From: Sphingobium indicum BiD32
Lineage (GTDB): Bacteria; Pseudomonadota; Alphaproteobacteria; Sphingomonadales; Sphingomonadaceae
DNA: 64,000 bases
Direction: 5' to 3'
Assembly (NCBI RefSeq): GCF_000382885.1
Contig: NZ_CAVK010000124.1
Location: 1-64,000 of the forward strand
The translations under genes and the position numbers were made by a program. Shown here piece after piece: positions 1-64,000 of the stretch; position 1 is the first letter of the stretch, and the number at the start of each line of letters is the position of its first letter. The notes below the pieces were generated by a model. The model was given only the letters and a program-made list of their open reading frames with translations. It did not search any database and had not been told where the DNA came from.

Positions 1-65
1 CCCTATCGATAGGGCGATACCCCTCCGTCTGACCTTCGGCCAGCCACCTCCCCTACAAGGGGAGG
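1..65. repeat. Intergenic palindromic (REP-like) repeat cluster
   Basis: The window opens with a perfect 14-bp palindrome (CCCTATCGATAGGG, 1-14). An imperfect hairpin of the form CTGACC-TTC-GGCCAG follows around 29-43, and then CCTCCCC-TACAA-GGGGAGG at 47-65. Such C-rich/G-rich hairpin pairs are common between genes in sphingomonads. The element may continue to the left of the window. I see no gene in it. Confidence 0.55.
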
Positions 66-115
66 ATGGGCGTTGTTCAACACGATAGTATAGTATTTGC
101 AAAGGACACAAGAAA

Positions 116-149
116 AGGCCGGGGATCATCTCCCCGGCCTCTCTTTTTT
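116..149. terminator. Rho-independent terminator downstream of the TonB receptor gene
   Basis: A 10-bp perfect stem (AGGCCGGGGA, 116-125, and its complement 131-140) surrounds a 5-nt loop. On the plus side it is followed by CTCTTTTTT, and on the minus side by TTTTCTTGT. It lies about 20 bp beyond the stop codon of the minus-strand receptor gene and probably ends that transcript. The T-runs on both sides suit it to act in both directions. Confidence 0.85.
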
Positions 150-167
150 CGCGCTCTCGCGGCTATT

Positions 168-2438
168 TTAGAACTTCACCCCCAGCGTCGCGCCATAGGT
201 GCGGGGTTCGCGCGCCGTGCCGAAAGACCAGAGACCACCGACGGTAAAGCCATGGGTTGGGCCGCGATCATTGGCAAGGTTCCGGCCAAAGACTGTCAAG
301 CGCGCTTCCGTGCCGCCCAGCTCGAACTTGGTGGTCAGGCTGGCATCGACCAGGCCCTGCTTGTCGGTCCGCACGCGCGGGTCATTGCCGGTGACGGTGA
401 TCGGCCCGGTGCTGAGATTGCCCGACAGTCCCCCGATCGAGATTTGCTGGTCATAGCGCCCGATATAGCGATAGCTCAGGTTCGCGATGATCTCACCAAA
501 GCTGGTCGGGACGCTATAGTCAGCCCCCAGCGACGCGGTCATGTTCGGGTTGTAGATCAGGTCGTTGCCGGAGAAGTCATAGGGTATGACAGCCCCGGTC
601 ACCGGCGAGATGCCGCCGACGATAAAGCCCTTGAACTTGGAGTCCAGCAGGCCGAGCGAACCGGTGATCGTGAGTTGCGACGTCGGCCGTGCGGTGAAGT
701 CAAACTCCAGCCCCTTGATCTTGGCCGACCCGACGTTCGACGTGATCGTCTCGTTACCCGTGGCGCAGGTCGGGCAACTGAGCGTGTTGTTCTGATGCAG
801 ATCCTTGTAGCTGGAATAGAAGGCTGCGACGTTGAACTGCACCTTGCGGTCGAACAGATCGAACTTGCCGCCGATTTCAAAGCTGTCGACCACTTCGGGT
901 TGATAGGCCACACCGGCGCTGGCGGCGGTGCCGGCGCGTGGCGAGAAGCCGCCCGACCGATAGCCCTGCGACCAACTGCCATAGAACATGATATCGTCAT
1001 TGGGACGGAAATCCACGCCGACCTTGGGCGTGAACTTCTTGAACGTGTCGGAACCCCGTCCGATCTCCGTCCCGCCAAAGCTGTTGTCCAGCGCCTTCTT
1101 GTCGCGGGTGAAGCGGCCGCCAAAGGACAGGCGCCACTGGTCGGCAAAGGCCCAGTTGAAGTCGCCGAACACCGCGACCGACTTGGTTTTGCCGTTCACC
1201 GACTGCGGATTGGTGTCGAAGATCAGCGGATCGACGGTCGGCGCAAAGCCGAACACGCGACTATGCTGGGTCAGATTATATTTGGAGCTAAAATAATAGA
1301 GACCCACGACATAGTCGAAACTGTCGCTGAACTTGCCAGCGGCGCGAACTTCCTGGCTCCATTGCTCGTAGCGCTGCTGCCGGCGCACATAATAGAGATC
1401 GGCCGATGACCCGTCGAAATCCTGAGTCTGGTTCTCGCGCGATTTGCGCCAGCCGGTTACCGATGTCAGCTTCACCCCGCCCAGATCATAATTCATCTCC
1501 AGCGTCGCGGCGGGCGCGGAATATTGGGTCAGGTTGGGCAGGCCGAATACGGTGTAAAGGTCGGTGGTGCTGTTGCGGTTGCACTCGTTGGCGGGAATGA
1601 AGCCGCAGAAGAGTTCCGTGCTGTTGGTCAGGTTGGACACAACCGGATCGGACTTCTGGACCTGTTTTTCCAGCGTGAACAGGGCGTCAAAATCACTGCC
1701 TTGTGGCGCGATCAGAACGGAGCCGCCGAAATTCTCGTTATTACCAAAACCGCGCCGCTCGCCGGTCTGCGACTGGCGATACCAGCCGTCGGTTTCATTG
1801 TGGAAATGGAAGAATTTGGCACCCACGCTGCCGTCGCTGGACAGCGGCACGTTGACGACCGCACGAGTCGCAAGCGTGTTGAACTTACCGTAGGACACTT
1901 CCACCTTGCCACCGAACTCGCCGGTCGGGCGGGTGCGGCGAATGTTGATGACGCCGCCGATCGTGTTGCGTCCGAACAGCGTGCCCTGCGGCCCGCGCAG
2001 CACTTCGATCTGCTCAATGTCGAAAAAGTCGAAAAACTGCCCGGTGCTGGTGCCGATGAACACGCCATCGACGACCACGCCCACAGTCGGCTCCTGCGAT
2101 TTTTCGACGTCCGCATAGGTCAGCCCGCGAATGGCCAGATTGGCCGCTGCGGCACCAGCATTCTGGTTAGTGATCAACAGGTTGGGAACGCCGCCGGTCA
2201 GGTCGCCGATATTCACCGCCGCCTTGTTTTCCAGCATCGCCGCATTGACTGCGGTGATCGCCACGGGCGTATCCTGGAGGCTTTCCTCGCGGCGACGGGC
2301 GGTGACGATGATGGCGTTGGGATCGACGGCCTGAGCCTCCGCCTGCGGCGCCTGTTCCTGTGCCATTGCGGGCGCGGCCCACAGTATCGCGCCGCCCAGC
2401 GCCAGCATCACCGGCCGCATGATTAGCTCTTGTCGCAT
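168..2438 (-). CDS. TonB-dependent outer-membrane receptor
   Basis: A 756-residue outer-membrane active transporter. The start at 2438 is chosen for its AGGGAGAG ribosome binding site; an in-frame Met six codons in (2420) begins the classical signal peptide MRPVMLALGGAILWAAPAMA followed by Q. The plug domain follows (IIVTARRREESLQDTPVAI, then QGTLFGRNTIGGVINI), and the C-terminal beta-barrel ends in the canonical terminal Phe (LGVKF). Energised by TonB-ExbBD, such receptors import siderophores or, in sphingomonads, many carbon substrates. It is divergent from a catabolic operon and shares that promoter region and its lux-box-like site. I infer that it takes up the pathway substrate rather than iron. 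Nothing in the sequence identifies the ligand. Confidence 0.93.
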   Translation of the reverse strand: MRQELIMRPVMLALGGAILWAAPAMAQEQAPQAEAQAVDPNAIIVTARRREESLQDTPVAITAVNAAMLENKAAVNIGDLTGGVPNLLITNQNAGAAAANLAIRGLTYADVEKSQEPTVGVVVDGVFIGTSTGQFFDFFDIEQIEVLRGPQGTLFGRNTIGGVINIRRTRPTGEFGGKVEVSYGKFNTLATRAVVNVPLSSDGSVGAKFFHFHNETDGWYRQSQTGERRGFGNNENFGGSVLIAPQGSDFDALFTLEKQVQKSDPVVSNLTNSTELFCGFIPANECNRNSTTDLYTVFGLPNLTQYSAPAATLEMNYDLGGVKLTSVTGWRKSRENQTQDFDGSSADLYYVRRQQRYEQWSQEVRAAGKFSDSFDYVVGLYYFSSKYNLTQHSRVFGFAPTVDPLIFDTNPQSVNGKTKSVAVFGDFNWAFADQWRLSFGGRFTRDKKALDNSFGGTEIGRGSDTFKKFTPKVGVDFRPNDDIMFYGSWSQGYRSGGFSPRAGTAASAGVAYQPEVVDSFEIGGKFDLFDRKVQFNVAAFYSSYKDLHQNNTLSCPTCATGNETITSNVGSAKIKGLEFDFTARPTSQLTITGSLGLLDSKFKGFIVGGISPVTGAVIPYDFSGNDLIYNPNMTASLGADYSVPTSFGEIIANLSYRYIGRYDQQISIGGLSGNLSTGPITVTGNDPRVRTDKQGLVDASLTTKFELGGTEARLTVFGRNLANDRGPTHGFTVGGLWSFGTAREPRTYGATLGVKF

Positions 2439-2570
2439 ATACTCTCCCTGTTTTCCCGACGCTTATGATGCGCTTGCTGTAATCTGCGCTTGGTGCGCCT
2501 TCGTTCCGATGGTGAGGGATGCGCTAATATCGTCATCTTGCTAACTGCGATTTTCGAGAGGTCGGCGCAC

Positions 2571-2590
2571 ACCTGAAACAAAGCACAGGG
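2571..2590. promoter_or_regulatory. Lux-box-like 20-bp palindrome, TonB receptor/phosphotransferase promoter
   Basis: ACCTGAAACAAAGCACAGGG matches the pattern ACCTG-N10-CAGGT except at the last base. It lies in the divergent region, 61 bp upstream of the phosphotransferase GTG. The same type of site recurs at four other promoters of this cluster, which also encodes a LuxR-type regulator. The assignment as a LuxR operator is inference. Confidence 0.42.
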
Positions 2591-2651
2591 GACAAAGCCA
2601 TCGTGGCAACGCATGGCAGGATGCAATCTGGCGCGGGAGAGGAATGGGGCC

Positions 2652-3719
2652 GTGAGCATTGACCGGCAGGATAAATTCGGTGGCACGGGTGCGGTGCGGG
2701 CGGGGCATGGCTTTGACAGCGCAGCGCTTGATCGCTGGATGCTGTCCCATGTGGCGGGCTATGCCGGGCCGCTCACTGTCGAACAGTTTAACGGCGGCCA
2801 GTCCAACCCGACCTATCGGCTGCTCACCCCGACCCGCGCCTATGTGATGCGGCGCAAGCCACCAGGGCAATTACTGCCCGGCGCCCATGCGGTGGAGCGC
2901 GAATATCGGGTGCTGGCAGCGCTGGGGCAGGCGGCCTATCCCGTCGCACCGGTCCATGGCCTGTGCGAGGACGCCGCCGTCATCGGCACCCCCTTCTATG
3001 TCATGGACATGGTCGAAGGCCGCATCTTCTGGGACTCCACCCTCCCGACGCTGAGTGCCGCCGAACGCCCTGCCTATTTCGACGCAATGAACAGCGCCAT
3101 CGCGCAGTTGCATGACATTGATTATCAGGCGATCGGCCTTGGCGACTATGGCAAGCCGGGCAATTATTTTGCGCGGCAGATTGCCCGCTGGTCGCGCCAA
3201 TATCATGAGGATGCGGCAGCGGGACGGCTTGCAGATATGGACTGGCTTGCCGACTGGCTGCCGGGCCAGATACCGGCAGGTGATGAAACCACCATCGTCC
3301 ATGGCGATTTTCGCGCCGACAATATGATCTGGCACCCGGTCGAACCGCGCATATTGGCGGTGCTGGATTGGGAACTATCCACGCTCGGCCATCCGCTTGC
3401 CGACTTCACCTATCATCTGATGATGTATCATCTGCCCCCGCACATCATCGGCGGTTTCAAAGGGGCGGACCTTGCCGCGCTCAACATCCCGTCGCAGGCT
3501 GATTATGTCGCGGCCTATTGCGCGCGCACCGGGCGGGAAGGCATCGCCAACCTGTCCTTCTACCTCGCCTTCAACATGTTTCGTTTTGCCGCGATCATCC
3601 ACGGCATCAAGGGACGGCTGGTGCGCGGGACGGCGTCGTCGCCCGAAGCGCAGTTGCTGGTCGAAACCCTGCCCGAACTGGCGACTATCGCCCGCGCCAC
3701 CGCACAATCCGATAATTGA
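2652..3719 (+). CDS. Phosphotransferase family protein (APH fold, ACAD10/11-kinase or LvaA-like)
   Basis: A 355-residue aminoglycoside-phosphotransferase-fold kinase. It shows a Gly-rich ATP loop (FNGGQSNPTYRL), a candidate ATP-binding Lys in YVMRRKPPG, the catalytic loop HGDFRADN and the metal-binding LDWELSTLGHPLADF. I chose the GTG start at 2652 because GGGAGAGG lies 9 bp upstream; an ATG 13 codons earlier has no ribosome binding site. The next gene, an acyl-CoA dehydrogenase, follows after 11 bp. This kinase/dehydrogenase pairing is known from human ACAD10/ACAD11 fusions and from Pseudomonas LvaA/LvaC, where a 4-hydroxyacyl-CoA is phosphorylated and the phosphate is then eliminated. I infer a similar cytoplasmic role here. 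Antibiotic modification is unlikely in this context. Confidence 0.87.
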   Translation: MSIDRQDKFGGTGAVRAGHGFDSAALDRWMLSHVAGYAGPLTVEQFNGGQSNPTYRLLTPTRAYVMRRKPPGQLLPGAHAVEREYRVLAALGQAAYPVAPVHGLCEDAAVIGTPFYVMDMVEGRIFWDSTLPTLSAAERPAYFDAMNSAIAQLHDIDYQAIGLGDYGKPGNYFARQIARWSRQYHEDAAAGRLADMDWLADWLPGQIPAGDETTIVHGDFRADNMIWHPVEPRILAVLDWELSTLGHPLADFTYHLMMYHLPPHIIGGFKGADLAALNIPSQADYVAAYCARTGREGIANLSFYLAFNMFRFAAIIHGIKGRLVRGTASSPEAQLLVETLPELATIARATAQSDN

Positions 3720-3730
3720 GAGGAAGTCCC

Positions 3731-4891
3731 ATGTTCAGCACCGATCGCGCGCAGGCCATTGCCGACAGGGTCGAAAGCTTCGTCCGCACGGTTGTCGTCT
3801 CCTATGAGGGCGACCCACGCTGTGGCTTCCATGGTCCCGGCGACGATCTGGTGATGGAATTGCGCGAAAAAGCGCGCGCGGCCGGTGTGCTGACGCCCCA
3901 TTTCCTGCCCGACGGATCGCACCTGACCCAGCGCGAAACGGCAACCGTCCTCATCCGGTCCGGCCTCTCGCCGCTCGGCCCGCTGGCGTGCAACACCATG
4001 GCCCCGGACGAGGGCAATATGTATCTGCTGGGCAAGGTCGGCACAGCGCAGCAGAAAGCGCATTTTCTTGCTCCCCTGCTCGAAGGACGCGGCCGATCCG
4101 CCTTTTTCATGACCGAACCGGCGACCGATGGCGGCGCGGGGTCCGACCCGTCGATGATGCAGACGATTTGCGTGCAGGACGGCAATCACTGGGTCATCAA
4201 CGGACGCAAGGCGTTCATCACCGGCGCGCAGGGCGCTATGGTGGGTATCGTCATGGCAAAGTCGACCGACGGCGCTTGCATGTTCCTGGTCGATCTGCCC
4301 GATCCTGCGATCCGTATCGATCGGGTGCTGGACACGATCGACAGCTCGATGCCCGGCGGCCATGCCGTCGTCACGATCGATAATCTGCGCGTGCCTGCTG
4401 ATCAGATGCTGGGGCAAAGCGGAGAGGGCTTCAAATATGCCCAGATCCGCTTGTCGCCTGCGCGCCTGTCCCACTGTATGCGCTGGCTGGGTGCCTGCAT
4501 CCGCGCGCAGGAAATCGCATCCGCCTATGCCTGCCGCCGCATGGCCTTTGGCAAGCCGCTGGTCGATCATGAGGGCGTGGGCTTCATGTTGGCCGAAAAT
4601 CTGATCGACCTCCAGCAATGCGAACTGATGATCGACTGGTGCGCCGGGGTGCTGGACACGGGCGCGCTCGGCACGGTCGAAAGTTCCATGGCCAAGGTCG
4701 CAGTGTCCGAAGCGCTGATGCGGGTCGCCGACAAATGCGTCCAGGTCATGGGCGGCATGGGCGTCACCGGCGACACTATCGTCGAGCAGGTGTTCCGTGA
4801 AATTCGCGCCTTCCGCATCTATGACGGCCCGACCGAAGTGCATAAATGGAGCCTGGCCAAGAAGATCAAGCGCGACCACAAACTGCACTGA
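3731..4891 (+). CDS. Acyl-CoA dehydrogenase family protein (ACAD11/LvaC-like)
   Basis: A 386-residue FAD flavoenzyme of the acyl-CoA dehydrogenase fold. The start at 3731 follows GAGAGGAAG. Visible signatures are FFMTEPATDGGAGSDPS (residues about 126-141, flavin/substrate loop), GRKAFITGAQGA and the C-terminal RIYDGPTEVHKWSLAKKI. At the position where medium-chain enzymes have the catalytic Glu of YEGT, this protein has Asp365 (YDGP). As far as I recall, ACAD10/11-type proteins have a comparable DGP(x)EVH motif. Together with the upstream kinase it probably converts a phosphorylated 4-hydroxyacyl-CoA to an enoyl-CoA. A plain 2,3-dehydrogenase cannot be excluded. The gene sits in the operon kinase, this gene, GMC oxidoreductase. 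Confidence 0.9.
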   Translation: MFSTDRAQAIADRVESFVRTVVVSYEGDPRCGFHGPGDDLVMELREKARAAGVLTPHFLPDGSHLTQRETATVLIRSGLSPLGPLACNTMAPDEGNMYLLGKVGTAQQKAHFLAPLLEGRGRSAFFMTEPATDGGAGSDPSMMQTICVQDGNHWVINGRKAFITGAQGAMVGIVMAKSTDGACMFLVDLPDPAIRIDRVLDTIDSSMPGGHAVVTIDNLRVPADQMLGQSGEGFKYAQIRLSPARLSHCMRWLGACIRAQEIASAYACRRMAFGKPLVDHEGVGFMLAENLIDLQQCELMIDWCAGVLDTGALGTVESSMAKVAVSEALMRVADKCVQVMGGMGVTGDTIVEQVFREIRAFRIYDGPTEVHKWSLAKKIKRDHKLH

Positions 4892-4974
4892 TCTCCCAAA
4901 GCCTGTTGCATCTGCCAGTAGGCAGACGCAGCCCCCGGCCTGATCCTCCCGCCATAATAGTTATGGGAGAGAGC

Positions 4975-6603
4975 ATGACGGACCTGCCGGAAAGTTTCGA
5001 CTATATCGTGATCGGGGCAGGGTCGGCTGGCTGTGTGCTGGCCGAACGTCTGTCCGCCGACCCGCACAACCGGGTGCTGCTGGTGGAGGCGGGCGGGCCG
5101 GATCGGTCACCGCTCATCGCCATGCCCAAGGGCATCGCCAAGCTTGTCACCAATCCCGCCCATATCTGGGCCTATCAGATCGCGCAGCCGCGCCGCCCGG
5201 ATGAAGATGCGCATGAAGTGTGGATCCGGGGCAAGGGGCTGGGCGGATCATCGTCCATCAACGGCATGATCTGGAGCCGGGGCGAACCGCAGGATTATGA
5301 CGATTGGGAGGCGGCGGGTGCGACCGGCTGGAATGCCGGGTCGATGATCGCCGCCTATCGCGCGATCGAGGATCATGGCCTGGGTGGCAGCGCGACGCGG
5401 GGGCAGGGCGGGCCGGTGCATGTCACGCCGCGCACTTACCGCTATCCACTGGCCGAACGCCTGATCGCGGCGGGTGAGCAGATGGGCCTGCCGCGCACCG
5501 ATGATCTCAACAGCGTGGCCGGTGACCGGGTCGGCTATTATTGCCACAATATCCGCAAGGGCCGCCGCGAAAGCGGGGCCAAAGTGTTCCTGCGCCCCGC
5601 GATGAAACGCAGCAATTTCCATGTGTTGACCGATACGCTGGTGCGCCATATCCGCCTGTCCAACGGGCGCGGGGTCGGCGTGGCTTTGGTCAACGGCGCG
5701 CGCGGGCGTTTCAGTGTCGATTGCGATGGTGAGGTGATCGTCTGCGCCGGGACGGTCGAAAGCCCGCAGATCCTCCAGCGGTCGGGCATTGGCGATGGCG
5801 ATGCGCTCTCCGCCAGCGGCATCGCGGTGCGTCACCATAACCCCCATGTCGGGCGGCACATGCTGGAGCATCTGTCCTATACCATGCCCTTTCGCCTGAA
5901 GCGCAACAGCGGTATCGGCCAGCGCTTCTACGGGCTGGGCCTCATCGGCTCGGTCGCGCGCTATTATCTGCGCCACGACGGGCCGATGGCGACTGGTCCG
6001 TTCGAGGTTGGCGCCTTCCTGTCCACTGGCGTCACCGGGCCGCGCACCGACCTGCAACTCTATCTGAGCGGCTATATGTTCGCGCTGGGCGACGATAATG
6101 ACCCGGTGCCGCTGGGAAATATCGACAAGCGGCCAGGCCTCACCGTGTCCGGCACGCTGCTGCGCCAGAGTAGCGAGGGGACGATTGACGTGCGCGGTCG
6201 CGAACCGGCCGAGGGCGGGGCGATCATGCCCAACTGGCTGGACAGCGAAGCGGATCGCCAGTCCGCCATCGCCTCGATCCGCCTGATGCGCGAATATGTG
6301 GCGCAGGCGGCGCTGGTCGATGATGTCGGGCAGGAACTGATCCCCGGCGCGCAGGTGCAGGATGACGACACTCTGCTGGACACATTCCGCTCACTCTCGA
6401 CCAGCGGCCTGCATGGCGTGGGCACCTGCCGAATCGGGGCGCTGGGCGACGCGGTGGTCGATCCGTCGCTGCGTGTGCATGGCGTCGAGGGACTGCGCGT
6501 AGCCGATTGTTCGGTGATGCCGCGCCTTATCACCGGCAACACCAACGCGCCCGCCATGGCGCTGGGCTGGCGCGCGGCGGAGATCATCCGCGCCGCCCGC
6601 TGA
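4975..6603 (+). CDS. GMC family FAD-dependent alcohol dehydrogenase (choline dehydrogenase-like)
   Basis: A 542-residue glucose-methanol-choline oxidoreductase. The N-terminal dinucleotide-binding motif is IVIGAGSAGCVLAERLS with LLVEAGG behind it. GMC signature 1 appears as GKGLGGSSSINGMIWSRG. The C-terminal catalytic segment has GLHGVGTCRIG (His in the usual base position) and TGNTNAPAMALGWRAAEII. The ATG at 4975 follows GGGAGAGAG; another ATG 12 bp earlier lies ahead of this site and is rejected. There is no signal peptide, so it is probably cytoplasmic or membrane-associated, passing electrons to quinone. Relatives oxidise choline, polyethylene glycol or medium-chain and cyclic alcohols. 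Here it would oxidise a hydroxyl on the pathway substrate. It is co-directional with the preceding acyl-CoA dehydrogenase. Confidence 0.92.
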   Translation: MTDLPESFDYIVIGAGSAGCVLAERLSADPHNRVLLVEAGGPDRSPLIAMPKGIAKLVTNPAHIWAYQIAQPRRPDEDAHEVWIRGKGLGGSSSINGMIWSRGEPQDYDDWEAAGATGWNAGSMIAAYRAIEDHGLGGSATRGQGGPVHVTPRTYRYPLAERLIAAGEQMGLPRTDDLNSVAGDRVGYYCHNIRKGRRESGAKVFLRPAMKRSNFHVLTDTLVRHIRLSNGRGVGVALVNGARGRFSVDCDGEVIVCAGTVESPQILQRSGIGDGDALSASGIAVRHHNPHVGRHMLEHLSYTMPFRLKRNSGIGQRFYGLGLIGSVARYYLRHDGPMATGPFEVGAFLSTGVTGPRTDLQLYLSGYMFALGDDNDPVPLGNIDKRPGLTVSGTLLRQSSEGTIDVRGREPAEGGAIMPNWLDSEADRQSAIASIRLMREYVAQAALVDDVGQELIPGAQVQDDDTLLDTFRSLSTSGLHGVGTCRIGALGDAVVDPSLRVHGVEGLRVADCSVMPRLITGNTNAPAMALGWRAAEIIRAAR

Positions 6604-6689
6604 TTTTTATATAACTAGCGTTTGAAATAGTCGCGGCGATCGGCGCACCGGCATAGCATCACGCTCGACAATATGATGGGAGAGAGACG

Positions 6690-7280
6690 ATGCGCGAGAC
6701 CGATCGCCTGATGATGGACCGGCGCGCGCTGCTCGCAGGCGCCGGCCTTGCCGCCGCCGCCATGGCTCCGCTAGCCGGAGCGGAGGCCGCGACGGCGGGC
6801 TGGGACCATGAAGTGGACATTCTGTGCGTTGGCAGCGGCGCGGCGGCTGGCACGGCAGCGGTGACGGCGGCCAGCGCGGGCGCAAAGGTCATGATGGTGG
6901 AAAAAATGCCCATCACCGGCGGCACCACCGGCAAGTCGGGCGGGGTGGCGTGGATCTGCAACCATTTCATCTTCCGCCAGCAGGGTATCGACGACAAGCG
7001 CGCCGACGCCATCGCCTATATGACGCAATATAGCTATCCGCAGCTGTTCGATCCCGCCAGCCCGACGCTGGGCCTCGACCCGCTCGACTATCAACTGATC
7101 GCGGCCTTTTACGACAATGGCTATTACGCTTTCATCCTGGCGGCAGGCGCGCTAGCCACCAATGGCGGGCCGCGCATCAACGAACATGGGCAGGTGCTGG
7201 CCACCAGCGGTGCGCTGATCCCCGGCCTCTATGGCGCGGGCAACTGTATCGCATCGCCATCGCGGGGCGCCTATCCGCCG
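6690..7280 (+). pseudogene. Decayed FAD-binding oxidoreductase (3-ketosteroid dehydrogenase/flavocytochrome c-like), internal deletion
   Basis: The start is intact (GGGAGAGAGACG ahead of ATG). The N-terminus has a Tat-like leader (DRRALLAGAGLAAAAMAP) and a complete FAD Rossmann motif (CVGSGAAAGTAAV, then MMVEKMPITGGTTGKSGG). After DYQLIAAFYDNG (about residue 145) the frame jumps directly to what is normally the far C-terminal FAD/substrate block (YYAFILAAGALATNGG, then IPGLYGAGNCIASPSRGAYP). Full-length relatives have about 500-580 residues, so some 300-350 residues appear to have been lost in frame. Homology also stops at GAYP, and the reading frame then runs as nonsense to 7412, overlapping the convergent TetR gene. 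I infer a non-functional remnant of the last gene of the operon. Confidence 0.75.
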
Positions 7281-7315
7281 CTGGATCAGCGAAGGCGCAA
7301 CCAACAATTAATGGC

Positions 7316-7915
7316 TCAGCCCGAACGGCATTGCGTTTGCCGCGTCAAGGCAGCCAACTCGGCCGCCAGCACCGCGCGCTGGCGTTCGGGCGGCCAACCC
7401 TCCGGGTCATAGGTCGCCTGCGTCGCCAGCCCCGCGATCATCGCCAGCAGCCGCCCTGCCTGCATCGTCCGCCCGCCAGCCTCCTCCTCCGGCACATCGC
7501 TGCATTGCGCCAACACCCGCTCGATCAGCGCCTGCGCCTCGCGCCCGCGCATGATCTGCTCCTGCCGATATTTATCGTCGGACAGCGCCAGTCCCCAGAA
7601 GGCGAACCAGATTTTCCAGTTGCGCTGCCCGATCTCGTCCAGCGGCAGCAGATGTTCCAGCGCGGGCTGGGCGGGCACATGCGCGGCGATGGCGTCCTCC
7701 ACCCGCTGTCCAGCGTTCCCCAATGTCTGCTGATAGGCCATCAGCAGCAATTCGGCCTTGTTGCGGAAATAGTGGGATACGATCGCCGTGCTATAGCCTG
7801 CCTGCTGTGCAATGGCACGCACACTCACCCCTTCAATCCCCCGCTGGGCGATCAGTTCGACCGCAATTTCCACAACCTGTTCGCGCCGTTGCGCATGATC
7901 GACAATCAGGGGCAT
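7316..7915 (-). CDS. TetR/AcrR (BetI-like) family transcriptional regulator
   Basis: A 199-residue regulator. The N-terminal helix-turn-helix covers roughly residues 10-55 (VVEIAVELIAQRGIEGVSV, then AIAQQAGYSTAIVSHYFRNK), matching the TetR pattern G-x-x-x-x-x-I-A-x-x-A-G-x-S-x-x-x-x-x-x-Y-F-x-x-K. A helical ligand/dimerisation domain with WKIWFAFWGLAL is reminiscent of BetI-type proteins. It is divergent from the MDR oxidoreductase gene. A perfect 7-1-7 palindrome in the shared spacer is a good operator candidate, so it likely represses itself and that neighbour. Its 3' end overlaps the nonsense tail of the decayed flavoprotein frame. Confidence 0.9.
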   Translation of the reverse strand: MPLIVDHAQRREQVVEIAVELIAQRGIEGVSVRAIAQQAGYSTAIVSHYFRNKAELLLMAYQQTLGNAGQRVEDAIAAHVPAQPALEHLLPLDEIGQRNWKIWFAFWGLALSDDKYRQEQIMRGREAQALIERVLAQCSDVPEEEAGGRTMQAGRLLAMIAGLATQATYDPEGWPPERQRAVLAAELAALTRQTQCRSG

Positions 7916-7940
7916 GTGCTGGCTCTACAGATGGCAGGGC

Positions 7941-7955
7941 GCAGGCGACGCCTGC
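7941..7955. promoter_or_regulatory. Palindromic operator candidate in the TetR/MDR divergent promoter
   Basis: GCAGGCG-A-CGCCTGC is a perfect inverted repeat with a single central base. It lies 26 bp upstream of the TetR start and about 70 bp upstream of the MDR start. Its size and position suit a TetR dimer. Assignment to this regulator is inference. Confidence 0.45.
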
Positions 7956-8023
7956 CGGAAAGCGCAGTTGTGGCGCAGCGCCGCCGCCACGACAACAGCG
8001 GCAACAGGCAAAATGGGAGCAGG

Positions 8024-9019
8024 ATGGACATGCGGCAATGGCAGTTGGCGGATCGCCCGGTCGGACGCGCGCTGGTGGACGGAGATTTCCGGCTGGCCGA
8101 CATACCCATGCCGATGCCGGGGGAAGGACAGATGCTGCTCGCCGTCCGCTGGCTCGGATTTGAGCCGGCGCAAAAGGGCTGGATGGAGAATTTCGGCGGC
8201 TATGTCGCACCGATCGAGTTGGGCGACGTCATGCGCGGCATGGGCGTGGCTGAGGTGGTCGAGAGCCGGGGCGGGCGCTGGCCGGTCGGCACGATGGTGG
8301 CCGGGATGACCGGCTGGACCGAATATCTGGTGAACGACGGGGACGGCTTCGACATCTGCCACCCCGACCTGCCGCCCCACGCGATGCTGGGGGTGCTGGG
8401 CATCCCCGGCCTGACCGCATGGCACGGCTTTTACAATATTGGCCGCCCGGTCGCAGGCGATGTCGTGGTCGTGTCCGGCGCGGCGGGGGCCACCGGATCG
8501 GTCGCGGGGCAACTCGCCAAGGTTGCGGGTTGCCATGTCATCGGCATAGCGGGTGGACCGGACAAATGCGCATGGCTGACGCAGGAGGCGGGGTTCGATG
8601 CCGCCATCGACTATCGCGAGGGCAAGGTTGCCGAGCAGTTGAAGGCGTTGGCTCCCAAGGGCTGCGACATCGTCTATGACAATGTCGGCGGCGCAGTGCT
8701 GGACGCCATGCTCGCCCGCCTCGCCATCGGCGCGCGGGTGGTGCTGTGCGGGGGGATCAGCCGTTACGAGCAAGGCGGACAGATTGCCGGGCCGGGCAAT
8801 TATTTCAACCTCATCCTGCGCCGCGCCCGGATGGAGGGGTTCATCATCCTCGACCAGCAACCCCATTGGCCCGCGATGCGCGACCGGCTCGTTGCGCTAG
8901 TGCTGGCGGACAAGTTGCGCTGGCAGGTGGACGAGCAGCAGGGGTTCGAGGCTGCGCCTGCTGCGCTCGCCCGCCTGTTCACCGGTGCCAATCGCGGCAA
9001 GCAGATCGTGAAACTCTGA
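8024..9019 (+). CDS. NADP-dependent MDR-family oxidoreductase (CurA/leukotriene B4 dehydrogenase-like)
   Basis: A 331-residue zinc-independent medium-chain reductase. The N-terminal GroES-like part (PMPMPGEGQMLLAVRWLGFEP) lacks the Cys/His zinc ligands. The Rossmann part has GLTAWHGFYNIG, then VVSGAAGATGSVAGQLAK (AxxGxxG motif) and DIVYDNVGGAVLDAML. These features fit prostaglandin reductase, CurA and related double-bond reductases acting on alpha,beta-unsaturated carbonyls. The start is ATG 8024, or ATG 8030 two codons on; both follow GGGAGCAGG. It is divergent from the TetR gene and convergent with the E2 gene, with a strong hairpin in the 37-bp gap. It may reduce an enone formed in the pathway. 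The substrate is unknown. Confidence 0.88.
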   Translation: MDMRQWQLADRPVGRALVDGDFRLADIPMPMPGEGQMLLAVRWLGFEPAQKGWMENFGGYVAPIELGDVMRGMGVAEVVESRGGRWPVGTMVAGMTGWTEYLVNDGDGFDICHPDLPPHAMLGVLGIPGLTAWHGFYNIGRPVAGDVVVVSGAAGATGSVAGQLAKVAGCHVIGIAGGPDKCAWLTQEAGFDAAIDYREGKVAEQLKALAPKGCDIVYDNVGGAVLDAMLARLAIGARVVLCGGISRYEQGGQIAGPGNYFNLILRRARMEGFIILDQQPHWPAMRDRLVALVLADKLRWQVDEQQGFEAAPAALARLFTGANRGKQIVKL

Positions 9020-9026
9020 CGATGAC

Positions 9027-9050
9027 GGGGGCCGCGCGCCCGCGGCCCCC
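9027..9050. terminator. GC hairpin between convergent MDR and E2 genes
   Basis: A perfect 10-bp stem (GGGGGCCGCG with its complement) closes a 4-nt CGCC loop in the 37-bp gap between two convergent stop codons. Its position suggests a shared terminator. It lacks a clear T-run on either side, so the termination mechanism is uncertain. Confidence 0.5.
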
Positions 9051-9056
9051 GCACCT

Positions 9057-10493
9057 TTATCCCACCAGCAGCGCCGGTTCCTCAATCAGGCCTTTAAGCG
9101 TCTGCATGAAGGCTGCGCCCACTGCGCCGTCAATCGCGCGATGGTCGCAGGAGAGCGACAATTGGACGATGGTGGCAAAGGCCAGCGCATTGCCGATCTC
9201 GATCGGTTGGCGTGTCCCGGCACCCACCGCCAGGATCGCTCCTTGCGGTGGGTTGATGATTGCGTCGAACTGGTCGATGCCGAACATGCCGAGGTTGCTG
9301 ACCGAAAAGCTGCCGCCCTGAAACTCGTCCGGCTGCAACCGCCCGGTCCGTGCCTTTTCCGCCAGCGCCTTGACCTCACGCGAGATCGCCGCGACCGACA
9401 GGCTGTCGGCCCCCTTCACGATGGGTGTGATCAGCCCCTTGTCGGTCGCCACCGCCACCGCAATGTCGGCGCTGCCAAAGCGATGGATCTCGTCGCCATG
9501 GACCTGCACATTGACGTCCGGGTGCCGCGCCAGCGCCAGCGCGCAGGCGCGCACGATATAGTCGTTGATGCTGGGGGATTCGCCGGTCGCCGCTTTCGCC
9601 TGCGCCCGCAGGCCAAGGATCGCGTCTATCCTGACTCCGGCGCGCAGATAGAAATGCGGGATGGTCGATTTGCTGTGGCTCAACGCCTTGGCGATCGCCT
9701 TGCGCATCGGCGACATTTTGACGATCTCCGCCGCGCCGGGGGCAGGGCGGGCAAAGGCGATCGACGTGGATGGCTCGGCTTTCTCCGCCGTCACCGGCTT
9801 GACCAGCGCCAGCACGTCCGCCTTGCCGATCCGTCCCTTCGGCCCCGTGCCGGTCATGCCGGTCAGGTCGACGCCATGCTGCACCGCCAGCCGTTTCGCC
9901 AGCGGGCTGGCAAAGACATCAACCAGCGTTTCGCCCACCGGGGTCAGATCCACCACGGCGCCACCACCGACAGTGACCGGTGGCAGGCTGGCCTGCTGCA
10001 CATCCTGAAATGTGATGCGCCCGTCCGGCCCGGACCCGGCGATCGCGCTGATGTCCACCCCCTGCGCCTCCGCAAAGGCACGCGCGGCCGGGCTGATCCG
10101 CGCGTCGGCGGCGATGGCGATCTTGGCCGGTGCAGCGGCGGCCGGGGCAGGGGGTGGCACCGCACCGCCAGCCTTGGACGCGACCTTGCTGTCGGCTGGC
10201 CGGAATCCGGCGACGAAGGCATCGACATCGGCCCCACTCACCGCCTCGTCCGGTCCCGCCAGCACCGCGATCAGTTCGCCGACCGCATAGGTGCCGCCGG
10301 TCTGGGCGATCAGGCGCGGGAACATGCCGTCTGCTTCCGCCTCGACCTCATTGGTGATCTTGTCGGTTTCGATGAGCGCGAGCAGGTCGCCTTTTTTGAA
10401 CGGCACCCCCTCTGCCACCATCCATTCGGCAACGACGCCCTCGGTCATCTCTATGCCCCATTTGGGCATCGCAAATGCGCGCAGATTGGCCAT
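9057..10493 (-). CDS. 2-oxoacid dehydrogenase complex E2 (dihydrolipoamide acyltransferase) with two E3-binding domains
   Basis: A 478-residue E2. The lipoyl domain occupies residues 1-80, with the lipoylated Lys45 in ETDKITNEVE. A Pro/Ala-rich linker spans 112-123. Two peripheral subunit-binding domains follow: 132-167 (ISPAARAFAEAQGVD with GSGPDGRI) and 195-230 (ASPLAKRLAVQHGVD with GTGPKGRI). The catalytic acyltransferase domain from about 255 carries the His451/Asp455 motif CDHRAIDG. It forms the core of the complex with the E1-beta and E1-alpha genes, whose stop is 5 bp upstream of this start. No E3 gene is in the window, so a housekeeping lipoamide dehydrogenase presumably serves. Candidate substrates are acetoin, a branched 2-oxoacid or a pathway-specific 2-oxoacid. 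A doubled E3-binding domain is uncommon. Confidence 0.93.
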   Translation of the reverse strand: MANLRAFAMPKWGIEMTEGVVAEWMVAEGVPFKKGDLLALIETDKITNEVEAEADGMFPRLIAQTGGTYAVGELIAVLAGPDEAVSGADVDAFVAGFRPADSKVASKAGGAVPPPAPAAAAPAKIAIAADARISPAARAFAEAQGVDISAIAGSGPDGRITFQDVQQASLPPVTVGGGAVVDLTPVGETLVDVFASPLAKRLAVQHGVDLTGMTGTGPKGRIGKADVLALVKPVTAEKAEPSTSIAFARPAPGAAEIVKMSPMRKAIAKALSHSKSTIPHFYLRAGVRIDAILGLRAQAKAATGESPSINDYIVRACALALARHPDVNVQVHGDEIHRFGSADIAVAVATDKGLITPIVKGADSLSVAAISREVKALAEKARTGRLQPDEFQGGSFSVSNLGMFGIDQFDAIINPPQGAILAVGAGTRQPIEIGNALAFATIVQLSLSCDHRAIDGAVGAAFMQTLKGLIEEPALLVG

Positions 10494-10498
10494 TTTGC

Positions 10499-11515
10499 TT
10501 ATCCCCGCCGGTAGGACATGAGCTTCACCGCGCTCGCCACAATCTTGTCGGGCGATGGCAGATAGGCGGATTCAAGTTCGCGTGCGAACGGCACCGGGCT
10601 GTGCGGCGGCGTGACCATGTCGATCGGTGCCTTCAGCGATGCGAACGCCTTTTGCGCGACCAGCGCCGACAGGTCGGTCGCAAAGGAACAGCGCGGCGGC
10701 GCTTCATCGACGATCAGCAACCGTCCGGTTCGCTCGACACTGTCGAGGATCGCTTCCTCGTCCAGCGGGCTGGTGGTGCGCAGGTCGAGTATGTCACACC
10801 CGATGCCGTCCTGCGCCAGCTGCGCGGCGGCATTCTCGGCAAAGCCCACCATCATGCCGGTCGCCAATATGGTGATGTCGTCGCCCTGCGTCACATGCCG
10901 GGCATGGCCAAAGGGGATGATATAGTCCCCGTCCGGCACCTCGCCCTTCACACCATAAAGCGCCTTATGCTCCAGGAAGATCACCGGATCATCGTCTCGG
11001 ATCGCCTGGGTCAGCAGCCCCTTGGCGTCGGCAGGGGTGGAGGGCATGACGACCTTCAGCCCCGGCATGGCGGTGACGAACTGGTGGATCACCTGGCTAT
11101 GCTGGGGCGCGGCGTTGAAGCCCGCGCCATAGGGCATACGGATGACCAGCGGGCAGCTGGTCTTACCGCCGAACATGTAACGGAATTTGGCGACCTGATT
11201 CCATATCTGGTCCATGCACACGCCAATGAAGTCGGCGAACATGATCTCCGCGATCGCCCGCTTGCCGGTCAGCGCCGCGCCTGCCGCCGCGCCGATGATG
11301 GCGCTTTCGGAAATGGGCGTGTCGATCACCCGGTCCGCGCCATATTTGGCCCATAGCCCGCCCGATGTGCCCCAGATGCCGCCGATCGCCTCCGGCCCGC
11401 CGGGCGCGCCATTGCCCCCGACAATATCCTCGCCCAGCATGATCAGCCTGTCGTCGCGGGCCATTTCGTCATCGATCGTGTCGCGAATGACGTCGCGGAT
11501 CATCTTGATTGCCAT
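10499..11515 (-). CDS. 2-oxoacid dehydrogenase E1 component, beta subunit
   Basis: A 338-residue thiamine-diphosphate E1-beta subunit (transketolase pyrimidine-binding plus C-terminal domain). It shows LIMLGEDIVGGNG, the conserved DTPISESAIIGAAAGAAL, GKRAIAEIMFADF, FGGKTSCPLVIRMPYGAG and the C-terminal LDLRTTSPLDEEAI. Closest in style are acetoin and pyruvate dehydrogenase E1-beta subunits (AcoB/PdhB type). The gene lies between E1-alpha (18-bp gap) and E2 (5-bp gap), which indicates one operon and a stoichiometric complex. With E1-alpha it decarboxylates a 2-oxoacid and reductively acylates the lipoyl arm of E2. Substrate specificity cannot be read from the sequence. Confidence 0.94.
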   Translation of the reverse strand: MAIKMIRDVIRDTIDDEMARDDRLIMLGEDIVGGNGAPGGPEAIGGIWGTSGGLWAKYGADRVIDTPISESAIIGAAAGAALTGKRAIAEIMFADFIGVCMDQIWNQVAKFRYMFGGKTSCPLVIRMPYGAGFNAAPQHSQVIHQFVTAMPGLKVVMPSTPADAKGLLTQAIRDDDPVIFLEHKALYGVKGEVPDGDYIIPFGHARHVTQGDDITILATGMMVGFAENAAAQLAQDGIGCDILDLRTTSPLDEEAILDSVERTGRLLIVDEAPPRCSFATDLSALVAQKAFASLKAPIDMVTPPHSPVPFARELESAYLPSPDKIVASAVKLMSYRRG

Positions 11516-11533
11516 ATGTCGATCCTCCTGGCG

Positions 11534-12496
11534 TCAGTAGCTGATATAGACGTCTTGCAGGACGTCCTGCGGGGTTGGCCGGTCGGCCAGCTTGGCCTCT
11601 CCGACGGCCCGATCAATCAGGTCGGCGACTTCGACGTCCACCCTGTCTAGCTCGGCCCCTTCCAGCAATTTGGCTTCCGTCACCCTGGTACGGAATGTCT
11701 TGAGGCAGTCGCGCTCCTCACGGATGCGGTCCAGTTCGCCCGGCCCGCGATAACGCTGTGGATCGCCCTCGAAATGGCCGTAGAAGCGCTCGCAATCCAG
11801 CTCGATCGAGGCCGGACCGTTGCCGGCCTTGCAATAGTCGATCAGCTCGCGCATCGCGTCATAGACGCTGAAAAAGTCGATGCCGTTGGCCTTGATCGCC
11901 TTCATCCCGAACGCCGCCGACCGCGCCGTCATGCTCTCTGCGCCCACGGCATAGGCTTCGCCTGTATGTTCGGAATAATGGTTATTCTCGAACACGAAGA
12001 TGACCGGCAGTTTCAGCACCACCGCCATGTTCATCGCCTCGAACGTCGTGCCCTGATTGCACGCGCCATCGCCGGAAAAGGCGATCGAGACGGTGCCGTT
12101 GCTTTTCGCCGTAATGCCTGCGCCGACCGCGATCGGCGCGCCCGCGCCGACAATGCCGTTGGCACCCAGCATCCCGACATTCATGTCGGCGATGTGCATC
12201 GACCCGCCCTTGCCCTTGCACAGGCCATCGCGCGATCCGTAAATCTCCTTCATCATCGCCATCACGTCGCACCCCTTGGCGATGCAATGGCCATGACCCC
12301 GGTGGGTGGAGATGATGTAGTCGGTCGGCCCCAGATGCTCGCACACCCCCACGGCGCAGGCTTCCTGTCCCGCATAGAGATGGGTGAAACCGGCAATCTC
12401 GCCCAGCGCGATTTCGTCGTGCAGGCGCTCCTCGAACAGGCGGATCGTCTTCATCTGACGATAGGCCCGTATCAGTGCCTCGCGGCTCAATTGCAT
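11534..12496 (-). CDS. 2-oxoacid dehydrogenase E1 component, alpha subunit
   Basis: A 320-residue E1-alpha subunit. The thiamine-diphosphate motif is GDGACNQGTTFEAMNMA (from residue 142), ending in NN at 171-172. Other hallmarks are YAGQEACAVGVCEHLG, STHRGHGHCIAKG and the phosphorylation-loop-like region with KGKGGSMHIAD. Length and motifs fit AcoA/PdhA-type heterotetrameric E1 rather than the single-chain AceE type. The operon order DUF35, thiolase, acyl-CoA dehydrogenase, this gene, E1-beta, E2 suggests that a 2-oxoacid or alpha-hydroxyketone fragment released upstream in the pathway is converted to an acyl-CoA here. Confidence 0.94.
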   Translation of the reverse strand: MQLSREALIRAYRQMKTIRLFEERLHDEIALGEIAGFTHLYAGQEACAVGVCEHLGPTDYIISTHRGHGHCIAKGCDVMAMMKEIYGSRDGLCKGKGGSMHIADMNVGMLGANGIVGAGAPIAVGAGITAKSNGTVSIAFSGDGACNQGTTFEAMNMAVVLKLPVIFVFENNHYSEHTGEAYAVGAESMTARSAAFGMKAIKANGIDFFSVYDAMRELIDYCKAGNGPASIELDCERFYGHFEGDPQRYRGPGELDRIREERDCLKTFRTRVTEAKLLEGAELDRVDVEVADLIDRAVGEAKLADRPTPQDVLQDVYISY

Positions 12497-12527
12497 ATCG
12501 TCTCTCCCGATCGGTCGATTCTGCCGG

Positions 12528-13736
12528 TCACAGACCCAGAACCGTTTTTGCTATGATATTGCGCTGGACCTCATTGGTCCCGCCAAAGATGGTCCAGGCG
12601 CGTGAATTGAGATAGCGGGGCGCGGCCAGTTGCGCGGCCTTGCCATGCAGAGCGGGCGGCGCCTGATTGCCATAGAGCGGCCTTCGCCCCTCCAGCGCGA
12701 TCCCGGCATAGCCGTAAAGCTGCACCGCCAGCCCGTCGACCTGTTGCCGCAGGGTGGACGCGACCAGTTTGGACAAAGATGTCTGCGGTCCGGGCGGCAG
12801 CCCCTTGGCCATTTCCGCCAGCACTCGCATCTCGGTCATTTCCAGCGCCTGCGCCTCCAGCTCGACCCGCGCCAGCCGCGCCATGTAATGCGCGTCGTCG
12901 CTCATGCATCCGCCCCTGCCGTCCGGCTCCGCGCCCGCCGCCTTGCGCAACCGGGCGATGTCGGACAGCAATTTGGGCGCATGGCACGCGCCGCCGCGCT
13001 CATTTTCCAGCAGGAATTTGGCGATGGTCCAGCCCTGACCCTCTTCGCCCACCAGCTCGCTGGCCGGGGTGATGGCGTCGTCCAGAAATACCTCATTGAC
13101 CTCATGATCGCCAGCCAGCCCGATGATCGGCCGCACCTCTATCCCCGTCTGCGCCATGTCGATCAACAGGAAGCTGATCGCGCGCTGCGGCTTGGCGGCA
13201 GGGTCGGTCTTGGCCAGGCAGAAGATATGGGTCGCGTGATGGGCATGGGTGGTCCACAGCTTGCGGCCGTTGACGACATAAAGATCACCGCGCCGTTCCG
13301 CCCGCGTGCGAAGACTGGCAAGGTCCGACCCGGAACCCGGCTCGGAAAAGCCCTGACACCAGAAGTCGGTGCCGTCGAGGATGCGCGGCAAAATCCGGGC
13401 CTTCTGCTCATCGGTACCGAACTGGCAGATGACTGGTCCGAGCAGTTTCAGGCTCAGCACCGGCAGGCTGGGCGCGTCGGCCAGCGCGCATTCCTTCTCG
13501 AAAATATAGCGCTGGATCGGTGTCCATCCGGTGCCACCGCACGCGACCGGCCAGTTATAGGCCAGCCACCCCTTTGCGTGCAGGATCGCCTGCCACTCGC
13601 GGCCAATGTCCGGCTCCACGAACACGCCGGGCGTGCCGCGCATCCCCTCGCGCAGATGCTGGGGCAGATGCTCGTCCAGAAAGCGGCGAACATCGGCGCG
13701 GAACGCCTGATCCTGCGGGGAAAAATCCAGGTCCAT
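12528..13736 (-). CDS. Acyl-CoA dehydrogenase (FadE-like, C-terminal FGGTNEVQ type)
   Basis: A 402-residue acyl-CoA dehydrogenase. The flavin loop is FWCQGFSEPGSGSDLASL (residues about 125-142), followed by VNGRKLWTTHAHHATH. The C-terminus is FGGTNEVQRNIIAKTVLGL. The usual C-terminal catalytic Glu of YEGT enzymes is replaced by Gly. In this branch, as in isovaleryl- and long-chain-type enzymes and mycobacterial FadE partners, the base can lie on another helix; a candidate is the Glu-rich LLENERGG segment. The gene is one base from the thiolase stop and 31 bp ahead of E1-alpha, so it belongs to the six-gene minus operon. It probably dehydrogenates a branched or ring-attached acyl-CoA side chain. 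Confidence 0.92.
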   Translation of the reverse strand: MDLDFSPQDQAFRADVRRFLDEHLPQHLREGMRGTPGVFVEPDIGREWQAILHAKGWLAYNWPVACGGTGWTPIQRYIFEKECALADAPSLPVLSLKLLGPVICQFGTDEQKARILPRILDGTDFWCQGFSEPGSGSDLASLRTRAERRGDLYVVNGRKLWTTHAHHATHIFCLAKTDPAAKPQRAISFLLIDMAQTGIEVRPIIGLAGDHEVNEVFLDDAITPASELVGEEGQGWTIAKFLLENERGGACHAPKLLSDIARLRKAAGAEPDGRGGCMSDDAHYMARLARVELEAQALEMTEMRVLAEMAKGLPPGPQTSLSKLVASTLRQQVDGLAVQLYGYAGIALEGRRPLYGNQAPPALHGKAAQLAAPRYLNSRAWTIFGGTNEVQRNIIAKTVLGL

Positions 13737-13737
13737 C

Positions 13738-14883
13738 TTATCGTTCCAATATGGTCACGCCGGAAATGCCCGGTGCGCCGTAAACATGGGAGTAAGCGGT
13801 GCGCGGATCGCCCGGCACTTGCCGTCCGCCGCCAAGGCCGCGCAATTGCAGCGCATTTTCATAGACTTGCCGCAGGCCGGACGCGCCGATCGGCTCGCCA
13901 CAGGCCAGGCACCCGCCATCCGTATTCACCGGCAATCGGCCGTCGATGTTGGTCCAGCCATTGGCCAGCCATTCTTCCTGATCGCCGTCCGCGCAAAAGC
14001 CATTTTCGGCCATGTGCATGATTTCCGCGCCGGACTCGGTGTCCTGCAACTGCGCCAGATCAATGTCCTGCGGGCCGATCCCCGCCATCTCAAAGGCCGC
14101 CTTGCTCGCCAGCAGGGTCGGTGCACCGCCGCGCTTGATGTCCATGCAGGGTGCGAACACCTCGAACGATCCGGGCGGGCGCGTCCGCACCACCGCCGCC
14201 TTGATCCGCACCTGATCGCGTCCCAGTTCGCGCGCCTTCTTCGCGCTCGCCAGCACCAGCGCGACGCCACCCTCGGCAGGCGAACAGAACATATATTTGG
14301 TCAGCGGATCGCTGATCATCTGGGCGTTCAGGATGGTGTCGATATCCACTGGCGATCGACGCCAGGCATGGGCTGCATGGACGGCGTTGCGAAATGCCTT
14401 TTCCGCGACGCGACCGAGCGACGTGGCGGTGATGCCGTGCAACGCCATATAGCGTTGCAGCTTCATCGCGAAAAACTGGGTTGTCACCATGAAGCCCGCT
14501 TCGCCATACCATTCGGGCAGGCTATATTCGGTCGGCAGGGCGTTGAACGCGCCGCGCGGATGCTTGTCGAAGCCGATGGCGATGCCGACATCATGCGCGC
14601 CTGACGCGATCGCCTGCCATGATCCGATCAGCGCCGACCCGCCGGTGGCGCAGCCATTTTTGACATTGATGAAGGGCAGGCCGGTCAACCCCAGTTCGTT
14701 GACGATCGTGTCGGCATTGCCAGCCGAATCGGATCCGCCAAATCCGAACTGCATGTTGGGCCATTCCAGCCCCGCGTCCGCCATGGCCGCGCGCGCGGCG
14801 TTCGCGCCCTGCTGCAACCCGCTGACCCCGTCGGTGCGACCGAACGGATGGATGCCGATGCCCACGATATAGACGTCCTGCAT
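13738..14883 (-). CDS. Thiolase-family protein (SCP-x/lipid-transfer type, possible acyl-CoA aldolase)
   Basis: A 381-residue thiolase-fold protein. It opens with VYIVGIGIHPFGR and has the nucleophile region INVKNGCATGGSALIG, with Cys78 where thiolases acylate. In the C-terminal segment GGCLACGEPIGASG, the His of the usual GHPxGATG motif is Glu. That replacement is typical of the SCP-x/Ltp-like branch rather than of beta-oxidation thiolases. The gene is 3 bp from a DUF35 OB-fold gene. In steroid degraders (Ltp2 with ChsH2-DUF35) this pairing forms an acyl-CoA retro-aldolase. I infer C-C bond cleavage of a beta-hydroxy or beta-keto acyl-CoA in the cytoplasm. Plain thiolysis remains possible. 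Confidence 0.88.
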   Translation of the reverse strand: MQDVYIVGIGIHPFGRTDGVSGLQQGANAARAAMADAGLEWPNMQFGFGGSDSAGNADTIVNELGLTGLPFINVKNGCATGGSALIGSWQAIASGAHDVGIAIGFDKHPRGAFNALPTEYSLPEWYGEAGFMVTTQFFAMKLQRYMALHGITATSLGRVAEKAFRNAVHAAHAWRRSPVDIDTILNAQMISDPLTKYMFCSPAEGGVALVLASAKKARELGRDQVRIKAAVVRTRPPGSFEVFAPCMDIKRGGAPTLLASKAAFEMAGIGPQDIDLAQLQDTESGAEIMHMAENGFCADGDQEEWLANGWTNIDGRLPVNTDGGCLACGEPIGASGLRQVYENALQLRGLGGGRQVPGDPRTAYSHVYGAPGISGVTILER

Positions 14884-14886
14884 CGC

Positions 14887-15291
14887 TCAGCCCTCCGTCG
14901 CGGGGGTGAAGGCGTAGAGGCGAACGTCATTGCCGTCCGCATCGGTGGCAAAGGATATGACGGTCAACGCCATCGCCATGCCGATCGTCAACCGGTCGAA
15001 GTCCACGCCCGTGAGTTGCGTCTCCACGATCGTCGCGCCGGGCAATTCGACATAGCCGATGGGGAAGGGGGCAAAATCCTGCGGCCCGATATAGGGCGGC
15101 GACTTGGGGCGGAATCGTTGTACCGTCCAGGACCAGAGCGTTCCGTCACGCGGCAGATCCACCGCCTCCCAGCGCGCGGCATCGTCGGGGCAGGGAAAGA
15201 CGATCCGTCCCGTCTCACGATGGCGGCCGCCGATCAGGGTCGGTTCGGGGGTCTCCCGGAACAGTCCTTCGGCAATGGCAGATACGCCCAA
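14887..15291 (-). CDS. DUF35/OB-fold protein, probable partner of the adjacent thiolase
   Basis: About 134 residues, of the Zn-ribbon-plus-OB-fold (DUF35) type. It shows PTLIGGRHRETGRIVFPCP, then GTLWSWTVQRFRPKSPPY and FPIGYVELPG, the standard order of ribbon then OB-fold. The zinc-ribbon Cys pairs are missing: the CxxC position reads RHRETG, so the ribbon is degenerate. I chose the TTG at 15291, which has GAGAGGG about 8 bp upstream. A more distal TTG at 15396 lies inside the T-run of the LuxR terminator and cannot be the start. The gene heads the six-gene minus operon, 3 bp ahead of the thiolase. DUF35 proteins bind thiolases and channel acyl-CoA substrates. Confidence 0.78.
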   Translation of the reverse strand: MGVSAIAEGLFRETPEPTLIGGRHRETGRIVFPCPDDAARWEAVDLPRDGTLWSWTVQRFRPKSPPYIGPQDFAPFPIGYVELPGATIVETQLTGVDFDRLTIGMAMALTVISFATDADGNDVRLYAFTPATEG

Positions 15292-15349
15292 CGTCTCAAC
15301 CCTCTCATCCTTGTGTCGGACCACTATGGGAAGGAGATGGGGCAAAGGC

Positions 15350-15369
15350 TTCTGTAAGAAAGCATAGGT
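15350..15369. promoter_or_regulatory. Lux-box-like site upstream of the DUF35-thiolase-E2 operon
   Basis: TTCTGTAAGAAAGCATAGGT agrees with the classical lux box at 13 of 20 positions by my count and keeps the CTG-N10-YAG core. It lies 58 bp upstream of the DUF35 start, downstream of the LuxR terminator. The first two bases of the left half are poor matches. Confidence 0.33.
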
Positions 15370-15394
15370 TCGCGGCCGGCCTTTCGCTCCAGAC

Positions 15395-15425
15395 AAAAAA
15401 AGACCAGCCGGTTGCCCGGCTGGTC
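15395..15425 (-). terminator. Rho-independent terminator of the LuxR gene
   Basis: On the minus strand a 10-bp perfect stem (GACCAGCCGG and its complement) closes a GCAA loop and is followed by seven T residues. It lies about 27 bp beyond the LuxR stop. It separates that gene from the co-directional DUF35-to-E2 operon, which therefore needs its own promoter. Confidence 0.9.
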
Positions 15426-15452
15426 CATGCGGTGTCCCAAGGGGGAGGGAGC

Positions 15453-16322
15453 TTATTTCGCGGCGACCTGCGCCTCGATCTGCGGATGCGGGACCATCAC
15501 GGCGGCGACATTGCCCAGATAGCCAAGCTGCGTCGCCTTGAACACGGTCTGGCTACGGTTGACGGCTTCCAGCTTGATCGCGGCATTGTGGATGTGGAAG
15601 CGCACCGTGGCGCAACTGCGCTCCAGAATCAGGGCGATCTCCACGTCGGTCTTGCCTACCGCCGCCCAGCGCAGACATTCCACCTCGCGCTTGGACAGGC
15701 GACAATTTTTGGGAATCCAGGGCCGCTGGCTCGACACGCGGGTATAGCCATGGACGAAGCGCCGGGCATGATATTCCAGCTGGTCGCTATAGAGGTCGAA
15801 CTCCTTGCTCAGATCGTTGCGCTTGTCATTGAAGGGCGAGAAACTGATCGCCGCGATCTGGCCGAAGGACATGTGGACCGGCACGCAGATGACCGCGTTC
15901 GCATTCACTTCGCCCTGAAAGAGGCTGAGGTCGATCTGGTCGAGCAGGGGATTGGGCGCGCGGGTGTGGATGCCATGGGCGTTGGCCCAGAAGGGTTCAT
16001 TTTCGTAGCGACAGGCGAAGGTCAGCGGCGAACTGAGCGCCAGCAGCGGCTTTTGCCACCATTGTTCCTTGGTCGCGGGCCAGCCGAACACGCCGCTGGC
16101 CAGTACATCGCCATCGGCGTCGGTCATGGGCGATCGGGATGCGATATTGGCGCAGGCAGCGACGCGGAAATTGCCCAGATCGCGGGCAATGTCGCGTAAC
16201 GCTTCGGCAGCGGGCCGGATGTCGGCCGCCACCTGAATAGCGGTTGGTATCTGCCTGCCCGAACGAAAATCGGTCGCTATCTTTGCAGCGTCCCCATTGT
16301 CGGACCGGGCGGCGACGAGCAT
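15453..16322 (-). CDS. LuxR-family transcriptional regulator (autoinducer-domain-like N-terminus), LuxR solo
   Basis: About 289 residues from the ATG at 16322, which has GGAGAGA and AGGTG upstream; in-frame starts at 16340 and 16454 lack ribosome binding sites. The C-terminal LuxR helix-turn-helix spans residues 207-270 (CRLSKREVECLRWAAVGKT, then EIALILERSCATVRFHIHNA). The N-terminal part (about 40-190, with FWANAHG and NANAVICVPVHMSFG) has the layout of an autoinducer-binding domain, but I cannot assign the standard AHL-contact residues. No luxI-type synthase is visible. It is divergent from an acyl-CoA dehydrogenase and has a 20-bp lux-type palindrome in the shared spacer. It probably senses a pathway metabolite and activates the cluster. 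Confidence 0.88.
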   Translation of the reverse strand: MLVAARSDNGDAAKIATDFRSGRQIPTAIQVAADIRPAAEALRDIARDLGNFRVAACANIASRSPMTDADGDVLASGVFGWPATKEQWWQKPLLALSSPLTFACRYENEPFWANAHGIHTRAPNPLLDQIDLSLFQGEVNANAVICVPVHMSFGQIAAISFSPFNDKRNDLSKEFDLYSDQLEYHARRFVHGYTRVSSQRPWIPKNCRLSKREVECLRWAAVGKTDVEIALILERSCATVRFHIHNAAIKLEAVNRSQTVFKATQLGYLGNVAAVMVPHPQIEAQVAAK

Positions 16323-16377
16323 GTCACCTGATCTCTCCATAGCGGCGATGCTATGCCTGACGCACGGTCGCGACAAG

Positions 16378-16412
16378 CGGCAAAAACCTATGACTAGCGA
16401 TAGGTTTTGCCG
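16378..16412. promoter_or_regulatory. Lux-box palindrome (16386-16405) inside a longer inverted repeat
   Basis: ACCTATGACTAGCGATAGGT is a 20-bp ACCT-N12-AGGT element with perfect ACCTAT/ATAGGT half-sites. The inverted repeat extends outward (CGGCAAAA and TTTTGCCG flanks, one extra A on the left) to cover 16378-16412. It lies 63 bp upstream of the LuxR start and 146 bp upstream of the divergent acyl-CoA dehydrogenase, a natural place for autoregulation. Confidence 0.55.
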
Positions 16413-16551
16413 ATCGCGTCGCAGCTTCGCGAACCTAGCGGAAAGCCCAGTCAACGCTGCGCCCGCCCACCGTGCATAAAAGCGTCATGGAACAGCAACA
16501 GCGGGGCAGCGCACGGCGCGCCCCAGCCATGACAGACCGGGGGATGGTGGC

Positions 16552-17649
16552 TTGAATTTCGATCTCAGCGAAGAGCAGGCCATGCTTCGCGATCTGGTCG
16601 ATCGGTTCGGGGCGGATCATTATGACGCCACCCGCCGTCTCGCCTATCTGCGCGAACCGCGCGGCTTTGCCGACGCCAACTGGGCGACGCTGGCGGAAAC
16701 CGGCCTGCTGGCCTTCACCCTGCCGGAGGAAGCAGGCGGCTTTGGCGGGTCGGCGGTGGATATCATCACCGTGATGGAGGCGCTGGGCCGCTGTGTCGCG
16801 GTTGAGCCGGTTCTGCCCGCCATCATATTGGGCGCAGGATTGGTCGCGGCGGCAGGAACGGAAAGCCAGAAAGCGACGCTGCTGCCCACGATCGCGGCGG
16901 GCGAGGCCATCGTCGCGGCTGCCCTGTTCGAGCGGCAGGCGCGCTTTGACCTGGATGGCATCAAAACCCGTGTCCATGACGGCCGGATCAACGGTACCAA
17001 GCAAATGGTGCTGGGCGGCAGCTATGCCGATCATCTGCTGGTCGCCGCGCGGACGGGGGATGGCGTGGTGACGCTCCATCTGGTCGATGCCAGCGCGCCC
17101 GGCATCACGATCACGCCCTACCGACTGGTGGATGGTTCGATCGCCGCCGATGTGCAATTTATCGACACTCCTGCCGCACCGATGGCGGGTGGCGAGGCGG
17201 CGCTGGCGCAACTTCTGGATCAGGCACGGCTTGCCATTTGCGGTGAATTGCTGGGGCTGATGGACATGATGTTCGCGGCCACGCTCGACTATATCAAGAC
17301 CCGCCAGCAATTTGGCCAGCCGATCGGCAGCTTTCAGGCGATCCAGCACCGCATGGCCGATTGTTATGCCCGCGTCGAACTCAGCCGATCGCACTTATAC
17401 CGTGCTGCCGCGGCCGATGGCGCAACCTGTGCCGCAGCGGTCATGGGCGCGAAAGCCTATATCGCCCAAAGCGCGATGCAAGTGGGTGAGGAAGCGGTGC
17501 AGTTGCATGGCGGCATTGGCACGACCGAGGAACTGATGGTGGGGCAGGCATTCAAGCGAGTGATGGCGCTGGCCACGCTGCTTGGCGACACCGACCATGA
17601 CATAGTTGCCTATATTGCGCTCACCCGTTGCACAGCGGATCAGCCATGA
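16552..17649 (+). CDS. Acyl-CoA dehydrogenase family protein, probable non-catalytic-type partner
   Basis: 365 residues, with a TTG start at 16552 preceded by GGGGGATGG; nearby ATG and GTG codons are out of frame. The N-terminus is NFDLSEEQAMLRDLVDRF. The middle is acyl-CoA dehydrogenase-like (QFGQPIGSFQAIQHRMADCY) and the C-terminal part is VQLHGGIGTTEEL, then ALATLLGDTDHDI. The C-terminal YEGT-type catalytic motif is absent. In its place is the LLGD-D-H pattern seen in FadE27/FadE34-type subunits that pair with a catalytic acyl-CoA dehydrogenase in heterotetramers. I infer such a partner role, perhaps with the enzyme encoded at 12528-13736. The gene is translationally coupled (ATGA overlap) to the Rieske ferredoxin gene. 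Confidence 0.88.
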   Translation: MNFDLSEEQAMLRDLVDRFGADHYDATRRLAYLREPRGFADANWATLAETGLLAFTLPEEAGGFGGSAVDIITVMEALGRCVAVEPVLPAIILGAGLVAAAGTESQKATLLPTIAAGEAIVAAALFERQARFDLDGIKTRVHDGRINGTKQMVLGGSYADHLLVAARTGDGVVTLHLVDASAPGITITPYRLVDGSIAADVQFIDTPAAPMAGGEAALAQLLDQARLAICGELLGLMDMMFAATLDYIKTRQQFGQPIGSFQAIQHRMADCYARVELSRSHLYRAAAADGATCAAAVMGAKAYIAQSAMQVGEEAVQLHGGIGTTEELMVGQAFKRVMALATLLGDTDHDIVAYIALTRCTADQP

Positions 17650-18011
17650 CGGAAACCTATCATCGGGTGGTGGAGACCAGTGCTGTCGAGGAACGGGCGA
17701 TGCTGTCCTTTCTCGTCAACGGCTGGCCCGTGCTGATCTGCAAGGATGAGGGGAAGGTCCACGCCTTGATCAACCGTTGCAGTCATGCCGCGGCGGAGCT
17801 GGCACCGGGCGGGCGGGTGCGGCGCGGCGCAGTGATGTGTCCGTTACACGGTGCGCGCTTCAAGCTCGACAATGGCGAATGTCTGGGCGGCGCGGGCTAC
17901 AAGCCGCTCAAACTCTACCCCTGGCGCGAAAGCGCGGATGGATGGATTGAGGTGGCTGTGCCCGACGCAGCGCCGGGCGCGGAGCATTTGCCAGTCAAGC
18001 CTTTGATATAA
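17646..18011 (+). CDS. Small Rieske [2Fe-2S] protein
   Basis: A 121-residue stand-alone Rieske domain. The cluster ligands are visible as NRCSHAAAEL (Cys-x-His) and VMCPLHGARF (Cys-x-x-His), followed by the usual LDNGECLGG turn. Its ATG overlaps the stop of the preceding acyl-CoA dehydrogenase, so the two are co-translated. It is too short to be an oxygenase large subunit and has no catalytic iron domain. A ferredoxin role for a Rieske oxygenase or a NirD-like accessory role are the usual options. Coupling to an acyl-CoA dehydrogenase suggests electron transfer within the pathway. This is inference. Confidence 0.9.
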   Translation: MTETYHRVVETSAVEERAMLSFLVNGWPVLICKDEGKVHALINRCSHAAAELAPGGRVRRGAVMCPLHGARFKLDNGECLGGAGYKPLKLYPWRESADGWIEVAVPDAAPGAEHLPVKPLI

Positions 18012-18037
18012 AATACAATAGTTCGCACGCAATCGTG

Positions 18038-18153
18038 CCGTTCGTCCTGAGTAGCCGCTGAGCTTGTCGAAGCGGCGTATCGAAGGATGCGTATGGTCGG
18101 AATGCTTCGATACGGGCCTTCGACTTCGCTCAGTCCCTACTTAGCACGAACGG
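18038..18153. repeat. Long imperfect inverted repeat (sphingomonad-type intergenic element) between convergent genes
   Basis: Arms of about 48 bp (18039-18086 and 18104-18152) pair imperfectly. The left arm runs from CGTTCGTCCTGAG through GCTGAGCTTGTCGAAG to GTATCGAAGG. The right arm is its near-complement, ending in GCACGAACG. Motifs with CTGAG-CTTGTCGAAG are widespread between genes in sphingomonads. It lies between the convergent Rieske and ThuA genes, where it could act as a terminator on both strands. No T-run is seen. Confidence 0.65.
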
Positions 18154-18171
18154 ATTGGGGTGGAGCTATGA

Positions 18172-18927
18172 TCAAACTTCCTTATCCTTGCACCACTCTA
18201 TCCCGCGCCTCAGCAGATCGTAAAAGACCGGCAGGTCCCAGGCGCAGCGATCGACGGTGGGCCACCAGTCCAAAAATGGCTGCATGTCATAATGGCCGCG
18301 ACAATGGCCGAGCGTATTGTACAGCACCGCGCCCTTGCCCTGCGTCTTGATATACATCACCGGGTGCCGGTCCTGCGCCCAGCTATGTTCGTCAAAGCCG
18401 GTAGCCTCTCCCGCAAATTCGGTGTCGAGCAGGATGTGCAGGTCGCCATGCCGTTCCATCAGATAGAGTTCGTCGGTCGTCTCGAACGGCGCGATCCCGC
18501 GTGTCAGCACATTGTCGGCATCGGCAACCTCGACCCGATAGGGCGCGATTGGCGGGTGGGCGATGAACTGGCTGCCGAGTGTTTTCATCATCAGCGGTGC
18601 CCAGCGCGGGCTGCCGTACAGGCCATTGTCGAACAGCCGCAGCACGGAATTGGTCCCGTGCAGCGCATACCAGCGCCCGCCATCCTGGACCCATTGGCGC
18701 AGCGCTTCCTGTGCGGGCAGCGGCGGCACGACGTCGCAAGTATAGGTGATCAGCATGTCGGCGGCGAGGATCGCGTCCAGATTGCCATAATCCTCGAACA
18801 CGCGGGTCCGCACGCGCGGATCGTCGCCCAGCAGCTTGAGCAATTCCAGCCGGGCAAAGTCCATGTCGTGATAGAGACCGCCGACAATCAGCACGCAATT
18901 GATGCGGGCGGGCTGCGTCTCGCTCAT
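18172..18927 (-). CDS. ThuA-like domain protein
   Basis: A 251-residue protein of the ThuA (trehalose-utilisation-like, class I glutamine amidotransferase fold) family. It shows CVLIVGGLYHDMDFAR, ADMLITYTCDVVPPLP, GGRWYALHGTNSVLRL and the C-terminal VMYIKTQGKGAVLYNTLGHC. The HGT motif stands where amidotransferases carry their nucleophile, so amidase activity is not expected. The ATG at 18927 follows GAGGA and lies 14 bp after the SDR stop. In operons with SDRs and dehydrogenases, ThuA-like proteins have been tied to keto-sugar or hydroxy-keto metabolism, but the biochemical role is open. It is the last gene of its two-gene operon, ahead of the intergenic inverted repeat. Confidence 0.85.
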   Translation of the reverse strand: MSETQPARINCVLIVGGLYHDMDFARLELLKLLGDDPRVRTRVFEDYGNLDAILAADMLITYTCDVVPPLPAQEALRQWVQDGGRWYALHGTNSVLRLFDNGLYGSPRWAPLMMKTLGSQFIAHPPIAPYRVEVADADNVLTRGIAPFETTDELYLMERHGDLHILLDTEFAGEATGFDEHSWAQDRHPVMYIKTQGKGAVLYNTLGHCRGHYDMQPFLDWWPTVDRCAWDLPVFYDLLRRGIEWCKDKEV

Positions 18928-18941
18928 TGCTGCATCCTCGC

Positions 18942-19703
18942 TCAATATTGCACGCCCTTGGTGATGCCGCCGTCGATCAGCACATTGGCCCCGGTCATGT
19001 AGCGGCAGGCGGGTGAGGCGATGAAGGCGATCGCCTTGGCCAGTTCCTCGCCCGTACCCATTCGGCCGAACGGGATCTGCTTCAGGATGCCATCGTGGAA
19101 ATCGGCCATATGTTCCTTGATATAGGCCCAAGGACCGTCATCGGTATAGACCGGGCCAGGGGACACGCAATTGACCCGCAATCCCTGCGGCGCATGTTTC
19201 TGCGCCAGCGCGGCGCTGTAGTTGATCACCGCCGCCTTCATGGCATTATAGGGCTGGGGTCCCATAAACTCCTCCAGCGCGCCGGTGGAGGAAATGGTGA
19301 CGATCGACCCGGCATCGGACTGTTCCAGCGCGGGCAGGGCAGCGTGGATGCCGCGTACCAACGGCAATATGTCGCCGTTCAGCACGGTGGTCCAGGCTTC
19401 GGGGGTATCGACCCCCGGATTGACCGATACGAAGGAAATGAAGATGTCGCAGCCGCCCAGCTGCTCAGCGGCGCTGGCGACCCAGCCGGGGAAGGCCTCC
19501 GCGTCGGTCACGTCCACCGACGCGCCGATGCCGCGCACGCCCAGCGCCTGCACTTCGGCGACGACGCTATCGACCTTGTCCTGCGTCCGCCCGCACAGCG
19601 CCACGTCGCACCCTTCGGCGGCCAGTATCTTCGCCACCGCCCGGCCGATACTGGCATTGGCGCCTGCAAGAATGGCTTTGCGCCCTTTCAGACCAATATC
19701 CAT
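18942..19703 (-). CDS. SDR-family oxidoreductase
   Basis: A 253-residue classical-size short-chain dehydrogenase. The cofactor loop is degenerate (AGANASIGRA at residues 13-22 instead of TGxxxGIG). The NNAG motif is replaced by FVSVNPG. The catalytic Ser138/139, Tyr152 and Lys156 are in place (TISSTGALEEF, then PYNAMKAAVINYSAAL), as is NCVSPGPVYT. The start at 19703 follows GAGAGAGGA. It probably oxidises a hydroxyl or reduces a keto group on a pathway intermediate with NAD(P). It is followed 14 bp later by the ThuA gene and is divergent from the acyl-CoA ligase gene. Confidence 0.9.
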   Translation of the reverse strand: MDIGLKGRKAILAGANASIGRAVAKILAAEGCDVALCGRTQDKVDSVVAEVQALGVRGIGASVDVTDAEAFPGWVASAAEQLGGCDIFISFVSVNPGVDTPEAWTTVLNGDILPLVRGIHAALPALEQSDAGSIVTISSTGALEEFMGPQPYNAMKAAVINYSAALAQKHAPQGLRVNCVSPGPVYTDDGPWAYIKEHMADFHDGILKQIPFGRMGTGEELAKAIAFIASPACRYMTGANVLIDGGITKGVQY

Positions 19704-19766
19704 GACGGCATCCTCTCTCAAGTCTCTTCAATCGCCCGCCTGTTTACCGGCATATGCGGGGCGCTG

Positions 19767-19786
19767 CACTGGCAAAACCGTCAGGG
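19767..19786. promoter_or_regulatory. Weak lux-box-like site in the SDR/acyl-CoA ligase promoter
   Basis: CACTGGCAAAACCGTCAGGG keeps the CTG-N10-CAG core of the sites at 2571 and 23683 but has a poor outer left half. It is 63 bp upstream of the SDR start, almost the same distance as the site ahead of LuxR. Support comes mainly from position. Confidence 0.28.
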
Positions 19787-19806
19787 GTGCGGGCCGGTGC
19801 GGCAAC

Positions 19807-19832
19807 CGAAATGCGCTCTTTTGCGCATTTCG
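19807..19832. promoter_or_regulatory. Perfect 10-bp inverted repeat, operator candidate
   Basis: CGAAATGCGC, a 6-nt TCTTTT spacer and the exact complement GCGCATTTCG lie in the divergent SDR/acyl-CoA ligase spacer. They are 76 bp ahead of the ligase ATG. There is no stop codon nearby for a terminator, so I read it as a binding site or an attenuator hairpin. It does not resemble the lux-like boxes. Confidence 0.45.
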
Positions 19833-19908
19833 AGGCAGACCCTTAGCGATTGTGACAGGGCGACGCCCGGCCTTTTTCCGCTATGCAGGACGTTCAAGCG
19901 GAGGGACC

Positions 19909-21435
19909 ATGGGGAAGAGCGCCATCACTATAGCGGATCATGTCCGGGCGCACGCCGCTGCGACGCCTGACGCGATCGCCCTGATCTTCGAGGGGCGCGA
20001 GACCAGCTATGCCGCGCTTGACCGGCAGGCGAGCCGGGTTGCCAACGCCCTGATCGCCGGGGGCCATGTACCGGGCGGCCGGGTCGCCTATCTCGGCAAG
20101 AATCGCGACGACTATTTCGGTTTCTGGCTGGGCGCGGCGAAGGCTGGCCTGGTTACCGTGCCAGTCAACTGGCGGCTCGCAGCGCCGGAGGTCGCTTATA
20201 TATTGGCCGATGCGCGCCCTTGCCTGATCCTGGTCGAACCGGAATTTCTGGATCGGGTGGCGGGGCAGGGGGCGACCATCCTGCTGACCGATCCTTGCGG
20301 TGACTATCCGCTCCTTGCCGACTGGCGCGATGCGCAGGCCGACACCGATCCGCGCCGTGACGCGGGCTATGACGCCGCCGTGCTGATGCTCTACACGTCC
20401 GGCACCACCGGTCAGCCCAAGGGGGCGATGCTCTCCAACCGCAGCCTGCTCGGCTTGCGCGCGTCGGAACCGGACCTGCCCGACTGGTATCGCTGGAGCG
20501 CGGCGGACGTGTCGCTGATCGCGATGCCCATCTTCCACATCAGCGGGTCGGGCTGGGGGCTTTGGACGCTCCAGCATGGCGCAAAGGGCGTGGTCGTGCG
20601 CGAATTTGATCCCGCGCGCGTGCTGGACTTGCTCGTGACTTTCCGCATCAGCAAGATCATGCTGGTCCCCACCGCGCTGCGCATCCTGTGCGATCATCCC
20701 GCCGCTGCCGCCACGGATTTCAGCTTCCTGCGGACCATCTGCTATGGCGGATCGGCGATCCCGCTTGATCTGCTGCGGCAGGCGATTGCCGTCATCGGCT
20801 GTGGCTTTGCGCAAATGTACGGCATGACCGAAACCGCCGGTACCATCATCGGCCTGCCGCCGCAGGACCATGATCCAGACGGGTCCGAGCGGATGCGCGG
20901 CATCGGCCTGCCGTTGCCTGGTGTCCGGGTGCGGATATCGGACGAGGCGGGCAACACGCTGCCACCCGGCGCGATCGGTGAGATATTGGTGGCGTCGCAG
21001 GCCAATATGATCGGCTATTTCGACCGGCCCGACGCCACTGCCGAAGCGATCGACGCGGACGGCTGGCTGCGCACCGGGGACGCGGGCTGGATGGACGCGG
21101 ACGGCTATCTTTACCTCGCCGACCGGATCAAGGACATGATCATCACCGGGGGCGAAAATGTCTATCCCGCTGAAGTGGAAAATGCGCTCTACAGCCACCC
21201 GGCCGTCGCCGACGTTGCGGTGATCGGCGTGCCGGACGCCAAATGGGGAGAGGCGGTCAAGGCGATCGTCGTTCCGCAAGAGGGCGAAACCCCCGATCCC
21301 GATGCGCTGATCGCCTGGGCGCGCGAACGGATTGCGGCTTACAAGGCACCCAAAACGGTGGACTTCCGATCCGACCTGCCCCGCAATCCGTCGGGCAAGA
21401 TTTTGCGCCGCCTGCTGCGCGACGAATATCGGTAA
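19909..21435 (+). CDS. AMP-forming acyl-CoA synthetase (acyl-CoA ligase)
   Basis: A 508-residue adenylate-forming ligase. It shows the P-loop-like core motif LYTSGTTGQPKGAMLSN, the A5 motif QMYGMTETAG, GWLRTGDAGWMDADG (A7), ADRIKDMIITGGENVYPAEVE (A8) and the C-terminal catalytic Lys in NPSGKILRR (A10). The ATG at 19909 has GGAGGGA directly upstream and opens GKSAITIADHVRAHAAATPD, the normal start of the family. It converts a carboxylic acid to its CoA thioester with ATP and is the likely entry step of the pathway. A SnoaL-like gene follows 76 bp downstream and ends at a strong terminator. Substrate range cannot be read from the sequence. Confidence 0.93.
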   Translation: MGKSAITIADHVRAHAAATPDAIALIFEGRETSYAALDRQASRVANALIAGGHVPGGRVAYLGKNRDDYFGFWLGAAKAGLVTVPVNWRLAAPEVAYILADARPCLILVEPEFLDRVAGQGATILLTDPCGDYPLLADWRDAQADTDPRRDAGYDAAVLMLYTSGTTGQPKGAMLSNRSLLGLRASEPDLPDWYRWSAADVSLIAMPIFHISGSGWGLWTLQHGAKGVVVREFDPARVLDLLVTFRISKIMLVPTALRILCDHPAAAATDFSFLRTICYGGSAIPLDLLRQAIAVIGCGFAQMYGMTETAGTIIGLPPQDHDPDGSERMRGIGLPLPGVRVRISDEAGNTLPPGAIGEILVASQANMIGYFDRPDATAEAIDADGWLRTGDAGWMDADGYLYLADRIKDMIITGGENVYPAEVENALYSHPAVADVAVIGVPDAKWGEAVKAIVVPQEGETPDPDALIAWARERIAAYKAPKTVDFRSDLPRNPSGKILRRLLRDEYR

Positions 21436-21511
21436 GACCTGCGATTTCCGGCAGGTTCGGGGTTGGCTGGCTCCGCCTATCCTCCGGCAAAACAGACTGA
21501 GGAGAGAGGTT

Positions 21512-21934
21512 TTGACCGCCAACTTCACCGGCCCGATCGAGGACCGGCTGGCCATTCGCGAACTGCTCGAAACCTATGCCGATGCGGTCAATCGCGTCGA
21601 TCGGGCCTTGTGGGCTTCGCTGTGGGTGGAGGACAGCCATTGGGATATGTCCCACTATCCCGACCTGGGTGTCGTGTCGGGCAAGGCCGCCATTGTCGAT
21701 CTATGGGCCAGCGCCATGCCCCATTATCCCCAACTCAGTTTCCTGCTCAATCCCGGCATGATCCGGGTCGATGGCGACAAGGCGGAGGCCCGCGCCTATT
21801 TTTCCGAAGTCTATGCCGAGCCGGGCACGGGCAAGGATAAGCGCGCACGTGCCTGCTATAACGACCGGCTGGTGAAACAGGACGGGCAATGGTTCTTCCA
21901 GAGCCGATCTTTCACCATCATCCACCAGAGCTGA
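21512..21934 (+). CDS. SnoaL/NTF2-like protein
   Basis: 140 residues of the cystatin-like alpha+beta barrel (SnoaL_4/NTF2) type: RLAIRELLETYADAVNRVD, WASLWVEDSHWDMSH, then the C-terminal RACYNDRLVKQDGQWFFQSR. The start is TTG at 21512 with GAGGAGAGAGG just upstream; no ATG is placed suitably. Members include dehydratases, dehydrochlorinases, isomerases and small hydroxylase subunits acting on ring or acyl substrates. The lone domain near an acyl-CoA ligase suggests a dehydratase or isomerase step. A Rho-independent terminator follows 42 bp after the stop. Confidence 0.85.
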   Translation: MTANFTGPIEDRLAIRELLETYADAVNRVDRALWASLWVEDSHWDMSHYPDLGVVSGKAAIVDLWASAMPHYPQLSFLLNPGMIRVDGDKAEARAYFSEVYAEPGTGKDKRARACYNDRLVKQDGQWFFQSRSFTIIHQS

Positions 21935-21975
21935 CGATATTTCCGTCGGCTCGCTCTCCATGAGCTGCGGGAAAT

Positions 21976-22009
21976 GACCCGGTCGCCACAAACGGCCGGG
22001 TCCTTTTTT
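21976..22009 (+). terminator. Rho-independent terminator of the ligase-SnoaL operon
   Basis: A 10-bp stem (GACCCGGTCG, 21976-21985, with 21993-22002; one G-T wobble) has a 7-nt loop and is followed by CTTTTTT. It sits just before the end of the convergent SDR gene, whose stop is at 22019. Confidence 0.85.
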
Positions 22010-22018
22010 GGCAGGCCG

Positions 22019-22801
22019 TCAATGCGCGGTCATGCCGCCGTCGATGACCAACTCGGACCCGGTGACGAAACTCGCGGCAGGCGCGGCGAGATAGACGATG
22101 CCATCGGCAATCTCCTGCGCGGTGCCCATCCGCCCCAGTGCATGGCCCGCCGACACCGTCGCTCGTGCGGTCGCTTCATCGGGGAAGGCGCCGGTTTCGA
22201 CATAGCGTGCGTAGATGGTGTCCATCATATTGGTGTCGATACCGCCGGGATGGACGCTGTTGACGCGGATCGGCTGGCCGAGCGCCGCATATTCCAGCGC
22301 CGCGCATTTGCTGAACAGCCGCACCGCGCCCTTGGTCGCGCAATAGGCCGACATGAACGGCGCGCCCGCCAGTCCGCCGACCGATGACAGGTTGATGATC
22401 GACGATCCGCCCCGCCGGTCCGCGCCGCTTCGGGCCAGCAGATCGGCCATGGCGCGGGTGCCCAGAAATATCCCCTCGACATTGATGCTCATACATTTGC
22501 GGAAGGTCGCCAGGCTGGTTTCTGCAATCGCGTCGGTGACGGAAATTCCGGCATTGTTCACCAATATGTCGAGCCGCCCATAGGTCGTAGCGACATGGTC
22601 TGCCAGCGCGGCCCAGCCCGCTTCGTCGATCACGTCGAGCGGGTGATATGCTGTCGCCCCTCTAACGGACGCGCTTGCCGCCATGTCGGTCGCGATCACC
22701 CTTGCCCCAGCGTCTGCCAGTGCCTTGACGGTTGCGCCGCCAATTCCGCCACCGGCCCCGGTCACCAGCGCCACTGCGCCGCTCAGGTCAAAACTGCTCA
22801 T
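22019..22801 (-). CDS. SDR-family oxidoreductase (second gene of an SDR pair)
   Basis: A 260-residue classical short-chain dehydrogenase. It has VALVTGAGGGIGGATVKAL (cofactor loop), LDILVNNAGIS, INLSSVGGLAGAPFMSAY with CATKGAVRLF (Ser-Tyr-Lys triad) and IRVNSVHPGGIDTNMM. Its ATG at 22801 overlaps the stop of the preceding SDR (ATGA), so the two are translationally coupled. The neighbouring SDR is about the same size and shares the SVHPG and KGAVRLFSK blocks, which suggests an old tandem duplication with divergent substrate roles. It probably acts on a hydroxyl/keto intermediate. Confidence 0.92.
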   Translation of the reverse strand: MSSFDLSGAVALVTGAGGGIGGATVKALADAGARVIATDMAASASVRGATAYHPLDVIDEAGWAALADHVATTYGRLDILVNNAGISVTDAIAETSLATFRKCMSINVEGIFLGTRAMADLLARSGADRRGGSSIINLSSVGGLAGAPFMSAYCATKGAVRLFSKCAALEYAALGQPIRVNSVHPGGIDTNMMDTIYARYVETGAFPDEATARATVSAGHALGRMGTAQEIADGIVYLAAPAASFVTGSELVIDGGMTAH

Positions 22802-23601
22802 CGTGCCGTCCATCCCCCATCGACCACGACCTCGCTCCCGGTCATGTAGCTGGCGTCATCGCTTGCCAGGAACGCAACCACCTTGCCGATTTCGATCGGT
22901 TGGGCCAGTCGCTTGATCGGCGTCGTCTGCGCCATCTGGTCGATCAGATCATCGGCGCTCAGCGTTCCGTCGCGTGCGGCCCATCGCTCCATCCCCTGTC
23001 GCAGCAACGGCGTATCGACAAAGCCGGGATGCACGCTGTTGACGCGGATCGGCACGCCCGCATCGGCAAATTCCAGCGCATTGGACTTGCTGAACAGCCG
23101 CACCGCACCCTTGGATGCATTATAGGCCGATACTTCGCCCATGCCGACCAGCCCCATGATCGAGCTGATATTGATGATGCTGGAGCCATAGGGCGTCGCC
23201 GCCCCGCTCTGCGCCAGCAGCGGCTGGAACGTCTTGGTGCCCAGGAACACCGTGTCCATGTTCAGCGTCATCAGCCGCCGCCAGGTCGCCAGTTCCAGAT
23301 CCTGCACCTTGCCGGTCAGGTCCGCGCCGACATTATTGACCAATATGTCGAGCCGCCCGTGCGCTGCCATCACCCGGTCGCGGGCGGCCTGCCATGCTTC
23401 CTCCATCGTCGCGTCCAGCCGGATATAGGAACAGCCCGGCATCGCGGCGATCGCGCTGGCTACCGCCTCGCTATCTTCCGCATCCAGATCGGTGATGATC
23501 GTTGTCGCGCCATCGGTGGCCAGGCATTGTGCGATCGCCCGTCCGATGCCCCTTAGCGCGCCCGATACCAGCGCCACCCGTCCGTCCAGTCGTCCTGCCA
23601 T
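22798..23601 (-). CDS. SDR-family oxidoreductase (first gene of an SDR pair)
   Basis: A 267-residue classical short-chain dehydrogenase. It has VALVSGALRGIGRAIAQCLA (cofactor loop), LDILVNNVGAD, INISSIMGLVGMGEVSAY with NASKGAVRLF (Ser-Tyr-Lys triad) and IRVNSVHPGFVDT. The ATG at 23601 is preferred over one two codons earlier because GAGAGAGGA then sits at a proper 7-bp spacing. It is coupled to the next SDR by an ATGA overlap. It is divergent from the SnoaL-SDR operon across a 152-bp spacer that holds the best lux-type palindrome of the window. Confidence 0.92.
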   Translation of the reverse strand: MAGRLDGRVALVSGALRGIGRAIAQCLATDGATTIITDLDAEDSEAVASAIAAMPGCSYIRLDATMEEAWQAARDRVMAAHGRLDILVNNVGADLTGKVQDLELATWRRLMTLNMDTVFLGTKTFQPLLAQSGAATPYGSSIINISSIMGLVGMGEVSAYNASKGAVRLFSKSNALEFADAGVPIRVNSVHPGFVDTPLLRQGMERWAARDGTLSADDLIDQMAQTTPIKRLAQPIEIGKVVAFLASDDASYMTGSEVVVDGGWTAR

Positions 23602-23682
23602 GGGCATTCCTCTCTCCGCATGGCCCGCGCCGGGCCAGCCTCTTTTGTCGATCGACGTGTCGGCCCGTCGGCCAATCGCTTC

Positions 23683-23702
23683 ACCTGCCGCTTTTTACAG
23701 GT
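23683..23702. promoter_or_regulatory. Lux-box palindrome in the SDR pair/SnoaL divergent promoter
   Basis: ACCTGCCGCTTTTTACAGGT has perfect ACCTG/CAGGT half-sites with N10 between, and agrees with the classical lux box at 14 of 20 positions by my count. It is 51 bp upstream of the SnoaL start and 81 bp upstream of the SDR start. Confidence 0.52.
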
Positions 23703-23753
23703 TCGCGGTCATTCCCAAGCGCGCATCTAGGCTGGAACAGGAGAGCAATTGCC

Positions 23754-24173
23754 ATGGACTCGCACCGCTATGCCGCCATCCGGTCGATGGTTGAAAATCT
23801 CTATGCCCTGACTGCTGCTGGCCGCTGGGATGAGGCGGAGGCGATGATGACCGACGATTTCCGCATCCTGGAGGCCGACAGCCTGCCCTATGCGGGGGAA
23901 TATCTGGGCAAGGGGGCGCTGCGGGAACTCTATACCAAGGTGTTTGCCTTCTGGGAGGATGCCTCGCTTGAAACCAGCGATATTACCGTGTCGGAGGATC
24001 ATGCGATCGTGATGCTGACCGTCCATGCGACGTCGCGCCACAATGGCCAGCGGCTGGCCATGCCGCTGTGCGAAGTATTTCATCTGCGCGGCGACAAGTT
24101 CAGTGGCATCACCCCCTATTATTTCGATACAGCATCGATCGCGCGGGCGACCGGCACGCTGATGGCTGATTGA
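23754..24173 (+). CDS. SnoaL/NTF2-like protein
   Basis: 139 residues of the NTF2/SnoaL fold: MVENLYALTAAGRWDEAEAM, MTDDFRILEADSLPYAGEY, GKGALRELYTKVFAFW, then DHAIVMLTVHATSRHNGQRL. The ATG at 23754 follows CAGGAGAG. The WDEAEAMMTDDFR block is typical of ketosteroid-isomerase-like and limonene-epoxide-hydrolase-like small enzymes, so isomerase, dehydratase or hydrolase activity is possible. It is followed 14 bp later by an SDR in the same operon, which argues for consecutive steps on one intermediate. Confidence 0.85.
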   Translation: MDSHRYAAIRSMVENLYALTAAGRWDEAEAMMTDDFRILEADSLPYAGEYLGKGALRELYTKVFAFWEDASLETSDITVSEDHAIVMLTVHATSRHNGQRLAMPLCEVFHLRGDKFSGITPYYFDTASIARATGTLMAD

Positions 24174-24187
24174 GGACAGGACGAGAC

Positions 24188-24967
24188 ATGGCTGATCTTT
24201 CGGGCAAGGTGGCGATCGTCACTGGCGGCACATCGGGTATCGGCCGCGCGACCGTCCAGCGGCTGGCGCGGGACGGGGCGCAGGTCGTGTTCACCGGATC
24301 GAACGAGGAATCGGCCCGCACCCTGTGCGCACAAAGCGGTGCGCGCTTCGTCAGGGCGCAGGTGCAGGACGAGGGCGACTGGGACAAGGTTGCCGCGTTC
24401 GTCAGCGACGAATTTGGTCGCCTCGACATCGCCTTTGCCAATGCCGGGACCGAAAGCGGGGACGGCAGCGTCGAATCGATCAGCATGGATGGTTGGGCCG
24501 GGATCATCGACGTCAACCAGACAGGGGTGATGCTGACCGCCCGCACGGCGCTGCGCCTGATGCGCGCAAATCCCGGCGGGCCGTGCGGGTCGATCATCAT
24601 CAATTCATCGATGTCGGCGCATAAGGTGATGGGCAACTACATGGCCTATTCCGTCACCAAGGCCGCCGTGCTGGCCATGGCCAAATCGATCGCCATCCAT
24701 TGCGCCACCGAAAAACTGCCGATCCGCTGTAACGCCATCCTGCCCGGCGTGGTGGAAACTGAAATGATCAGCGCGATCATCGCCAAATCTGCGTCGCCGG
24801 AAGGTGCGCGTGCCGCCTATAACAGCATGTCGCCGATGGGCCGGATGGGCACGGTCGAGGATATCGCCGCGCTGGTCGCCTTCCTCGCCTCCGACGAGGC
24901 CGGTTTCATCTCCGGCGCGGAATATGCCATCGACGGCGCATCGACGGCCGGGATGACCGGGGTCTGA
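24188..24967 (+). CDS. SDR-family oxidoreductase
   Basis: A 259-residue classical short-chain dehydrogenase. It has VAIVTGGTSGIGRATVQRLA (cofactor loop), LDIAFANAGTESGDGS (NAG motif), SIIINSSMSAHKVMGNYMAY with SVTKAAVLAM (Ser-Tyr-Lys) and IRCNAILPGVVETEM. The start at 24188 follows GAGGACAGGACG. It is the last gene of the catabolic cluster, after which a 404-bp gap precedes the giant exoprotein gene. No clear terminator is visible after its stop. Confidence 0.92.
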   Translation: MADLSGKVAIVTGGTSGIGRATVQRLARDGAQVVFTGSNEESARTLCAQSGARFVRAQVQDEGDWDKVAAFVSDEFGRLDIAFANAGTESGDGSVESISMDGWAGIIDVNQTGVMLTARTALRLMRANPGGPCGSIIINSSMSAHKVMGNYMAYSVTKAAVLAMAKSIAIHCATEKLPIRCNAILPGVVETEMISAIIAKSASPEGARAAYNSMSPMGRMGTVEDIAALVAFLASDEAGFISGAEYAIDGASTAGMTGV

Positions 24968-25371
24968 TCTGGCGATAGCTGCCTGCTGTGTGGGCGGAGA
25001 TTACCCCATCCAAAAAGACGACATCCAATCGTTCCGGCCAGCCTGCTTGGCAGCTGTGCGCCGGGACGGTTGCTGGTAATCAGCTTGCGATAAGTTGCAA
25101 GGTTTGACAGACTGTTCTGGTTGATTCGATGATAAGAATGCCGCGATAATTTGCGGGCAAGTTTCCACGGAAAATGTTGAAATAAGCGGGTCGCGTCGCT
25201 CACGTTCTGGTTACCCCGGTTTCAGCAACCGATGTGACGGGAACGGTCGTCCGCGTTGCCGGTTCCGCTGTTCGACGGTCTGATCGGTTCAACGGAGGGT
25301 ATGTTTCACCCTCTTGTCCCAAAACAGGACAACAGACGATTTCTTGGTCTGAATGCCGTTTTGGGGGGGCT
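24968..25371. other. 404-bp intergenic region ahead of the giant gene
   Basis: This is the longest gap in the window and less GC-rich than its flanks. It holds no convincing gene. The giant frame is open upstream to about 25234 but without a ribosome binding site or coding signature. A weak promoter candidate and a small inverted repeat (TTGTCC-N7-GGACAA, 25314-25332) are listed separately or noted here. The ACCT/AGGT palindrome found at the catabolic promoters is absent, so the giant gene is probably regulated independently. Confidence 0.6.
25104..25133 (+). promoter_or_regulatory. Possible sigma-70 promoter for the giant gene
   Basis: A perfect TTGACA (25104-25109) is followed after 18 bp by GATGAT (25128-25133), a poor -10 match. 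The implied leader to the ATG at 25372 would be about 230 nt. It is the best candidate I see, but only the -35 element is strong. Confidence 0.25.
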
Positions 25372-28300
25372 ATGGAGCACGACGTAAAGGCGCTTCGCAT
25401 TTTAGGCGATATCCTGGCCCGCGGTCGGCGCTCATTGGACAGATTGCCCGATGACTGGCGTATGCGCCGTCGGGCCGCGCTGCGAAATTCGTCCAGTCTG
25501 GCAAACCGGCTCCATTTCGAGGCGGTAGAGCCGCGCCTGTTGCTGGCGGCGGACGTGCCGCCGATCACCGGTACTATCGAAGTGCCGGGGGAAACCGATC
25601 GCTTCGCATTCACGTTGACCGAACCCAAGAAGGTGGTGTTCGATTCCCTTACCGCCACCAACAATATCTTCTGGGCACTGACCGACCAGAAGGGCAGCAT
25701 TGTCTCCAACCGCAATCTGGCGCAGTCGGATTCCTATGATTTTTCGGGCGGCAACATACTCGATCTGCAAGCTGGCGAATATACACTCAGCATTGATGGC
25801 CGGGCCGACGCGACCGGCAATTATGCATTCCGCCTGCTCGATCTCGCCAATGCCGATGTGTTTACGCCGGGAGACGTGGTCAACGGGCTGCACAAGGCGA
25901 ACGAAACCGCGCTCTACAAGTTCGACGCGCTGGCCGGGGACAGCTTTTTCTTCGATGCGCACAGCTACCCGGCTGAATCGACAGCGTGGCGGCTGGTCGG
26001 CCCGGACGGCGAATATGTTACAGGGCCAAATGCGTTCGACGATTCCGGTGCCTATCTGCTGAATCGTAGCGGTACGTACATGATGGAGATTGAGGGCCGG
26101 GTTTATAATTCAGCCACAGCCGACATCAGCTATTCCTTCACCTTCGGCAAGATTACGCAGACCAGCGCTGCCTTGACGATCAATGAGCGGGTGCAGGGCC
26201 GCCTCGCGACCGCGGGCAGCAGCACGGTGTTCGATTTCGACATCGCCAGCGACAGCAAGCTGCTGTTCGACAATCTGATACGCCGGGACAGCCTCAAATG
26301 GTCGCTGACCGGACCACGCGGCCAGGTGATCAACAACCGGAATTTCAACAGTTCGGATTCCTTCAATGGTGATCCGCTGCTCGATCTTGTCGCGGGACAG
26401 TATAAGCTGACGGTGTTTGCCGATGGCGACGCGACCGGTGACTTTGCCTTCCGTCTGCTCGATTTTTCGACGACGGCCACCGCGATCAGCGCAGGCGATA
26501 GTTTTGGCACGACCATCGAGGATGGTGGCGCGCTGGCCAATATTGCGCACGCCACGGGCGCGCCGCTCGATTATGCAGCGCAGGGCGGGACGATCAACCG
26601 CAGTTGGGATGTCGCCACGCTCGGCGAGCTTGAAGTCGCGAACGATGCGGCGCTCAATCCGGCGGCGATCACGGTCGAAGCATGGGTCAACGCACGCAGC
26701 GGCGGCGGCTTTTATCAGGGCATCGTCAGCAAGGTAAACGATACTGGATGGAGCAATGGCTACGGGCTGGTGCGTGTCGGGGGCAATGTCCGCTTCTTCG
26801 TCAACAACTGGAGCGATGGCTTTGTCGAGGCGCCGCTCGCGACGGATCAATGGAAGCATGTTGCTGGTGCCTATGACGGCACGACCTTGCAGCTTTATAT
26901 CGATGGCGCGCTGGTTGCCGAAAAGGCCTATGACGCGGCGATCAATCACAGCGCCAATGCGCTCAACATCGGTGCGGCACCGACCGGCAATTATCAGTTT
27001 GACGGGCAGGTTGACGATGTGCGCCTGTGGGGCATGGCGCGCAGCGCGGCCGATATCGCCAGCGGATACCAGCGCCCGTTGTCAGGCAGCGAGGGCGGCC
27101 TTGCGGGCTATTGGCGTTTTGACGAGGCGACCGGTCAGAGCGCTGCGGGTCTCGCACCGGGCGCTATGGCTGCCAGCGGTGTCCTGCGGCGCGGGACAGA
27201 GACAAAGCTGTTCCGGTTCGACGGGGTGGAGGACGACCATTATTTCTTCAACCTGCTGAGCGCGAGCAACAACCAGTATATCCGGGTCTATCGCCCCGAT
27301 GGCACCTTGCTGCTCAACGGATCGGGACTGGGCGATATCGACCTGGGGAAATTGCCCGAAACGGGCGAATATCTGATCGCAGTCGAAGGTTATCTCTACA
27401 ATCAGGGCAGTGCGGCCTTTACCGCAGAACTGCTCAAGGTTTCGGACGATGCTGCCGCGCTGACGCTGAACGCGCTGACCAGCGGGCGGATCGATACCGG
27501 AGAAGCCGATCGCTTCACATTCACGCTGAGTGAAGCAACGAAGCTCGCCTTTGATTCGCTGACGGCGAATTCTGCGCTGAGTTGGTCGCTGACCGGGCCG
27601 TTTGGCGCGGAAATCACCGATCGAAATTTCTACTATTCCGATTCAGCCGAGATCGACACCAATGGTAACCAGCTGCTCAACCTGGCGCCTGGCACATATA
27701 CGCTCACCGTCGATGGTGCCGGCGATACAGCTGCCGATTATCAGTTCCGCCTGCTCAATCTTGCAAGCGCAACCGCGCTGACACTGGGCGCAGAAACCTC
27801 CGGCAGGCTGGAGCCGGGCAATGAGACCGATATGTTCGCGTTCACCGGGCAAGAAGGCGATGCGATCACGGTCGAGCGGATTTCGAGCACGAATGCCAAT
27901 GCGTTCTGGCGGCTATATGATCCGCTGGGCCGTCTCGTCACATCCGCGCGCCAGTTCAATGACGCGGTGCCGCTCACGCTCGACTATGACGGAACCTATG
28001 TTCTGATGCTCGAAGGGCGGGTGTGGGAAGGTGCGCCGGTCGACTATGCGATCAAGGTCAGCCGCACCGGCAATACGGCGCCGCCCGACAGGGGCACGGG
28101 GACTGCGTTCACCCTCGGCGCGGCGGTCGGCGATACGCTGGGTGCCGCAGACGAAATCGATCTCCACAGCTTTACCATTGCGACACCCACGAGGGTCTAT
28201 TTCGACAGTCTGACGCCTGACACGGGAAAGTCATGGGCGCTGTTCGGTCCATCCGGGCGTATCACGCCGGATCGCCTCTTTTATTACACCGACAGTTTCG

Positions 28301-31300
28301 AGAATTACGCAAACACCTTTATCGATCTGACACAGCCGGGCGACTATCAGATTCGCGTGCAGGGCAGCACTGGCGCCTACAGCTTCCGTCTGCTTGATTT
28401 TGCAAGCGCCACGCCCGTCGCGGCGGATGGCAGCGTCACATCCTCCGCACTGACGCCAGTGCGTGAGACGGACATTTTCAGTTTTACCGCGAGCGCTGGC
28501 GAGGAAATCATCCTCGACGTGCGCGATTATCCAAATAGCGCAAGCTGGCGCATCTTTTCGAGCACCGGGCGGCAGGTATTTGGTCCTTCCGGCTTCGATT
28601 ATCACCAACTCACCATGCCCGCTTCGGACACCTATTATTTTGTCGTGGAGGGCCGTGTCTGGGATAGCAGCGCGTCCGACAATTATGGCTTCATCCTCAA
28701 TCGCCCGGCCGATCCCGCGCCGATCGATCTGACGCTGAATGACATCACGGAAGGCACCATCGCCAAGACAGGAGATATCCAGCGCTATCGCTTCACGGTC
28801 GATACGCAGAAGCTTGTGATTTTCGACAATTACAGCGCCGAGGTCTATCTCGAATGGGCGATGACCGGGCCGCAGACATCCGTTGGCAACCGCTTCTATT
28901 ATTCGGACAGCTACGAACAGCAGAACCGCACGCCGATGCTGTTGGAGGCAGGCGACTATGAGCTGGTGGTCCGGGGATCACAGCAGGTAGAAACCGGCGG
29001 GAGGACGCTGGGCGACTATAAGTTCCGCCTGCTTGACGCCGCCGCCGGGACATTGCTTGCGGTCGATGGTTCCAGCACGTCCGGCACGCTCGATCCGGGG
29101 CGGGAAACCGATGTTTATCGCTTCACGGCGGCAGCGGACGAGAAGATCTTTTTTGACGGGATTCAGGGTGCGGGCAATGGATCGCTCAAAATCCTCGATG
29201 CCTTCGGTCAGGTCGTTTACGGCCCTACCGACTTCCGTGATGCCGCCATAACCATGCCGCGCGCCGGCACCTATACATTGCTGGTGGAAGGGCGGCCCTG
29301 GGACAACACAGCAACAATAAACTATCAGTTTGCGCTGTCGCGGATCGAGGCGGACCCTGCTCCTATTGCGCTCAATCTTGGCGAGCGGACCACCGCGACC
29401 ATCGCCAAACCGACACAGAAGCAGCGTTATACATTCACGCTTACTGCGGCAAAATCCTTTTATTTTGACAGTTTTACGCCGGACAGCGAGATTTTCTGGA
29501 CCATTTCCAGCGCGGGGCTGAACCTTGTCAGCAGCAATTTCTACAGCACCGATTCCTACGAAAACAATGCCGACCGCATTTTCACGCTTCCCGCTGGCGA
29601 CTATGATCTGGATATTTCCGCCACCGCCGGAAAGACAGGCAGTGCCGAGTTCCGTTTGATCGACACGGCGTCCGCCACTGCGCTTACCTTCGGCCAGCCG
29701 GTTCGTTCCGACCTTACGCCGTTGCGCGAAACGGATGTTTACAGTTTTGAGGGGACGGCGGGCGAGACGATATTCTACCAGAATCTGCAAAGCCAGCCCA
29801 ACGCCTCTTTGCGGATTATCGATCCCGATGGCCTTCAGTTCGTCGGTCCGACGAACATGGACAACCGCGAGATCGTGCTGCCCAAGACAGGGCGTTATCT
29901 GATCCTGCTGGAAGGGCGGGTGTGGGATGCCAGCGCCAGTCAGAGTTATGGCTTTACCCTGCAAAAGCCGACCAACCCCACCCAGACCATCGCCATCGAC
30001 GGCACGACCAACGGGCTACTGACGCGCCCCGGCAAGATCGGCAACGCCCTTGCATTTTCCGCCCATGAGCAGATCCAGATCGTCGATCCCGCGCTTGACC
30101 TGCGGCAGGATGTGACGATCGAATTCTGGATCAATCCCGATCGGCAGGCGGACGCATGGTCGCCGATCGTTTACAAGGCCGATGATGCGGGACAACGCGG
30201 CTATTCCGTGTGGTTCAACTCCAGCGGCCTCATCCATTTTTCGAGTATGCGCGGCGCGTCAAACGACACGCTGGAGACGGCAAGCGGTGCGGTTCCCTAT
30301 GGCGAGTGGAGCCATGTCGCCGCGGTGCTGGAGCGCAGCACCGGTACGATGAAAATCTATATCAACGGTGCGCTGGCCGCCTCCCGCTCGGTCAGCACGG
30401 CGCTGTCGAACGGTTCGCCTGACACGCCCTTGATCGTCAGCGGCACCAGCGAATATAATGAGGCCTATCGCAAGTTCGAGGGCGGGCTGGACGAAGTGCG
30501 CGTCTGGAGCAGCGGGCGCACAGAGGCACAGATCGCCGCAAATATGGATGCGGGGGCGCCGACGGACACCACTGGCCTGGCATTGCGACTGGGTCTGGAT
30601 GCCGTGACGTCGGGGGCCGTGACAAATAGTGTCACCGGCGCGACGATCCCGGTTTTGCGTGACCTTGCAAACGTCAAGGGCGTGGTCGAAGGCCGTCTCA
30701 GCACGCCGGGCGACAAGCGGACCTATACATTCACCGTCGCCGAACGCACGACGATGCTGTTCGACAGTCTGCATGACAATGACCAGATGGTCGTTTCCGT
30801 CACCGGGCCGGGCGGTTTTTCGATATCGAACAATCTGCGCAACGGCGACAGTTACGAACTGGGCGGGAGCAACCCCGTTTTCACCGTCGAGCCGGGCACC
30901 TACACCATCCTGGTCGATGGCACGGGCGCCGCCACCGGAGCCTTCGCCTTCCGCTTGCTCGACTTGTCGGCGGCACCGCTGGTGCCCTTCGATACCGCGA
31001 TTTCGCAGACGGCAAGCGGTTCCTCGGAAAGCTATGCCTATCGCTTGGATGTCGATCCCGGCGACAACCTGCTGTTCGACGTCCAGCAGGTGACCAATTC
31101 GGGCAACAGGGTTTCGTATCGACTGATCGATCCTTATGGCCGCCAGATTTTCGGGCCGGTCGACTTTTCTTCGCGGGAAACCGGGGCATTGGCGATCGGC
31201 GGCGTCTATACGCTGATCGTCGAGCCGCGGGTCTGGCGCGAATGGCCGGTGGATTTCCGCTTCGCTGCATATAAGGTTGCGGCCACGCCGCCGGTGGCAA

Positions 31301-34300
31301 TCACGCTCGACGGCCCCAATCCCCAAGCGCCACAGATACAGCCTGGCAAGAGCGGCAATGCGCTTAGCCTGCGCGGGGTCGATTATGTCGAGGTGCCAAG
31401 CAGCCCGGAGGTATCGCCAACCCGCAATCTGACGGTCGAAGGCTGGTTCAAGCTCGACCGGTTCACCAACAGCTGGACGTCGCTGGTCGCCAAATCGACC
31501 CATGACACATCGCCCTATCGGATTGCGGTCAACGCCAACGGTTCGGTCTGGGCGGCTGTGCGCGATGCGTCCGGGGTGCAGTCGATCCAGACTGGCGGCG
31601 GCCTGATTGCCGCGGGTGAATGGGCGCATATCGCGCTGGTGGCCGACCGCGACGGCGGCGCGATGAAAATCCTCGTGAACGGCGTGGAGCAGGCGTCGGG
31701 GACAATCAGGATCAGCAACAATGCCGATGCTGGCGAGCCGCTGCTGATCGGCCAGTATGAGGAAGTCGAGACCAGCTACGGTCAGTGGGAAGGTGCGGTC
31801 GACAGCTTCCGCATCTGGGATGTTGCACGCAGCGAGGCCGATGTTGCCGCCGGCATGACAAGTCCGCCAATGGCGGGCACCAGTGGCCTCCTCTACGCGC
31901 TCGATTTTGAAAGTACGGCATTGAGCGGCGGCGCCCTGTTGCGCACCACCAACGCCAATGGTGTTTCCGGCCGCATCGCGCAGCCGGGCGAAAGCGATAT
32001 CTACAGCTTCAGCCTGACGGCCGAAACGCTCGTCATGCTGGACAGCCTGACGAATTCGGGCGACATCAACTGGACGCTGACCGGCCCGCAAGGCGAGATT
32101 GTGAGCGCCCGGCGCTTTAGCGACACCGACTCCGCCGATTTCACTGCGTCGCCCGTGCTGCGACTGGGTGCGGGGGACTATCAGCTGAAGATCGATGCGG
32201 TCGGCAGCGTGACTGGCAATTATAACTTCCGCCTGCGTGACCTTTCCCTGGGAACGCCCCTGACGCTCGGTTCACCGGTTTCGGGAACGCTCACTCCGAC
32301 GAGCGAGACCGACATTTATCGCTTCGCTGCCAATGCGGGGGAAACATTCTTCTTCGACGGTGGCACCGTCCATAACGACATGCGGTGGCGGCTGATCGAT
32401 CCGTTCGGCAATGAAATATTCGGTCCCAATACGATCGGCAATATCGACGGGCAGGAGCTTGCCATCACTGGCGTCTATTCGCTGCTGATAGAGGGACGAT
32501 CCTATACCGCCACGGTCGCCGACTATCAGTTCGGCGTCTATCCGATCACCACGCAGAGCGCGGCGCTCACCATCGGATCGCGTGTGGACGGATCGATCGG
32601 TACGGTGGGCGAAAGCGACGCCTACAGCTTCACGCTCGGCGCGGCCAGCAAGCTGGTGTTCGACGCCCTGACGACGGCGACAGTCTTTAACTGGACGTTG
32701 CGTGGGCCTGATGGTGTCGAGGTCAGCAGCCGCAATGTCCATGATTCCGATGGTTTTGATTTCGGCGGCAATCCGGTGCTCAGCCTTGGCGCGGGCAGCT
32801 ATACGCTGACGATCGATGCGACAGCGGAAAACACGGGCGATTACAGTTTCCGCCTGCTCGACATCGCATCTGCCGAGGAACTGGTGCCGGACGGGACGTT
32901 CAATCGCACAATCGGTCAGAATGGTCAGGAAACGGACATGTTCCGCTTTACCGCCACGACCGGTATGCGCTTTGGCTTTGATGTGATCAGCAATTCTTCC
33001 GGCAACAATAGCTGGCGGCTGATCGACCCGATGGGGCAGGTGGTTTTCGGCCCCGTGGGCCTTGGCGATACCGACCTGATGACGGCGGCGATGGCAGGCA
33101 CATATACCCTTCTGGTGGAAGGACGGCGTTCGGCGACCACGGATGGCAGCTACAGCTTCATCTACAATCAGCCCGCGATCCTGGCCGCAGGTGGCCAGAC
33201 CAGCCAGGATTTCGACGTGGCGGGCCTGCCCTATATATTGGGCAATCACCGCGGGGTGGCCGCGCAGGTGCTGGCCGATGGCGGGGACAACGTCATAAGG
33301 CTGACTGATTCCCTGCAAGTGAACAGCCAGAATTCAATCGCCTTCTCCGCCACCGGCAGCGGGCGACAGGATGTCGTCGATCTCGGTTTCGATTTCCGCC
33401 TGACCCGCCGCGCCGGCCAGACGGGAGATGCCGACGGCTTTGGCCTTCTATATTTGCCAGTCAGCCAATATGGCAATGGGGGGCCGGGCCTGCTGGTGAC
33501 GCCGGAGGCCAATCTAGCCGGTGCGCTGGGTATCGGTTTCGACACGCTGAGCAATGGCGAAGTCAACGCCAATCACATTTCCATCCATTATAATGGCGTC
33601 AAGCTGACCGACATCGCCGATCCCGGTCTGACGCTGGCCAGCGGTGATTGGGCGCGCGCGCGGCTAGTTGTGGAGCGGACCGATGGCGGATCGCTGGTCA
33701 CAATCGAACTCACGCCGGAAGGTGGCGCAACCATTGCCGTCGTCACCGATTTCTTCGTGGCGGGCATGGAGCTGGAGGCTGGACGTCTGGTACTGGGTGC
33801 CAGTCAGGGCAGTGCAACAGCCGATCAGGACTTTGACAATTTCGCGATCGCCATGACCGCTGCCGCGCAGCCGATGACGGCGCTGGCGCTCAACGATGCG
33901 GTCAGCGGTTCTATCGCTGCGGCTGGCGCGGTGCAGCGCTATGAATTTACGCTGACGGAAGAAACAGCGGTCGTTTTCGATGCGCTGACCAATAATAGCG
34001 CGCTGCGCTGGGAGATTAGCGGCCCGACCCAGACACCGGCCGCGCGTAGTTTCAACAGCACGGATTCTGCGGAATTTTCCGGCAATCCGGTCATGACGCT
34101 CGCGCCCGGCACGTATCGCGTCGCCATTTCAGCCACCGGCGCCAATACAGGCAGCTTCTCATTCCGCCTTGCTTCGCTGGCGGACGGCACAGCGATCAAC
34201 CTGAACGAAACGCAGGATCTCACGCTCACGCCCGGCAACCTGACGGAAATATACCGGTTCGATGCTTCCGCCGGACAATCTCTGTTTTTCGACCTGCTCA

Positions 34301-37300
34301 GCGGATCGAATGATCCCTTCTGGCGACTGATCGACCCGGCTGGCAATCTGGTTTTCAACACGACGCGGGTTGGGGATGTCGAGGAGCCGCTGTTACCGCT
34401 CGACGGCACCTACACGCTCCTGGTTGAAGGGCGCGTGGGCACGTCCGCGCCGCAGACTCTCAGTTTCCGTGTGGTCGATATGGTCGACAGCACCACGGCG
34501 CTGACGATCGGCGAAACAGTCAGCGGCACCATCGCCGCGTCAGGCGCGAAGGCACGCTACACCTTCAGCGTCAGCGATCCGCAATATCTGATATTCGACA
34601 GCCTGATCAACACGACCCAGATCGCATGGACGCTGACTGGCCCCTCCGGGACGATCCTTTCGCGCCATTTCCAGAATGCCGATGCCCATTCCGGCGCATC
34701 GCCCGGAGCGATCTTTTTCGAGCCGGGCGACTATGCCATCACGGTCGATGCCAATGATGATCTGACCGGTGATTTTGCCTTCCGCCTGCTCGATCTGGCG
34801 CTGGCGAGCGATCTTGTGCTCAACGCGCCGACCACCGGACGGCTGGAGCCGGGCAACAGCACCAATCTCTACAAATTCACCGGCGCTGTCGGTGACGAGA
34901 TATATTTCGATTTCATCTCCAGCCCCGGATCGGGCCAGTGGCGGCTGTTCGATCCCGATGGCCGGGTGGCGATGAGCGCCAACTACCGCACGGACACCGG
35001 CTTCATCACGCTTGAGAAGGCGGGCGTCTATACGCTGGCCTATGAAGGCCAGATCGGCGAAGGCGGACCGGTCGATTACCAGTTTCAGGTCGACAAGGTC
35101 GTGCACAAGAGCCGCACGATCGATCTGGGCGAGACGATCAGTTCGACGCTCGATCAACCCGGCCAGCGGGAGGATCTGCTTTTCACGTTGACCGAGGAAA
35201 CCCTGGTCTATGTCGATGCGCTGTCGCCGTTCGGCGATGTCAGCTGGCGGCTGACCGGCCCGGCCGGTGACTTCGCCGCGCTGCCCTTCACCCAGACGGA
35301 CAGTTACGATCGATCCAACGCCCAGGTGGTCTATCGTCTGCCCGCTGGCGATCATGTGCTGCGGATCGAAAGCGGCACGACGGCGGACCGGGACTATTCC
35401 ATCCGTTTGCAGAAGCTCTCTGATGCGCTGCCGATCACGCCGGGCGTGCCGGTCAATGGCACGCTCAGCCCCGGCTCCGAAACCGACATGTACCGGTTCG
35501 ACGGTGAGGCGGGCGACCGCTTCTTCTTCGACAGGCTCAGCTATGCGGGCGTGTCCACCCACTGGCGGCTGATCGCGCCCAACGGCAGGCAGCTATTTGC
35601 CGGTGACATGAACGATGTCGATACGCTCGTCCTTCCCGATAGCGGCTCCTATACGCTGCTGATCGAAGGCTATGTGCAACAGGCCGCATCGGTCGGGACC
35701 TATAGTTTCAACGTGATCGAAAATACTTTGATCGCGCCTATCCGCATTTCCTCGCTGGAAGTGCGGCCCTCGCCCGATCTCATCCCGATCGAGCTGGCGG
35801 TCAGCAGCAGCGGCACGATCAGTTCCGGCAGCGAGATCACCATCAGCTGGAAAACACGCAATCAGGGTACGCGTCCGACCAGTGGCGCGTGGCAGGACCG
35901 GGTGTTGTTGCGCAATCTGGATACCAACGAGATTATCGGCAACATCCTGCTGGATGACAGCGGCACGGTGATCACCGCGGAGGGGGAACGGCAGCGGCAA
36001 ACCACGCTTACGCTGCCCACGGGCAATCGCGGCGTAGGCCGGATCGGCGTGACGGTGACGAACGATGTCGCCAACACGATCGGCGAAGAAAATATCCTAG
36101 GCACGGCCGAAACCAACAATGCCGCGACGCTGGAGTTCACGTCGCAACTGGCCCCGTTCCGCGATCTCGTCGTTACCGATGTCGCAGCGGACCCGGCAGG
36201 TGGGTGGAACCCCGGCGATACCGTTACGGTCAACTGGACCACCACCAACGCGGGCAATAGCGCCACGGCGGCGGACTTCAGCGAACGCCTGTTCGTGCGC
36301 AACAGCCTGACGGGCCAGCAGGTGCAGGTCGCCACGGTCGGCTTTACCGGGACATTGGGCGCGGAGGCGGCGGCGCAACGGTCCGCGCAGATCATCTGGC
36401 CTGCCGGAATATTGGGGCAGGGTGTATTTGAATTTTCGGTGGTCACCGATATCTTCGACCAGGTCGCTGAGGCCAATACCGCCGCCACTGGCGAGACCAA
36501 CAACAGCACGGCGGAAACGATCACGTCCGCGCCCGATCTCCAGATACGCAATCTGGCCATCACCAACAGCGCGCCTGCTTCGGGCGATGTGATCACGCTG
36601 ACATGGGATGAAAGCAATCTGGGTAATGTCGGCACCCTTGCAGGGTTCGACAATCGCCTGCTGGTGCAGAATCTGACCACCGGCGAGACGCTGCTCAACA
36701 GCACGATCATCACGACCAGCGCTTTGGCGGCAGGGGAAAGCCGCGCCCGCACCACCAGCTTCACCCTGCCTGAAGGACAGCGGGCGGTTGGGGACATCCG
36801 GGTCACCATCATTGCCGACAGCAATGCGAACGGGCAGACGAGCGTGCGCGAGGCTGCCGCCGGGGTCGCGGCAGAGGGGAATAATAGCGCGCAAGCCGCG
36901 GTCGCCGTGACTGCCCGGCAATATGCAGATTTGCGCGTCAGCAATGTCAGTGCGCCGGCCAATGGACTGGGCGGGGGCAACATCACGGTCAGCTGGACCG
37001 TGACCAACGCCGGTGTGGCCACGGCGGACGGTGTTGCATGGACCGACCGGGTGATATTGAGCATCGATGCCATCATCGGCAACGCAGACGATGTCATACT
37101 CGGCAATATCGCCCGAAACGGCGCGCTGGCCGAGGGGGGCAGCTATAATGGTTCGGGTACGCTGGCCCTGCCGAACGTGAATTCGGGCGATTATCGCATC
37201 TTTGTGGTGGCCGACGCGGCGCAGGACATTGTCGAACCCGATACGCGGGCAGACAATGTCGGTGGCCCCGCAAACGTCGCGATTACCAGCCGCGCACCCA

Positions 37301-40300
37301 ATCTGGTGACGGAGGCCATATCCGGCCCGACTGCCACCGTGCTGGGCGGCGATCCCTTCACGGTTTCATGGCGGGTGCGCAACACTGGTGACGCCGCCGC
37401 TGCGGGCGGTCATGTCGATCGGCTTGTGCTGTCGGCCGATGGGGTCGCCGATGCGGATGACCTGATTCTGGCCGAAGTTTCGCGCGATGCCGGACTGGCA
37501 ATAGGCGACAGCTATACCGTATCCGTTCAGGCGCGTGTGCAGGACGGACGCAGCGGCGATTATCGCCTGATATTGGTGACCGATGCCGGAAGCACGGTGT
37601 TTGAAAACGGGCTTGAAGGCGACAATGCCGGTGTCTCGGCTCCTGTCCGTTTCGCGGTTGCGCCGTCAGGCAATCTGGTCGTCGAAAGCGTCACCGCGCC
37701 TGCGGGCGCACGACCGGGCGAAACGGTAGAGGTCAGCTACATCATCCGCAACAGCGGCACGGTGACGGCGAGTGCGCCCTGGGCCGATCGCATCTATGTG
37801 GATGATGACACGACCGTTTCCGGCGCCACTACGCTTGCCAGCGTCGTCCGCACATTCGATCTGGCACCGGGCGAGGCCTATGAGGTGCATCAGTCGGTCA
37901 CATTGCCCGTGAGCCTGGCCGATGGCACATATAATATCCTTGTCCGCGCCGATGTTGGCCAGCAAGTGTTTGAAGGCGGCATAGAGGCGGACAATGACGG
38001 CGCGTCGGGCGCGCTTACGCTGACCCACCCCGATCTGGTGCCGATCAACGTTACACTGCCGGGCGGCGTCAATCCGCAATCGAACAGCGACATTGCCATG
38101 ACGTGGCAGATCCGCAACGATGGGACAGGGGCCAGCATTGGTGGCTGGACGGACAGCCTCTGGTTATCGCGCGATGGCATCGTCGGTGCCGGGGACATCA
38201 AACTGGGCGAAGTCGTGCGCGGATCGAGCCTGGGCGTCGGCGAAGTTTACGACGGCGCGCTCACGGTCCATCTGCCGATTGATGCTTCGGGTGAATATCG
38301 CATCATCGTGCAGAGCGACAGCACAGCCGCTGTGCCCGAAACCAGTGCGGGCGAAACCAACAATAATGCCTCTGTCGCACTCACCGTCGGCCTTGCGCCT
38401 TATGCCGATCTGGACGTCAGCAACGTCACCGCACCAGCCCGCACGATCAATGATCCCGCGCGCGTCACTGTCGGCTGGACGGTCACCAATATCGGCACCG
38501 GGCTGGGGACCGCCGATAGCTGGACAGACCGCGTCTATGTGTCGCGCGATGAGATATTCGGCGATGGCGATGACATATTGCTGGGTGAACTGGTACATTC
38601 TGGCGGGTTGGCACTGGGCGAAAGCTATGACGCCAACCTTGATCTGATCCTGCCCGCCGGATTCTACGGTCGCTATACCCTGTTCGTCCGTTCAGACGCG
38701 ACAGAGACGGTGTTCGAGAACGGTTCGGATGCCAACCGCACCGCTCTGGCGGGCTTCTTCGATGTGTCGCCCATTGCCTGGGCGGATCTGCAGATCGAAA
38801 GCGTGGTCGCGCCCACATTGGCGCAATCGGGCACGTCCATCGATGTGACATGGCGGGAAAGCAATCAGGGCATCGGCCTGACCAACACCGGCGAATGGTT
38901 CGACAGCGTCTACCTGGAGAGGACCGATGGCAGTGGCCGGATATTGCTTGGTTCGGTCAACCATCTCGGTTTCCTTGGGGTGGGGGACAGTTATGACCGC
39001 ACCGCCAACTTCACTCTGCCCGATGGGATAGCGGGAGACTATCGCATCGTCGTGGTCGCGCCGGGCGGCGACGATCCACGCAATCAGCCCTATGAATTTG
39101 CCTTTACCGGCAACAATAGCGGCACATCCGCCCCGATCAGCATCTCGCTTGCGCCGCCACCCGATCTTCGCGTCACGGCCATCTCCGCTCCGGCAAATGG
39201 CGTAGAGGGCGGCGTGGTCGACATTAGCTGGACGGTGAAGAATGAAGGGCTGAGCGCGGCCGAAGGCAGTTGGGTGGACAAGGTCTATCTGCGCAAGGCG
39301 GGCGACAGCGGCGCGGGTACGCTGATCGGCACCTATAGCTATACCGGCCCGCTGGCGGCGGGCACCAGCTATACAAGGCGTGAGGAAATGCGTCTGCCGG
39401 CCAAAACCAGCGACCGGTTCGAGGTAATTGTCGTCACTGATGCGGCCGACGCCGTTTACGAACATACGGCCGAGACTAACAATCGCTCGGTCGATGATGA
39501 GTCCATCCTGGTATCTGTACTGCCGCGCCCCGATTTGCAGATCAGCGAAATCATTGCGCCTGACACCGTGACAGCAGGTGCCACCGCCTCCGTCGATTTC
39601 ACCGTGATCAATCAGGGGCTGATCGAAGCCAATGGCAACTGGACCGATCAGGTCTGGCTGTCGCTGGATGACAAGATCAGCGGCGACGACATTCTCGTGT
39701 CGCAGCTGGCCAATCCGATCGCGCTGGATTCGCTGGAAAGCTATGAGTCGAGTTCGGCGACATTCACGGTGCCATTGCGGTTCCGGGGCAATGTTTTCGT
39801 GCTGGTGGCCACGGATACCGGCAATGCCGTCGACGAATGGCCCAACGACACGTCGGCCAGCAACGTGCGCGCGCAGCAGATTTATGTCGAACCGGTGCCG
39901 TTTGCCGATCTCGTCGTCGACAATGTCGTCACCAATGCCCAGGCGTTCGAGGGCAACAGCGTGCCGGTGCGCTATACCGTGACCAATCGTGGCGCGGGCA
40001 CCAGCAATCTTGGTCAGTGGACCGAGCAGATCTGGCTGACCAGGGACAAGAACCGGCCGCACCCCGGTCTGGGCGACATATTGCTGACCAGTCTTACCTA
40101 CACTGGCGGCCCGCTGGAGGAAGGGCAGGGCTATGATCGCGAACTGACTGTCACCCTGCCTGCCAGCGTGGTTTCCGGCACCTATTATATCATGCCCTGG
40201 GTCGATCCCTATGCGACGTTGCTGGAGGATTCGCTGGCGATCAACGTCAATCCCGATGATCCGGCCGAAATCCAGAGCAGCAATTATCGTGCCCGCGCGA

Positions 40301-43300
40301 TCCAGATCGTTGGCACCCCGCCTGTTTCCAGCACGCGCGCCATTGCGGTGACGGACGTGACCGCCCCGGCGTCGGCCAAGGGTGGCGATGATTTCACCGT
40401 CAGCTGGACGGTGCGGTCAACCGGTGATGCGCAGGCCACTGGCTGGACGGACCGGGTCTATCTGTCTGATGCGCCGTTGCTGGAGGATGCGCGCAACATA
40501 TTCGATCTTGGCAGCTTCCAGAATCTCTCGCCGCTCGATCCGGGTGCGAGCTATACCAACAGCGCGACGTTCAAACTCAATCCTGCGGCCGCGGGCCTTT
40601 ACGTCATCGTCAGGTCGACACTGGGCGGAGACCCCAACGCGCTCGACAATGCAAAATTCGCCAGCACCAACGTGACGAACGCGCCTGCCGACCTGCAGGT
40701 GGTCAGCGTGGTGCCCGCTGCGCCGGGTGTGATCGCTTATTCAGGTGAACGGACAAGCGTTACCTATACCGTCGAGAATAAAGGCGCGCCGGTTTGGTCC
40801 GGCACGCAATATTGGACCGATCAGGTGTGGGTGTCGAAGGACCCGACATTCATTCAGAGCCGCGCAATTTATGTAGGATCGGTCACACAGGCCAATAGCG
40901 GGCTGGGCACGGGGCAGAGTTACAGCAACACGCTGGAGTTCGACATGCCACCGGGGGTGGATGGCGAATATTATGTCTATGTGTTTACCAACACGCCATC
41001 GCGTCCTGTTGTGCCCGCCGATATCGTCAGGTCGGGCAATAATGACGGATTGAGGGATGATACTTTCCGCAAGTTCGTGTTCGAGCTGCCCGCCGGAACG
41101 GTCGAGCAGGCGCAGTTCCCGGTCGTCTATCGCGAGGCGGACCTCAAGGTTACCGAGCTGACCCTGCCGGACACGCTGCCTGCGGGCGGCACGGTTGAAA
41201 TCAGCTTCCGCGTCGAAAATGTCGGTACGCGGGCGACGCGCGAGGATTCCTGGGTGGACCGGGTCTATTTGTCGCTCGATGCCTCGCTCGATGAAGGCGA
41301 CTGGCTGATGTCGCGGGAAGCTTCGCCCGGCGTTATCGTCCGCGCGGAAAACACGCATATCGGCATACTCAATCCCGGCGAATCCTATATTGCGAAGGTG
41401 ACCGTCAGCCTGCCGTTCGAGCTGGAGGGTGATTTCAACGTCATCGCGGCGGCGGATTCAGGGCTTGAGCAGTCGGGCTATGCCAAAAGCACGCTGTCGC
41501 CGCGCCTTGCCGGTGTGCGCGGCGCGGTCAATGGCAAGGTCAGGGAATATGCAGGGGAGGGCAACAACCTTACCGTGCAACCGGTCACGCTGACGCCCTA
41601 CACCCCGCCGGACCTTCAGGTCGCTGCGCTCAGCGCACCTTTGCGCGCTACCCGCGGCCAGCCCTTCCGCGTGGAATATAGCGTCACCAATGCGGGCGGC
41701 GCGACCCCAACCCTGCAACCGCAGTGGGACGACCTTGTCTATCTTTCCCGTGATCCGTTTCTCGACCTGACATCGGACCGTTTCCTGGGCTCGATCCGGC
41801 ATACAGGAGGTCTGGACGCGGGCGACACCTATTCCGTCGTCAAGGATTTCGTCGTTCCGGGCGATCTGGGCACCGAAGCCTATTATGTTTTCGTGGTGAC
41901 CGATCCGGCGCGCTATGACGCCACCGGCAGTCTTTTTGAAGCGGACGAGCGCAACAATATCCGTGGCAGCGACGTGCCGATGGTGATCGAACTGCCGCCG
42001 CCAACCGACATTCAGGTCACCGATATCGTGGCGCCCGACAACAAGCAGGCGGGTGATCCTGTCTCCATAAGCTGGACGGTGACGAACAAAAGCACGGTCA
42101 CTGCTTCGGGCAGCTGGAGCGACGCTGTCTATCTGTCGCGCGATGCGACCTGGGACGTTGGCGACAAATTGCTGGGTCGCGCCAATTTCTCCGGATCGCT
42201 GCTGGCGGACCAGAGCTATACGCTCAGCCTGGACACAACGCTGCCGGGCGCGGCGGCGGGCGATTATCGCATCATCGTTCGGGCCGATGCGCGCAACCAG
42301 TTGTTCGAGGATGTGGGCGAGGCGAACAACATCACCGCCGCCGCCAACGCCACCAGCATCTCCATCGAGGCGCTGACGCTCGGAATCCCGCTGTCGGCCA
42401 ATCTCAAGCCGGGGCAGGAGCGGCTGTACCGTATCGTCGTGCCCGCCGATCAGACCTTGCGGCTGCGCGTGGCGTCCGATGATGAGCGTGCGATCAACGA
42501 AGTGTTTTTGCGGCACGACGATGTGCCGACCTCCGCGCTGTTCGATGCGACCTATACCGGACCGCTGGCGCAGGAATTGACCGCGATCGTGCCGGATACG
42601 GAGCCGGGCGTCTATTATGTGATGGTGCGCGGCTATAGCGGACCGGACGAAGGCAGTACGGTACGGCTGATCGCCGATCTGATGCCGATGGTGATCACCA
42701 GCATAGAGACCGATACCGGTGGCGACAGCCGCTATGTGACCACGACGATCAAGGGGGCGCGTTTTCACGAGAATGCGATCCTGAAACTGTCCCGGCCTGG
42801 CATTGCCGAGTTTGAGCCGGTGGCTTGGGAGGTGGTCGACAGCAGCACGATCATCGCGACATTCGATTTTACCGATGCGCCCCATGGCCTTTACGACCTG
42901 AAGGTCACCAATCCTGATGGTGCCGAAACCGTCGAACCCTATCGTTTCCTCATCGAGCGTGGGATCGAACCCGAAGTCACCATCGGCGTGGGCGGACCGC
43001 GTGTCATACTGGCGGGCGATCAGGCGACCTATTCCATCGCGCTCCAGAATATTTCCAACCTCGACGCGCCCTACACCTATTTCCAGGTCGGCGTGCCCGA
43101 ACTCAATTACAACCAATATGTCTATGGCCTCAAATTCCTCGAATTCTTCACCAATGTGCGTGGTATTCCAGAGGGCGCAGAGGGCAGCGACAATGCCAAT
43201 ATTCCCTTCATCAACCTGGAATCGATCACCAATACCAACGGCCAGTTGCTGACATCGGGCTTCCTGTTCGATCAGCCCGCTGATGGCTTTGGCGGCTTTA

Positions 43301-46300
43301 CCGTCAACATCCGCACCTATCCCGGCCTTAAGGAAATGGCGGATCGTGCCTTCAGCGCGTTTCAGGACAGGATGAACAGCCTGTTCCCCGACCTCGCACC
43401 GATCCTGGACGGTGGCGAGGGTGGCCTTGGCGACTGGTGGGAAGCGGTCAAGGACAAGGTGAGCGAGATCATGCCTGCCGCGCGCAGCACGCTCGACCAG
43501 CTCGATTTCGTCGGCCTTTATCAGCAGAATACTGCCGTTCCCAGCAAGGATGAAATCCCGTTCATCCCGTTCCGCTTCCATATTGTCGCGGCGGCCACGA
43601 CGATGACGCGGGCCGAATTTGTCGACTTCCAGTCGAAGGAAGCGCGCGACCTGCGCACCGCGATCCTTGAGGCGAATGATGCGCCGGCGCCGTTGCTGGC
43701 GCTCGCTGCCGATGAAGCGCAGTGGACCGACCTCTATCTCGCCGCGCTGGAACAGGCCGGTCTGCTGCGCGACGAGCAGGACGTGCCGCCCATTCGGACG
43801 AAACAACATATTGTCAGCATGATGACGACGCTGGCATCGGGCATATTGTTCGGCCCCGGCGGCTCTGCGGTACGCTCCACGGGCGATCTGCTCGCCTTCT
43901 TCGATCAGGTCCGCGCCTATTACGGGCATCAGGACGGGCTGATGGCCGCCATCGAATATATGGACCCGCGCCATAGCGACAAATATGATGGCGAGATACC
44001 GGTTCCGGCGCTGCCGGTGCGGGCGGACTATGATCTGGGCCTGTCCACGCCCACGCATTTCGAGGCGTTCCGGATTTTCGTGCCATGGGTGCCGTTCGAC
44101 CAGCGCGGCGCAGGACTGCCCGCCGATTTCCAGATCAACGGGCCGGAACCGGTGGACGGGCAGGAATTTGCCCAGCTCGATTTTTCCCGCTTTTTCGCTA
44201 GCGAAGGGCAGGTCAACCGGCTGGCATCGATCACTGGTCCGCAGACGCTCGACACGCAGGGCTGGCTGCCGGGCGCGGCGGAACTGCCCTATACCGTCAG
44301 CTTTGAAAATGCGGCGGGTTCAGCGCGCTATACCAACGAAATCCAGGTCGTGACCACGCTCGACCCCGATCTCGATCCGCGCAGCTTCCGTCTTGGCGAT
44401 ATCAAGATCGGCGATATCAATATCGACGTGCCGGATGGCCGCACCAGTTTCGACGCCGAGATCGACTTCACCGCCACACGCGGGTTCATCCTGCGGGTGA
44501 GCGCGGTGCTGGACCTGTTTCAGGAACCGGCGAGTGCAAGCTGGCTCATCCAGGCGATAGACCCGCTGACCGGCGAAGTCCTGCAGGATGCAACCCGCGG
44601 TCTGCTGGCCCCCAATGATGCCAGCGGTACAGGCGCGGGCTTTGTCAGCTACACCATTGTCCCTGGGGACGATGTGGCGACCGGCGAGCGCATTTCCGCC
44701 TCCGCGCGGGTGCTGATGGACGGCTTCGCGCCAGAAGATACCATTGTCCTGAGCCAAATGGTGGATGCCGCCGCGCCGACCAGCACGCTCACCGCCAAAA
44801 GAGTGGGCACGACAGCGAATTTCGAGGTCAACTGGCGTGTTCTGGATGACGTCGGCGGTTCCGGCGTCAAGCATGTGACGCTTTACGCCGCGGAAGATGG
44901 TGGTGATTTCAAAATCTGGCAACGCATGTTGCCCGAGGTGACCGGTGTGCTTGTCTTTGAGGGAGAGGCCGGCAAAAGTTATGAATTCCTGGCCCTGGCG
45001 ACTGATATTGCGGGCAATCGCGAAGTGCCCAAACCCGGCGTCAACGCGATTTCCGATGGGTCCAGCGTCAATCTGGGCGGTGTGCCGACCGTGCCCGACA
45101 CGACCGCGCCGAATTTTGGGCAGCCGCCCGCACCGACGCCGGAGCCTTCGACCAATGCGCTGTTCACGCAGGCCGAAGCGCTGGTTCCTGCCGCCGCTCC
45201 GCTGAGTGCGCCGAGCGAATTTGATTCTGTGCTCAGTCCCTTTGTCGCACGCGCCTTCGCCACCGGCATCACCCGCAGCACGACCGAAATCGGGCCGATG
45301 GCGATTGTGGAGACACCGGAGGGCGACTTCCTGGTCTCCGGCGGTACCAATCGCGGCACGATCTGGAAATTCAGCGGGCAGGGCGGCGCGGCGGCAACGC
45401 CCTTTGCAGAGTTGGACACGGCCATTTTCAACATGGCGTTCGATGCCGATGGCGGGCTGTGGGCAACCACCGGCGGCGGGCCGCTGCTAAGGCTCGATCC
45501 CGTAACCGGGGCCATTCTCGACCGGTTCGGCGATGGCGTGACCATTGCGCTGGCGGTGCATCCTACGACCGGCAAAATCTATGTGTCGACGAACAGCGGT
45601 ATTTCGATCTTTGACCCCGACGATGGCAGCTTCACCCAGTGGAGCAGGGACGAAAATCTGCGCGTCGGCAGTCTGGCTTTCGACAATGATGGTGCATTGT
45701 GGGCGGTGACATGGCCGGATCGCAAGCAGGTGGTGCGCTTCACGGATCGCGCGCGTGCGGAAACGATGCTGACCTTCGACGCGCCCGCAGATTCGCTGGC
45801 ATTCGGCAAGGCAGGGACGCGGCTCGAAGCATTGCTGTTCGTCACGCATACCGCGGGAACTGTCGACGATGCGGGTCTGGCAGAACCGGGTGGTGCGCTC
45901 ACCATGGTGGACACCGCTACTTTGCGTCGCATTGACGTGGCGAAGGGGGGATCGCGCGGCGATGTCGTCATCACGACCAGCGACGGCCGCGTCCTCGTCA
46001 GCCAGAGCAATCAGGTCGACATTATCGCGCCAGCCACCGCGCCCGTCGTCGTCGCCACGAATCCGTCTCCCGGTGCGCAGATCGCGCTGCCGCAGGCCTT
46101 CCTGTCGGTCACATTCGATCAGGACATGTTCGCCGGATCGGCCAGTCAGGCCGGGTCGGTCACCAACGCGGAGTATTACACGCTCCATCACGCCACTCTG
46201 GGCGCGCAGCAGATCCGCGCCGTCACCTATGATGCGGCCAGCCGGACCGCTTATCTCAACGTCGGCAATATCCCGGCGGGCGATTACACGCTGACCATCG

Positions 46301-49300
46301 GCGCACCGCTGACATCGGCGAATGGCCAGCGCATGGGCGTCAATTACCAGACCGAATTCGCCGCGTTCGAGGATATCTCGACCCTTGTCGATATCCTGTT
46401 CGAGGATACAAGGCTGGACCGCGAGACGGGCACCATCTCCTACAAGGTTACGATCACCAACAAGACCGACGGGCCGATCACCCTGCCTGCGTTGCTGACC
46501 ATCGACCCGCTTGGCGGCTTCCCCGGCGTTCCGGTGGGTGCGACAGGCCAGACCGACGACGGGCGCTTCCTGATCGACCTGTCCGGCGCGCTGCCGCCTG
46601 ATGGCGTATTGGAGGCAGGCGAAAGCACATCCGGCCGCACGGTTTCGATTACGACGTCGGCCAACCGCCGGCTTGATTTCGTAACCGGTATCGTTGCGAA
46701 TGCCGTGCCCAACACCGCGCCATCCTTCGTCAGTGTACCGCCGCAATCGGCGACCGTAGGGACGCCGCTCAGTTATCAGGTTGTGGCGAACGATGCCGAA
46801 GGGCAGGCGGTGTCCTTCGGATTGCTGACCGCGCCGGCGGGCATGACGATCGACGCAACCACCGGCCTGCTGCAATGGACGCCGCCCGCCGGTACGGCAT
46901 CGATCACCCCGGTGGTGATCGAGGCGTTCGATTCACGTGGTGCCGTCTCGCTACAGCGTTTCGTACTGGCGATCGCCGGGGGCAATCGCGCCCCGGAATT
47001 CACCTCGTCCCTCTCCGCCGTGTCGAGCGGTGAAGGGCAGTTGTTCGAGTTTGAACTGGTCGCGGTCGATCCTGAATCGCAGCCGCTGACCTATTGGGCG
47101 GATGGCCTGCCTGCCGGGGCGACCTTCGATCCGGCGACACGGGCATTCTCCTGGTTGCCCGGCTATGAATCCGCAGGGACATATGATGTCCGCTTCTTCG
47201 TCACCGATGGACTGTCTCGTGACGAGGTGGTTGTCACCCTGTTCGTTGCCGAACGGAACGAGCCGCCACAGGTGGTGCCTGTTGCCGACCGGATCGCGCG
47301 CGAAGGCGATCTCGTCAATTTTCGGATCAATGCCAGTTCGCGCAGCGACCGCGAATTGTCTTTCGGTGCGGAAACCCTGCCCTTTGGCGCGACGCTGAAC
47401 CCGACCACCGGCGAATTTACCTGGACGCCCAGCTATATTCAGAACGGTGTCTATGACATCGGATTCTTCGTCACCGATGGCGAAACGCTGGTACGGTTCG
47501 TCACCAAGATCACCGTCGGCAACGCCAATGCCGCACCGGTGTTCGACCAGCTTGAGGGGTGGCAGATACTCGAAGGTCAGCAGCTTGCCTTCAACGTTTT
47601 CGCCTTCGATCCCGACAACCCCTATTACACGCCCGCTCTGCGCAATGCCGAAACGGGAGAGGCGGTTGAAACCAGCGAAACGTTGCGGACTGTAACTGTC
47701 CAGTTGATCGGCGACATCCCGCCCGGCGCGACATTCGACCCGGACACCTATGATTTCACCTGGACGCCGACCAATGCGCAGGCTGGCGACCATGTCGTGC
47801 GTTTCCGTGCGACCGACACCGGTGATGGTACGGGCGTTCCGCTGACGACGGACATCGTCGTTCCGATCAGCGTGTTCAACCAGAACCGTCGACCGGTGGT
47901 CAGTCCGATCGAAAATGTGACGGTTGCCAAGGATGCGGTCCTTGAAATTCCCGTCAGCGCGAGCGACGCGGATGGCAATCCGCTGGTCCTGGCCCTGCGT
48001 AACGAAAGTCCCTTCCGTCCGCTGCCCAATTTCATCACCTTCGTCGATAATGGCGACGGCACCGGCAAGATCCGCGTCGCGCCCGGCGCCAATGCGCGTG
48101 GGGATCATGTCGTCATCGTCACTGCCACCGACGACGGGGACGGATCGGGCGAGCCTCTGGGCGGCGGCTATGCCTTCACGATCAAGGTGACCAGCCCGAA
48201 CGAGGCACCGGAAATCGGCTATATCGGCGATGTCGTGGCGGTGATCGGCGAGACCATGACGGTTACCGTCAATGTCGCTGACATGGACCAGGACGCGCTG
48301 ACATATGCCGTCGCCGGGCTGCCAGGCGCGACGATCACGCCAACCAGCATTTATGGCAAGGCGCTGATTGAATGGACGCCGACACTGGCGCAGGCGGGAA
48401 GCCATGATGCCCTGGTGACGGTGACGGATTCCGGCAGCGGCGTCGTCACCCCCGTGAACGACACTGCATCGTTCAAGGTGGTGGTGCGCGCGGCAAATGC
48501 GGCCCCGCAACTCGCCCCGGTAGGCAACCATAGTATCACGGAAGGCGACGCCCTTGCGTTCACCCTGGTCGGGGCTGACGCGGACAATGACCGCCTGACC
48601 TTTACGATGAGCGGCGCGCCTGACACGGCCTCGCTAGACCCTGTAACCGGCGCATTTGTGTGGACTCCGCCGCTCAATTCCAGCGGCGAATATAGCATCA
48701 CCTTCTCCGTCAGCGATGGCCATTCCAGCAGCAGCGAAACGATCACACTGACCGTCGCCAATGCCAATCAGGCACCGGTGTTCGTGCCGATGGGCCTGCA
48801 ACTGGCGCGGGAGGGCGCACCGATGGTGTTTCGCATCATCGCGGGCGATCCCGATGCCGACCCCCTCATCTATCAGGCTCCCAATGGCTTGCCCGAAGGG
48901 ATGCTGTTCATTCCCGCGCGTGGCGAAATCCAATGGACGCCGGGCTATGCGCAGGCCGGGGATCATATCCTGCGCTTTACCGCCACCGACCCGCTGGGCG
49001 CGGTGGATAGTATCGAAGTCATGGTCAGGGTGGCCAACGTCAATCGTCTGCCTGTGCTGGATGAGGGGTATCACGCCTTTCTGATTGGCGAGGAAAAGCG
49101 TTTCACCGTTCGGGCGAGCGACCCCGACAGCGAAGATGTGCTGACATTCTCCGCCGAGGATTTGCCCGAAGGGGCGAGCTTCGACGCCGTTACCGGCGAA
49201 TTTGTCTGGACCCCTGGTCCCGGTCAGGCGGGCGATTATGCCGTCACCCTGATTGCCGATGACGGACGCGCGAAGGTGCGGCAGACCATATTGCTGCGCG

Positions 49301-52300
49301 CTACGATCGAGCCTGTGCCGCCCGTGGTCCGCCTGGAACTGACGCCCAGCTTCCCGGCCGCGCCGGGGCAAAATGTGCTTATCCACGCCGTGGCGGATAG
49401 CCTGGCGGACATCACATCCTTGCGCGTTCTGCTCGACGGGCAGGAAGTGCTGCTCGATGCTAACGGGCGGGCAACGATAGTCGCCGGTTCGCCCGGCAAA
49501 TATATTTTCACCGTTACAGCGCGCGACGCAGACGGTGGTGAAAAGACGATTACGCAAATCCTTAAAGTGCGCGATCCGCTCGACAAGAGCGCGCCCAGCG
49601 CGCTGTTTGACGGAACTATTGACGACGCGATCGTCACCTCGACCCTGGCGATCACCGGGACCATCGACGACAGCAATCTCGACGGCTGGACGCTGCAATT
49701 GATTGACGGGCAGGGCGATGTCACCCTGCTGGGCGAAGGCGGCACTAACCTCACTGCTACGCTCGCGACGCTGGACGGGCGCAGCCTGGCTGACGGATTC
49801 TATCGTCTTCGGCTGACCGCCACCGACATTTCCGGCCGGACCAGCGTGGACAGCGCCACGATCGAACTGCGCACGGGCGCGGACAAAATATCCCGCTATA
49901 CGACGCAGCATGTCGATATCTCGACCGTGCTGGGCGGCGTGCCGTTCGATCTTGTCCGGGCCTATGACAGCATTACGGGCAAATGGACGTTCCTTGGCCT
50001 CGACGCTGATATCGTCACCAGCGTCGGGAGCCAGCCCAGCGCAGGCGGCGCGCTGCCTGCGTTCGAGATTGGCACGCGATTGTTCCTGACCTTGCCCACC
50101 GGCGAACGGGCGGGCTTCACCTTCAACCCTGTCGAGGAGATCATCGGCGGGCAGACCTTCTACCGCCCCGCCTGGACGGCCGACGGCACACATGGCTGGC
50201 AGTTCAGCTCGATCGATGTCCAGCTTCGCAAGATTGGCGGCAAATTCTACGATGTGGATAGCGGGGCGGCCTACAACCCCGGTTCACCGGTGTTCGGCGA
50301 CCGTGACTATGCCCTGCGTGCGCCTGACGGGACGATCTATATCCTCGACAGCCAGCGCGGTACGGTCGAAATTCAAAAGGCCGAGGGAAAGCTGCTGATC
50401 GGCGACAGCGGCGTCACTGCGCTGGGCGGCGATGCGCTGCGCTTCCTGCATGACGCGCGGGGCAATGTTACCCAGGTCACCGATGCAACAGGCAAGGCAA
50501 GCATCTATAGCTGGGACGATGACAACCGGCTGACCGCATTGCGCGATCTCGTGACCGGGGCGGGCGTTCGCTACGGCTATGTCGATGGGCTGCTGGCACT
50601 TGAAGTACCTTCATCGGGTGCAGGCAAACGGATCGTCTATAATGGCGACGGCACTGTGGTGACGGAAGCGATTGTCGCTGATCTGGCTACCCCGGCGGTA
50701 TTCACTGGTCAGGCGGTATCGGGAAATCTGGGTGCGGGCGGCGCGGAAAGCTTTGCCTTCACGCTGCGCGAAAGCGAACTGGAAGGGCTGCCCAACACAT
50801 TCGTCATTCTGAGGGTCGAAACCAGCGGCACGGTGACGCCCCAGATTGCAGGGTTAACCCTTCTGGCGAGTGCGCAGGCCGGTGGCAAACTTGTGACCCT
50901 GTTCGCGCTGTCCACATCGGGTCTGCACGAGTTGAGGATCTCTGGCAGTGGCGCCTATTCCTTCGAGATGCGCGCTGCGGGCGATATCAATGGCGACGCG
51001 AAGGTCGATGGACTGGACAGCGCCGCCGTGGTCGCGGCTCTCGCCGGATCGGATGTCAGTGGCGATGGCGTGACGGACGCGATCGACAATCAGATCGTCG
51101 CCGCCAACTATGGTTTCCGTGCAAACCAGTCGCCGGTGATCGCAGCCACGATTCCGCCGGAAAAAACCCATGTCGACTTGCAGCGTTATGTCGATCTGAC
51201 CAAGCTGGCGACCGATCCGGATGGCGACAGTCTCTATTTCCGGATCGTCGGGGCGACTGGCGGAACGGCCGCTCTTGCCGCCGACGGGCTTGGCGTCCTT
51301 TTCACGCCGACGGCGGGTTATTCGGGCGCGGCGTCTATCCGTTTTTCGGCCGATGACGGTTTTGGCAGTTCGGCCGAAGGCGTGATCGACATCAACGTGT
51401 CCGATGCCGCCTTGTTGTCCTTGAATTTCGCACTGCGCCAGCCTGCCTTTGCGGCACCGGGCGAAAGTGGCGGCGTGGGCCTTGTCGGTCAGTTTGCCGA
51501 TCAAGCGGATGTTGCGCTGCCCTATTCCTATGTGACGGCGAGCGTCGGCCATCCCGACATCGTCCGTTTGGGCACGGATGGGACATTATTGGCTCTGGCC
51601 CAGGGATCTACTTATCTGAAGGTCTCACGCGGCAACATTGCGGCGGCTACGTCACTGACGGTTGGCGAACCGAACAGCGTGCGTGAGTTGATGACGCAGA
51701 TTTACGGGATCGACGCCTATCCCGATAGCGTGACCCTGCTGCCCAGCGGCGGTTCGCGCGCAATCATCACCAGTCTTGACCTGACCGAGGAAACCTTTGC
51801 CAATGGAGCGGCGGCGGGGACCGTTTATGTATCCGCCGACAGCGCCATTGTCACGGTGGACGAAAATGGGCTGATGCGCGGTGTCGGGGCCGGATCGACC
51901 TTTGTGACCGTGATCAATGGATTCAGCGAAGACCGGGTGATGGTCACTGTAGCGCCGCCGGTCATAGGGGATGATGTTGCGGTCAATGGCGCTGCGGGTG
52001 CCATCGTACAGAATGCCGATGGCGTCCAGATCGCCTTTGGACCGGGCGCGCTGAGCGGCAATGCCACGGTCACGATCGATACGCTGACGGAAGCTGAACT
52101 GCCCATCGTCATGCCGACGACCGATGCGTTCCATTTCCTCAGCGCATTCGACCTGCAGGTCGACGGGGCGGAATTCAACGATACGGTGCAGATCGCGGTG
52201 CCGGTAGCGGGCAATCCGGGCGATCAGGTCTGGTTCTTTGCCAGCGTTGATTTGCCTGTCGGACCAAATGGCGAAAATATTCCGGTCTGGACCGTCATCG

Positions 52301-55300
52301 ATTCAGGTGTGATCGATGCCGACGGCATGGCGCGGGCCAAGTCGCCACCGTTTCCGGGCCTGAGCAGGCGCGGTGCGGTTCTGGTGGCGGGGGCTGCCAA
52401 ACCGCTGCCGATCCTGCGGCTCAACGTCGGATTCACGGCGCTCAATGCACTGGTATTTGCGCCTGCCATCGGCATTGCCGCCGTGGGCGGCCTGGCAGGT
52501 GCAACGGTGGCGCTGGGTCTGGCCGGTGCCGCCATCGGGTCCATTGCGCTGCCCCTGTTCGCGCAGCTCAAGGAGATCCAGATTTACAAGGATCTGGCGG
52601 CCGATCAGGCGGCGGTCCGTCGTATCGACCTGTCACCTGAATTTACCCAGGCAGAGCTGAACGACGGCAAGACGATCCTCGCCAATTTCCCGCCGGAGGC
52701 GTTCCAGTCCGACAAGGGACCGGTCGTCTCCAACGTTGCAACACTGGTTGCCAATGACGGTAGCACGTTCGTCACGATCACAGGCCTTGATTTCATCGAC
52801 GGCGAAGCCGGATCGATCAGCGCAAAGACCAGCAATGTCCGTGTCGTCCTGACCCACGGATCGAAGCGGGTTGTGATATCCAATGCGGTTATAACGGGCA
52901 GCGTTGGCGGGACGCAGCAACTCAGCTTCACCGCACCGCCCACCGTCCTGCTGGGGGCGAGCGATATCACTATCGTCCGCCCGGCTGTCGGATCGTTCGG
53001 GTCGGCGAGTGGTGAACCCAATGATTTCACGGAACTGGTCGAAAGTGCGGTCGTTAAGATCGACAACAAGGCGGGATATGCCTTTGTCGGCGATGCGAAG
53101 GGCGTGCAGATCATCGATCGCAAACTCTCGTTCGATACGACGCAGCCCAGGGACGAACTGATCGCCCGCATCGACCTGGGCGCGCCAGTCCGGGAAATCG
53201 TTGTGACCGGCGATCTGGGCGCAGCATTTGTTGCGACCGAAAAGGGCATTGCCGTCATCGATACGCTGACGCTTCGCCAATATGATCTCAACCCCAACAG
53301 CAGCGATGATTTCATCAAGGTCGAGGGCGGGGTGGTCACCGCGCTCGCGGTCGATACGGAGAATGGCTATCTCTACGCCGCCGGTCTGGGCAAGGTCTAT
53401 GTCATCAACATTGATCCGGGCCGGGACAACTACCTGAAAGTCGTCAACGACGCGCAGCATACGCTGAACATGGAAATCACCAGCAGGGGTGAACAGTTCG
53501 GCCATATCACCAGCATGGCATTGAACGCCGATGCCACCCGCCTGTATGTGGGGCTGCCGGTATCCGAAATGTTTGGCCAGCGCCCCTGGATCAACAATCA
53601 GAACAGCGATGCCGGCCTGATCATGGTCGTCAATGTCGACGAGGAGCAACGCCCGGTCGAGGGTGAGGCCAATATCCACGGCTGGCGCACGGTTGTAGAC
53701 AAGGTGGCGTCAGGCATCGAGGTGTTCGATATCCAGCCGACGGTCGATCCGAACAAGATGGTGTTCGTCGCGCGTGGGGACCGCAATCGCGGTGCCAAAT
53801 TGCTGGAGCATACGCCCGCCGGAACGCATGTCGTTACCCAGATCGCGACCCTGACCATGGGTCAGGAAATCGGGGTGTTTGAACAACCGTTCACCATCGC
53901 CGGGCTGGTTATCAGCGTGGACAAGAAGCGCAGCACCGATGAAGGCCGGTTTTCGATCGGCCGGGTGCCGGATCTCAACCTCCATAATGCGTCAGGCATC
54001 GCGGTCACACCCGACCTTGAATATATGTTTGTCGCAGATTGGGGTTTGCCGACACTCTATTGGTATCGCGACCTCGATTACTCGCAACTGGTCGATGAAT
54101 TTTACCGTGTCGGTTCCAAAATTCTCGTCATCCAGGATCCCTTCGGGCCGAACCGTCGGCTGGTCGGGGCGACGACGCCGGTTCCGTTCGCGTTCCTGGA
54201 GGAGCTACGTGTCGATAGCTCCGGGACCAAATTATATGCGAATTACCGGGGAGCCGGCAATATCGTCATAATGGATATCAACAAGGTTCGTGAAATCGCC
54301 AAGCGCAGCGATTTCGACAAGCTGCTCGTCGAGTTTCAGGACAGGGCGATTGATAATCCGAACTATCCATTCGACATCTATAATGAATCCACCGGTGAGG
54401 GCGCCGTCGACGTCACCCGTCATGGGCGCGGACTGGCGCTGAATGCGATCCAGGCGCTCAATCTGATCACCCCTACGTCCGAACTGGACCTTCACGGCGA
54501 CAACCCGCCACCGCTGACATTCAAATGGGAATTCGACCCGACGCTGATACCGGCCGGGTCGGTGATGAAAACCAGCTTCTATCTCAGCACCCTGGCACCT
54601 GGCGACGGGCTGTGGCCAGACGATCCGATCCGCGAAAGAGGTTTGCTGCAACAACCGGACTGGCAGGGTTCCGACAAGCATCCCAGCCGCATCTTTACCA
54701 AGCTGAATCTGGAATCGGGCAAATGGCGGGTCACGGCGACGGGCGAAGTCGTGCCCGATGGGGAGCTCCCTCCAGGCAAGTTTGAACTGACGTTTGATCC
54801 CGAATTCGCGCGCGTTCTGACCGGTGGGCAGACCTATTTCTGGGGCGTCCGTTCAACGGAATTTGGCATTCGCGATTTCCGGCAGTTTACCGTTCTGCCC
54901 GACCGGGTGCCATCTGGCACTTTCAACGGCGTGACCGTACTGACGCATGGTTTCCAGCTGGACGGCATCTGGACCGACAATGAATCGTTCCACCAGCCTG
55001 CGGCTTTCCAGGAAATGGGAGAGATGATCTCGCGTCTGGGCGGGGGCGGAATCGTCCTGCTCTACGACAAGAATGAGGGCACCTGGGTGGACATGAGCGA
55101 TCCGACCAGGGTTGTCACCGGCAGCATGCTTTCCGCTTATGCTGGCAAGCCTGTCGTGCTGATTTCGGATTGGGTCCGCGAATCCGCCCATGCCGAGGCG
55201 GGCTTCTCGGAGGCAGCCGCCGATGCGTTGTTCGCCGCGCTCATGGATCTGGACGCGGAATCGAGCAATACGCTGCTCAGCTCGCCTCTGCATTTCATCG

Positions 55301-58300
55301 GCCATTCACGCGGCACGGTCGTCAATAGCGAGATCATCCAGCGGCTTGGCTATTATGGCCGGGTCACCAGCGGCATCCATATGACGACGCTGGACCCACA
55401 TGATTTCGTCCAGGCTTCGCTGGATATTCCGGTCAATACCCTGCTGAACATTGCCAAGGCATATAGCAGTTTCAAATCGCTGGCGCTGGCCGTGCGTTCT
55501 GTCGCCACTGCTGTCGGTGCCGTCAGTTCGGCCGTGGGTTCTGGTGGCCTTACGCTGGTGGCGACAGGGGCTATCCTGGGCGGCGTCGGCAAGGGCATGG
55601 TCGAGGCGGCCGGTGCCGCCAAGATGGCGTTCCGTATTCAGAAATTTCAGGATCTGGCGCAGACACTGGGCGTCCAACTTGATCCGGTGAAGTTCGGCGA
55701 TTTCCTCGATCCCGACGTCAAGCTGTGGTCGAACGTCAGTTTCAGCGACAATTATTATCAGGATGCGGCCTCGCAGACCTTCACGACGGCCACGCCCAAC
55801 GGGCGCGATATCGGCCCGACTGATATCTCGCGATATCTGGGCGGTGTGGTCCCCGGCGTGTCCGGATTCAATCTGGACGATTTCGCCGGGTTGGGGGCAG
55901 GTGGCCCGCACAGCCGTGTCTGGCAATGGTATGCCGGCACGATCGACACCAACATGACCAAATTCCAGGGGCTGGATATCTATCGGCGTATCACCGACGA
56001 TGGCATTCGACCCAAGGTGTTCGGCCTGCCTTCGCTCGATCAATGGAATATGGAGCCCTGGTATTTTGTCGATCCGGGCAAGGTGACAAGCCCCAGCATG
56101 TCGGTGCGGATCGGTGCGGCAAGCCAGATGGTCACCGGCAACACGACGTCCACGACCCATTTCAATATTACAGACGGCGTCGGCACCGGCTGGTTCTATT
56201 CCGTCGCGGGCGGTGGTGCGGATTTCCGGCCGATCATCAGCGGTGGCGAGGTTGACGTGACCACCGACAATAGCGAGGCACCCAATCCTGGCGGGGCCGC
56301 CGTACAGAGCATCTACAACGGTAATTTCGAGCAGGGCACACGCGAATCGCTCAACGTCCATCTGGAGCGCATCGCGACCGGCGAACTGGCTGACGATGCC
56401 GGGCGCTTCCCGATTTCCTACGAAATTCCTGGCTTCGCATTCCATGGCGGGCAGGGGTTCAAGCTTGATCTGCTCGGCCTGCCTGACGCGGATGCCATCG
56501 GCAAAATAGATGTTGCCGCCCTGTTCATGGTTAACACCAATCCCCAAGCCCTGATCAAGAAGGTGCTAGTCAAGATCTGGGAGGATTTCTTCGACAGTCA
56601 GGTCAGCCTGGCCAACCAGATCACGATCGGCAACTTCAAGCTGCCGACGCTGAGCTTTGTGGAGGCGAAGCTGGCCGCAAAGGTCATCGGCTGGGCCGGC
56701 TTCGATGCCGGTAAAAAAATCGACATGGTCAACAAATATTTCAAGGCGACCAACAAGGTGTTTACGGCCGCCGGAATGGCGACTGAGGCGCTCAATGACG
56801 GGCTGAACACGCTGGTCGAAAGTACCGGCGTCACCATGTCATTGGGAGCCGACACGCAGGATGAGGCCGGTCTGAACCGCTTGAAGGCCTATGTCTCAAA
56901 CGCGATCGAAAATGGCTTCGACAAGCTGTTCCCCAATCAGGACAATTATTCGCTGATCATGGGGGCGAGCGCTGCCCTGACCAAGATCATCGATTCCTTC
57001 CTGCCCGATGGCGACATCTGGGAAGCCATCAAGATGGAGACGCGAAGGATATTGCCGGGACTGGATTCGATCACCCACAATTTCGTCTATGTGCCGAAGG
57101 ATCAGCCCTATCTGACCTTCAAGGTGTACAAGCCCTATATGTTGCAACCCGGCGCGAAAATTCGCGTGCGTTTTGAAGGTGCCGGACTGCCAACAGTCGA
57201 TGCACTGGTCGCCAATCAGGAGGCGGGTGCGCGGCAGGTCGATCTGGGCACCGGGATGTTCACGTCCAGCGAATTTTCGGTCATCGTTCCCGATGAGTAT
57301 AAGGGCCGCTCGGCGACGATCACGATCACCCATGAAAATATGGCACCGACTGCGGAGGACAAGCAGGATCTGGAGGACGCGGCATTCATCGACGTAATTA
57401 CCAACGCCGCCAAGGATCTGGGTACTGCGGTCAGCCAGATATATCTGCTCGACGACCTCCGCTTCACGACAGTCGCGGCGATGAATGGCGTCATGCCCGG
57501 CTCGCCGCAGGTTGCGGCCGAAGGCGTCGCAATCACACCCGCCGCTCCGGCCGTCACGCTGGAACAGCTTGCCAGTCTGGTCGATGATGCGCGGCTCGCC
57601 TGGATGGCTGCGGGGATCAGCGACAGCGACGCACAGAAATTGGCAGATCTGGAATTCGCTATAACCGACCATCAGGATGCGGCGCTGGCCGTTCATTCAG
57701 GCAATGTCATCACGATTGATGCGGATGGTGCCGGACGTGGCTGGTTCGTCGATATCACGCCAAACGGGGCGAGCGAGTTCCTGACGTCGGGCGGCCGGCT
57801 GATCGCCATCGACGGCAGCGCGGCGGCGGGGCGGTACGACCTGTTGACCGTGCTGATCCACGAAATGGGCCATGAACTTGGCCTGTCGGAATTGCCGACC
57901 ACGACTGTGGGCAGGGTGATGAATGAAGCGCTGGGCCTGGGCGAGCGGCGCTTGCCCGGCCTGACCGATCTGCCGGTAGTGCCGGTCGCAGCGCCTGTGG
58001 CAGGGGCGGTTCGCACTGTCACGCTGACTGGGACAGGCAGTCCGGCGTCCGCTCTGGCCGCCGTGGCGCCGTTTGCCTTGGCCGTGCCGGGAACGGCAGC
58101 GACCGCCCCGTTCCAAAATGGTGATTTCGGCGCGGCGACGGGCTGGTCGCCAGTCGGGGGTGGCGTGGTTTCCGGCGGCCTGGGCGTGCTTGCCGAGGAC
58201 AGCCGTTTCCTGTCCTCGCTCAACCAGAAATTCGTCCTGCCCAATGGCGCGACGGAGATTAGTTTCCAGATTCGTTCCGCAGCTTTGGGCGCGAACAGCG

Positions 58301-61300
58301 CGCTGCCGCCCGATGCATTTGAAGTGGCGTTGCTCGATCCGGTTACCGGCCAGTCGCTGCTGGGCGAACTGGACGGGCTGGACCTGTCCGACGCCCTGCT
58401 CAACCTGCAAGCCGATGGATCGCTCTACCTTGCCCCCGGCGTGACCGTGACTGGCGATCCGTTGACCGGCACCGCGACAGTAACCGTCTCGCTTGCTGGG
58501 ATTGACCGCAGCAATGGCGCGTTGCTCTCCTTCGATCTCATTGCGATGGGCGATCTCGACAGCCGTGTGACCATCGACAATATCATGTTCGAGGCCGTAG
58601 CGAACAACGCGCCGGTGGCTACCAATGACAGCGGCAGCGGGGACGAAGATCAGGACATCGTCATCGATCTGCTGGCCAATGACAATGATGCCGATGGCGA
58701 TCTGTTGAGTGTCGCGATCCTGAGCGGCCCGGCAAATGGTACGCTCATCCCGCCGACCGTGACGGGTGGCGCATGGACCTATCGCCCGGATGCGAATTTC
58801 GCGGGAGCGGACAGCTTTACCTACAGCATCACCGACGGCCTCAGCGCGCCGGTGTCGGCCAGCGTCGCTATCACCGTGAATGCCGTCAACGACCTGCCGG
58901 CACTTGCTGTCGTGCAGGATCGCAGCGCGGTGCAGGGCAGCTTCGTCACGCTCAGTCTACTGGGCAGTGACGTAGAGGATATTGCATCCGATCTGACCTA
59001 CGAACTCGTCTCCGGCCCCGCCGGTGCCAGCGTCAACGCTTCGGGCCTGCTAAGCTGGACAGCTGGCCTGCCTGGTATCGAGAATTTCACCGTCCGCGTT
59101 ACCGACCGCGACGGCGGAACGGCCGAACGCAGCTTTGCGATCACTGTCGTGGTGCCGGGAAATGCCGCGCCTGCCTTTGCCGCGCTGCCGGACCGTGACG
59201 TCAATGCGGGATCGCTGTTCACGCTTCAGCTGGCTGCAAGCGATGACGATGATACCGCAGGAGAGCTGACCTATACGCTGATCTCAGGGCCGGGCGGCGC
59301 GACGCTCTCGCCCACTGGCGAGCTGCGCTGGATAGCGACAGGAAGCGGCTCCAGCCAGGTGACGGTGCGCGTCACCGATCCCGATGGTGCGTTCGACCAG
59401 CGGAGTTTCGCCCTGAACGTCGTGCCGGTCGTCGGCAACACTGCGCCGACGCTGCCCGTTCTTGACGATATTGCAATTGAAAGCGGCAAGCTGCTCATCC
59501 TGCCGATCACGGCCAGCGACAATGAAGATGTCGCCGAAGCCCTGACCTATTCGCTGGTGAGTGGCCCTGAGGGTGCTGCCATTTCGGCCAGCGGCCTGTT
59601 CAGCTGGCAGGCGGGCGATCCCGGTCCCCAGAGCGTGACCGTGCGCGTCACCGATACCGGCGGATTGATTGCCGAACGCAGCTTTGCGATCATCGTGTCC
59701 AACCCGGCACCTGCGTTCGCTGCGATACCCGATCGTTCGGTACAGACAGGCGGCGATGTCGCGATCACGCTTTCTGCCAGCGACAGCAACCATGCCGTAG
59801 CGCAGTTGGTCTATTCGCTGGTCAGCGGTCCGGCTGGGGCAAATGTGACGAGCGATGGCCAGTTCAGCTGGACGGCCGCCGGTCTAGGCAATCAGCCGGT
59901 GGTCGTTCGCGTAACCGACCCGCTGGGAGCCTTCGCAGAAACCAGTTTCAATATCGAGGTGACGAACGTCGCGCCGGTATTCGTTGCGATACCCGATCGT
60001 TCGGTACAGACAGGCGGCAATGTCGCGATCACGCTTTCTGCCAGCGACAGCAACCATGCCGCAGCGCAATTGGTCTATTCGCTGGTCAACGGTCCGGCGG
60101 GGGCAAATGTGACGAGCGATGGCCAGTTCAGCTGGACGGCCGCCGGTCTAGGCAATCAGCCGGTGGTCGTTCGCGTAACCGATCCGCTGGGGGCCTTCGC
60201 AGAAACCAGCTTCAATATCGAGGTGACGAACATCGCGCCGGTGTTGGCGGCGGTTGGCCCGATCAGGGTGAATGAAGGCAGCGCGCTTTCGTTGCAGCTT
60301 GTGGCAAGCGACGGTGACGATGCGGTTGGCGATCTGATATTCTCGCTGGTCTCCGGGCCTGCTGGGGCTACGCTGACGGACAGCGGGGTGCTGAACTGGT
60401 TGCCTGCCGATGGCGGCGCGGATGCAGTCTTTACCGTCCGCGTGACGGATCCCCATGGTGCCCAGGCTGAGCAAAGCTTCAATGTCGCGGTGACCGATGT
60501 TGCACCAATCCTCAGCGTATCGGGCCTGAGCACGGTGCTGACCGGCAAGACCTATACCATCGCGCTGGGATCGAGCGATCCAGGTGACGATAGCCCGATC
60601 GAATGGGTCATCGACTGGGGTGACGGCACGGCGTCAACTTCGGTGGCAGGCGGTGCCAGTGCGGCGAGCCATATATATGCGGATGATGGCAATTTCCTGG
60701 TCAGCGCGCGCTTGCGCAATGACGATGGCAGCTTCTCGGCATCGCCCATCAGCCTTGTCGTCAACGATCCGCCGCTGTTACGGTTGACACTCGCGGGCTT
60801 TGTCGATGGCGGACTTGTCGTGCGCGTTTCCGAACCGCTTGATGCTCTGGCGGGCAGCCAGGCAGTGCAACTCACCGACAGCAGTGGCAATGCGATTGCT
60901 CTCACACTCGGCTTTGCGACAGATGGGCTGGGCTTCACGCTCACGCGCGCCGATGGCAGGTCGCTGCAATATGGCAGCTATGACCTGATCATCGCCGACG
61001 GCGCATTCATCAGCGCCGATGGCTCGGTACTGGACGGCAATAATGATGGCCTGATCGGCGGTGCCTATCAAACCAGCCTGACCTTCAGCCAGTCCATGGC
61101 GGGCAGCGCGCGCCTGCCCGACTTCATGCGCGGGCCGGGCGAGCATGTCGATGTCCCGCTCGCCGATGATGCCGGGTTGAAAGTCAGCTTCGCCAGCCAG
61201 GGCGGCGTCAAGACCATGATGTTTACAGTGATGTACGATCCCGCACTGCTGCGCGTCGATGGCGTGTTGCCGGGGGCCGATCTGCCTGCGGGGGCGAGCC

Positions 61301-62301: not shown

Positions 62302-62600
62302 ATGAAAAGACCGCGACGCCCAAGGGACAGGCCGCGCCGCGCCAGCAGACGCTTCGGTTCAACAGTGCCAATCTCAAGAGCAGCTATTGTAACATGTGCA
62401 ACGCCACCAGCACGCGCGAGGAGGTGGTGCTTAATTTCGGTGTGAACCAGAATTGGGACCAGCCCAGCACTACGCCTGCTGAACTGGAAGTGGATTTACA
62501 ACACCGGATCATCCTCAGCCCGTTTGCCGCGAAACGGCTGAGCGAGGCGCTGACGCAACTCGTGCGCGACTATGAAACGCGATACGGCAAGCTTGCCTGA
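62298..62600 (+). CDS. DUF3467-like small protein with CxxC motif
   Basis: 100 residues, starting at the ATG that overlaps the giant gene's stop (ATGA), so translation is probably coupled. After a Lys/Gln-rich start it shows SSYCNMCNATSTREEVVLNF and then HRIILSPFAAKRLSEALTQL, ending in YETRYGKL. This spacing (short beta strand, FxLDFG-like strand, RIxLSPxxAKxL, YExxxG) fits DUF3467, a small cytoplasmic family of unknown function. The CxxC in the first strand is unusual for it, as far as I recall. Placement between a giant exoprotein and an HlyD-type adaptor suggests an accessory or chaperone-like role in export or regulation. This is inference. Confidence 0.75.
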   Translation: MNEKTATPKGQAAPRQQTLRFNSANLKSSYCNMCNATSTREEVVLNFGVNQNWDQPSTTPAELEVDLQHRIILSPFAAKRLSEALTQLVRDYETRYGKLA

Positions 62601-62744
62601 AGATGAGGTCGGCAGAAATGGTGATGGCGACCAGACACGCTTTTGCGTCTATTGTCGCAGCGCCCGTTCGGCTGGCCAACGGGTGGGGAGGCACCAGATG
62701 ATGAGGCGAAAGATAGTTTCGGGGGCCATGATAATTTGAGAGCC

Positions 62745-64000
62745 GTGCCCTCCACATCCGAACCGTCCGACGATGCCCGGCTCTGGGCATCGATGGCCAG
62801 CGCGCGCGATGCCGGGGCCTTTTGCCGCGCCTGGCTGGATTTGCAATGTGCGCGCACGCCTGGGGCGGTCGCCGGACTTGTCGTGCTGGAAGGGGAGGAA
62901 AACAGCTTCGCACCGGCGGCCTCCTGGCCCACGGGACCGCAGGATATCCCGCATCTGCGCAAAGTGGCTGAACAGACCCTCGCCAGCGGGCAGGCCGTTG
63001 TTGAAAACGACCCGGATCATCCCGCCCAGACCGGCATCGCCTATCCTATTGCGGCCGCCGGGCGAACCTATGGCGCGGTCGTGCTCGTCATTGCAGGTGC
63101 AACGGCTGAGCGATTGCAGCCGATATTGCGTGAACTTCATTGGGGTGTCGGCTGGATTCTGTCGATCGTATGGCAGCATCAGGCCAGTGAACAAGCCGAT
63201 AAAAATGCGGCGTCCATTGCGGCGCTGGATGTGCTGGCGGCGATCGAGGAGCATGACAGCTTCGATGAATCCGCCGTCAGCCTGTGCAACGCTCTGGCGG
63301 TCGCGCTGGAATGCACGCGGGTGAGCTTTGGTAAGGTTTACAAGGACAAAGTGTCTCTTGCCGCGATGTCCCATGGTGCATGGTTCCGCAAAAAATCCGA
63401 TACGGCGGAAGCGATTGAGGCAGCGATGGACGAGGCGCTGGATCAGGGCGTTACACTCAGCATTCCGCCCTCCGACGGCAATCGCCTCATCACGCTTCAA
63501 CAGGCCCGGCTTGCCGCGGGCGGAGGATTGATGGCGGTTGCGTCCGTGCCGGTGCTGGATCGCGGGCTGCCGGTGGGGGTCATCACGCTGGAACGGGGTG
63601 CCGAAGGGGTGGCGTTTGCCCCACGCGACCTGCTGTTCGTGCAGAGCGTGGCGAGCCTGACAGCGCAATTGCTGGCCTTCAAATTGCGTGAGGAACGCTG
63701 GTTCGGTGGCCGCGCGCGTCGGCACATGATGGATGGCGCGCGCGCATTGTTCGGTCCACGCCGTCCGCTTGCCAAGGCGCTTGGCGTTGCCGCTCTCCTG
63801 TTGCTCCTGATCCTGCTCGTGCCGCTCGCCCAGTTCCGCGTCAGCGCCGATGCCGCGCTGGAAGGACGGGTGCAACGCGCCGCGGCGGTGCCCTTTTCCG
63901 GTTTCATCGCGCAGTCCCATGCGCGTGCGGGCGATGTGGTAAAACAGGGCCAGTTGCTTGCCACGCTCGACGATCGCGATTTGCAGATAGATCATGCCCG
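62745..64000 (+). CDS. GAF domain-HlyD family membrane-fusion adaptor, 3' truncated by window
   Basis: The frame is open to the window end: 418 codons seen. The start is GTG 62745 or TTG 62736. The N-terminal cytoplasmic part holds one or two GAF-like domains (QTGIAYPIAAAGRTYGAVVL at about residues 85-110; a clearer one at about 165-310 with VASVPVLDRGLPVGVITLER and FAPRDLLFVQSVASLTAQLL). A transmembrane helix follows at about 343-362 (ALGVAALLLLLILLVPLAQF). Next comes the HlyD/biotinyl-lipoyl-like start (VPFSGFIAQSHARAGDVVKQ, GQLLATLDDRDLQIDHA). HlyD proteins bridge an inner-membrane exporter to the outer-membrane channel. A GAF sensor on the cytoplasmic side implies signal-gated export. I infer that it serves the giant protein. 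Further export genes are probably beyond 64000. Confidence 0.85.
   Translation, partial: MPSTSEPSDDARLWASMASARDAGAFCRAWLDLQCARTPGAVAGLVVLEGEENSFAPAASWPTGPQDIPHLRKVAEQTLASGQAVVENDPDHPAQTGIAYPIAAAGRTYGAVVLVIAGATAERLQPILRELHWGVGWILSIVWQHQASEQADKNAASIAALDVLAAIEEHDSFDESAVSLCNALAVALECTRVSFGKVYKDKVSLAAMSHGAWFRKKSDTAEAIEAAMDEALDQGVTLSIPPSDGNRLITLQQARLAAGGGLMAVASVPVLDRGLPVGVITLERGAEGVAFAPRDLLFVQSVASLTAQLLAFKLREERWFGGRARRHMMDGARALFGPRRPLAKALGVAALLLLLILLVPLAQFRVSADAALEGRVQRAAAVPFSGFIAQSHARAGDVVKQGQLLATLDDRDLQIDHA

Follow-up and report, generated by a model that had tools for sequence, protein, structure and literature searches.

A gene of Sphingobium indicum BiD32 encodes an exoprotein of 12,309 residues with an N-terminal LEPR-XLL motif, and directly behind it lies a run of genes whose predicted products resemble the parts of an export machine. 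The giant, nearly cysteine-free protein is probably exported, and we put at about two in three the probability that it is the cargo of this dedicated machine and follows the path proposed below; judged from the genomic data, the link between cargo and machine appears well supported. The protein itself adds one more member to a known giant family, and the new element is the link: we propose LEPR-XLL giants as the cargo of the secondary-SecA locus. The leader and the export-type genes downstream, absent from an earlier sequence-only reading of the window (the whole stretch of 64,000 nucleotides analysed), are the more informative part.

The giant gene

The frame (Table 1) runs over 12,309 codons with no internal stop. 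An alternative in-frame GTG lies upstream at position 25234; the start ATG at 25372 is matched by a counterpart in the orthologue of Sphingobium sp. AS12 (G036:C67; MEQDVK). The latter is a stop-free frame of 12,442 codons, with 95.0% amino-acid identity, dN of 0.025, dS of 0.358 and dN/dS of 0.071 over 12,309 aligned codons. Because the AS12 frame is kept at this identity and dN/dS, the giant is a gene under purifying selection, and a stop-free orthologue in an independent genome excludes chance or assembly error. Thus the single intact frame of the sequence-only reading is borne out, and the frameshift or misassembly against which that reading had warned can be set aside. Within the gene the alignment to AS12 has a single gap, where AS12 carries an insertion of roughly one repeat in Ig-like block 2. 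The dN/dS ratio was 0.02-0.12 per 400-codon window, except for the last 309 residues, which are relaxed (0.27). Identity to AS12 peaks at residues 5601-6400 (98-99%), and the lowest dN/dS (0.020) was found at residues 6001-6400. Further orthologous stretches occur in S. xenophagum NBRC 107872 and in the MAG nzgw535.

The protein had been ranked among the largest in bacteria, but within its family its length is unremarkable: in a sample of 398 genomes many LEPR-XLL giants exceed 10,000 residues, with frames of 14,920, 15,251, 15,434 and 19,427 codons, the last being the longest.

Table 1. Features of the giant gene and of the genes behind it (contig and window numbering are identical; the gene run continues past the window end on the same contig)
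Feature	Position	Strand	Remarks
Giant LEPR-XLL exoprotein gene	25372..62301	+	12,309 aa, 1,299 kDa, pI 4.35
LEPR-XLL N-terminal motif HFEAVEPRLLLAAD, proposed export leader	25510..25578	+	NF012209
12 A + 12 B half-repeats, mutually homologous	25564..35709	+	residues 65-3446, iterated HMM
LamG-like domain 1	26662..27105	+	residues 431-578, PF13385 + iterated HMM
LamG-like domain 2	30088..30594	+	residues 1573-1741, Pfam + iterated HMM
LamG-like domain 3	31405..31905	+	residues 2012-2178, Pfam + iterated HMM
17 CARDB domains	35797..42309	+	residues 3476-5646, PF07705 + iterated HMM
Residues 5814-6493	42811..44850	+	one weak sub-cut-off family match only; overlaps AS12-identity peak
Ig-like block 1, 9 He_PIG/cadherin-like repeats	46717..49266	+	Pfam + iterated HMM
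Single RHS/YD repeat	50449..50547	+	residues 8360-8392, profile scans
Alpha/beta-hydrolase-like domain (residues about 9855-10340)	54934..56391	+	S9979, D10008, H10180
Matrixin-like module	57544..58011	+	HEMGHELGLSE at residues 10830-10840
Ig-like block 2, 7 repeats	58636..60453	+	AS12 insertion of 88 residues here
PKD domain	60499..60732	+	PF18911
Cohesin-like domain	61177..61452	+	just under Pfam cut-off, 23.2 vs 24.1 bits
C-terminal Cys pair	62113..62166	+	Cys 12248 + 12265, only two Cys in 12,309 residues
DUF3467 protein, 100 aa	62298..62600	+	PF11950, 70.4 bits
GAF-HlyD adaptor, 643 aa (start codon uncertain)	62643..64574	+	crosses window end (64000)
PqqD-M50-HlyD fusion, 717 aa	64582-66735	+	beyond window
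Truncated SecA-like ATPase, 683 aa (start codon uncertain)	66728-68779	+	beyond window
Extra TolC-family channel	68823-70172	-	beyond window, convergent

Domain composition of the giant protein

Domains were counted with iterated HMM profiles, and Pfam and NCBIfam scans were also run on the protein. The repeat counts given earlier stand: 24 half-repeats (12 A and 12 B), 17 CARDB domains, three LamG domains and 17 Ig-like domains, previously estimated at about 15. The half-repeats match the PPC family (PF04151) only below the Pfam cut-off. Two propellers had also been described, and no Pfam family was found there at E 0.01. The structure model of residues 5814-6493 was unusable (pLDDT 35.4). 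The C-terminal cysteines, 17 residues apart, are kept in AS12 at the same distances from the end, although the end is otherwise relaxed. Pfam and NCBIfam scans of the giant found neither an RTX or type I C-terminal family nor the haemagglutination-activity N-terminal domain of two-partner secretion, and the latter absence leads us to reject two-partner secretion as its route.

The hydrolase-like domain carries the motifs FIGHSRG, DPH and GGPHSR, whose Ser, Asp and His are matched in the Pseudosulfitobacter giant and in four giants of cyanobacteria, which have GFSRG; these relatives span two phyla. S9979, D10008 and H10180 are invariant in four orthologues; the residues of the triad noted in the sequence-only reading are thus conserved in orthologues and relatives alike, and may form a catalytic triad. 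This region gave no Pfam match and nothing convincing in a PDB sequence search, and its structure model was unusable (pLDDT 33.5).

The protease-like motif fared less well. The matrixin-like module has the HExxH motif, yet in both the giant and AS12 Glu occupies the position of the third zinc ligand, so that an intact M10 motif (HExxHxxGxxH) is rejected and the protease reading is weakened. The ligand is His in relatives from Rhizobium, Sinorhizobium, Ensifer and Mesorhizobium, and Pseudosulfitobacter has HEMGN. A PDB sequence search with the module returned nothing convincing, and the ligand residues suggest that it may be inactive in the giant. The earlier picture of a surface fibre combining binding and hydrolysis still fits the domains and the conserved Ser-Asp-His residues, less its protease part.

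The LEPR-XLL motif scored 31.7 bits against NF012209 (cut-off 17), and 23.1 bits in a piecewise scan. The leader is basic, followed by only a few hydrophobic residues, and a simple hydropathy window found no signal-peptide-like core in 16 LEPR leaders (highest 15-residue mean, 1.55).

Genes downstream of the giant gene

The start of the DUF3467 gene overlaps the stop of the giant gene (ATGA). A minus-strand gene at 62649-63995 was rejected as the next gene, since the plus strand carries the GAF-HlyD frame. The M50 protein has intact HELGH and NPxxRFDG motifs. Its PqqD part is a weak match (19.8 bits versus a Pfam cut-off of 23.4), and the PqqD family name appears in the public annotation of its relatives in Pseudosulfitobacter, Methylosinus and Pontibrevibacter. 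The best NCBIfam match, at 141.6 bits (cut-off 300), extends from the N-terminal PqqD region on, and the best named relatives are peptide-leader proteases. PDB sequence searches returned nothing for the M50 and DUF3467 proteins.

The SecA-like ATPase matches PF07517 with 324 bits, has intact GEGKT and DEAD motifs and shows no SecA_SW at E 0.01. It aligns with residues 32-552 only of Bacillus SecA, and therefore lacks the scaffold, wing and finger parts; by the domain borders that we assume, the two nucleotide-binding domains and the preprotein domain are presumably retained. A separate SecA frame of 934 codons is located elsewhere in the genome. Likewise, the genome has separate TolC copies, with 44-45% identity to the TolC of the locus, which is shared with AS12 (96%) and reaches no more than 47% in the other 36 Sphingobium genomes searched. 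An integrase gene lies beside the region.

Pfam scans found no ABC family in the genes from 62298 to 70172. A pattern scan was also empty, which by itself is weak evidence because the pattern misses importer-type ABC ATPases, including annotated ones in loci L129 and L016.

Recurrence of the gene set

The order giant-DUF3467-adaptor-M50-SecA also occurs in Pseudosulfitobacter, Mesorhizobium (with one extra adaptor frame) and Pontibrevibacter. On the Pseudosulfitobacter plasmid a giant of 12,737 codons heads a run of DUF3467, adaptor, PqqD protein and translocase. Methylosinus plasmid sequence carries a similar run, which also takes in TolC, and an Alisedimentitalea plasmid another, in whose annotation DUF3467 is not listed; the fourth gene of these annotated plasmid runs is variously named, and its identity as SecA comes from our own scoring. 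Thalassospira marina has a run that lacks SecA; an annotated LEPR-XLL protein and TolC are present. Within the class, and beyond it in further classes of the phylum, the order is found again, and the genes often follow one another directly.

The M50 family served to select 31 loci, comprising 21 genome regions, nine plasmids and the locus described here. On the stretches fetched and at the score limits applied, GAF-HlyD was found in 29 of them, a short SecA at the module (at least 300 bits) in 27, DUF3467 in 18 and TolC in nine. A LEPR-type giant lies on the same stretch in 15 of the 21 genome regions. The fetched stretches of G718, G712, G467, G458 and G404 hold the module without a LEPR gene, and G482 ends at a contig end; in G712, G467, G458 and G404 LEPR is on another contig, and in G718 a haemagglutinin-type exoprotein adjoins the module, with a LEPR giant about 15 kb off. 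The 1,250-residue C-terminal piece of the giant matched 22 records, and all eight alphaproteobacterial plasmid records among them are also among the 13 plasmid records that match the M50 protein at more than 35% identity and with 99% or more of its length covered.

Co-occurrence was surveyed in 398 Pseudomonadota genomes, with LEPR-XLL scored over the NF012209 cut-off. At most two M50 candidates were scored per genome, so that second copies are undercounted, and the M50 figures hold among the matches listed. LEPR-XLL was found in 54 genomes and an M50-HlyD or adaptor match in at least 103. Among the matches listed, 52 of the 54 LEPR genomes have such a match, versus 51 of 344 without LEPR (14 of these 51 adaptor-only). 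Viewed from the machine side, again among the matches listed, LEPR occurs in 35 of 37 genomes with a full-length M50, 17 of 52 with the weaker class and two of the remaining 309; Fisher's test gives about 1e-33 for LEPR and M50, ignoring the relatedness between genomes. The two full-length-M50 genomes that gave no LEPR match, among the matches listed, count against the cargo link. The 66 LEPR frames of 1000 codons or more divide into 36 on a contig that also carries an M50-HlyD gene, 30 of them within 10 kb of it, and 30 on contigs without an M50 match, in a set where many genomes are fragmented (all among the matches listed). Within Sphingobium, LEPR and M50 occur in the same two of 37 genomes, and the extra TolC likewise in two of 38.

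A short SecA is present in 34 of the 37 full-length-M50 genomes, including three fragmentary or divergent copies (G404, G501 and G446). It was found in three of 60 genomes without a full-length M50 (0/23 in the first set; 3/37 in the second, namely G470, G586 and G590), and in none of the 12 tested genomes with the weaker class only. As the short SecA is absent from G452, G606 and G743, from the side of the Thalassospira module and from these 12 genomes, it is not essential to every LEPR system.

Leader types, machine classes and SecA

The full-length M50 defines class A machines and the weaker M50 class B. Use of the weaker M50-HlyD matches as unrelated controls proved wrong: they form a second LEPR-linked class, and are therefore usable as a contrast for SecA only. 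Leaders linked to class A read LEPRxxLS[AG][DE], with few exceptions, and those linked to class B read LEPRxx[FYL]D[AG]A. At leader residue 8, 19 of 22 class A-linked leaders have Ser and all 13 class B-linked ones have Asp; the class A exceptions are the Sphingobium giant (Ala), G566 (Asn) and G689 (Asp). These counts include G566, G689 and G718, at 10-16 kb, and G455 C1, which is beside a short SecA only; the leaders of G580 and G617, identified by eye, are not NF012209 matches. Six unlinked leaders were omitted, three with Asp at residue 8 (G505, G565 and G110) and three with Ser (G455 C25, G495 C115 and the second of G459), and all six follow the class of their genome. Such a match between leader and machine would be expected if the machine recognised the leader, and it could also reflect co-inheritance of the operon.

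The median LEPR frame is 6,372 codons with a short SecA (n=45) and 3,246 without (n=21; p=1.9e-4), in a comparison that does not control for lineage, leaves out frames shorter than 1000 codons (and with them all of G590, which has SecA) and includes frames cut by contig ends. Longer frames with SecA fit a motor for long chains. Long LEPR frames without a short SecA also occur, in G452 (8,407) and G531 (7,165).

Proposed export route and alternatives

The leader without a hydrophobic core, the intact M50 and SecA motifs, the weak PqqD match and the leader-protease relatives point to a PqqD-M50-SecA-HlyD-TolC path. The PqqD-like part of the fusion protein would bind the basic leader, and its M50 part, a putative membrane metalloprotease, would cut near LLxA/D. 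The truncated SecA-like ATPase might then push the unfolded chain, with GAF-HlyD and the HlyD part of the fusion bridging the periplasm and TolC passing the chain out; DUF3467 might act in the cytosol, as chaperone or adaptor. Outside the cell the repeats would form a stalk, with LamG and the hydrolase-like domain as working heads, and the C-terminal cysteine pair may hold the tail at the surface. Export, leader binding, cleavage, the motor role of SecA, surface retention, adhesion and hydrolysis are thus functions that we infer. The inconstancy of DUF3467 (18/31) and TolC (9/31) at the module counts against this model, as do the LEPR systems that lack a short SecA, the modules with no LEPR gene on their stretch, the LEPR frames on contigs with no listed M50 match, the sub-cut-off PqqD score and the ABC-, HlyD- and TolC-type genes downstream in G581.

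Alternatively, the leader might be a substrate of the general Sec translocon and the housekeeping SecA, with the M50-HlyD and SecA-like proteins acting later, in processing or quality control. The sequence LLxA-D in the leader, which we take to be similar to a signal peptidase site, is in keeping with this, as are the SecA frames of at least 887 codons matched in 59 of 60 genomes (G605 had none among the matches listed) and the LEPR systems that do without a short SecA. However, the 16 leaders have no hydrophobic core, and the short SecA goes with the module (34/37 genomes with a full-length M50 against 3/60 without), which makes this route unlikely.

A classical type I adhesin (ABC-HlyD-TolC), with the SecA/M50 module doing something else, appears slightly less likely again. 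HlyD and TolC families are common to type I systems, G581 has ABC-, HlyD- and TolC-type genes about 5 kb downstream, and the available text of PMC10868602 describes RTX and serralysin-like domains at the C-terminus of a LEPR-XLL protein from Vibrio. The Sphingobium giant was nevertheless rejected as a classical type I substrate, its Pfam and NCBIfam scans giving no RTX or type I C-terminal signal family and the genes behind it no ABC family. Nor is an ABC protein annotated within the gene run of six plasmid loci, those of Pseudosulfitobacter and Alisedimentitalea having an importer-type one several kb downstream.

Linkage through shared mobile islands alone, with no functional link, is improbable: LEPR and M50 are patchy in Sphingobium, 13 full-length M50 copies are on plasmid records and there is the neighbouring integrase gene, but the same order recurs across the class and in other classes, often with no gene between, and in class B loci both the leader and the machine are of another kind.

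Export of the giant by the genes behind it therefore remains the preferred reading. A wider one, to which we give even odds, is a distinct Gram-negative secretion system in which a truncated SecA would replace the ABC motor, PqqD-M50-HlyD would read and remove the LEPR-XLL leader and giant exoproteins would be the cargo. The coexisting types (LSAD/E leaders mostly with SecA, FDGA/DAA leaders without) would then be sister systems, with recruitment of SecA to serve the longest chains.

Relation to known systems

SiiE and LapA are type I secreted giant adhesins with Ig-like repeats, HlyD and TolC parts, an ABC ATPase and a C-terminal signal. The Sphingobium system has a SecA-like ATPase, an M50 protein and an N-terminal motif instead of the ABC ATPase and C-terminal signal; if the proposal is true, it would carry its cargo across both membranes by SecA drive, guided by an N-terminal leader in place of the C-terminal one of type I. 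With the leader proteases of RiPPs (daptide, YydH/LiaK; NF041824, NF058609) the M50 protein has in common an M50-type HExxH protease, the match to them starting in its N-terminal PqqD-like region; it differs from them in the fused HlyD part and in its proposed cargo, a giant rather than a small peptide.

The downstream genes correspond to a locus described by Kamneva, Poudel and Ward (2015; PMC4452313), which, in the available text, comprises a second SecA_DEAD protein, M50-HlyD, GAF-HlyD and sometimes OEP, and is secretion-related by prediction; it also occurs in Planctomycetota and Verrucomicrobiota. Those authors proposed that SecA stands in as the ATPase in the absence of an ABC transporter, and that the M50 helices form the pore; the broader role of the locus was called 'completely unknown' and no cargo was named in the text available. 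The terms giant, LEPR, DUF3467 and PqqD have no occurrence in the main text as available. The Sphingobium locus likewise holds a second DEAD-domain SecA without wing and scaffold and adjoining M50-HlyD and GAF-HlyD genes, and is a secondary-SecA locus of this type, as far as the available description goes, with the addition of a giant cargo candidate, DUF3467 and a PqqD-like part. This suggests a role for a secretion-like cluster that had none assigned in 2015: by joining LEPR giants and the SecA locus, the machine would gain a cargo and the cargo a leader. The open-licence literature yielded no paper linking LEPR-XLL or giant exoproteins to the SecA locus, no export route for LEPR-XLL giants and no post-2015 role for the secondary-SecA locus; the link may already be published elsewhere.

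Like other LEPR-XLL proteins (NF012209, 'LEPR-8K'), the Sphingobium protein is a repeat-rich exoprotein of giant size with the N-terminal motif over the cut-off. The NF012209 description names no export route, whereas in the present analysis the motif is tied to a machine. Two papers of the open-licence literature, PMC10868602 and PMC9611531, use the term LEPR-XLL. A comparable protein is META1_2412 of Methylobacterium extorquens AM1, described in the text available of Vuilleumier 2009 (PMC2680597) as a repeat-rich exoprotein of 15,831 residues in the island META1_2402-2415, with no connection drawn there to a SecA locus. The SecA locus of AM1 is given as META1p2399-2402 in the available text of PMC4452313, with the short SecA as META1p2400, M50 as META1p2401 and GAF-HlyD as META1p2402; most of these genes are reported there to be silent or almost so during exponential growth. 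The locus lies close to META1_2412.

Genomic context of the giant gene

The region that the BiD32 contig NZ_CAVK010000124.1 (C139) shares collinearly with Sphingobium sp. AS12 spans C139:14569 to 71510, its right end lying beyond the window. Collinearity stops within a tRNA-Glu gene of AS12, and past the border BiD32 carries a gene for a phage-type integrase (C139:71630). This gene order suggests that an integrative element may occupy the tRNA-Glu site in BiD32. Upstream of the giant gene, positions 18945-24967 of the window encode an acyl-CoA ligase and two SnoaL-like proteins alongside several SDR oxidoreductases. The group is also collinear in AS12 and resembles a catabolic cluster.

Features located outside the giant gene
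Feature	Location	Basis
Collinearity border	C139:71510-71630 (L017); L019:9186-9260	AS12 comparison
Regions with haemagglutinin-type exoprotein	L067, L068, L075, L076, L085, L086	Sequence reading

Related exoproteins and proposed export loci

The BiD32 protein has its hydrolase-like domain in common with four giants encoded on cyanobacterial plasmids (L135-L138), in which the motif reads GFSRG; three of the four also have its matrixin-like module.

A second LEPR-linked class, found in L116-L121, L104, L106 and L108, comprises HlyD adaptors and a weaker M50-HlyD protein, with no SecA within these loci and with a leader of the FDGA/DAA type wherever the leader was read. Close to the proposed LEPR export module, six regions (genomes G718, G449, G455, G498, G544 and G533) encode an exoprotein whose N-terminus is of the haemagglutinin type (two-partner-like), a label assigned by eye from the sequence rather than by family scan.

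The LEPR-XLL open frame at G495:C115:112865, read at its leader, extends over 19,427 codons and exceeds META1_2412, for which 15,831 residues are reported (PMC2680597). In G588, an 8,444-codon open frame runs antisense to a giant gene of 8,456 codons (L054, L055, L094), probably as an effect of base composition.
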